IMG/VR virus record: IMGVR_UViG_3300008450_000222
Span: 1-33,487 of that record
Source of the DNA: a virus
Length of the DNA stretch: 33,487 bases
Strand: one strand, 5' to 3'
Both the position numbers and the translations under genes were made by a program. The notes beneath the pieces are model-generated. The model was not told the DNA's origin and made no database searches. It saw nothing but the letters and a program-made list of their open reading frames with translations. Shown piece after piece: positions 1 to 33,487 of the stretch. The stretch's first letter is position 1. Each line of letters starts with the position of its first letter.

Positions 1-141
1 CTCTTCACGATCTAAAATCCTAAAGTTCTTATCTGCTCTATTCAGCAAAGTTTCTTCAGACATCTTGTTCTCTGCTCTTGCATACCTTTTGATTTCTTTT
101 ACTGCATCTCTTATTGCATCTTTCTTAATTTTGTCAAACAT
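1..141 (-). CDS. Partial small basic protein, cut by the left edge
   Basis: A minus-strand frame starts with ATG at 141-139 and stays open for 47 codons to base 1. The start is supported by GGAGAC six bases upstream, the same ribosome site used by other genes here. The visible part begins MFDKIKKDAIRDAVKE and is lysine/arginine-rich and probably helical. I recognise no family. Joining base 1 to base 33487 keeps the frame open for 39 more codons, to a TAA at 33370-33368, giving an 86-residue basic protein. That depends on the window being circular. The ribosome site makes the start convincing, but the function is unknown. Confidence 0.65.
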   Translation of the reverse strand, partial: MFDKIKKDAIRDAVKEIKRYARAENKMSEETLLNRADKNFRILDREE

Positions 142-211
142 TTTGTCTCCTTCAGACAGCAACACCCATATGCAGCAAAGCATACAGAAAAAAATAAGAG
201 TAGGTTTTCCA

Positions 212-300
212 GTAAATATTTTATTTATCAGTTTTCGTTGCCTACAACAACTACTTCAGGAGCCACTATGGGTGGAGAACTCGTCTGATAAAATATTTAC
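212..300. repeat. AT-rich inverted repeat, 16-bp arms with a 4-base bulge
   Basis: GTAAATATTTTAT at 212-224 is the exact reverse complement of ATAAAATATTTAC at 288-300. Adding the inner TCAG/CTGA extends the match to 16 pairs if four bases (TTTA) in the left arm are bulged out. The spacer carries an AGGAG ribosome site and a six-codon ORF. It could be a protein-binding site, an RNA hairpin or a replication-type element. The sequence does not decide which. Confidence 0.6.
268..288 (+). other. Six-codon leader-peptide-like ORF
   Basis: ATG GGT GGA GAA CTC GTC TGA encodes MGGELV. AGGAG lies at 258-262, five bases before the ATG. The stop codon overlaps the right arm of the inverted repeat ending at 300, so ribosomes stopping here would hinder the hairpin. 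A good ribosome site on so short an ORF is unusual but may be chance. Confidence 0.25.
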
Positions 301-411
301 CTTCTTTACTTAATTAGATCACTCCAAAGATTCTACCCTAAAAAAATGACATCTTTCAACATCTTTTTTTTTCTTAAAATAATTTTGCTTTTGGTTATAG
401 TACTACATAAT

Positions 412-434
412 TATAGTGTGTTGAGTATAACACA
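412..434 (+). promoter_or_regulatory. Possible -10 box and operator palindrome ahead of the HNH gene
   Basis: TATAGT at 412-417 is a fair -10 hexamer. It runs straight into the palindrome TGTGTT (417-422), six bases, AACACA (429-434), placed where transcription would start and so where a repressor would sit. The -35 is poor (TTTGGT at 390-395, 16-base spacer). This is a weak promoter call and a plausible operator. Confidence 0.3.
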
Positions 435-457
435 ACAACATCAAAGGAGCAACTATC

Positions 458-958
458 ATGTTAATGAACCCAAAGCAATTCAAGAACTTTATGAAGAAAG
501 TAATTATTCCAGAAGACCAAAATGGCTGTTGGTTATGGCGTAATCCTAATTCTAACGGCTACGGTAAATTCCGTATCGGTGACAAAATGTGGAATTCGCA
601 CAAGGCTATGTATATTCATTTTTGGGGAGCATTCCTGCCACTAACGCAAGAATTTCCACTTGTAGAACATATCTGTCCCCACGGTGAAAATAGCGCCTGC
701 ATTAACCCTGCTCACTTACGAAGGGGAAATTACAAAACGAATTGGGCTAATGCTAAAAAGAATGGGCGTATGCCACACGCTTATGAAGTTGGTCGCACAG
801 CTTGGAATAAAGGCAAGCCTATGCCAGAAGAAACAAAACAAAAGATTCGTGAAGCATATCAATTACGCAAACAACAAGCTCACAAAGATATATTTAAACC
901 AAAGATAGAGGAAGAAACAAATGCTCTTGACGGGCTAGACATAGAGGTGGTAGTGTAG
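458..958 (+). CDS. HNH homing-type endonuclease with a NUMOD3-like tail
   Basis: 166 residues. The start is supported by AAAGGAG at 443-449, eight bases before the ATG. The N-terminal half has the phage HNH pattern: CWLW at 24-27, NGYG at 33-36, a histidine at 48, EHIC at 70-73, and CINPAHL at 81-87, followed by an asparagine-rich helix (metal-binding and catalytic His/Asn region). Residues 116-130 (WNKGKPMPEETKQKI) match the NUMOD3 DNA-binding repeat found in homing endonucleases. The C-terminus is acidic. It is a free-standing gene, and no intron is visible nearby. It starts the only plus-strand island in the window, as expected for a mobile insertion. Enzymes of this family nick or cut DNA. 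The target here is unknown. Confidence 0.9.
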   Translation: MLMNPKQFKNFMKKVIIPEDQNGCWLWRNPNSNGYGKFRIGDKMWNSHKAMYIHFWGAFLPLTQEFPLVEHICPHGENSACINPAHLRRGNYKTNWANAKKNGRMPHAYEVGRTAWNKGKPMPEETKQKIREAYQLRKQQAHKDIFKPKIEEETNALDGLDIEVVV

Positions 959-978
959 ATCTACAAAGGAGACAGGCT

Positions 979-1284
979 ATGGCAAAGAAAAAATTTAATA
1001 CTGGTGACATCTGGAAGTGCAAGATACATTTTACAAACGATGCAGGACAAAAAGAAATAGCAGAACAATATTACACACTGCTACAGGAAACAAATGAATG
1101 TCCAGAATGCACATGGCGTGACATGATGGGTGCCAAGAACGCAAAGAATAAAAAATCTTGGATGGCTATATGGGCTGGTGAAGGAAAAGTTATTCATCTA
1201 TGTGTAAAAGAAATGCGGGACCATAGGAAGTGGGATAGTTCAGATAATACTTGGGGATACTTTTATTGGGAGAAACATACTTGA
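979..1284 (+). CDS. Hypothetical protein, 101 residues, CPEC motif
   Basis: It starts 20 bases after the HNH stop with AAGGAGAC seven bases or fewer upstream of the ATG, so the two genes are probably cotranscribed. The protein is small and rich in Trp, Lys and Asn. It has CPEC at about residues 41-44 and another Cys at about 75, which could bind a metal but is incomplete for a standard zinc finger. I recognise no family. The bidirectional terminator at 1338-1371 lies about 55 bases past its stop. It could be a passenger of the endonuclease insertion or an older phage gene. Confidence 0.7.
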   Translation: MAKKKFNTGDIWKCKIHFTNDAGQKEIAEQYYTLLQETNECPECTWRDMMGAKNAKNKKSWMAIWAGEGKVIHLCVKEMRDHRKWDSSDNTWGYFYWEKHT

Positions 1285-1300
1285 AGAACATAGTTAGTAT

Positions 1301-1429
1301 ATGGAGCTACAATTAGAATTGCCAGTTGTAGAAGAACAAACCCCCTCGCCTGAAAAGGAAGAGGGGGTTTTGCTTATTGATATTGCTGAAGACAGTAGAA
1401 GTGAATGGGTTATTGACTTTCCAGTTTAG
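1301..1429 (+). CDS. Possible 42-residue acidic ORF overlapping a terminator
   Basis: An ATG at 1301 opens 42 codons to a TAG at 1427-1429. The peptide has a protein-like composition (MELQLELPVVEE at the start, SEWVIDFPV at the end) and is acidic. Against it, there is no ribosome site before the ATG, codons 13-24 coincide with the strong terminator hairpin, and the end overlaps the convergent minus-strand gene by 20 bases. It is either a weakly translated small gene or a chance frame. Confidence 0.25.
   Translation: MELQLELPVVEEQTPSPEKEEGVLLIDIAEDSRSEWVIDFPV
1338..1371. terminator. Bidirectional rho-independent terminator
   Basis: AAACCCCCTC (1338-1347) pairs perfectly with GAGGGGGTTT (1361-1370) around a 13-base loop. 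The arms end in A and T runs, so the hairpin carries a U-tract on both strands. It sits between the plus-strand HNH island and the convergent end of the long minus-strand operon, the classic place for a shared terminator. Confidence 0.88.
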
Positions 1430-1943
1430 ATAATCTATTCTTAATATCTTCTAACTCATCAGCACTAAATGCTATTCCACTTTTGTTTTCTATTGCATCT
1501 ATTCTTCTGGAAAGATCCTTTAGTTTTTTATTTGTCTTTACTTGTGCTGGCTTGCATTCAATTGGCTGATCATCATCGCCTTTCTTTATCTTGCCCTTAA
1601 TCCAATCCTTCAGCATAGGTACTCCAACGCTGCTTGCAGCCGCTATTAGGAATGCCCCAAGAAGGGGGCTAGAATCACTTATAGAGGGCTTTGGCACTTC
1701 AGGCGTAGATTGTTGCGGTTGAACGACAAGGGGCGTGCTAATAGCTTCTGGAATGGGTAAATCATCTTTTACAGTTTGTGGTGGTTGTAAGCGTGGCAGG
1801 GACATTTTCTTTTCTAATATCTCTTTCTCTGGTTCATATGAACGAAATGTAAAACAAGAGTATTTGCAACCCTCGTCTAAACTCTTTTCCCAATCACGAA
1901 AGGCAACGCAACCATATGCGTCTTGTGGGTAATTGCAAGGCAT
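1410..1943 (-). CDS. Hypothetical membrane-associated protein with Cys-rich N-terminus
   Basis: 177 residues and the last gene of the long minus-strand operon. Its ATG overlaps the stop of the preceding gene (TAATG), so translation is probably coupled. Four Cys lie in the first 30 residues (3, 12, 26, 30). A proline-rich linker follows (50-90), then a hydrophobic stretch at about 92-109 and a basic segment. The C-terminus (140-177) is charged with heptad-like spacing and probably forms a coiled coil. I recognise no family. Together with the two genes before it, it forms a set of small membrane proteins that may act in lysis or entry. That role is inferred from position only. Confidence 0.75.
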   Translation of the reverse strand: MPCNYPQDAYGCVAFRDWEKSLDEGCKYSCFTFRSYEPEKEILEKKMSLPRLQPPQTVKDDLPIPEAISTPLVVQPQQSTPEVPKPSISDSSPLLGAFLIAAASSVGVPMLKDWIKGKIKKGDDDQPIECKPAQVKTNKKLKDLSRRIDAIENKSGIAFSADELEDIKNRLSKLESQ

Positions 1944-2185
1944 TATCGCTTTCCTTTACGCTTTGCCCCTTTCTCAACCTTTGCTGCTTCTATTTCCAGC
2001 GCCTTCATTTTTTCTGCATGTTTCTTTTCTAATAGTTTATTCCAGAAGTTCCAACCAGCTTTGCCACCTACAACAAGAACTATGACAAGGATTAAACCAA
2101 TAGTAGAGTTTTCGCCTGCTACTGCTTTAACAATAGAGAAATCACTTGGCGCTTCTTCAATTGTTGCTGTTGTTGTTTCTTCCAT
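1943..2185 (-). CDS. Small single-TM protein, holin candidate
   Basis: 80 residues. GGAG lies about nine bases before the ATG. An acidic N-terminal tail is followed by one clear membrane segment (about 28-49, hydrophobic and rich in Ile, Leu, Val and Gly), then a basic, Lys-rich helical C-terminus (52-80). Size and shape fit a single-pass holin or a membrane anchor, but one-TM proteins of this kind are not diagnostic. It sits 3 bases from the preceding gene and overlaps the next by one base. The endolysin is far away (31.4 kb), so a lysis role is only inferred. Confidence 0.72.
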   Translation of the reverse strand: MEETTTATIEEAPSDFSIVKAVAGENSTIGLILVIVLVVGGKAGWNFWNKLLEKKHAEKMKALEIEAAKVEKGAKRKGKR

Positions 2186-2188
2186 AGC

Positions 2189-2491
2189 CTACTCCACACA
2201 AAAGCGTTTATCTTGACGGCATAGCAAATAGCCCACACGCTTATCTATTTTAGTTAAAACCTCTTTTTGTTCTTTCATCTGTATGGCTAAATCATTATTC
2301 TGAACTTCAAGACCTTCAACTTTCTTTTGTAGGTTGCGTGTTATTTCAGTGCCATCCCGTTCTATGACTACGATTTTATTCTTGACCTCAATCATTTGGT
2401 CTTGTAATCGTAAATAAGAAGCGTAGCCACCGCCAGCCAAGGTAATAACACTAATAACCACCGAGACATTATTCTTTAGCCACTCAACCAT
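2189..2491 (-). CDS. N-terminal TM plus coiled-coil protein, spanin or holin-accessory candidate
   Basis: 100 residues. Residues 8-27 form a membrane segment right after a short charged N-terminus. Residues 28-88 are a long charged helix with heptad spacing, and the end carries two Cys (91 and 98). An N-terminal anchor followed by a periplasmic coiled coil is the shape of an inner-membrane spanin (Rz-like). No outer-membrane lipoprotein partner is evident. It starts 4 bases after the preceding stop (TAA at 2496-2498), with a weak GAG ribosome site. Confidence 0.72.
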   Translation of the reverse strand: MVEWLKNNVSVVISVITLAGGGYASYLRLQDQMIEVKNKIVVIERDGTEITRNLQKKVEGLEVQNNDLAIQMKEQKEVLTKIDKRVGYLLCRQDKRFCVE

Positions 2492-2495
2492 CGGT

Positions 2496-2879
2496 TTATC
2501 TCAATAGTGATGTTTTAATAACAACGGAGCCAGTACCGTTTAAAGCACCGCTTGTTTCAGTCCAAGACATTACAGCCCATTTAGCATCAATATCCGTAAT
2601 GCTACTGGAAGCATAGCTCCAACCAGAACCGCCATCATTTGTTAGGGTTAGAACTGCTGGTTGCCCTATGCCAAATTCTGGTGAGCTTTGTAAGCCAGAA
2701 GAAGGATTAATATCTGCTTGGCTGATGCTTGTAATAAAAAGGGAACCTGTTCCTGCAATTGCACCGCTGACCGCAGCTTCTACAAATATTTGTTTGTAAT
2801 CGCTGATGTCAATCAATCCACCAATTGTAGTTGAACCGCTGGTTATTTCTGCTGATAAAGCTGTAGTTTTTAAAAACAT
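2496..2879 (-). CDS. Hypothetical beta-rich protein, probably virion-associated
   Basis: 127 residues, starting with a GAGGAC ribosome site and a TAATTAG element (2898-2904) upstream. The sequence is rich in Ser, Thr, Gly and Ile in alternating hydrophobic patterns typical of beta sandwiches (for example SLFITSIS and AKWAVMSW). It has no signal peptide, TM or known motif. Its place directly after the large ejection protein suggests a virion or head-fibre role, but this is inferred. No family is recognised. Confidence 0.7.
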   Translation of the reverse strand: MFLKTTALSAEITSGSTTIGGLIDISDYKQIFVEAAVSGAIAGTGSLFITSISQADINPSSGLQSSPEFGIGQPAVLTLTNDGGSGWSYASSSITDIDAKWAVMSWTETSGALNGTGSVVIKTSLLR

Positions 2880-2897
2880 ATGTTTGTCCTCTTCAGA

Positions 2898-2904
2898 TAA
2901 TTAG
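2898..2904 (-). promoter_or_regulatory. CTAATTA element, 18 bases before the ATG at 2879
   Basis: On the minus strand it reads ACTAATTAT, beginning six bases after the TAA of the preceding gene and six bases before GAGGAC. Confidence 0.5.
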
Positions 2905-2907
2905 TCA

Positions 2908-5900
2908 TTATCTTGGTAATCCTTCCATCTCTAATTGTGGAAGTTTGCTGCTAAATCCACCGCCGCCTGATGGTGGTAATTGAATTACATCTTGATTCTT
3001 CTTTAAATCAGCCACATTCATATTGAAAGCCTTGACTCCGAGTAGCTTATTAATCATTAACTTTTGTTTTTCGTCTATTACTTCATTATTTTCTTTTGCT
3101 TCAATTACTGCCCCATATAAGTTTTTTTGTAATTGTAAAAATCTTGCAGGATAAACATCTCTTAAAACTTCCACGGCAGCATCGCTTACATATCTTTTGT
3201 CGGCTATATCTTTATAAATTAGATCTGGATTACGAACATATAAAGAATAAATGCCATATTGAAATTTTTGTTTATCTGTTGGTTCAAATGGTTTTGATAA
3301 TTGATAATTAGCTGGCTTCATAGCCTCCATTTTTTTCTTTAAGAATGCAACTTGCCTTGGACTTGTTTTTGCTGTTTGTTTGGCAAGGAATGGGAAAACA
3401 TTATCAAGTTCATCATAATCACCTTGGAATGCATCAATAACATTTCCTATGCCTTCTAATTGTTTTAGTAATTCCTTGTCTTCTCTATATAGAATATCAG
3501 CTAATTTATTAGAATAAATATTTGGATTTGTTCCCTCTTTCATCTTAAGATCAGTATCGGTTAAGTATCCTACTGGAGCCAATACTGTGTTAAGGATTCC
3601 AGTTCCTGCATATTTATCTGTTAGTGTTCTTACTGCTGTTGCTTGGACTTCGCCTCTTCTGGCAATTACATTAGCAATTGATTCAGTTGCTTTACGAGTT
3701 GCGCTTAAACCTTTTTGCATTAATCCATAATTACGAATTGCTATTGACGGATCAAAAAACATATCAATTGCAGCTTTGGTTGCGAAACCAGTTGCGGTTG
3801 CCGTTCCAATATCTAATCCCATTTGTTGAGCTATAAGAGTAGGAATACCAATAGATGATAGTTCTCCAACTGGACCAATAGGAGTTTTAACTCCTTCAGC
3901 AACTTTACCAGCCATTATTCTTGGTTCAAATGAAATCATAGCGGCTGGTGTTGGGCGAAGACCTTGTGGAGTTCCAACGATTGGTGGAACAACTTCCATT
4001 CCTGCTTCTATTTCTTGTGTATATGGTTTTATCGGAGCAGCAACTAAATATCCTTTTGGAGCTTTTTTAAATTGTAATATCTCTGAAGTTATGTCTTCAG
4101 ACAATATTGGTCTAATATTTTTTAAACCAATCATACCTTGCTTGCCACCAGTTATTGTTTCCGCATAAGCGTTTGCTAAAACTTCTTCTGTGGTTAAAGA
4201 TGGAAGGAATGATTCTACTTCTTCACCATCTCTTGTAGCAATTCTTAATCCACCTCTACCTGTTCTTTCGCTTTTAAGTGTCGCAAGCTCATTATGTAGA
4301 TTAACAGTAAAATCTACAGCTTCTTCAAATTCTTTAATTTGATCCTGAAGTTTTTTTAATTCTGGTGGAAGATCGCCAACAACATTACCCGCATCATCAA
4401 CGATATATTCAGCTTCATTAGCCCACCATTTGTTTAGTTTGCTTTCGTCATAAACATATTTACCATCAGAATTTCGCTTCATCCATTTACTTTGAATTGC
4501 TTTTAGTGTATCGCTTAAATCTTCGTTTGCGGCTGCTGTTCCCTCTTTGTTGGGAATGTTTTTAAAGTCCTTACCAGCCGCTCTGCCTAATTCAGTTCTT
4601 GCATTTTTTATATAGGCTTCAGCATTATCAAATTGGAATTGTAATGTATTCCTTACTCTTCTTTGTGTTTTAGCAAGATCGTATGTTGATTTAATATCTT
4701 CATATTTTAAAGCTCTACGAATAGCATCTGGATCAATATCTAAAACAGTAGAACCTGCTTTTGGAAGAACCATAGAAGCTCCAAACTTTAAAGATTTTTG
4801 AACCGCATTTGTTGTAGCAGCTAAACCTTTAATGATTGATGGAGACAGAAATCCTATGGAACCACCGATTGCTGATCCTTCTGCTATGCCTTGTTTTGAT
4901 CTAATCCACATCTTTGCTGCAAGATCTTCAGCAAATATTTCAGCATCTTCTTTTGTCATTTGAGCTTCACGAAAACCTTCGCTTGCTCCTTTTAATCCAC
5001 CGCCAACGGCACCCGCTCCTGCTCCAGTTAATGTTCTTTGTAGAGCCATAGCAGTTTGAACTAACGGCTTACTCCAACCAAGATTTTCAAAAGATTCAGC
5101 TAATGCTTTATCATAAAGAAACTCTGCTCGCATTTGAATTGCTCTTTGTTTAGCAACCTCACTAACATCTTTGCCAACTTGTAATGCTGTTCCCTTAAAC
5201 TCTGGTTGTATTAATCCAGTAGCTTCTTTTACAACTGCTCTACCTGCTGGTTGTAATCTTTCTGGTAATTTACTTACCACTTTTGTTCCTACTCTGGCAG
5301 CAAAAGCTCTTGCGGGATCTGTAATTGTTGGTCTGCTTGCTGCTTCAGCAACTTCTAAAACTTCTCTTTCGGCAGCATTTAGCATTTGCTGAATTGGAAT
5401 TTCACTTGCTTCTGAAATTGCTCTCTGCTCCATTAAATTTTCTATTTGTCTTGTAGCTATTTCTTCAGCTTGTCCCATAGTTTTTATTTGTGATTTAGCA
5501 AGACGAGCAGTACCTAATCTTGTACCACCTGTCATAGCTCTGCCTAATAAGTCAGCTTCTGCTAAACCACGAACAAGCGTTGCGGCTGCTTTGCCACCAG
5601 TAGTTGCTTGCATACCACGGGCAACAAGTTTTGGAGCAAGACCTTTTACTAATCCTGCGCCACCAGTTGCCAAACCCGCACCTATATCTGAAACCATAGA
5701 TACTGTTGGAAAATATTCACGGCGTCTTTGTTGGGCTGCTGTTCCCATACTTTCTATACCAGCTATATCGGCAACAGAACCAAGAACATCGGTTCCTATA
5801 CCAAGAGTTAAACCAGATATAATACCCTCTGCTGCCGCTCCTAAACCAGCCATAAATCCCGCTGGTTTGTCGCCAGTATCTTTTAATACTGGAGCATTAG

Positions 5901-6129
5901 GATCGCTCTTTAATAAAGCAGCAGTTCTTTTTGCTCTTGCTACTGCTTCTTCACGGGTTATAGGCGCTCCAGAGGCTTCGGCGTTAAGCATAATTTTTTG
6001 AACGAATGGTTCATCAATTGGCTCTTGAACTGGAGGAGCCGCCGTTGTTGGAGCAACAGGTGAATCAAATTCATCAAAAGCATTAGCAGGAGCATCAAAT
6101 TCATCAAACGCATTTTTTTCTTTAGCCAT
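2908..6129 (-). CDS. Large internal virion / DNA-ejection protein
   Basis: 1,073 residues, the third of three consecutive large proteins after the tail nozzle, matching the position of the third ejection protein in T7-type genomes (gp14, gp15, gp16). The start overlaps the previous stop (TAATG) with GGGGA upstream. The N-terminus repeats NAFDEFD twice (6-12 and 16-22), a common opening in phage internal proteins. Several Gly/Ala-rich hydrophobic stretches follow (about 90-125, 150-180, 370-400), which could insert into membranes after ejection. The middle (about 470-620) is charged and helical. I see no lytic transglycosylase or polymerase motif. Role from position and composition; no direct family match. 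Confidence 0.72.
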   Translation of the reverse strand: MAKEKNAFDEFDAPANAFDEFDSPVAPTTAAPPVQEPIDEPFVQKIMLNAEASGAPITREEAVARAKRTAALLKSDPNAPVLKDTGDKPAGFMAGLGAAAEGIISGLTLGIGTDVLGSVADIAGIESMGTAAQQRRREYFPTVSMVSDIGAGLATGGAGLVKGLAPKLVARGMQATTGGKAAATLVRGLAEADLLGRAMTGGTRLGTARLAKSQIKTMGQAEEIATRQIENLMEQRAISEASEIPIQQMLNAAEREVLEVAEAASRPTITDPARAFAARVGTKVVSKLPERLQPAGRAVVKEATGLIQPEFKGTALQVGKDVSEVAKQRAIQMRAEFLYDKALAESFENLGWSKPLVQTAMALQRTLTGAGAGAVGGGLKGASEGFREAQMTKEDAEIFAEDLAAKMWIRSKQGIAEGSAIGGSIGFLSPSIIKGLAATTNAVQKSLKFGASMVLPKAGSTVLDIDPDAIRRALKYEDIKSTYDLAKTQRRVRNTLQFQFDNAEAYIKNARTELGRAAGKDFKNIPNKEGTAAANEDLSDTLKAIQSKWMKRNSDGKYVYDESKLNKWWANEAEYIVDDAGNVVGDLPPELKKLQDQIKEFEEAVDFTVNLHNELATLKSERTGRGGLRIATRDGEEVESFLPSLTTEEVLANAYAETITGGKQGMIGLKNIRPILSEDITSEILQFKKAPKGYLVAAPIKPYTQEIEAGMEVVPPIVGTPQGLRPTPAAMISFEPRIMAGKVAEGVKTPIGPVGELSSIGIPTLIAQQMGLDIGTATATGFATKAAIDMFFDPSIAIRNYGLMQKGLSATRKATESIANVIARRGEVQATAVRTLTDKYAGTGILNTVLAPVGYLTDTDLKMKEGTNPNIYSNKLADILYREDKELLKQLEGIGNVIDAFQGDYDELDNVFPFLAKQTAKTSPRQVAFLKKKMEAMKPANYQLSKPFEPTDKQKFQYGIYSLYVRNPDLIYKDIADKRYVSDAAVEVLRDVYPARFLQLQKNLYGAVIEAKENNEVIDEKQKLMINKLLGVKAFNMNVADLKKNQDVIQLPPSGGGGFSSKLPQLEMEGLPR

Positions 6130-9100
6130 TATGGAGTCCCCAATATTTTAGCTGCTGCTCCTGCCCCGTACTTCTTATCAAAATCTGGAGCAAGTGAAGG
6201 ATCTGCCTTTAATTTATTTATTGCTCCAGTTGGAATAACAGGAATTTGAGCGGCTTCACCAGCGCCTGTAAAGCCACCGATTGTTTTTCTTTCACGCATT
6301 TGGCGTTGTTTATCTAATAGCAACTCACGAAAAACATCAAACTTCTCTTTACCGTAAGCACCAGTACTCCAACCAGAAGCCTGTGGAATAACTTCTACAA
6401 GGCGCTTATATTCATTATCGCTTGGCACGCCAACATTATATTGTGATTTACTACCCATCGCAGCAGCCAAACCTTTTTCTAATACTTCTGCTCTTGCTAA
6501 ATCTCTCTTGCGTTCATCTGTAGGGATTGCACCAACAAATCCAGAGTAGTTATATTTAGCAGCAATCTTTTGCAATTCATCAAGTTGCTTACTAAACGAT
6601 GCGGCATCACTATCAATTGCATCAATATCTTTTTTATCATTATCTGAAATAGCAGCAACAAATCTACCTTGTGGGGCATATTTTGTAATAAGATCTACTC
6701 TGCCATCACCACGCTCAATCTTTTCTTCAACTGGAACTAATTGTTGAACGATAAGAGGTCTAACTTGTGAGGCATAATCTTTAACACGGTAGATCTTTGC
6801 CATTTGACCTCTATCAAGTGATTGACCTTCAAATAGCGGTTGAGCTTCAGGCGGACCTAATGCCTTTAATCTTTCAAGTTCATCCTTGGTTTCTTCACGC
6901 TTTGTTTTTGCTACTTCTTTTTCTGTTGCTCTTCTTGTCTTTTCACCGCTTTCTTGTTCTCTACCAATAATGCGGAATAGTTCAGCCGCATCAAATAAAC
7001 CTGCTTGGGCTTTGCCTAATTTACCTGCATATGGTTTATAGATTTTATCTATGATCTTTATTAGCGTATCGTCTTCTTGTTTAGCAGCTTCCATTTTAAA
7101 TTTAGCTGCTACTGCCATAGCATCGGCTTTTGCTTTTTCATTAGAAAAGCCAGCAGCAGCTTTCTCTAATTGAACGGCAGTTGCATTTTTATAAAATGCT
7201 TCAGTTAGTTTATATGATTCTTCAAGGTCATTACCAGATTGAACTAATTCTGAAAGCATGCCTTTCTTTTTACCTAAATTAGCAACTTGTAGATCAACAT
7301 CTTTTTTAATTAAGCCATCCATATATTCTGCAAAACCACTGCCTTTGCCGCCAAGGAAGCTTCCAAATATATCGGCAGCGGCGGCAATAGCAAAAGCAAT
7401 ATTACCGCCAGTTGATTGGAACAATTTAGATGGATCTATTCTATCAGTCATAATATCTCTGCGTAATGCATCCTTTTGCATAGCAATAGCTTGACGACGA
7501 ATTTCATAATCTTCTAAACGCTTTAATTCTAAATCAGCAGCAGTTTGTCTTACCTTTGCTTGAGCATCAGCAATTTTTAATTGTACCTCTAATTGCTTTG
7601 CAGCAGCATCTTCTTGGGCTTGTCTTGCTGCTATAAGGTCTTTATATTCTTGCGTATTTCTTGCAGTAGCGACCGCTTCTTCAAATGTCGGAACACCAGT
7701 TCCCGCAGTTTGTGTTCCACGCTTTGCCATAATTTGATCTATGGCAATTTTGTCTGATTCAATAGGATCTCTTATGCCTACCGCTTCGGCTGCTTTTTTA
7801 AGTAATGCATATTCGCCACTTCCACGAATAGCATTTGCTTGTGGATTATCTATTGAATAAGGACCAGATGGAGGACGAGGTTCAGATGGAACTGCACCTC
7901 TTGGAATGCCTACGCCGCCTGTTGCCACCACACCTAAATTACCTAATGGTTCTCCACCACCAACGGCGGGGGCAGATACAACAGGTTGTGTTGGAGCAGG
8001 TTGAACTGGAGCAGGAGGCGCAACAGGTTGTGCTGGTTGCGCTGCCATAGGTTGAGGAGCAATAGTCGGAGCAACTTCGGCAGGAGCAACTACTGGCATT
8101 TGTTGTCTTAACGCACCTACTTGTCCTTCAACGCTTGCAGCAATCTTATCAGCAGCAGCGTTAATGCCTTGATTATATGCTTCTATTCTTGTCTTTTGTT
8201 CTGGAGTTTCGTTTCCAGTTAGGGCAATAGTACCACCAAGAGCCGATAATGCTCTTGCCTTATAGTCAGATTTTAATTGGGAAGGAGGAGCAACGGCAGG
8301 GGAAGTAGCTCCTTTTGGTTGCTCCCCTAATGCTTTAGCTGCATCTGTTCCCGCTTTTTGTAGATCTTCAGCGGAAACACTTGGAGCGGCTTTCTCAATT
8401 GGTTTAGGTAATTTGCCACCTTCTCTAGCAAATTCAGCTTGCTCTGCCATAAATGCTTCACGATCTGAAGGAATAACTTTTGGTTTCTCATCTGGATATT
8501 TAGTTTCTACTTTACCATCTTTGCTACGAACTAAAATATCTCTGCCTTCTGGATCTACAGTTAGTGTAAAGCCTTCTGCGTCTGTTTGACCGATACGGAA
8601 AGGGGAGATCTTGCCTTCCCTAACCATTTTATCTTCATCTGCTCTTTCAGTTTGACCTTTAACTTGTTTTGTTTTTTCAAGAAAGTTTCTTACAAACTGT
8701 GCTTTATCTTTATCATCCTCAAATTGATCTGAATATTTTATAGCACGGCGATATGCATCCTTTAATTTTTGTAGGTCTTCAGCAGTTTCGGCTAATTCAA
8801 CTCCACGCAATAAATCTTGTTTTGGTCTAATCTTGCCTTCTGCTACTTCTTTATCAAAAACGCTACTATAGCCGCTCTTTAAGGCAGCAACAAAAGCTTT
8901 TCTTTGTTCTTCATCAGCAGCGGTAAATAAATCTGTTGCCTTGGTTCTTGCTGATTCAAGTTCTTCAAAGCTATTAGCAGATTTTAATGACTCTTCAAAA
9001 TCCTGAAGAGTTTCTGGTTCTCCACGAACAGCACCAAAATCTTCTGGTTCTTCAGTCATTAGTGGATCGCTTTCTACAAAACGATCACCAACGGAATCAC

Positions 9101-10016
9101 CACGGATTTCAGGATCTGTTGGTTCCATACCAACAATATCGCCATCTGCATATTCTTCAACGATTCCACCTTCAGCCCAAGTTGCTCTTGCATATGCACG
9201 AAAATGTGGATTCTTTGCTAATGATTTAGCATGACGAGCATACCAAGATGTTTTAGCTTCTTTATTCTGTGGGCGATTCTTTAGATTAGGATCACCAAAG
9301 AATTTAACTGAACCATCAGGACCAGTCACTTTATGTGTTTTACCTTTGCGTTCGTTGCTGCGAACAACTTTATATCCGCTTCCAGCTTTACCGCCTTCAG
9401 CTAATTTAACCATACCGCTATTTTGAACTGATGGAGTATTTTCTACTGGCATACGAATTTGAGTTGCTTGTGGCATTTCTGTCTCCTTTGCTTTTGCAAG
9501 TGCGGCAAGGGAGCCAATTAAATCTCCATCAGCAGCACCCATGATAGAAGAGAAATCTATGCCACTATTGTTTTCAAAATTAAATTGAGTTCCTGCTGCG
9601 TTGCTTGGTTCTACTCTACTTTCAATTTGATAGTTTTCATCAAAGAATTCAGGCGCTCTGGCATAATCACTTGATTTATATTTTTCATATGCTTTGGCAG
9701 CTTCTTCGCCTAATTTACCTTTACCACCCTGTTCTTGTTCTACTGATAAATCTAAACGGGGTAGATCTGCATATCTTTGCTTGGCAATATCTTTAATTTC
9801 CATATCTTCTAAACTAACAATATCACCATCAGCCATCTTTTTCCAATTACCACCCTTTTCAGAGTAATAACGAGAAGCCCAAGCATTTGCTACGGCAGAT
9901 GGATAAACATCAAACTTTGCTTTGGCAGCGGCTTTAGCTTTTTCCCATAGTTCTGGTTTTGTTGGTTTATTATCGCCACCACGAAGTATATTTTCGTATT
10001 TTACTTTTTTAGCCAT
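6129..10016 (-). CDS. Very large internal virion protein with small N-terminal modules
   Basis: 1,295 residues, starting after AGGAG. Residues about 22-62 (with YPSAVANAWASRY) resemble DUF5872, a small domain found in phage and giant-virus proteins. Residues about 216-281 (a K-V-T-x-P-D-G stretch, FFGDPNLK, then YARHAKSL) resemble DUF5754. Both matches are from memory of the patterns. Five short A(D/E)G(D/G) tags follow module ends (62, 162, 206, 281, 290). A Pro/Ala/Gln-rich linker covers about 645-720 and a long charged helical region about 770-880. It fits the middle ejection protein of a podovirus, though T7 gp15 is much shorter (747 residues). Confidence 0.72.
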   Translation of the reverse strand: MAKKVKYENILRGGDNKPTKPELWEKAKAAAKAKFDVYPSAVANAWASRYYSEKGGNWKKMADGDIVSLEDMEIKDIAKQRYADLPRLDLSVEQEQGGKGKLGEEAAKAYEKYKSSDYARAPEFFDENYQIESRVEPSNAAGTQFNFENNSGIDFSSIMGAADGDLIGSLAALAKAKETEMPQATQIRMPVENTPSVQNSGMVKLAEGGKAGSGYKVVRSNERKGKTHKVTGPDGSVKFFGDPNLKNRPQNKEAKTSWYARHAKSLAKNPHFRAYARATWAEGGIVEEYADGDIVGMEPTDPEIRGDSVGDRFVESDPLMTEEPEDFGAVRGEPETLQDFEESLKSANSFEELESARTKATDLFTAADEEQRKAFVAALKSGYSSVFDKEVAEGKIRPKQDLLRGVELAETAEDLQKLKDAYRRAIKYSDQFEDDKDKAQFVRNFLEKTKQVKGQTERADEDKMVREGKISPFRIGQTDAEGFTLTVDPEGRDILVRSKDGKVETKYPDEKPKVIPSDREAFMAEQAEFAREGGKLPKPIEKAAPSVSAEDLQKAGTDAAKALGEQPKGATSPAVAPPSQLKSDYKARALSALGGTIALTGNETPEQKTRIEAYNQGINAAADKIAASVEGQVGALRQQMPVVAPAEVAPTIAPQPMAAQPAQPVAPPAPVQPAPTQPVVSAPAVGGGEPLGNLGVVATGGVGIPRGAVPSEPRPPSGPYSIDNPQANAIRGSGEYALLKKAAEAVGIRDPIESDKIAIDQIMAKRGTQTAGTGVPTFEEAVATARNTQEYKDLIAARQAQEDAAAKQLEVQLKIADAQAKVRQTAADLELKRLEDYEIRRQAIAMQKDALRRDIMTDRIDPSKLFQSTGGNIAFAIAAAADIFGSFLGGKGSGFAEYMDGLIKKDVDLQVANLGKKKGMLSELVQSGNDLEESYKLTEAFYKNATAVQLEKAAAGFSNEKAKADAMAVAAKFKMEAAKQEDDTLIKIIDKIYKPYAGKLGKAQAGLFDAAELFRIIGREQESGEKTRRATEKEVAKTKREETKDELERLKALGPPEAQPLFEGQSLDRGQMAKIYRVKDYASQVRPLIVQQLVPVEEKIERGDGRVDLITKYAPQGRFVAAISDNDKKDIDAIDSDAASFSKQLDELQKIAAKYNYSGFVGAIPTDERKRDLARAEVLEKGLAAAMGSKSQYNVGVPSDNEYKRLVEVIPQASGWSTGAYGKEKFDVFRELLLDKQRQMRERKTIGGFTGAGEAAQIPVIPTGAINKLKADPSLAPDFDKKYGAGAAAKILGTP

Positions 10017-10028
10017 TATGGAATCTCC

Positions 10029-11192
10029 TTATTTCTTTTTGCGTAGAGCAGCTTTGAGAGCTTCCATTTTAGCTTCCTTTGGTTTTTTGTTTGCTAAAAG
10101 GGCATCAACAAATTTGCCAGCAGCTTCTGCGGGTTTTGGAGACATTACAATAGAACGAGGAACTACAATTTCACCCTCGCTTAAAAGTGCTGGAACAACA
10201 TCGTTCTTTTTATTATCAAGTTTAGCAAGATCACCTTCAGCAAGTTTATTTGCTTTTGCTGCTTTCATCATAGTTGCATAAGCAACTGCTTTGCCTTTTT
10301 CTTCACCATATTGTTCTTTGAATGCTGGCATAGCTTTTTTAGCAGCAGCGTGAGCGGCAACTATTTTAGCCTTTGGCATTTTTTTCTTTGCTTCTACTTT
10401 ACCGCCATCTGCAAGCGCAGCAATTAATGGAAGGGCTGCAAGTGAAGCTCCACCCGTAAATGGGGCAGCAACTACTGCGCCAATACCGCCAGCAATTTTA
10501 CCAGCAGTTTTCCAACCTGAAGCAGCAGATTCTCTTTGGGCTTCATCAGAGGCAGCTTGATTTCTTTGGCGTTCTATTTCTGCTCGCTGATTTGCAATTT
10601 GTATGTCTGCTTGACGATTCTTTTCTGCTTCTGTAAGTTCAGCAGCAAGCTTCTCTTGACCTAAACCTAATTGTCCTGCTTGTGAGAACATTTGAGTTTC
10701 TGCCCCACGCATACCAGTAAGTTGTTGTCCGAGTGCTTGTTGGGCTGCTAATTGTTCTTGCGCTCTTAAAATTGCAGCTTGTCCTGCCGCACTTTGCCCT
10801 AATGTTGCTTGTTGCTGTAATAGTAATCTTTGAGCGGCTGCTGGATTCATTCCTCTTGTTGTTGCAAGAGAACCTGCCGCTGCTCTGCGATTTGCTTCAA
10901 GAGCTTGTTGTAATTGTAATTCAGCAATAGAGGTTCCTTCGCCCCTTGCTCTTGCAGCAAGCATATCAGCGAGTGTTTGTTGTTGTCCTGCAATAGCCCT
11001 GCCAGCCCCTTGAGCTTGGGCTAAAGCATCATAAAATCCTGCTCTTTGACCTATTTGAGTTGCCCCTGCTTCACCTGTTATTGTTGGGGTTGAAAAAGGC
11101 ATTCTGTCTGGACCAAAGAAAAAGTTATATGCTGAACTTCTTTTAGCAACTTCTTCTGGCGTCTCATTTTCTATAGTATAACCATTAGCCAT
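10029..11192 (-). CDS. Internal virion protein with Ala/Gln-rich helix and LSEGE motif
   Basis: 387 residues, with a GAGGA ribosome site. Residues 50-225 are Ala/Gln-rich and helical. A hydrophobic Gly/Ala segment lies at about 228-260, ending in the tag ADGG (261-264). A module at about 275-312 contains FKEQYGEEKGKAVAYATMMK, a pattern I know from uncultured phage proteins, then AEGD (318-321). ALLSEGEIVVPRSIV (336-350) is the LSEGE-type motif common in phage virion proteins. It is the first of three large genes after the nozzle, comparable by position to T7 gp14, which also has a membrane-active helix. The function is inferred from that. Confidence 0.72.
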   Translation of the reverse strand: MANGYTIENETPEEVAKRSSAYNFFFGPDRMPFSTPTITGEAGATQIGQRAGFYDALAQAQGAGRAIAGQQQTLADMLAARARGEGTSIAELQLQQALEANRRAAAGSLATTRGMNPAAAQRLLLQQQATLGQSAAGQAAILRAQEQLAAQQALGQQLTGMRGAETQMFSQAGQLGLGQEKLAAELTEAEKNRQADIQIANQRAEIERQRNQAASDEAQRESAASGWKTAGKIAGGIGAVVAAPFTGGASLAALPLIAALADGGKVEAKKKMPKAKIVAAHAAAKKAMPAFKEQYGEEKGKAVAYATMMKAAKANKLAEGDLAKLDNKKNDVVPALLSEGEIVVPRSIVMSPKPAEAAGKFVDALLANKKPKEAKMEALKAALRKKK

Positions 11193-11209
11193 AATATTTT
11201 CCTCTTTTA

Positions 11210-11216
11210 TAATTAG
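11210..11216 (-). promoter_or_regulatory. CTAATTA element, 17 bases before the ATG at 11192
   Basis: It reads ACTAATTAT on the minus strand, followed four bases later by GAGGA, and lies in a 38-base intergenic gap. Confidence 0.5.
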
Positions 11217-11230
11217 TCAAAAAAATCCGA

Positions 11231-14200
11231 TTAGCCCGCAATTTGACGATCACGAACACGATTTCCACCGCCCTCAACTCCATACTCAAAGCGTAGGTTA
11301 GATAGATTAAAGCCTTGACCTAATGCTCCGCTTACTGGAATATCTTGTATGGATACTTTCATAGCCATACATTTTTGTCGTTGTGGGCGTATTTCATATT
11401 GATAAAGATCAAAGTTTCCACCGTAGGATCCAGAACCATATGGGCTTTGTGAGCCGTAATATGTTGGTATTACTGGTTCTACCGTTATTGTTTGACTTGA
11501 TGCGTTATTGTAGTCGTAATAAAGATTTACTTGTAGCTGGTGATCTGTCTTGTATTCTCCAAGAATATAGAATTTCCATAGCCTTTGGAAACCCTGTATG
11601 CCAGATAGGTTTAACCAACTTGTAGTAATCCCCATAGAATATGGAGTGCCATCATCTTCATATGTATTTGGCGTTTCAATTAATACTTGACCGTTGCTGC
11701 GTATATAAGCTTGTCTATTGTTCCAGATAATGGAATCAACAGCATTTATGCCAGTAAATACGCTCCAAGCATCTACATAATAATCATAAACAAGAACAGT
11801 AGCCGAATCCAGAGTTATACGGATTTGATTGTTTTCATTCATTAGTACAGCAGAGCTTACGAAATCTGGATTGTATGCTTCTACTGGAGCGCCAATATAG
11901 CTTGCTTGTAAGCCACGATTAATTATATAAATACCCTTACTACCCTTAAAGATTAAGCCTTCTGGAGTATTTACGATGCTGCGTAAGTTATTGCATCCTG
12001 TATCGCTTGTGATTAGGATTGTATCGCCATAATCGTTGTTTGCACCAGTATTGTCTGGACCTTGACCTGTAATAAAGCGTATGCTATTTTCTTTAAAAAT
12101 AATTAGCTTATCGTCAAGAGAACCTAATCCAATTACTGGACCGCCAGTTGGATCAACATTTATAACTTGGAAAGCAGACCACTCAACAGGAACCTCTGGA
12201 CTTACTTGTTTGCTATACCAAATTTGTAAAGGATCTTGCGAGTTTAGTAGAAATAATCTATTACGATGAACCACTAAACTTGATGGGGATGGTGGAATAT
12301 CGTTAGGCAAAACATCAGCGGTGGTATAGATTAATTCAACCAAATCCGTATCTGGCGTGGTGTCTGTTGCTGGTGTAATAAATTGATTGTTTGGATCGTT
12401 ATTATTTGCGTTTGTAATTGGTAATTTGTAATATTCAGTTCCATTCGCTTGAGTTCGGTAAAGAACACAAACAACTGGAGAGCGATTATTAGCTGGTATT
12501 TTTTCTGTTAGTGATAGTGGATATAATTGTATATTACTTACATTTGTTCCTGACACGCCAATCTTTTGTGTAAGAGAAACTTGATATGGAACAGATGGGG
12601 CTGAACGGTGTAGATTGCCAGCATTATCAACCCATTCCCATACAGCAACATAGGAATAGTTTTGAGTTCCTGCTCCAGTAGAGCCTTGCATATTATAGAT
12701 TAGTGGATTCCAGTTAAATGCATCTTCTACAAGGCTTTGCCCGTCATAAGCAAAAAGCATACCACCGCCAACAAAAAGGTTGCTGGCTATTTCTGCTCTA
12801 CCATATGATACTTCAGGTTCAAAGAAATCTATCTTTACGCTCGTAATACCAGTTTGTAATTCGCCAGCTATTTCACCAAACTCTGTAATATTACGGAAAG
12901 AACACATAAATTCTGTTGCTGATATTGCATTTGTTTTTGGAACCCATCGTAAAGACCAAGATGGATTTATAGCAATACCGTTTGGTCCAGCAGCAGTTGA
13001 TTCATTAAAACGAGCAATTACTTTACCGTTTTCATCTATGCAGAAATAAGAACTTTGTCCTGTTAATACATTTGCGCCGCCTACAACAAATGCATAACCC
13101 TTACCAGAATAAAAGAAGGCTGCTCCCGCTATGGCAATTTGTTGTTTATCAAATGTAGGACTACTAAAAGCAGCCCCATCAAATATCTGACATCTTGTAA
13201 ATGATTGATTAATGTTATTGGAGTAATCAACAAATACTCTTATCTCTCTTGTTGGTGAATTGGGATCTGGAACAGCCGAAACACGATTAACAGAATAACC
13301 GCTTATTGTTTCAAATTGCACATATTGAAGGGAATAAACATCATCCCAACCATAAACTTTAAATGTATCGCCGTTGCCAAGAGCTTCGCTATAAGCTAAT
13401 GAAGGTCCATCGCTGATGGGATCATAGAATAGCTGTCCCATTTTCATTTGGGAATTTACTATTGTATAAGTTGCTGAAGGAATATTATCTGTTGGCAGAT
13501 CAAATTTCCATAGAGTAATACCCTGTGGAGAAGGTTCCCTGTTAGTCATAGCAAAGTAAATTTGAGTTCCACTTGCTACTGTAGTTATTGCAGCCACATC
13601 ATAGCTTTGATATGTTTGGCTTGGAGAATTATCATTTAATGAATTATCTGTGATAAATTGAAAGCTGACTGTTGCTGCTAAATTACCTAATGGCAATATA
13701 CCACGATAGATACGAAAATCACTTGAGTTGTAATAATAAAATACAAAAACATCATTACAAACAATTACACGAGGATTTCTACCCTGTGCGGTAATGGGAA
13801 CTGGACCAATAATAATTTGTCCTGTAGCTCTATCGTTGATTTGATAATAGGTTGTAAAGATGCCTGCAACTTCACGAACAAATACATATGCTTCCACGCC
13901 AGATGGATGAACGGCATTATCGCTTGAGAAATCACGGGCAGTTCCGTTGCTTATTGGTTTGCTGGTTAGATAAGTTGATTCAAAATCGCCTTTATCTTTC
14001 CAGTTATTTGTTCCTTCAATATATGAATAGATATTGTTTTTATCAAAGCAAAGCAATTCATTTTTAAAATTCATTACTGCCTGACCGTCAGTAATATTAC
14101 CGCCGCCATCAATAACATTTTGACTAACGCTTTGAAAGCCTTCTCGTTTATCAATACGCCCTAATCTACGAAATGTAGCGTTTTGAGCATAAAGAAGCTT

Positions 14201-14284
14201 ACCAAGTTTAACTTGTTTTGGATCAGTTTTTGTGTCTATACCTTGAATAAGCGGGAGTTCTATTTGTTGTCTTTGTAAAGCCAT
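11231..14284 (-). CDS. Tail nozzle / packaged-DNA stabilisation protein
   Basis: 1,017 residues, with GGGAGA before the ATG. The N-terminus (QGIDTKTDPKQV at 14-25, then LLYAQNATF and GRIDKREGF by 50) has the pattern of podoviral nozzle/hub proteins (the T7 gp12 and P22 gp10 group), which list bound 'NA' positions in a beta-propeller platform. The body is a long series of beta strands. The C-terminus (LSNLRFEYGVEGGGNR near 990-1008) is also typical. It lies between the fibre genes and the ejection proteins, as expected for the protein closing the tail below the adaptor. It is longer than P22 gp10 (472 residues) and T7 gp12 (794 residues). Confidence 0.82.
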   Translation of the reverse strand: MALQRQQIELPLIQGIDTKTDPKQVKLGKLLYAQNATFRRLGRIDKREGFQSVSQNVIDGGGNITDGQAVMNFKNELLCFDKNNIYSYIEGTNNWKDKGDFESTYLTSKPISNGTARDFSSDNAVHPSGVEAYVFVREVAGIFTTYYQINDRATGQIIIGPVPITAQGRNPRVIVCNDVFVFYYYNSSDFRIYRGILPLGNLAATVSFQFITDNSLNDNSPSQTYQSYDVAAITTVASGTQIYFAMTNREPSPQGITLWKFDLPTDNIPSATYTIVNSQMKMGQLFYDPISDGPSLAYSEALGNGDTFKVYGWDDVYSLQYVQFETISGYSVNRVSAVPDPNSPTREIRVFVDYSNNINQSFTRCQIFDGAAFSSPTFDKQQIAIAGAAFFYSGKGYAFVVGGANVLTGQSSYFCIDENGKVIARFNESTAAGPNGIAINPSWSLRWVPKTNAISATEFMCSFRNITEFGEIAGELQTGITSVKIDFFEPEVSYGRAEIASNLFVGGGMLFAYDGQSLVEDAFNWNPLIYNMQGSTGAGTQNYSYVAVWEWVDNAGNLHRSAPSVPYQVSLTQKIGVSGTNVSNIQLYPLSLTEKIPANNRSPVVCVLYRTQANGTEYYKLPITNANNNDPNNQFITPATDTTPDTDLVELIYTTADVLPNDIPPSPSSLVVHRNRLFLLNSQDPLQIWYSKQVSPEVPVEWSAFQVINVDPTGGPVIGLGSLDDKLIIFKENSIRFITGQGPDNTGANNDYGDTILITSDTGCNNLRSIVNTPEGLIFKGSKGIYIINRGLQASYIGAPVEAYNPDFVSSAVLMNENNQIRITLDSATVLVYDYYVDAWSVFTGINAVDSIIWNNRQAYIRSNGQVLIETPNTYEDDGTPYSMGITTSWLNLSGIQGFQRLWKFYILGEYKTDHQLQVNLYYDYNNASSQTITVEPVIPTYYGSQSPYGSGSYGGNFDLYQYEIRPQRQKCMAMKVSIQDIPVSGALGQGFNLSNLRFEYGVEGGGNRVRDRQIAG

Positions 14285-14299
14285 TTGTGTCTCCCAATA

Positions 14300-15415
14300 T
14301 TAAAGTTGTCTTGCTGAAAAATAAGTTTCTGAACCGCCTTCTCCAATTTCAATATTTGCTGGTATGCCGCCACCACCTAAACCACATAGTAATGAAATTG
14401 TCATAGTTCCAGAGGGAACATTAATTACGGCTGTGTATGGATAAAATGAACCAACTAATGTATTTTCATCTACAACTCTAAATGTTTTTTTACCTTGATA
14501 ATAAGTTGTTCCATTTTGATGAACTATTTTTGTTTGAAGCGACATCCAAGCAGTTGGAGTTGTTGTATTAGCAACCCAATAACCAGCATTATTTTCACCG
14601 CCAAGAACTTCAACATAAACTGGTCTGCCGCTGCTGGTAAATGCTAATGGGCTATTTGTAATTTCTGAAGCGATAAGACCATAGCTTCCTGTAAGAATTG
14701 CTGAAGAACTTACAAAGTTTAATGGTGGAACATAATTCCAAACCATTTCTCCGCTTGGAGTTATATAAAGTGAAGAAGTTGTAGTTGTTAAAGAAGATGT
14801 AGTTCCTTGAGTTGTTGTAGGTATAGCATTTGGAACGGTTTGTGGTAAAGTAATATTTGCTGTTGGAAGCGTTAATGTATAGTTAGTTGATAAACCGTCT
14901 GGAGTAATAAGGTTAATGCCACCAGCGGGATTTGTGTCGTTTCCGCTATAAACTTTTACTGGACCATTTTCCATAGAGGCATATTCGCCCACATCTTTCT
15001 TCCACTGGAATGTTGATAAACCAGCAAAAGTAGCCGAACCGTTTGTTCCAGATAAACCGCTAATACCACCAAATGAAGCGGCTGCTAAACCACCGTTTTC
15101 TGTAATACGAACAAGGGCATCGTTGCCATCTTTGTAATAAAGATCGCCGCTGTCATTATAAAGACGATTGCTGCCGCTTGGATCACCAGCTAATGTGGCT
15201 AAACCAATTGCCTCAACATTTGTTATTTGATTGGCATTTACTGACAATTCACCGTTAATGTTTAGGGCATCTTGCGTAAGCGTCACACCACCGTTTGGAC
15301 TTTGATGATTGTGTTCTGCAATTGTATTTGTAATAATATCGTTAAGTTCTTGCGCCCACTGTGGTCCTGGAGTTGTGGAAACTACGGGTGGGGTTATATT
15401 CATACTATTTGGCAT
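14300..15415 (-). CDS. Tail or head fibre protein
   Basis: 371 residues, with GAGGAC before the ATG. The N-terminus has PGPQWAQELND (16-26) and AEHNHQSPNGG (33-43), the pattern by which many podoviral fibre proteins begin. HNH-type His pairs often bind metal in trimeric fibres. A stretch near 60-110 (VNANQITNVEAIGL, then RLYNDSGDLYYKDGND) is a typical beta-repeat phage fibre body. The C-terminal half is Ser/Thr/Gly-rich beta structure ending in a Gly-rich strand. It lies between the larger fibre gene and the nozzle, consistent with a fibre attached to the tail. Confidence 0.75.
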   Translation of the reverse strand: MPNSMNITPPVVSTTPGPQWAQELNDIITNTIAEHNHQSPNGGVTLTQDALNINGELSVNANQITNVEAIGLATLAGDPSGSNRLYNDSGDLYYKDGNDALVRITENGGLAAASFGGISGLSGTNGSATFAGLSTFQWKKDVGEYASMENGPVKVYSGNDTNPAGGINLITPDGLSTNYTLTLPTANITLPQTVPNAIPTTTQGTTSSLTTTTSSLYITPSGEMVWNYVPPLNFVSSSAILTGSYGLIASEITNSPLAFTSSGRPVYVEVLGGENNAGYWVANTTTPTAWMSLQTKIVHQNGTTYYQGKKTFRVVDENTLVGSFYPYTAVINVPSGTMTISLLCGLGGGGIPANIEIGEGGSETYFSARQL

Positions 15416-15432
15416 ATGCTTGTCCTCTTCTT

Positions 15433-15439
15433 TAATTAG
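15433..15439 (-). promoter_or_regulatory. CTAATTA element, 17 bases before the ATG at 15415
   Basis: It reads ACTAATTAA on the minus strand, two bases past the preceding TAA stop, with GAGGAC five bases downstream. Confidence 0.5.
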
Positions 15440-15441
15440 TA

Positions 15442-17529
15442 TTAAACTTGCGTAATCGTTGCAATAATGCTTGGAATTGCTGGTCTATCTGGATTGCTTG
15501 ATGATGCCTGTGATAAAATGCGTAGATCTATGTCATCTGAATACCACATTATTTCTATGTAGGAACCACTTGCCAGATAATCTAAATAATTCCAAGCAGC
15601 AACAAGTTTAGTATTATTGCCTACCAGCGTAAGTCGTGTGTTGCTGTCAGGAACATTTACGCCATCTTTACGAAACCATATATCAACATCATCGTTGCCG
15701 CTGTCTGTTTTATCTAATTGGGCTGAAAACTGTAAATTATAAGTTCCATCGTGTTCCGCAGTTATTCTACTGCCGCTTACAATAGAAAATCCATCCGCAG
15801 CCACCGTGCTATTTAGCGTCATAGGTAGGGCGGTATTTGGTGTAGCCGATGCTGTTTGAGTTGTCGTATCGTAAAAGTTTCCGTAATAACGAGTGTTTCT
15901 ATGAACCCATTTATTTGTGGCTCCCTCAAAAACCATTAGATCGCCATCAACAGGAGCGCCACCTGTTAGTTCATAGCCTTGTAAATAAGTTGCGTTTGCT
16001 GTTTGCGCCCAACTGGAAGTTATTGCAAAAGATGATGTCCCTAATAGGGAACCAGAAAAACTACCTGTTATTACACCTGATGAAATATTTACACTGCTGG
16101 CAGTTAATTGGTTTGTTATAATTTGACTTGATGTAATATAACTTGCTGTTAGGCTATTGATAGAAACATTTTGATTTAGTGAAAACTGACGAGCGCAATT
16201 ATCTACAACAAGAGTAGCCACGCCAGCATAATCGCCAAATGCTGCCGTTGCTGGTGTATAAGACGCTGTGTAAAGGGCAACATCACTAAAACGGATTTCG
16301 TCATAATTACCTTGTGCGCCACCATAGAAGGGGGACATATCAGTCGTCCAACCAACAACAAGAGTTTCTGCTCCAGTTCCCAAGTTTAATAGAGGGGTTG
16401 TATAAACAAGGTTTCCATCAACAAATAGGCGTATTGTAGAACCACTTCGGCACATAGCAATAGCTTGCCAAACACCAGCAGTTAGATAAACACCAGTAGC
16501 AACCGCCCCTCCCGCTAAACCAAAATATAGTTGTCCTAAATACATCCATAGCGATAGGTTAGGAGAGGATGGGCTGTAGATTTGCGCTAAACCTTGGAAA
16601 CCATAAGTTGTTGTATAAACTGGATTTACCCAAAACTCAAATGTAAAGTCGCCAGTAAGCCCATTAGCATTTTGAAAGTAAGGTGTTCCTAAAGCGCCAG
16701 TAGCGGCAAATACTTGCATTTGGATGCCGACATTTCCACCAACATTACCAGCGTGCGACATAGAACCGCTTGCAAACTTGTAAATTGTATTATCCCAAGT
16801 AATACCTGTAGAAACATACCAATTTATTCCACCATAAGCTCCACACATACCGCTGTCGGTAATTAGGTTGCTATTGAAATGGTTTAATGCTATTGTGTTT
16901 GGATTGTTGCCGACAATAACAATTTGCTGTGGGATCTGGATTGTTAGATTGCTACTACCTGTTGCTGTAAATTCACAAGGAGCAGAGGAACTAATAATAA
17001 GTGTCCCGCTCCCGCTTGTTTCTGTATGGATACAGCAACCTTCAGCAACTATATTAAATGTATCGCCTGTGATACTGCCTGTATCTGCATTTAGCGTAAT
17101 GTTTTGTGGAGCGCCAGTATATGTTATTGTTGTTCCGCTGCGTGTGGCTGTAAGACCACCAGCGGCATTAAATGTTAAAGAGTTTCCTTGTCCTGTGCCA
17201 GCAGTGCCTTGGGCTGCAACGGTTATTGGTTGCTGAAATATTGTTAGTGTGTCGCTGCCATTACTGCCATAAGATATGCCACCGCTGCCACTAAATACAA
17301 AAGAATTGCCAGCTACTTGTGCTGCTCCTTCTGGAGTTATTGTTATGTTGCCACCTCCAGCAGAAAGATTTGCAAGATCCTCTTGTAATTGATTTATGGC
17401 AGCAGCCGACTCATCAATATACGGATTAACCGTATTGATAATATTGTCTAACGCCCTATTGATTGTAGGGGAATCAACATTATTCTTATCAAGACGAACA
17501 TTAGATATTTTTTTGTTTCGTATTGTCAT
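15442..17529 (-). CDS. Tail fibre with LamG-like and C-terminal jelly-roll domains
   Basis: 695 residues. The N-terminal part (1-60) is a charged helix, then Gly/Ser beta repeats. Residues about 213-432 form a concanavalin/LamG-type domain (FTFEFWVNP, STIRLFVDGNLVY, EIRFSDVALYTASYTP), a fold used to bind glycans. Residues 455-515 are short beta repeats (GSFSGSLLGTSSF type) common in phage fibres. Residues 549-695 (DGTYNLQFSAQL, DVDIWFRKDG, AAWNYLD) match the C1q-like jelly-roll end domain of many marine and freshwater phage fibres. The gene starts right after the adaptor gene (TAATAGATG). The likely role is host recognition. Which glycan it binds cannot be read from sequence. Confidence 0.82.
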   Translation of the reverse strand: MTIRNKKISNVRLDKNNVDSPTINRALDNIINTVNPYIDESAAAINQLQEDLANLSAGGGNITITPEGAAQVAGNSFVFSGSGGISYGSNGSDTLTIFQQPITVAAQGTAGTGQGNSLTFNAAGGLTATRSGTTITYTGAPQNITLNADTGSITGDTFNIVAEGCCIHTETSGSGTLIISSSAPCEFTATGSSNLTIQIPQQIVIVGNNPNTIALNHFNSNLITDSGMCGAYGGINWYVSTGITWDNTIYKFASGSMSHAGNVGGNVGIQMQVFAATGALGTPYFQNANGLTGDFTFEFWVNPVYTTTYGFQGLAQIYSPSSPNLSLWMYLGQLYFGLAGGAVATGVYLTAGVWQAIAMCRSGSTIRLFVDGNLVYTTPLLNLGTGAETLVVGWTTDMSPFYGGAQGNYDEIRFSDVALYTASYTPATAAFGDYAGVATLVVDNCARQFSLNQNVSINSLTASYITSSQIITNQLTASSVNISSGVITGSFSGSLLGTSSFAITSSWAQTANATYLQGYELTGGAPVDGDLMVFEGATNKWVHRNTRYYGNFYDTTTQTASATPNTALPMTLNSTVAADGFSIVSGSRITAEHDGTYNLQFSAQLDKTDSGNDDVDIWFRKDGVNVPDSNTRLTLVGNNTKLVAAWNYLDYLASGSYIEIMWYSDDIDLRILSQASSSNPDRPAIPSIIATITQV

Positions 17530-17532
17530 CTA

Positions 17533-18303
17533 TTATTGATTCCAATCGTAGCCCCACCAACCATACTGCCAGCCAGCATCTGTCACAACGCCTTGTGCAT
17601 AAACATCGCTGACACTTGCGGGGGAACCTTGATCTCTGTTATTGGCTTCATTACGAATGCGTTCAGTTAATAATGCCTTTTGACGAACAAACATACTTGT
17701 ATCGGTTTCTTCCTTTTGCTTGCACTTAATACAAACATCAACAATTACATATTCTAACCAGTTTTGTAAATTGCTTTGTGGTAAGAATTGTTGTGATAAA
17801 TCAAGTGGGCTACTGATTGTAAATTGTGGTGCTGTAGGTACATACCATACAAGCAAATCAACCTGCCCTGCTGCTGGAGGCTGAAGCATGATTAAGTTTT
17901 CTTTTATGCTATAGCGATAATTTGTACTGTATTGTGTAGCATAACCTTGTAGGTTTAAGCTGTTTGCACGATTGCGTTCGTTAAAGTTAAATGGTTGTAG
18001 AGTTATACGATTATTGCTTATTTGTGGTGGAGTGGCATTACCTCCAAGAACTAAATCTACACCTAATACTTTATAACAATCGTCTGGTAAGAATGAGTTT
18101 GTAAATATTTGATCTGCATTTACAGAAGCCGTGGTGAAGTAAAAATAATAATCTCCACCAAACGCATTAACGATAAGACCTTGTAATTCACCTAATGAGT
18201 AATTTATATAACTTGTTAGTTCGTCATTACTAATAAATTCAGAATAGGTTAGATCTGCACGGTTGCGTATGTCTGTAATAATATCACCAAGGGTAGTTGC
18301 CAT
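17533..18303 (-). CDS. Head-tail adaptor protein
   Basis: 256 residues, with AGAGGA before the ATG. The N-terminus (LGDIITDIRNRADLTYSEFISNDELTSYI pattern, in the first 35 residues) and the Trp/Tyr-rich end are typical of the podoviral adaptor (gatekeeper) that forms a ring under the portal, like P22 gp4 or T7 gp11. LPDDCYKVLGVDL (about 92-104) and LLVWYVPTAP (about 169-178) fit the family's beta region, followed by a helical C-terminal part. It lies directly after a terminator and before the fibres and nozzle. Confidence 0.8.
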   Translation of the reverse strand: MATTLGDIITDIRNRADLTYSEFISNDELTSYINYSLGELQGLIVNAFGGDYYFYFTTASVNADQIFTNSFLPDDCYKVLGVDLVLGGNATPPQISNNRITLQPFNFNERNRANSLNLQGYATQYSTNYRYSIKENLIMLQPPAAGQVDLLVWYVPTAPQFTISSPLDLSQQFLPQSNLQNWLEYVIVDVCIKCKQKEETDTSMFVRQKALLTERIRNEANNRDQGSPASVSDVYAQGVVTDAGWQYGWWGYDWNQ

Positions 18304-18317
18304 ATTGATTCCTCTGT

Positions 18318-18352
18318 AAAAAAGGGCTGGCTGGATTTAGCCCAACCAGCCC
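18318..18352 (-). terminator. Rho-independent terminator after the Met-rich small gene
   Basis: On the minus strand GGGCTGGTTGG (18352-18342) pairs with CCAGCCAGCCC (18334-18324) with one G-U pair, around a seven-base loop, followed by six U. The adaptor's ribosome site starts just after the U-tract, so adaptor expression needs read-through or a promoter within the hairpin region. Confidence 0.88.
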
Positions 18353-18383
18353 CAAACCTAAAACGGGAGACGGCGCTTTAAGT

Positions 18384-18788
18384 TTAATCTTCGTAGCTAC
18401 AAGCTTTCATAAAATTTTCTAATGCTCCTGCGAAGGCGGTTTTATCACCGCTTTTTAACGCTCCCATTACTTCTTCGGCAGCAGCCATTTTAGCTTCCAT
18501 CATACCACTTTCTTCACTCATACCTTCTTCTTCTTCTTTTGCCATTTCACCCATTTTGCCTGAAGCCTCAACGGGTTTCTTTGCCATCTTGGCAATAATA
18601 GCCATTACGGCTGGTTTCTTGCCACCCATACCGCCATCTGCCATTTTAGCTGGCATAGCTTCTTTTTCCATATCCATAGCTTCTTTTTCGTTGCCAGTGT
18701 ATGGGTTTGAGCGTTTAATCTTTTGTTCTGTTAAACCACCCTCTGCCATCTTTGCCATACCGCCGCCCATCATTTTTTTGCCATACAT
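18384..18788 (-). CDS. Met/Lys/Glu-rich small virion-type protein
   Basis: 134 residues, with GAGGAC before the first of two ATGs (18788; another at 18784 is out of frame). It is very rich in Met, Ala, Gly, Lys and Glu. Tags AEGG (15-18) and ADGG (50-53) match those in the two large internal proteins. The C-terminal 35 residues (AEEVMGALKSGDKTAFAGAL and onward) form an amphipathic helical unit, which resembles the end of small head-associated proteins in uncultured phages. Low complexity precludes a family call. It lies at the end of the surface-protein block and is followed by a strong terminator. Confidence 0.75.
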   Translation of the reverse strand: MYGKKMMGGGMAKMAEGGLTEQKIKRSNPYTGNEKEAMDMEKEAMPAKMADGGMGGKKPAVMAIIAKMAKKPVEASGKMGEMAKEEEEGMSEESGMMEAKMAAAEEVMGALKSGDKTAFAGALENFMKACSYED

Positions 18789-18805
18789 ATTATTTGTCCT
18801 CTCAA

Positions 18806-20050
18806 TTATGAAATCTTATTTAGAATAACTGTTGCTGCTGGAACAATTGGTAAATTGCCAATTTGTGCTGTAATCGTCACTTGCGCTTGAGTATCTACCG
18901 CACCAGTAATTGAACCGCTAATACCTACTGGAACAAATGCTGAATTGCTTGAAGTCCAAGTTGGTTCGCCAATAGTTCCCGCTTCAGCTTTTACTGGATT
19001 GTTTGGTTGAGAATCAATAATAACATAAGCATCTAAATCAACAATAGAACCACTTTGGATAGACACTGGATTTGGGCTGATAAATGCATTTAATATTTGG
19101 AATTCAGCTAAACCAATTGTTATTGAACCTGTGACTGATGGAGATAATTCGTTGCTAATTGTTGTATAAGTAATTGTTGGATCAAAGTTGCTTGGGAATG
19201 TAAAGCTAATTGCTCCTGCGCCACCCGATAATTGTGTAGCTGAAGTATTTACTTCTATACCAGATGAACTGCTAAATGCAGAACCTGTGGTTGAACTAAA
19301 TGGTCCAGTATTAACAACAGAAATAACAGCAGGATTGCTGCTTGTATAATTATTTAAAGAATCCTCTGTTGCAGGAACTTGCCATATAACACCGTTTGAT
19401 AATATTAGATTAGTTGATACAATAGCATCAAAGTTTAGATATTGTTGTGGTCTGCCCCACTGTGTTTTATAAACTACAGCAGGTGAATTTACTACAAGAT
19501 CAACTCCAATAATATCTGTTGGCACAAGGAAAGTATCGTTGCCAGCATCTACAATTTGTTGATTGACATTACCAGAAACATTAATTCTTGCTTGTAATCT
19601 ACCCTTGATTGGAGTCACTTCAGAAAAATCTTGAACGATTGTACCAACAAATGAACCAACATATGAGCCAGTTGCGCCAGCAGGGATGATTACGCTTGAC
19701 GATACTGGAATTAAACTGTTAGTATTATCGCCACCGTATGAACCACTTGTGGTAATAAGTTGTAAGCTTGAACCGCTGACATTACCAACATAGTATGTAA
19801 TATCGCTTTGAGTTGCACTTCCCCACGCAGGAACGCTTGAAGTGACAGGGCTTCCACCGCTTACAATTTGAAATTTTGCTGGTAGTGATGGAGAAAAATC
19901 ACCAACAACAAGTAGATTTAATTTATCAATTACGCTAATACCTTCAATATATACAGATGCGGTGTCATCATTTTCAATAGTCAGCGTAAATCTATCTGGC
20001 TGATTTGCTATTACAAATTGTGGTGCGGACAAACTTATATTTAATGACAT
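18806..20050 (-). CDS. Ig-like (Big2-type) virion surface protein
   Basis: 414 residues, with GAGGA before the ATG. It is all beta-rich, with an N-terminal domain (1-190) and a C-terminal Ig-like domain (about 320-413: LNAFISPNPVSIQSGS, PTWTSSNSAFVPV, QVTITAQIG) that resembles bacterial Ig group 2. Residues 253-275 are nearly identical to 533-555 of the next protein upstream (STTGSAFSSSSGI), showing a shared duplicated module. Ig-like domains on phage heads or fibres are known to decorate the virion and weakly bind cell or mucus carbohydrates. The exact location on the virion is unknown. Confidence 0.72.
   Translation of the reverse strand: MSLNISLSAPQFVIANQPDRFTLTIENDDTASVYIEGISVIDKLNLLVVGDFSPSLPAKFQIVSGGSPVTSSVPAWGSATQSDITYYVGNVSGSSLQLITTSGSYGGDNTNSLIPVSSSVIIPAGATGSYVGSFVGTIVQDFSEVTPIKGRLQARINVSGNVNQQIVDAGNDTFLVPTDIIGVDLVVNSPAVVYKTQWGRPQQYLNFDAIVSTNLILSNGVIWQVPATEDSLNNYTSSNPAVISVVNTGPFSSTTGSAFSSSSGIEVNTSATQLSGGAGAISFTFPSNFDPTITYTTISNELSPSVTGSITIGLAEFQILNAFISPNPVSIQSGSIVDLDAYVIIDSQPNNPVKAEAGTIGEPTWTSSNSAFVPVGISGSITGAVDTQAQVTITAQIGNLPIVPAATVILNKIS
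19226..19294 (-). repeat. Duplicated module, copy 1 (in the 414-residue protein)
   Basis: It encodes STTGSAFSSSSGI-x-VNTS-x-TQLS and matches copy 2 at 20489-20557 in about three of four bases, in the same reading frame and orientation, 1.2 kb apart. Confidence 0.8.
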
Positions 20051-20068
20051 ATTATTTTTCCTCTCTTA

Positions 20069-20075
20069 TAATTAG
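20069..20075 (-). promoter_or_regulatory. CTAATTA element, 18 bases before the ATG at 20050
   Basis: It reads TCTAATTAT on the minus strand and is followed four bases later by GAGGA, in the 36-base gap between the two Ig-like genes. Confidence 0.5.
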
Positions 20076-20086
20076 ATTTATTTTTT

Positions 20087-22153
20087 CTAAAAGCCTTGCA
20101 AAGTTCTGTTTATTATTACGGCTTGCGAACTATTCGTTAAACCGCCCGATACAGCAGTGATTTGTATATTGCCATAACTACCTGTAATTCCTAACTTACC
20201 TGTAGAATCTATGTTTGCAATATCGCTTCCAACATTTAAAGTCCAAGATGCTTGGGAACTTACATCAACTCTGCTGCCGTTGCTCTTTAATAAATATGCT
20301 GAATATTGATATTCAGAACCAGAAACTACATTTGCAATTTGTGGATAAACCGATAAAGATACTGGTAAAGCATCTACAACGGTAATTTCTACTTGTGCAT
20401 AGGGATCACTTCCATAATTAGCTGGATTGTCCCATACGCCTATAATGCAACTTCCAGTTCCATTAATAATAACAGAACCTCCACTTGCTGATAGTTGAGT
20501 AAATGAAGTATTTACCTGTATGCCAGATGAGCTACTAAAGGCTGAACCTGTTGTAGAGTTAATGCCTTCGCTAAATTCTACTACGGCAGCAACATTTGGA
20601 TTAGAGGAAGAATAGTAATTAAAAGCCTGTGGAAGAGGTATGGAATCGCCATTTTTTAAATATACCGTTGGCTGTAATTGGAAGTCAAATCCAACATTTT
20701 CTATTGGGCGTGCATTATCAGCAAAACTCCATAGGGTAATTGGACTTCCTAATGTATAAATTTCTGGTTCTGTTATGCCAACAACAAAGGTTGCTGGTTC
20801 AGCAACTATAATGGTAGGATTATCGCCTATCATTACTCTGCCACCAATATTTACTCTATATGAAATAGATGAATTTAAATATCTTACTGCATCTGTTTGT
20901 GGAATCCAAAGAGCAGGATACGATGCAGAACCTTGTACTGTAATGCTGCTTGTGACAGGTACGCTGCCACCACCGCTGCCATATGATGCGGTAAATGAAG
21001 CTGTTGGTGGAGTAAAGTTGCCAGTATAACGAGCAAAGTTGCTCATACGCATCTGAATAAAATACCCATCAGCAGTATGGCTAATAAAGCCTTCGTATGG
21101 GCTATTGCCTAAATCGGTAAAATAAGGTACAGATAGATTGTCACCAAATAGATAATAATTGTTGCAGTAATGTGGATTTAGTGCTACGCTTCTTGTTCCT
21201 GTGCCGCTCCCCGTACCATTAATATAAAATGTGACCGTATCTCCGTTGCGAACAACAGCTTGATGCACCCATTCATTTAGGGGAACTGTTGCACTACTGG
21301 AAATACCTACAACTGGTGGATGTGGAAAGGGCGCTACAAAGTCCTCTTCCATCATAACGAACATTTCGCCACTTTCTAAATAACCTATTAGCGCACCTGC
21401 ACCTTCTACAAAGGGAAAACCAAATGTTTTCCAAACATAACCTGCATCGTTGGTTGGCTGAACATAACCAGTGGCAGGAACACCATAAGAGCGTAAATAA
21501 CTCCACCATTCGTATGTAAAGTTATTTGCAAGCGATGATATTGGTGGATCAAGTGAAAAATTTGATAATTGTCCTAATAACGCACCTTGGCTTACATTTG
21601 GATCGTAATCATATATGGAACTTGTAAAGTTTAATGCATAACCTTGCTGTGTTGGAGGCGAACCGCTTACAACTGGTGGAAGGCTTGGTGGTATTTGTAG
21701 CGAAGCATTATTATTGCTTGTATAAATGCCAAGTGGGTAAGCGGGATTGCTATTATAATCAAGTCCCCAATAGCCAAGGTTTTCGTAATATGGACCAAGT
21801 TGGAGTGGAGGCGCACCTAAATAGTAAAGGCTGCTGCTTGCAAATGGAGCAATAATCCACTGTGTATTGTCACCGCTGCCGCTTGGTAATGGAATCGTGC
21901 CACTTGCTTCTATTGTTGTGGCTGGTGGAACTATATTGTTGCCAACGCCTAAATTTATGCTTCTTTTGCGTAATACTGGATCGCCCAACGAGACAACATC
22001 ATCCTCGTTGGTTAGATATAATGTTTTAATACTTACAGCTTGGGAACTGCTGTTATAGACAATTATATTTACAGGAATTGCGCTATTGCCTAATTGAATA
22101 TATTCACCAGCGACACTTGCCAAGCTGGAAGATATTTGGGCGGTGACGCTCAA
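20087..22153 (-). CDS. LamG plus Ig-like virion surface protein, TTG start
   Basis: 688 residues. The start is TTG at 22153: GAGGA lies eight bases upstream and no in-frame ATG occurs for over 200 codons. Residues about 170-387 form a LamG-like domain (NFTYEWWSYL, DTVTFYING, MRMSNFARYTGNFTPPT), related in pattern to the one in the fibre at 15.4-17.5 kb. Residues 533-555 carry the module shared with the neighbouring Ig-like protein. Residues about 595-683 are Big2/Ig-like (SVYPQIANVVSGS, ASWTL, ITAVSGGL). The gene follows a strong terminator directly, and it probably encodes a surface adhesin or decoration protein. Confidence 0.75.
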   Translation of the reverse strand: MSVTAQISSSLASVAGEYIQLGNSAIPVNIIVYNSSSQAVSIKTLYLTNEDDVVSLGDPVLRKRSINLGVGNNIVPPATTIEASGTIPLPSGSGDNTQWIIAPFASSSLYYLGAPPLQLGPYYENLGYWGLDYNSNPAYPLGIYTSNNNASLQIPPSLPPVVSGSPPTQQGYALNFTSSIYDYDPNVSQGALLGQLSNFSLDPPISSLANNFTYEWWSYLRSYGVPATGYVQPTNDAGYVWKTFGFPFVEGAGALIGYLESGEMFVMMEEDFVAPFPHPPVVGISSSATVPLNEWVHQAVVRNGDTVTFYINGTGSGTGTRSVALNPHYCNNYYLFGDNLSVPYFTDLGNSPYEGFISHTADGYFIQMRMSNFARYTGNFTPPTASFTASYGSGGGSVPVTSSITVQGSASYPALWIPQTDAVRYLNSSISYRVNIGGRVMIGDNPTIIVAEPATFVVGITEPEIYTLGSPITLWSFADNARPIENVGFDFQLQPTVYLKNGDSIPLPQAFNYYSSSNPNVAAVVEFSEGINSTTGSAFSSSSGIQVNTSFTQLSASGGSVIINGTGSCIIGVWDNPANYGSDPYAQVEITVVDALPVSLSVYPQIANVVSGSEYQYSAYLLKSNGSRVDVSSQASWTLNVGSDIANIDSTGKLGITGSYGNIQITAVSGGLTNSSQAVIINRTLQGF
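20489..20557 (-). repeat. Duplicated module, copy 2 (in the 688-residue protein)
   Basis: It encodes STTGSAFSSSSGIQVNTSFT and is the partner of 19226-19294. The flanking residues (YSSSNPNVAAVV against YTSSNPAVISVV) are also alike, so the duplicated unit is probably longer than the core. Confidence 0.8.
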
Positions 22154-22170
22154 AGTATATTCCTCATAGC

Positions 22171-22204
22171 AAAAAGGGGCTGGTAAGTTTTCCCTACCAG
22201 CCCC
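22171..22204 (-). terminator. Perfect rho-independent terminator
   Basis: On the minus strand GGGGCTGGTA (22204-22195) pairs perfectly with TACCAGCCCC (22185-22176) around a nine-base loop, followed by five U. It separates the small capsid-linked gene from the LamG gene. Confidence 0.92.
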
Positions 22205-22217
22205 ATCGGTTTAACCT

Positions 22218-22709
22218 TTAGAACACAGGTGAAGTGGTGCCTACAACTGTTAGATATAGTGAAGAACCGCTTGGTGGGTTTGCAATCTCTGATACATTTG
22301 AACCGCTGATGTGATACATTTTAATACCAACTATAGCGGCTTTTGATAAGCCTGTGATATTAAATGCGGAAACATCTAATTCAGGTTCATATGCAACAAC
22401 TCGTCCAGCATAATATTCACCATCTGCTGGAGTTGCCATTACGCCACCCGAAACCCAAGTGATGCTTGGAGAACCTAACCAAGCTTCTTGTGATGGGTAT
22501 AGGAAAATGTATGAACCGCTTTCTTGTAGAGTGGCAGCATCGTTAAAGGCAACAACGCCCTTGCTTTGACCGCCGCTTTCAACTAATGAACCCGAACCGT
22601 CATTACCAATATCTACACGGGCAAAGTAGGTTGTAGCTTCTAATTTTAGTGTCTTTTGTACGGTTGTTCCGCTATTGACACCCTTTCTTGCATTATTTAC
22701 ACTTGGCAT
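22218..22709 (-). CDS. Hypothetical head protein next to the capsid gene
   Basis: 163 residues, with GAGGGA before the ATG. It is Ser/Gly/Val-rich with beta alternation (AIVGIKMYHISG and SSLYLTVVG near the end). No family is recognised. Its place right after the major capsid gene, between two terminators, is where head decoration or stabilisation proteins usually lie, and the size is typical of those, so a head role is the best inference. Confidence 0.7.
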   Translation of the reverse strand: MPSVNNARKGVNSGTTVQKTLKLEATTYFARVDIGNDGSGSLVESGGQSKGVVAFNDAATLQESGSYIFLYPSQEAWLGSPSITWVSGGVMATPADGEYYAGRVVAYEPELDVSAFNITGLSKAAIVGIKMYHISGSNVSEIANPPSGSSLYLTVVGTTSPVF

Positions 22710-22752
22710 ATTTTATCCCTCTTGTGTTTGTGTGATGTTCCTGTTAAGATCT

Positions 22753-22801
22753 CTTTAGAAAGAAGAAGGGGAACCAACCAGTTTTAGGTGGCTGGCTCCC
22801 C
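22753..22801 (-). terminator. Weak terminator or attenuator after the capsid gene
   Basis: On the minus strand GGGGAGCCAGCC (22801-22790) pairs with GGTTGGTTCCCC (22779-22768), 12 pairs including two G-U, with a ten-base loop. The tail is U-rich but broken by C, so partial read-through is likely. That would give more capsid than downstream protein. Confidence 0.75.
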
Positions 22802-22825
22802 CTCAATCAACTAAAGAAAGGAACT

Positions 22826-24076
22826 TTAGGCAGAAAGCTCAACTTTGCAGTTAAAGCCCGCAGCATTACAGGCGAGATTGCCGTAGAATTTGGCACGAAC
22901 TTCTCGTCCGTCGTATGATTCTACAGTACGGAATACTTGACCTACGCCGTTGTCATCAAGGAATACTGGTTCGCCTTCATTTGCATGTAGGAGAGTCCAA
23001 GTATCCATTTGTAGCAACCAAGCAGTTTTTGGTTCAACATCACGATCTGGAACAACGATGACTTCGCCTTTTGGACCTTGGAAGCGGAATCCGCTAAATG
23101 ACACCTTTCCTGGACCTTCAAGGCTGGTGTAAATAACATTCGCTTGTAGATCTTGAGCTAATTGTGTATAGCTCTCAAAATCCATGAAGCAGTAATCAGG
23201 ACGACCACCTTCACGGGCAACTCTTGAGATCGCTGATACGATTGCATCTTTGACTGATAGAGAAGTACCATCAAAGACAATACCAGCTAAACGAACTTGG
23301 TCTTTAGCTCTTGAAACACCATAGAATGGGGTTGAAAGAGCAGATGAACTATCGGTAATCCAAGCTGGAAGACCACGAACTTGTAGGTTTAGAGTACCAG
23401 CAGTTAGTAGTTTATCAGCAGCAACGATAGTGGCTGAAGCGCCACCAGCCGTTAAGTCGGCAGCAGCACCGCCGAGAGATAGTGATAGAGTAATTGTGCC
23501 AGTATTACGATCAACAGCAATTACATAATATGTAGCTGAACCAAGTGTGCCTGAACGGGTGCGTTGTAGGGCTTGATTAACTTCAAATTGTACTGATTCT
23601 TGTGGGTTGGTTAGAACAACAATACCAGTTGAAAGGTTTGGTGAAGTACCAACTGTGGCTAATGTGCCTGAACCATCACGGAATAGACCAGATGAAACGG
23701 CATTAGCAAGGCGTTTAACAGCCGCATCAATAACCATTTTAGCGCCCTTGGCGAACGCTTGTTTGCTGGTCATAGAAGCTTCAAGAGTTAGACCGCTGAT
23801 GCGGGCAACTGATAGAAGAACAACAGGGGTGACAACGAACGCTTCAAGATCTTGTGCCGCTAATACAGCTTGAGCTTGAGCGAGAGTTGGGGCAAAACCC
23901 TGTGATGTGGCAATTGCTAATGGGATCTTGGTTCCGTTGCCGCCTTCACCACCTTTCTTATTTACAAGGGCGAAGAATGGGCGATCTGAATAGGAAAGAT
24001 CTTGCATAGCAGGTAGATCATAAAGTTGTTTTAACATCGCATCAGCAGCGACTTGATCAAAATTTACTGAACTCAT
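22826..24076 (-). CDS. Major capsid protein
   Basis: 416 residues, with GAGGA before the ATG. It lies after portal and scaffold, the standard order. The sequence has HK97-fold features by eye: an N-arm, a long 'spine' helix region, then VSRAKDQVRLAGIVFDG and EGGRPDYCFMDFESYTQL (about 275-320), and ends in a beta-rich domain (TAWLLQMDTWTLLHANEGEP). The family is one I associate with uncultured podoviruses, but I cannot name it. It should be the most abundant virion protein; the attenuator after it fits this. Confidence 0.85.
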   Translation of the reverse strand: MSSVNFDQVAADAMLKQLYDLPAMQDLSYSDRPFFALVNKKGGEGGNGTKIPLAIATSQGFAPTLAQAQAVLAAQDLEAFVVTPVVLLSVARISGLTLEASMTSKQAFAKGAKMVIDAAVKRLANAVSSGLFRDGSGTLATVGTSPNLSTGIVVLTNPQESVQFEVNQALQRTRSGTLGSATYYVIAVDRNTGTITLSLSLGGAAADLTAGGASATIVAADKLLTAGTLNLQVRGLPAWITDSSSALSTPFYGVSRAKDQVRLAGIVFDGTSLSVKDAIVSAISRVAREGGRPDYCFMDFESYTQLAQDLQANVIYTSLEGPGKVSFSGFRFQGPKGEVIVVPDRDVEPKTAWLLQMDTWTLLHANEGEPVFLDDNGVGQVFRTVESYDGREVRAKFYGNLACNAAGFNCKVELSA

Positions 24077-24198
24077 ATTTTTATCCTCTTATTGTCTAAT
24101 GACAAATTATATTTGATTGGTTAGATATTACGGTTATTACTGTGGTCACTACTTTCTGTATGCCTCTGCTTTTGGCACTTACGCTTTTGCTCTTGAGT

Positions 24199-24205
24199 TA
24201 ATTAG
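24199..24205 (-). promoter_or_regulatory. CTAATTA element in the scaffold-capsid gap
   Basis: It reads ACTAATTAA on the minus strand, 122 bases before the capsid ATG. It is the longest spacing of the intergenic elements in the structural operon. The 158-base gap contains no gene I can support and no sigma-70 promoter that I can see. Confidence 0.4.
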
Positions 24206-24234
24206 TGCATCATTTCTGGAAAATCCAACTTTTT

Positions 24235-25176
24235 TTATTTTGCTCGTCTTGCACTTTGTTCCATAGCTTCTACGGCTCTTGCTATGGCATCCTTACGCTC
24301 AATTTTTTGTGGGTTATAACCTACACGAGATTTTGGTTTAGCAAGGTTATTTGTAATGGTATTTGGCGTATTTGCATCTTTAATTTGGAAGCGAGATACT
24401 GACATATTTTCATATGGTTTATTTTCTACTACTTCGCTTTTTGTGGCAACAACTTCTTTTTCGGTTTTAGTTTCTGTTGGGGCAACTTCTACACCTTTAC
24501 CACTAAATACGCCGTTTAGTTTATTCCATTCTTCACGGAAATATTCTTCAGCATTCTTGGCAGCTTCTTCAAGAGGAATCATCTCTCCAGTTTCATTATA
24601 ATATTCTTCAATAATGCCAAAGATAAATTCTTCTGGACTTTCAGCTTCACCAAATGGTTTATATAGTTGTGTTAGGTGTGGGTACTTATCTTTATTGCCA
24701 TCAACAAATTCATGTATTTCTTTTGTAAAGTTCTCAACAGCAGCCGCCCTCTCCCGTTCAACACGCTCTTGTTCTTTACGAGTAAATTGTTCTTCTATCT
24801 CTTTGCGGATAGTATCTGGATCTAAACTTTTTGGTTGCTTGTCTTTAGTTTCATAATAATCAATAACAGCATCGGTTAATTCCTCATATGTAATTCCAAG
24901 TTTCTCTAATAAGGCTTCTGGATTGGCTTTATATGATTGTTTTGCTGATTTAAAGTAGGATACTTCTTCCTCCAGCTTTTTATAATCACTTTGCCATTTT
25001 TCCAATTCTTGCTTACGAGCAACTTCTTTGCGAGCGAACTCTGCTTCCTTTTTAGCAAAATCTAATAGCTTGCTGCTATTTGGTTTTTCTATCACTGCCT
25101 CTGCTGGTTTGCTTTCTACGCTTTCTGCTGGTTTTTCTGTCGCCTCTGCTGTTGGCTGTTCCGTTGTCTCTTGCAT
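24235..25176 (-). CDS. Capsid scaffolding protein
   Basis: 313 residues, AGGAGA upstream. Highly charged and helical with heptad stretches (about 40-85, 120-160), an acidic Pro/Glu N-terminus, ANPEALLEKLGITYEEL (about 84-100) typical of scaffold proteins, and a basic C-terminal end (ERKDAIARAVEAMEQSARRAK region), the part that contacts the capsid protein in P22-type scaffolds. It lies between portal and capsid genes, the standard location. Scaffold guides procapsid assembly and then leaves. Confidence 0.85.
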   Translation of the reverse strand: MQETTEQPTAEATEKPAESVESKPAEAVIEKPNSSKLLDFAKKEAEFARKEVARKQELEKWQSDYKKLEEEVSYFKSAKQSYKANPEALLEKLGITYEELTDAVIDYYETKDKQPKSLDPDTIRKEIEEQFTRKEQERVERERAAAVENFTKEIHEFVDGNKDKYPHLTQLYKPFGEAESPEEFIFGIIEEYYNETGEMIPLEEAAKNAEEYFREEWNKLNGVFSGKGVEVAPTETKTEKEVVATKSEVVENKPYENMSVSRFQIKDANTPNTITNNLAKPKSRVGYNPQKIERKDAIARAVEAMEQSARRAK

Positions 25177-25179
25177 TAT

Positions 25180-25350
25180 TTATTCTCCTTTTTCTTTTAT
25201 CCAAGTCCAACTTTTACCATTTATTATATCCCAAACACAGGTAATACCTACATTATAATCATAGGCAATAATTTTGTATGGGCGTCTTGTATCACTTCGT
25301 ATCTTTGCTACTTGTTCTTCCGTTAGTTTTTTATTTCTTGCTTTCTTCAT
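25180..25350 (-). CDS. Small helix-turn-helix protein between portal and scaffold
   Basis: 56 residues, too short for most gene callers. The ATG at 25350-25348 has AGGAGA five bases upstream; the stop (TAA 25182-25180) is three bases from the scaffold start, and the gene begins nine bases after the portal stop, so it is fully within the structural operon. Residues 8-52 read KLTEEQVAKIR, then a linker, KIIAYDYNVGITCVWDII and NGKSWTWI, the pattern of a small phage HTH (like the domain in front of many HNH enzymes, here standing alone). It probably binds DNA. What it regulates, or whether it is the leftover of a decayed endonuclease, cannot be told. Confidence 0.8.
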   Translation of the reverse strand: MKKARNKKLTEEQVAKIRSDTRRPYKIIAYDYNVGITCVWDIINGKSWTWIKEKGE

Positions 25351-25359
25351 AACTGTCTC

Positions 25360-27318
25360 CTATTGTAATGACGGGGTTCCCGCCGCAACCGCCGCTTCAG
25401 CCATAGGTAATGGACCGCTTGCTGCTGGTAGGGCTAATTGACCTAATTCACTTGGGGCTACTTGTGCGCCAAGTTCTGGTTGTGGCAATTGTGGGATTAC
25501 TGGTTCAGGAGCTTCAAGTGCATTTAGATCACTGATAAACTGACGGAATAACTCAAGTTTTTCTTCACCTTCACCAAGTTTCTTGCCTAATGCATAATAT
25601 TGTAGGCATAGCTTACGGGCTAATTGTAAATTATCAAGTGGATCTGGAGGGGTATATTCTGTATCCTCCAGCATCTTTTCAAAGATTTCTTTTAGATATT
25701 CATCTTGTGCTGTAGATAGGGTATTGTTTGCTTCAATATCAGGGAAGTTTAGCAATTCACGCTGTTCTACTGGATCTATTAGCCCACGCTTTACAAGATC
25801 ATCAATTGCTTCCAAACGCCCTGCTGGTTCAGTTGGTAGTGATGATGCAGGGAAAACACTGATTGTATAATCTTGTTCTTTTAGACGAATTTCTTTTAGG
25901 TCAAGAGCAGTTAATGTTTTAGGATTTGGATTTTTTACTGGATAATGACCAGCGTTGTTTTCAGCAATTTGACGGGCAACACTCATGCAGCATTTAGCCA
26001 CATCAACAAAGAATTGTTCTACATCTTGGCTGAATTCTTGGAAGCGTTCGCTTTCAATATTGTTATATTCAATAAGGGCTTTACCGCTGTTTAAGCCAGC
26101 AGGTTTTTGTGAGAATGCGCTTAATTGTGAAACACCGCTGATTTGATATGAGCGTTGGATAAGCGTATCTACCTGACGATAAAACTCTGGTGGTAAGATT
26201 GGTGGAGTAATATAGGTTGGTTGAGCGCCTGTATATTTTATAATAGTACCAATTTGGTTATTAAAGCTCTCAACTGGAATCTGCGAACCATTTTGTACGA
26301 GAATCTTATAGGAGCCAGCAAGATGGTATGAGCGTTGCATAACAGCAAGTAGCTTATTTAGCTCAAGCTGTGTGCTTTTTAATTGTTCTGCAAGGCTTTG
26401 GCTCCAATAGCCGCTAAATGGTTGAGTCCAAGAAACTCTTGAGAATGGGAAGCGTTTTTCCTTCCAATCACCATAATGCAGGATGCAATCTGGAACAGCA
26501 AGTAAATGCTTGCCTTCTTTCATATCCTCACCAGTGCCAAGATGCCAAGCTTCTAATATTTCTATTTGATCTGTTGCTGGACTTGTTTGGTGTAGATTGA
26601 TAGAAAACAATTGCATGCTTTCTGCAATCTTGTCACGCTTGTCAGGGTACATATCCATGAGGGCATCACGGGAAACAAGCTTTAGGCGATACATATGCGT
26701 TGGAGTGCCACCACCAACGCATTCCAATTCATCCAATAGGATTTCATATGGAATAACACGCTCAAGTTTTACACGGTCATTTTCGCTATAGGTATGGATA
26801 AAGCCATCACCAAATACAAGCGTATCACGAATAACTGAACGGCTAATGCTGTAAATATCGTTTTCCTGAAAGATGCCATCACTAAAATAGCCAAGCTTCT
26901 TTGCAGCCTTAACAGCTTTAAACCCACCAGCATTTGTTAGGAATCTGGCACGGGGTTTTATTTTACTGATCTTTGATAGTAGAGTATCGCAGTTGCTTTG
27001 AACGATATTCATCGTTAAACGATCTGGAAGTACCTGTGGTTGATTCCAAGAGGTTGTTTGGCTACGGAATAAGTTTGCAAAGTAATCTGTAATACCGTAT
27101 AATCTGGATTCTATTCTATATCGTGCAATACGGCTTTGAACATCAGGCTCCAATAGGGCAACCATTTGCTTAACGCCATCTAATACATCATAATCGCTGC
27201 CGCCCATCCACCAAATGCTTTGTGGGGAATAGTTGCTTGTGTCCTTTGTATTGCGAACAATTTTTTTATTTGCATTAACAGCTTTATCGCTGTTGTCTTT
27301 AAAACTCTTATAATCCAT
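25360..27318 (-). CDS. Portal protein
   Basis: 652 residues, GAGGA before the ATG. It lies between the large terminase and scaffold genes. The body has portal features seen in podoviruses: TMNIVQSNCDTLLSKI (about 103-118), RSVIRDTLVFGDGFIHTY (about 161-178), a beta 'wing', a long crown-side helix (SLAEQLKSTQLELNKLLAVMQRS, about 300-322), and SGVSQLSAFSQKPAGLNSGKAL (about 396-417), a motif I associate with this portal group. The C-terminal tail is Pro/Ala-rich. The dodecameric ring forms the DNA channel and binds the terminase and the adaptor. Confidence 0.88.
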   Translation of the reverse strand: MDYKSFKDNSDKAVNANKKIVRNTKDTSNYSPQSIWWMGGSDYDVLDGVKQMVALLEPDVQSRIARYRIESRLYGITDYFANLFRSQTTSWNQPQVLPDRLTMNIVQSNCDTLLSKISKIKPRARFLTNAGGFKAVKAAKKLGYFSDGIFQENDIYSISRSVIRDTLVFGDGFIHTYSENDRVKLERVIPYEILLDELECVGGGTPTHMYRLKLVSRDALMDMYPDKRDKIAESMQLFSINLHQTSPATDQIEILEAWHLGTGEDMKEGKHLLAVPDCILHYGDWKEKRFPFSRVSWTQPFSGYWSQSLAEQLKSTQLELNKLLAVMQRSYHLAGSYKILVQNGSQIPVESFNNQIGTIIKYTGAQPTYITPPILPPEFYRQVDTLIQRSYQISGVSQLSAFSQKPAGLNSGKALIEYNNIESERFQEFSQDVEQFFVDVAKCCMSVARQIAENNAGHYPVKNPNPKTLTALDLKEIRLKEQDYTISVFPASSLPTEPAGRLEAIDDLVKRGLIDPVEQRELLNFPDIEANNTLSTAQDEYLKEIFEKMLEDTEYTPPDPLDNLQLARKLCLQYYALGKKLGEGEEKLELFRQFISDLNALEAPEPVIPQLPQPELGAQVAPSELGQLALPAASGPLPMAEAAVAAGTPSLQ

Positions 27319-27321
27319 ACG

Positions 27322-27579
27322 CTATTCCTCTTTTTTGGTAGAATCGCAGCCGTGGAAACACTCACCAAGCTCGTTGCTTTCATAAAAGAAATGACCACAA
27401 GCCAATTTCTCTTTTGGAGCTTCATCTTCAAAGTTGCTTGGTTCCACTGTGCCAGCAATTGGGGCAGGAGAATCTAAAACAATTGAGCTTTCACCGCATG
27501 ACAAACTTTTAATGCCACTGCTACGCATCAAACTTACAAGTAGTTCTATATCAAGCTGAAGTATTTCTTTTATTTTCAT
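27322..27579 (-). CDS. Small protein with Cys/His cluster
   Basis: 85 residues from the ATG at 27579. A longer TTG start at 27606, three bases past the large-terminase stop, is possible but has no ribosome site. The N-terminal third (KEILQLDIELLVSLMRSSGI, then KSLSCGESSIVL) resembles small helical-plus-beta units next to terminase or portal genes in other phages. The C-terminal end (ACGHFFYESNELGECFHGC) has a CxH/CxxxC arrangement that could bind zinc. No function is known. It ends three bases before the portal start. Confidence 0.68.
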   Translation of the reverse strand: MKIKEILQLDIELLVSLMRSSGIKSLSCGESSIVLDSPAPIAGTVEPSNFEDEAPKEKLACGHFFYESNELGECFHGCDSTKKEE

Positions 27580-27584
27580 TTTAT

Positions 27585-27591
27585 TAATTAG
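27585..27591 (-). promoter_or_regulatory. CTAATTA element, 5 bases before the ATG at 27579
   Basis: It reads ACTAATTAA on the minus strand. There is no separate strong ribosome site between it and the ATG, so here it sits closer to the start codon than in most cases. Confidence 0.4.
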
Positions 27592-27609
27592 TTCCACAAA
27601 ACTCAAAAG

Positions 27610-29094
27610 TTAAGAAAATAAGTAATCGTTGCCTTCCAGTAGGATATTTTCATTTTCTTCTACCTTACGAAAGCGAGCATTAAGTTCTGCCCGTTCCCGC
27701 TCCAGATCACTCCCTATACGCTGCCAATCCTCAAGTGGTACGGAAGCATATGAATAACAAAAGCGATAGGCATATAGGGCTGCGTCAGCGGCATCAGGAT
27801 GGTAGGAACCATCTTCCTTGTAGATGCCCTTCTCAAGAGCTTTTTTATTCCATATTGTTTTATCCCACTCCTCAATTAAATGCAGATTAGCTGGAGGATA
27901 AACACGCAGCTTACCAGAAACAAAGGAGCTATTCATTATGCGTATAAACGAAACCTTATCCCGTTTATCTGCTGCTTGTAGTGGCAATCCATGATGCCGA
28001 ACAATTTCTTCTACAGCTTGACGATTTGCACCATCAACCACAAACTGATCTATTGGATAATCGTTCATCCATTCACGAATCTTATTTGCTGTGTCAGTGA
28101 TTGTTAAGCCACGCCATTTATCGCTTTTAACTATGTATGTGTGGGGATCATTTTCGTGATAGGCAAGCAGGGCAAACGCAGTTGCATCAGCAAAACCTAA
28201 ATCTATGCCAAGAACATAATTCCAACGCTTCCAACCATAATCTGGAAGGATGCCATCCCAAGCATTACGCTCGCTGTTATAACGATATATTTTACTGCTG
28301 TCATCAACAGTCCATTTGCCAAGGTAATGCTGTTGGAACCAGCTTTGTTCTTCAACAAAGGGATCAGCAGCCTTTAGCTCCGCTATTGTTTCCTCCCAAC
28401 CCTTACGCATAAATGGATTATCGTTTGTAGTCCAAGTAAATACAGTCCAACCCATACGATCAATCTTTTGTGGAGGGCTTACAGGAACATCACGGGTTAA
28501 TTCATAAAAGATTCCACCCTTGCGATCATCTGGAGTTCCTATAAGGCATATAGTGCCACCCAAGTCGGAGCAAGCAGGTTTTAATACTTTATAGATAAGG
28601 CTGTGTAGGTCAATTGTATAGGATGCTGCTTCGTCTATGATGCAAAGGGCATACTTCTTACCAAGTAATTTATCTTTCTCTGCTTCGCTGTCATCCACAC
28701 CAAGGATATAAATAATACTGCCGTTGTCAAGGGTAATTGTTAATTCAGTTTCATTATACTTGGCAGCAATACCGTATTTCTGTAGAATACTTTTAAATAC
28801 ATCCTGCCACATAATACGCTTTGCTTGATCACGGGTTAAACCAATATAAACGGAGCTTGTGCCTTTGCGTTCAATAGCAGTTTTTAAAAGATAAAGCCCC
28901 GCAGTATAGGACTTTGCCATACGGCGTGTCCCAAGCAGGGCTTTCATCTTACTTTTATGTTTTATAAAGCGTGTTTGGCAGGGAAAAGAATCACCTAATA
29001 TATCTGGATAGGTAGGATTGCTTATAAGGCTTTCTACAAGTTTGCGTTCTGCTGGTGTCAGCCTATCCCATATCTCTTCTAATTCTTCTATCAT
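27610..29094 (-). CDS. terL: Terminase large subunit (ATPase and nuclease)
   Basis: 494 residues. Packaging motor with an N-terminal ATPase and a C-terminal RNase-H-like nuclease. Walker A is GTRRMAKS at 55-62 (a variant with K61), Walker B is ALCIIDEA at 149-156 (D154 then catalytic E155), and CLIGTPDD at 183-190 is the coupling motif. The nuclease acidic residues are D298 (GIDLGFAD), D354 (VVDGA) and D437 (AADAALYAY). Start: the only in-frame ATG; the GGAGGG site is 15 bases upstream with CTAATTA between, an unusually long spacing. It begins the structural operon. Confidence 0.95.
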   Translation of the reverse strand: MIEELEEIWDRLTPAERKLVESLISNPTYPDILGDSFPCQTRFIKHKSKMKALLGTRRMAKSYTAGLYLLKTAIERKGTSSVYIGLTRDQAKRIMWQDVFKSILQKYGIAAKYNETELTITLDNGSIIYILGVDDSEAEKDKLLGKKYALCIIDEAASYTIDLHSLIYKVLKPACSDLGGTICLIGTPDDRKGGIFYELTRDVPVSPPQKIDRMGWTVFTWTTNDNPFMRKGWEETIAELKAADPFVEEQSWFQQHYLGKWTVDDSSKIYRYNSERNAWDGILPDYGWKRWNYVLGIDLGFADATAFALLAYHENDPHTYIVKSDKWRGLTITDTANKIREWMNDYPIDQFVVDGANRQAVEEIVRHHGLPLQAADKRDKVSFIRIMNSSFVSGKLRVYPPANLHLIEEWDKTIWNKKALEKGIYKEDGSYHPDAADAALYAYRFCYSYASVPLEDWQRIGSDLERERAELNARFRKVEENENILLEGNDYLFS

Positions 29095-29099
29095 ACTTA

Positions 29100-29106
29100 T
29101 AATTAG
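29100..29106 (-). promoter_or_regulatory. CTAATTA element between ribosome site and terL start
   Basis: It reads TCTAATTAT on the minus strand, placed between GGAGGG and the ATG at 29094, five bases from the latter. Transcription starting at or past it would yield an mRNA without that ribosome site. Confidence 0.4.
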
Positions 29107-29141
29107 ATGCCCTCCAACCTTTTCTCCTATTAAAGTTGCAT

Positions 29142-29489
29142 TTAATAAGAAACAGGAATACCACTTGCAGCAAGACGATCTAACATATCGTAATAAGCGG
29201 CATCACCTCCTACATTCTGCTGCATCTGCTTAACCATCTTTGGATTTCCCATAAGAATAATAGTTCCACGATGTGGAGGAAACTCTTTATTTATTGGAAG
29301 GTTCGCATCGTCCGCAACCCCAATACCACAGCCTTCGGTACTGGAGAATACAATTTTAACTTCTTTAGTTCCAAGCATAGAGTGCAACCAGTTTTGTGTA
29401 TGGGGATAATTGTGCTTACCATAGTGGCAATCAATAACTCTACCATCCGATCGGATTGCTGCGTAGCCATAAGTATTATTATTATTCAT
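29142..29489 (-). CDS. Early-type hypothetical protein, 115 residues
   Basis: Preceded by its own sigma-70 promoter (29552-29524) and GGAGAC, five to six bases before the ATG. The sequence contains GYAAIRSDGRVIDCHYG at about 8-24 and GCGIGVADDA at about 54-63, then a Met/Gln-rich stretch and ends in ASGIPVSY. No domain is recognised. Its leader (GGAGACAGGG-ATG) is almost the same as that of the next two upstream genes. The separate promoter and lack of homologue fit an early or host-takeover gene, which is inference. Confidence 0.72.
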   Translation of the reverse strand: MNNNNTYGYAAIRSDGRVIDCHYGKHNYPHTQNWLHSMLGTKEVKIVFSSTEGCGIGVADDANLPINKEFPPHRGTIILMGNPKMVKQMQQNVGGDAAYYDMLDRLAASGIPVSY

Positions 29490-29523
29490 CCCTGTCTCCT
29501 GCTGTGTGCCAGCTTATGTACCT

Positions 29524-29552
29524 ACTCTACCACTACTGCCCCTGCCTGTCAA
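29524..29552 (-). promoter_or_regulatory. Sigma-70 promoter for the 115-residue gene
   Basis: TTGACA, 17-base spacer, TAGAGT on the minus strand, with TGG just before the -10 (extended -10). The start would be near 29517, about 28 bases upstream of the ATG. Confidence 0.82.
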
Positions 29553-29803
29553 GCCTCGCCTTCAGCCAACTCCCAATCTAATTCAGTGCCAATACAAGGA
29601 TCTTCAGTGTCATCGTGAATAATTAATTTATTGTTCTTTTCATCCACCCATTCAAAGCTCCACATATAATCATGGATGCCCTTCTCCTTATCCTCAATAG
29701 CGTTTTCTTCCATGTATTCCTGAAGGAGTTCATCGGGAATATTGATTTCCCAAACCTTGTCATGCCTTACAAAATATGTTTCGTTAAGTGTGTATTTAGC
29801 CAT
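29549..29803 (-). CDS. Early-type very acidic hypothetical protein
   Basis: 84 residues with AGGGAGG about 11 bases before the ATG and its own promoter just upstream. 24 of 84 residues are Asp or Glu against 7 Lys/Arg, so the net charge is about -17. The N-terminus (YTLNETYFVRHDKVWEINIP) reads as beta strands, and the rest is Trp- and Glu-rich. Such small acidic early proteins can mimic DNA (T7 Ocr is the known case), but there is no sequence resemblance to Ocr. No family match. Confidence 0.72.
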   Translation of the reverse strand: MAKYTLNETYFVRHDKVWEINIPDELLQEYMEENAIEDKEKGIHDYMWSFEWVDEKNNKLIIHDDTEDPCIGTELDWELAEGEA

Positions 29804-29835
29804 CCCTTGTCGCCTCCCTGCGACCTACTGTACCT

Positions 29836-29864
29836 ACTATACCACCACGCTGCCCTGCGGTCAA
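29836..29864 (-). promoter_or_regulatory. Sigma-70 promoter for the acidic 84-residue gene
   Basis: TTGACC, 17-base spacer, TATAGT on the minus strand, with TGG before the -10. Its sequence is a diverged copy of the promoter at 29524-29552: TGTACCTACT-x-TACCAC is shared on the plus strand. Confidence 0.85.
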
Positions 29865-29871
29865 GGACTTC

Positions 29872-30117
29872 TTATGCACGATCCCAATACAGCTTACCCT
29901 TATCGCTTTCCCAATATATTGTTAATCCAGTTTCGTTGCTATAACGAATCATATTTTTTATTACACTACGCCATGTGTGGCAACCGATGCGCTCACCTAT
30001 AACTATCCAGTTCTGACTAACGCCAATCCATTTGGGATCTTCTCTATCTAATTTGTTCTGGATGTTTAATTCTTCTATTGTCTTGGTGATAATATTTTTC
30101 TTGTGTTCCCAACGCAT
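29872..30117 (-). CDS. Early-type hypothetical protein, 81 residues
   Basis: AGGAGGCAGGG lies just before the ATG. The protein is Trp-, Ile- and Lys-rich, with WIVIGERIGCHTWRSVIKNM at about 37-56 and a short beta end (LTIYWES, LYWDRA). No family is recognised. Its promoter (-35 30165-30160) lies in the control region. With the two following genes it forms a set of small genes, each with its own promoter and an almost identical leader, placed between the small and large terminase genes. Confidence 0.7.
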   Translation of the reverse strand: MRWEHKKNIITKTIEELNIQNKLDREDPKWIGVSQNWIVIGERIGCHTWRSVIKNMIRYSNETGLTIYWESDKGKLYWDRA

Positions 30118-30136
30118 CCCTGCCTCCTATAAGAAC

Positions 30137-30165
30137 AGTATGCCACAGCCCATGTGGGGAGTCAA
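30137..30165 (-). promoter_or_regulatory. Sigma-70 promoter for the 81-residue gene
   Basis: TTGACT, 17-base spacer, CATACT with TGG before the -10, on the minus strand. The start would be near 30130, about 13 bases before the ATG and just ahead of AGGAGG. Confidence 0.7.
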
Positions 30166-30179
30166 GCCCCATCTTCCAC

Positions 30180-30208
30180 TTGACACGCCGAAGGGGGCGT
30201 GGTATAGT
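30180..30208 (+). promoter_or_regulatory. Rightward consensus sigma-70 promoter 1
   Basis: TTGACA, 17 bases, TATAGT with TGG before the -10, one of the strongest matches in the window. It faces away from the early genes. The transcript would begin with a GGGGG-AACAGAA-CCCCC hairpin. No plus-strand gene follows. Confidence 0.85.
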
Positions 30209-30269
30209 GGGACAGGGGGAACAGAACCCCCATGTTCCTCACGCTCACCTATACAAATTATTTCCCTTC

Positions 30270-30298
30270 TTGACTCCCTGTGTCTCCTGTGGTATTCT
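30270..30298 (+). promoter_or_regulatory. Rightward sigma-70 promoter 2
   Basis: TTGACT, 17 bases, TATTCT with TGG before the -10. Its first transcribed bases (GGGGCAGGGGG then AAC) resemble those of promoter 1 (GGGACAGGGGG then AAC). The RNA would include the 12-bp stem-loop at 30364-30402. Confidence 0.75.
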
Positions 30299-30363
30299 TG
30301 GGGCAGGGGGGGAACCTTGTCCTATCCTGTGGCTATGACCACTGATATACAATATAAATAACT

Positions 30364-30402
30364 ATCCCTGCCAATCTCAACGGAGGCTCAATTGGCAGGG
30401 AT
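30364..30402. ncRNA. Strong stem-loop, candidate small-RNA element
   Basis: ATCCCTGCCAAT (30364-30375) and ATTGGCAGGGAT (30391-30402) are perfect reverse complements with a 15-base loop. The loop carries GGAGG on the plus strand and CCTCC on the minus strand, that is, a ribosome-site or anti-ribosome-site sequence exposed in a hairpin. A leftward promoter (30470-30442) would make an RNA of roughly 80 bases through it. That the hairpin ends the RNA is not certain, as the U-run is poor. Confidence 0.4.
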
Positions 30403-30441
30403 CTCTCCCCTTTACGGGGGCAACCGCTCTCCCATACTACC

Positions 30442-30470
30442 ATAATAGCCCCTTGGCACGGGGTTGTCAA
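30442..30470 (-). promoter_or_regulatory. Leftward sigma-70 promoter upstream of the stem-loop
   Basis: TTGACA, 17 bases, TATTAT on the minus strand. The start would be near 30435, just before a CCCC/GGGG hairpin and then the 12-bp stem-loop. It may also feed the early genes by read-through. Confidence 0.82.
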
Positions 30471-30547
30471 GCAGAATCTACACGAAATATAGGGGTTTAT
30501 ACAATTTTATTTTAGTGTTGCTTACAAAAACACTATAAAAATAGGGC

Positions 30548-30576
30548 TTGACAAGCGGTTGCATTCGTAATATACT
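30548..30576 (+). promoter_or_regulatory. Rightward consensus sigma-70 promoter 3
   Basis: TTGACA, 17 bases, TATACT. The start would be near 30583, about 40 bases before the 3' end of the small terminase gene, which is on the other strand. RNA from here is antisense to that gene unless it ends early. Confidence 0.8.
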
Positions 30577-30624
30577 GTAATATAAGGCAAATATTAATTT
30601 TCTTAATACTGAATACCATTCATT

Positions 30625-31167
30625 TTACTCTTCATCTAACCCTTCACGCTTACGGACTGCAACCACCAATTCCCTTAATTTACCTATTTTTTCTTCGTCT
30701 GTCATAATCTTTACTGCTACTTCCTGTCCCTCATTACCCATGTTGCACATACGGGCTAATATCTCCAAAGCTTTTATACGCCCTCCTAACTTAAAACTCA
30801 TCCGATCCCCATCTACTTGAACTTCACTTATTGCCATCCGTAGGGCTTCAGGCATCTCGCTAATAGGTTTTAAACTTTTACCCCTCATCATATCTTTGGG
30901 ATCTGCAAATGCCATAGCTTGTAAATTTTCTAGCGTCTTGCTTGCAATTCTTTCAAGGGCTATGGAGGGAACAAGGGCGTGTTTCTGGAATAGGGGTTCA
31001 TACTTCTTTTTTAGATTCCCTCCACGGGTTGCTGCTGTTGCTCTGCTTGCATTTGGGAAAGCTCCCTTGTATGCTTCAGTTGCACTTTGACCTTGGTATA
31101 GATTGTTGATAAACTTTTTATGTGTCTCTGGTAGTGCTATGTATTGGGGATCCTTTTCTATTGACAT
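30625..31167 (-). CDS. terS: Terminase small subunit
   Basis: 180 residues, with GAGGA before the ATG. It recognises phage DNA for packaging with TerL. The N-terminal part (HKKFINNLYQGQSATEAYKGAF, about 15-36, then a Ser/Arg/Ala-rich helix RATAATRGGNLKKKY, about 42-56) has the helix-turn-helix pattern of small terminases of the Terminase_2-like group. FKLGGRIKALEILARM (about 124-139) matches the 'K-AL-xL' oligomerisation helix of that group, and the C-terminus is charged. Here it is 1.5 kb from terL, separated by the control region and three small genes, rather than adjacent. Confidence 0.85.
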   Translation of the reverse strand: MSIEKDPQYIALPETHKKFINNLYQGQSATEAYKGAFPNASRATAATRGGNLKKKYEPLFQKHALVPSIALERIASKTLENLQAMAFADPKDMMRGKSLKPISEMPEALRMAISEVQVDGDRMSFKLGGRIKALEILARMCNMGNEGQEVAVKIMTDEEKIGKLRELVVAVRKREGLDEE

Positions 31168-31170
31168 GCT

Positions 31171-31380
31171 TTATTCCTCTTGCCAATATTGTATTGATGC
31201 TGGAGATATATAATATATTATTCCTTCTATGCTCTCCACTTTTATTATGCCGCCCTCTTGGCGTGTTATGGCTTTTACCAATCCTGTTGTGCGGCTTACC
31301 TTATCGGGTACGGTTGTTAGGCTGTTCTTATAGATTGGGGGTGGTAGGACAACATCTGTTTGCAATAATGTAATTTTCAT
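31171..31380 (-). CDS. Hypothetical protein, 69 residues
   Basis: It starts one base after the endolysin stop; GGAGAC, about 11 bases before the ATG, lies within the last endolysin codons, so translation is coupled. Alternating hydrophobic/polar residues (MKITLLQTDVVL; IIKVESIEGIIYYISP) suggest a small beta barrel. No family is recognised. It lies between lysis and packaging genes and shares their transcript. Confidence 0.72.
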   Translation of the reverse strand: MKITLLQTDVVLPPPIYKNSLTTVPDKVSRTTGLVKAITRQEGGIIKVESIEGIIYYISPASIQYWQEE

Positions 31381-31381
31381 T

Positions 31382-31960
31382 TTAGTTTGTCTCCGTTAAT
31401 ATCTTTAGTGCTTTCTCTGTTAGGGCTACTCGTTTGTCGTGATGAAGTTTTGCTGCACCATTAATTCGCTTTGTGATCTCGTCAAGATTCCATATATCAG
31501 CATAACCATTTAGATCTTTACCCTTCCAGTATTGTAGGGCTATGCGTGTGCTTATTTCGGGATCTTTTGCCCTTTCTGGATAGTTTATAAGATCAACTCC
31601 TATTTCGCTTCCATATTTGTTGTAGTTATAGCGACCTGTTATTTGTATGATGCCTCTGCCAATATACTTGACTCCGTCTCCAGATACATAATTTCCTAAA
31701 GTTTTACGACCTTCGTATAAAGTCCCTGTGGCTTCTTCTTTGTTGGTGGGATCTTTTTTGTTCCACTTGCTTGGTAATTCTTCATCGTATTTTAGTTCTC
31801 CCGATTCCACACCTATTTGTCCGAGGAATGCTGCTATGCGCTTTGGACTTGTCATACCGTATTGTGGGAACCATTCATTAAATGCCTTGCAGTATGTTCT
31901 TATCTTTGGCTTTCCTGCTGTTGGAAAGATTCTTCCAAGTTGATTTTCAGTTATTAACAT
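31382..31960 (-). CDS. GH19-type endolysin (chitinase-like lysozyme)
   Basis: 192 residues. I use the ATG at 31960, which has GGAGAG six bases upstream; an earlier in-frame start at 32011 would have no ribosome site and would overlap the preceding gene by 65 bases. The fold is that of GH19 chitinase-type phage endolysins, which cut the glycan strands of peptidoglycan. RIAAFLGQIGVESGEL (41-56) holds the catalytic Glu52; the second acid is probably Glu60 or Glu61; GDGVKYIGRGIIQITGRYNY (95-114) is the family's signature. No signal peptide or anchor is visible, so it needs a holin. Confidence 0.9.
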   Translation of the reverse strand: MLITENQLGRIFPTAGKPKIRTYCKAFNEWFPQYGMTSPKRIAAFLGQIGVESGELKYDEELPSKWNKKDPTNKEEATGTLYEGRKTLGNYVSGDGVKYIGRGIIQITGRYNYNKYGSEIGVDLINYPERAKDPEISTRIALQYWKGKDLNGYADIWNLDEITKRINGAAKLHHDKRVALTEKALKILTETN

Positions 31961-32402
31961 TTGTTCTCTCCAAGCAATATGGATTATAAATCCAGTTGCT
32001 GAATCTATCATCCTCTTTTAGTTTTGCTTCTACCCATATTGGTGAAGGGCGATGTGTGTATAGTAAATGTGTTCCGCCTAATTGACTTATTAGTTTGTTG
32101 GCTACTCCTGCACCACGATATGGATGCTTAACATAAATATAATGTATTGTGTTGTTGCCCTCGCCTACCATCCAACCATATATATGTTCTGGAGTGTCAC
32201 TATTAGCGGCAACTACAATCCAAGTATCTTCCCTTGCCAGTAGCCTGTCTATTCTATGGCGCTGTTCTATATTGTAGATTGGGGCAGGTATTGCCCTGCC
32301 CCATCCACTTTCTTTATAACTTTTCATCCAAGTGCTGTAAAGAAAAGCTTCATCACTGGTTGAGTCATAAGGTCTGATGCTTACTGAATCAATAAATTCC
32401 AT
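31947..32402 (-). CDS. GNAT-like acetyltransferase
   Basis: 151 residues, weak AGG site, overlapping the endolysin by 14 bases. HYIYVKHPYRGAGVANKLI (about 87-105) matches the acetyl-CoA-binding motif A (R/Q-x-x-G-x-G/A) of the GNAT fold, with the beta strand before it and the helix after. WIVVAANSDTPEHIYGWMVG (about 61-80) is the preceding beta hairpin. GNAT-like genes next to lysis genes occur in other podoviruses. Substrate unknown; the C-terminal part is atypical, so activity is not certain. Confidence 0.75.
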   Translation of the reverse strand: MEFIDSVSIRPYDSTSDEAFLYSTWMKSYKESGWGRAIPAPIYNIEQRHRIDRLLAREDTWIVVAANSDTPEHIYGWMVGEGNNTIHYIYVKHPYRGAGVANKLISQLGGTHLLYTHRPSPIWVEAKLKEDDRFSNWIYNPYCLERTNVNN

Positions 32403-32403
32403 A

Positions 32404-32943
32404 TTAAGACCTGAATGTTTTACGAATCCTATCCTGAAATACTACTGCGCTGGCAGCTTTACGATTCAGTAGGGCAAGTTCCATACCAAAGCTGTAGTGT
32501 AAATCACGATTCCATTCATAGTGGTTTTTGAAATCTTCTTCTGATATGTTCCCACCTTGCATCTTCTTCTGGAGATCCGCAATAAGAACTTGAAGATCCC
32601 CTATTTTTTTTTGAGTTGCTTCATACAGTTCGCAGGTTTTACTGTAATCTTCTCTTGCAACTTGGAAATTAATATCTTTACCTTCAACTGCCAGATAAGA
32701 ATCAACTTCATCAAATACTGTTTGGGCTGTTTGTTTTTCTTCTGTGCTGAATTCTTTGATACTTTCAGCAAACTTACGAGCTTTTTCTTCTGCCTTAACC
32801 TGCATCTTTTCTAATCGTTTAAGTTTTCTATCTACAGTTTGCATTTCGTTTCTGACCTCCAAGAGATTACTTTTGATCTCTTTTATATTATTCTTTGCGT
32901 CCTTGAATATCAAGTGCATCTCGCTCTCTTGTTTCTTTTGCAT
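32404..32943 (-). CDS. Coiled-coil protein, ambiguous start
   Basis: From the ATG at 32943 it is 179 residues. A TTG at 32967 and ATGs at 32943 and 32919 compete; GGGAG about 10 bases before 32943 is the best ribosome site, so I take that. The gene overlaps the previous one by 56 bases. It is almost all Lys/Glu/Gln with heptad hydrophobics (about 20-70 and 110-140), a long coiled coil. The end (YEWNRDLHYSFGMELALLNRKAAS, split here) is a short helix. No family is recognised. A structural or scaffold-like role is possible, as is a regulator partner. Confidence 0.68.
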   Translation of the reverse strand: MQKKQESEMHLIFKDAKNNIKEIKSNLLEVRNEMQTVDRKLKRLEKMQVKAEEKARKFAESIKEFSTEEKQTAQTVFDEVDSYLAVEGKDINFQVAREDYSKTCELYEATQKKIGDLQVLIADLQKKMQGGNISEEDFKNHYEWNRDLHYSFGMELALLNRKAASAVVFQDRIRKTFRS

Positions 32944-33178
32944 CCCATCTGCTCTCCCGTTTTTCAACAGCTTCTACATATTTCATTAAGAGTTCTGAAA
33001 TGACACCATTCACATAAAGATGTCCTCCTTCAGCCCTAATTCGCTCACGCTCTCTCTGAAATGCAGCAGTAAATCTTCTTAAAACAGCCTTTCTTAACCT
33101 GATGTTATAACTTAAAGTATCTTCTTTGTAGTTTAAAGTACCTCTACGCTTTCCAGAACCATCGTATCCATTAGCCAT
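32888..33178 (-). CDS. Putative ribbon-helix-helix DNA-binding protein
   Basis: 96 residues, GGAGAC six bases before the ATG. Residues 23-38 (SYNIRLRKAVLRRFTA) read as a strand plus helix, and 55-71 (YVNGVISELLMKYVEAV) as the second helix, the RHH (Arc/MetJ) pattern with an unusually long first helix. The end is charged. As the first gene after a terminator/antiterminator leader it may be a regulator of the operon or of its own synthesis. The RHH call rests on the pattern alone. Confidence 0.65.
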   Translation of the reverse strand: MANGYDGSGKRRGTLNYKEDTLSYNIRLRKAVLRRFTAAFQRERERIRAEGGHLYVNGVISELLMKYVEAVEKRESRWDAKETRERDALDIQGRKE

Positions 33179-33197
33179 TTGTTTGTCTCCTATTGTT

Positions 33198-33204
33198 TAA
33201 TTAG
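33198..33204 (-). promoter_or_regulatory. CTAATTA element, 19 bases before the ATG at 33178
   Basis: It reads ACTAATTAA on the minus strand and lies between the terminator U-tract and the GGAGAC ribosome site, so transcription starting here would bypass the terminator. Confidence 0.5.
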
Positions 33205-33223
33205 TGTTTGATTTTGTTAAAAG

Positions 33224-33257
33224 AAAAAAAAAGAGCCGAACTATTAGAAGTTGGCTC
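33224..33257 (-). terminator. Rho-independent terminator ahead of the RHH gene
   Basis: On the minus strand GAGCCAAC (33257-33250) pairs with GTTCGGCTC (33241-33233) with one bulged base and an eight-base loop, followed by nine U. It lies upstream of the RHH gene, not at the end of an operon, unless it ends the gene crossing the window junction. Confidence 0.88.
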
Positions 33258-33302
33258 GGGAGCAGGGATCAGGTTTATGTTCTTATTCAGGAAGAACTAT
33301 TT

Positions 33303-33340
33303 GTCTAATTAGATTTTGTTTGCTCTTAAGATAATTAGAC
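33303..33340. repeat. Inverted repeat made of two CTAATTA elements
   Basis: GTCTAATTA (33303-33311) and TAATTAGAC (33332-33340) are perfect reverse complements with a 20-base loop. Both arms contain the CTAATTA element in the same minus-strand reading, as the core is nearly its own reverse complement. Confidence 0.6.
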
Positions 33341-33367
33341 GATCCCAACTTCAAAAGCCGAACTATT

Positions 33368-33487
33368 TTAACCTTTAGCTGTATTATATCCTGTCAGCAA
33401 CTTCTTTTTATTTGACTTACATTTCTTTAATTTTGGAATTGTATTCTTTATTACTTTAGCTTTAATACTGCTCTCTGCTCCCTCTCT
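33368..33487 (-). CDS. Possible 3' end of the gene cut by the left edge
   Basis: If base 33487 is joined to base 1, the frame of the gene starting at 141 runs on for 39 sense codons to TAA at 33370-33368. The tail is rich in Lys (KAKVIKNTIPKLKKC) like the head. Without circular joining this stretch has no start codon and should not be called. The TATAAT at 33388-33383 would then lie within the last codons. Confidence 0.4.
   Translation of the reverse strand, partial: REGAESSIKAKVIKNTIPKLKKCKSNKKKLLTGYNTAKG

Follow-up and report, generated by a model that had tools for sequence, protein, structure and literature searches.

A conserved CTAATTA element before gene blocks of an uncultured podophage-like virus, best explained as a late-promoter core

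The virus record and its relatives

The window, that is, the whole stretch of DNA analyzed here, is an entire virus record of 33,487 bases, classed as linear, and represents a fragment that carries mainly late genes. Nearly all of its genes lie on the minus strand, and they include a podophage-like packaging and structural block with the small terminase subunit (30625-31167), the large terminase (27610-29094, minus strand, with its ATG at 29094), the portal (25360-27318), and the major capsid protein (22826-24076, minus strand, with its ATG at 24076). An endolysin is encoded at 31382-32011 and a protein with an internal-virion match at 11231-14284; a search with this protein gave weak, partial matches only, and a Pfam search with the small proteins of the window returned nothing convincing. 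Coding sequence occupies approximately 91% of the window, somewhat below the figure of about 95% given in an earlier note on this DNA.

Two contigs with 99.9% identical DNA and several relatives are present in the same public collection. Among isolated phages, the capsid and portal proteins found no match and the terminase found distant matches only. In the relative G002 (26,099 bases), the portal and capsid proteins are 69% and 64% identical to those of the window, respectively, with other shared proteins at 25-62%. A search of viral contigs with the end sequences of the window gave no match by which either end could be extended. In the near-identical contig 3300008267_001659 (L010, L011), approximately 159 bp are missing within the portal gene (window 25479-25637), an in-frame difference near the C-terminal end of the protein. 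Also within coding DNA, a 68-bp repeat with 81% identity occurs in two adjacent genes of the window, at 19227-19294 and 20490-20557.

Placement of CTAATTA in the window

The gene (minus) strand of the window carries 15 copies of the heptamer CTAATTA and the plus strand carries one, at 33305, where it forms part of the palindrome TCTAATTAGA. A recount found all 15 minus-strand copies, including the four inside genes, at the positions the earlier note had listed. Two checks that the same note had suggested, a count in shuffled sequence and a comparison by strand and position, have been carried out. In the window as a whole, 16 copies were observed against 8.97 expected, a number reached by 0 of 100 shuffles; this excess is modest taken alone, and it is strand and place that are decisive. 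The density is clearly unequal, with 15 copies against 1 by strand and with 11 of the 15 gene-strand copies touching non-coding DNA, which makes up 8.7% of the window, and the remaining 4 in coding DNA (Fisher p = 3.5e-9).

CTAATTA is the most frequent 7-mer in the non-coding part of the window (2,885 nt), where its 11 gene-strand copies compare with 0.39 expected and a maximum of 4 in 2,000 simulations; the other strand of the same DNA holds one copy. Words made by permuting its letters have a mean of 0.57 copies in the window and G002 combined, and its single-base variants show no upstream enrichment. A chance origin of the pattern was considered and is ruled out by the shuffles, the non-coding enrichment, and the permutation counts. 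The extended form WCTAATTAW has 10 gene-strand copies, all of them non-coding, and none on the other strand, and A/T flanks are found in none of the four coding copies. Only seven bases are fixed in the element, these being the seven letters of the heptamer itself.

All of the non-coding copies described here are on the minus strand, and eight gene blocks, beginning at 33178, 29094, 27579, 24076, 20050, 15415, 11192, and 2879, have CTAATTA upstream. In five cases it precedes the ATG by 17-19 nt: 33198..33204 (19 nt before ATG 33178 of a 96-aa gene, with a GAGCC..GGCTC hairpin and T run just upstream of the site), 20069..20075 (18 nt before ATG 20050), 15433..15439 (17 nt before ATG 15415), 11210..11216 (17 nt before ATG 11192), and 2898..2904 (18 nt before ATG 2879). 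Two copies stand much closer, each 5 nt from the start codon, at 29100..29106 before the large terminase and at 27585..27591 before ATG 27579 of an 85-aa gene located between terminase and portal. These seven distances are the same as those first described. The copy at 24199..24205 lies 122 nt upstream of the ATG of the major capsid gene, two more are in the non-coding DNA ahead of gene 33178, at 33306..33312 (no start codon nearby) and at 33332..33338 (followed by TCTTAAGAGCAAAC), and a last one, followed by AGTAAAGAAGG, lies at the left end of the window, also in non-coding DNA (311..317). The earlier note had also described the sequence between the element and the ribosome site as alike; what recurs is mainly the ribosome site AGAGG itself, 4-5 nt after CTAATTA; the copies at 24199 and 33332 have AGAGC there and no start codon.

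Every CTAATTA-bearing block comes after a gap of 26 nt or more (30 nt before 27579), and no gene separated from its neighbor by 17 nt or fewer has CTAATTA in front of it. The larger gaps before 25176, 22709, 22153, and 18303 hold no copy; those before 22709, 22153, and 18303 contain terminator-like hairpins, and that before 25176 is without explanation. The hairpins are all on the minus strand, at 22765..22804 just after the major capsid gene, at 22176..22204 before gene 22153, and at 18323..18353 before gene 18303, the latter two with a T-run. They directly precede their genes with no CTAATTA in between, similar hairpins are seen at comparable places in G002, and they may reduce transcription of the genes downstream. 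Three of the CTAATTA sites have a further recurrent sequence, AATAGTTCGGCT or AATAGTTCGC, in the non-coding DNA upstream of them, at 33367, 33245, and approximately 20100 (minus strand), and the copy at 33245 forms the right arm of a terminator-like hairpin.

A second type of upstream sequence is present in the window. The small minus-strand ORFs at 29489, 29803, and 30117 are preceded not by CTAATTA but by sigma70-like promoters with 17-base spacing. Two promoter classes would thus split the genes of the window, as expected for early and late genes, with the timing itself presumed. The promoters of these three ORFs are strong (TTGAC-17-TATAGT or similar), each being followed by GGAG..GGGATG, and further sigma70-like promoters lie on both strands at 30.2-30.6 kb.

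Conservation and drift among relatives

In G002, the gene strand carries exactly four copies of CTAATTA and the opposite strand has none, and all four lie before orthologs of motif-bearing window genes (pairs of 85/86, 414/459, 371/364, and 387/380 aa, window and G002, respectively). The copies at 20069, 15433, and 11210, for example, are conserved before G002 genes 8908, 15064, and 19324. Only 7-10 of the 30 positions upstream agree between orthologs, with the heptamer intact. In three other relatives with portals approximately 74% identical (L012, L013, and L014), CTACTTA with differing flanks is found before the ortholog of the small gene, at the place corresponding to 27585, and G002 likewise has one CTACTTA, before gene 5956. 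Neither word occurs before late genes in L170 and L175, whose portals are 72-74% identical, nor was any such word found in relatives at approximately 35%, and motif discovery in about 30 loci of distant relatives yielded no shared word. The copies at orthologous places, the CTACTTA variant, and the absence elsewhere together indicate that CTAATTA is a trait of this lineage, one that by sequence comparison appears to drift (CTAATTA to CTACTTA). L170 and L175 have CTTCTATTGRTCAATAG in common before an orthologous gene (upstream of 1290 and 6581, respectively), possibly a different regulatory word.

A predicted late promoter and its possible readers

CTAATTA seems best explained as another instance of an already known type of late promoter, and it is probably the -10-type core at which host RNA polymerase acts together with a phage-supplied specificity factor. 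That factor, most likely a late sigma factor, would redirect the host enzyme to CTAATTA, where the DNA would be opened, and RNA would start approximately 5-6 bases downstream, each copy driving one block of late genes. The resulting leader would be very short, with its 5' end at the ribosome site AGAGG or immediately ahead of it, and the large terminase and the small gene that precedes the portal would be expressed from mRNAs with no leader. If the register of the T4-like phage Aeh1 is applied, with CTAATTA beginning at -12, both of the 5-nt sites would start exactly on the ATG (at 29100, the predicted +1 is the A of the terminase ATG), and most others would start at or just before AGAGG.

Several well-described phages offer points of comparison. 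The late promoters of T4 carry TATAAATA at -13 to -6, and the late element of Aeh1 is CTAAATA, starting at -12 (PMC1524935). Like the T4-type promoters, which are read by the gp55 sigma, CTAATTA is a single short, A/T-rich, near-invariant element that immediately precedes late genes on the gene strand, and it is one base apart from the Aeh1 word, the start position in the window being a prediction. Unlike the T4-type phages, the window phage is podophage-like by gene content, and the fragment yielded no gp55 homologue. The podophages phiEco32 and 7-11 rely on host polymerase and a phage sigma, with early genes using sigma70; in phiEco32, the sigma factor gp36 is associated with middle and late promoters made up of a single element, tAATGTAtA, with starts 6-8 bp downstream, and phage 7-11 has late promoters of the form GTAAtg-16-aCTA (PMC8948821). 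The word in the window differs from both of these, and no homologous sigma was found in the window.

The earlier note had offered a late promoter core, an RNA processing site, and a translation enhancer as possible roles, and placement, spacing, and folds have left the first as the best supported and counted against the other two. An enhancer upstream of the ribosome site that boosts initiation, much as the leader of T7 gene 10 does with its upstream A/U-rich portion, could account for the five copies found 17-19 nt before an ATG with AGAGG in between, and that cluster of distances is equally expected from a translation signal. Such an enhancer would nevertheless have to act without a nearby start codon at 24199, 33306, and 33332, and from between any ribosome site and the ATG at 29100 and 27585; moreover, in G002 it is found at varying distances from the ribosome site, so that its place is fixed relative to neither ribosome site nor ATG, the genes internal to operons do without it, and all seven of its letters are fixed. 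A role in translation is thus improbable, and the promoter is favored over a translation signal because of the variable distance to the ATG, the copies without a start codon, and the absence of copies inside operons. Cleavage in or near CTAATTA to separate late mRNAs would suit the intergenic position of the sites and the two strong hairpin terminators in the same operon, but folds at seven sites are no more stable than those of shuffled sequence (z -1.84 to 1.08), no structure is common to the sites, and we know of no nuclease site that would match so strict a sequence conservation; we consider this very improbable.

Parallels to the predicted promoter exist outside of the podophage-like lineage. 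Flavobacterium phage immuto has a late-gene motif, TATTTATA (often CTATTTAT), with 13 of 14 copies of TATTTATA upstream of genes, and its heptamer CTATTTA is one base from CTAATTA; immuto differs from the window phage in belonging to the T4-superfamily, in its longer and more A/T-rich motif, and in having genes without clear ribosome sites. Three marine T4-superfamily records in IMG/VR (G017, G018, and G020) have the identical CTAATTA directly before late genes. They are related to one another, their proteins are unrelated to those of the window, and their nearest isolates are immuto, Mel-JY01, and RM378. T4-superfamily records of this kind were found by scanning for CTAATTA, and the independent evidence consists of separately fetched parts, which, read by eye, place 4 of 8 CTAATTA just before a start codon in G017, G019, and G020 and 0 of 4 in two other scanned records. 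The parallels from immuto and the marine T4-superfamily agree with a T4-style reading of the element, common descent of the factor being a claim beyond this comparison.

It is tempting to suggest that a T4-style late factor operates in this podophage-like, non-T4-like lineage, with CTAATTA shared with the marine T4-superfamily and some late mRNAs, such as that of the terminase, starting on the ATG, and we put this forward as an unlikely proposal. Were such a factor the reader, then either late factors or the words they recognize would have passed between phage families or arisen in them by convergence, and starts on the ATG, if real, would provide a simple test case for leaderless late mRNAs in phage. 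In a broader scan of viral contigs for CTAATTA followed by a ribosome site and ATG, the matches listed were mostly due to chance, and 113 loci among them showed a small excess beyond the selecting match; therefore, no general viral role is claimed for CTAATTA. In the literature, the one phage promoter paper among the papers listed for CTAATTA, on the KP34 group, contains the letters by coincidence beside a different motif.

As to the reader, a short, nearly invariant word before late genes, together with a podophage-like set of genes that includes a match to an internal virion protein, might call to mind the promoter core of a phage-encoded, single-subunit RNA polymerase of the T7 type. The T7-type polymerase family PF00940 was absent, however, from the 22 records searched (the window plus 21 others that are related or comparable, of which five span 52-57 kb), with T7 as positive control. 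Promoters of the T7 type are approximately 18-23 bp long, against just 7 bases fixed here, and such a polymerase is a very improbable reader. A host alternative sigma that reads the promoter with no phage factor, the phages sharing the word through hosts that share the sigma, is in keeping with CTAATTA before late genes of the unrelated T4-superfamily records, with a window in which no phage sigma is detectable, and with the weak -35-like TTG described below. It fits less well with a word that drifts in the lineage, to CTACTTA in L012-L014 and to absence in L170 and L175, a pattern that a change of host could also explain, and we regard it as unlikely. A scan of genome contigs with one long version of the element gave no match.

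A phage sigma or similar factor is the most likely reader of the proposed late promoter, given the lack of a T7-type polymerase in the relatives searched and a weak TTG at -35 spacing. This TTG occurs at 7 of 15 sites against a 10% background, in a pattern picked after inspection, and hints at sigma-type recognition. The earlier note was right that the window, itself a fragment, shows no gene for a phage RNA polymerase or sigma factor, and no sigma factor was found in the window, in G002, or in close relatives, all of which are fragments. This negative result speaks against the promoter reading, as do the larger gaps that lack a copy and the absence of both CTAATTA and CTACTTA before late genes of L170 and L175. 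Searches for gp55 (phrog_234) likewise gave no match in the window or its fragmentary relatives, with T4 as positive control; immuto gave a weak match only (E 0.008), and a PHROG scan of ten immuto proteins revealed no sigma. The result is a map of predicted late transcription in a phage lineage that is uncultured and has no close isolate. Late promoters, and the way they drift in a lineage, can be defined by comparative analysis alone, which provides a handle on the missing late factor. G037, distantly related to the portal lineage of the window, carries a sigma-like ORF of 155 aa (L235 1105-1572, minus strand), the product of which matches phage RNA polymerase sigma families (phrog_1740, Sigma70_r4).
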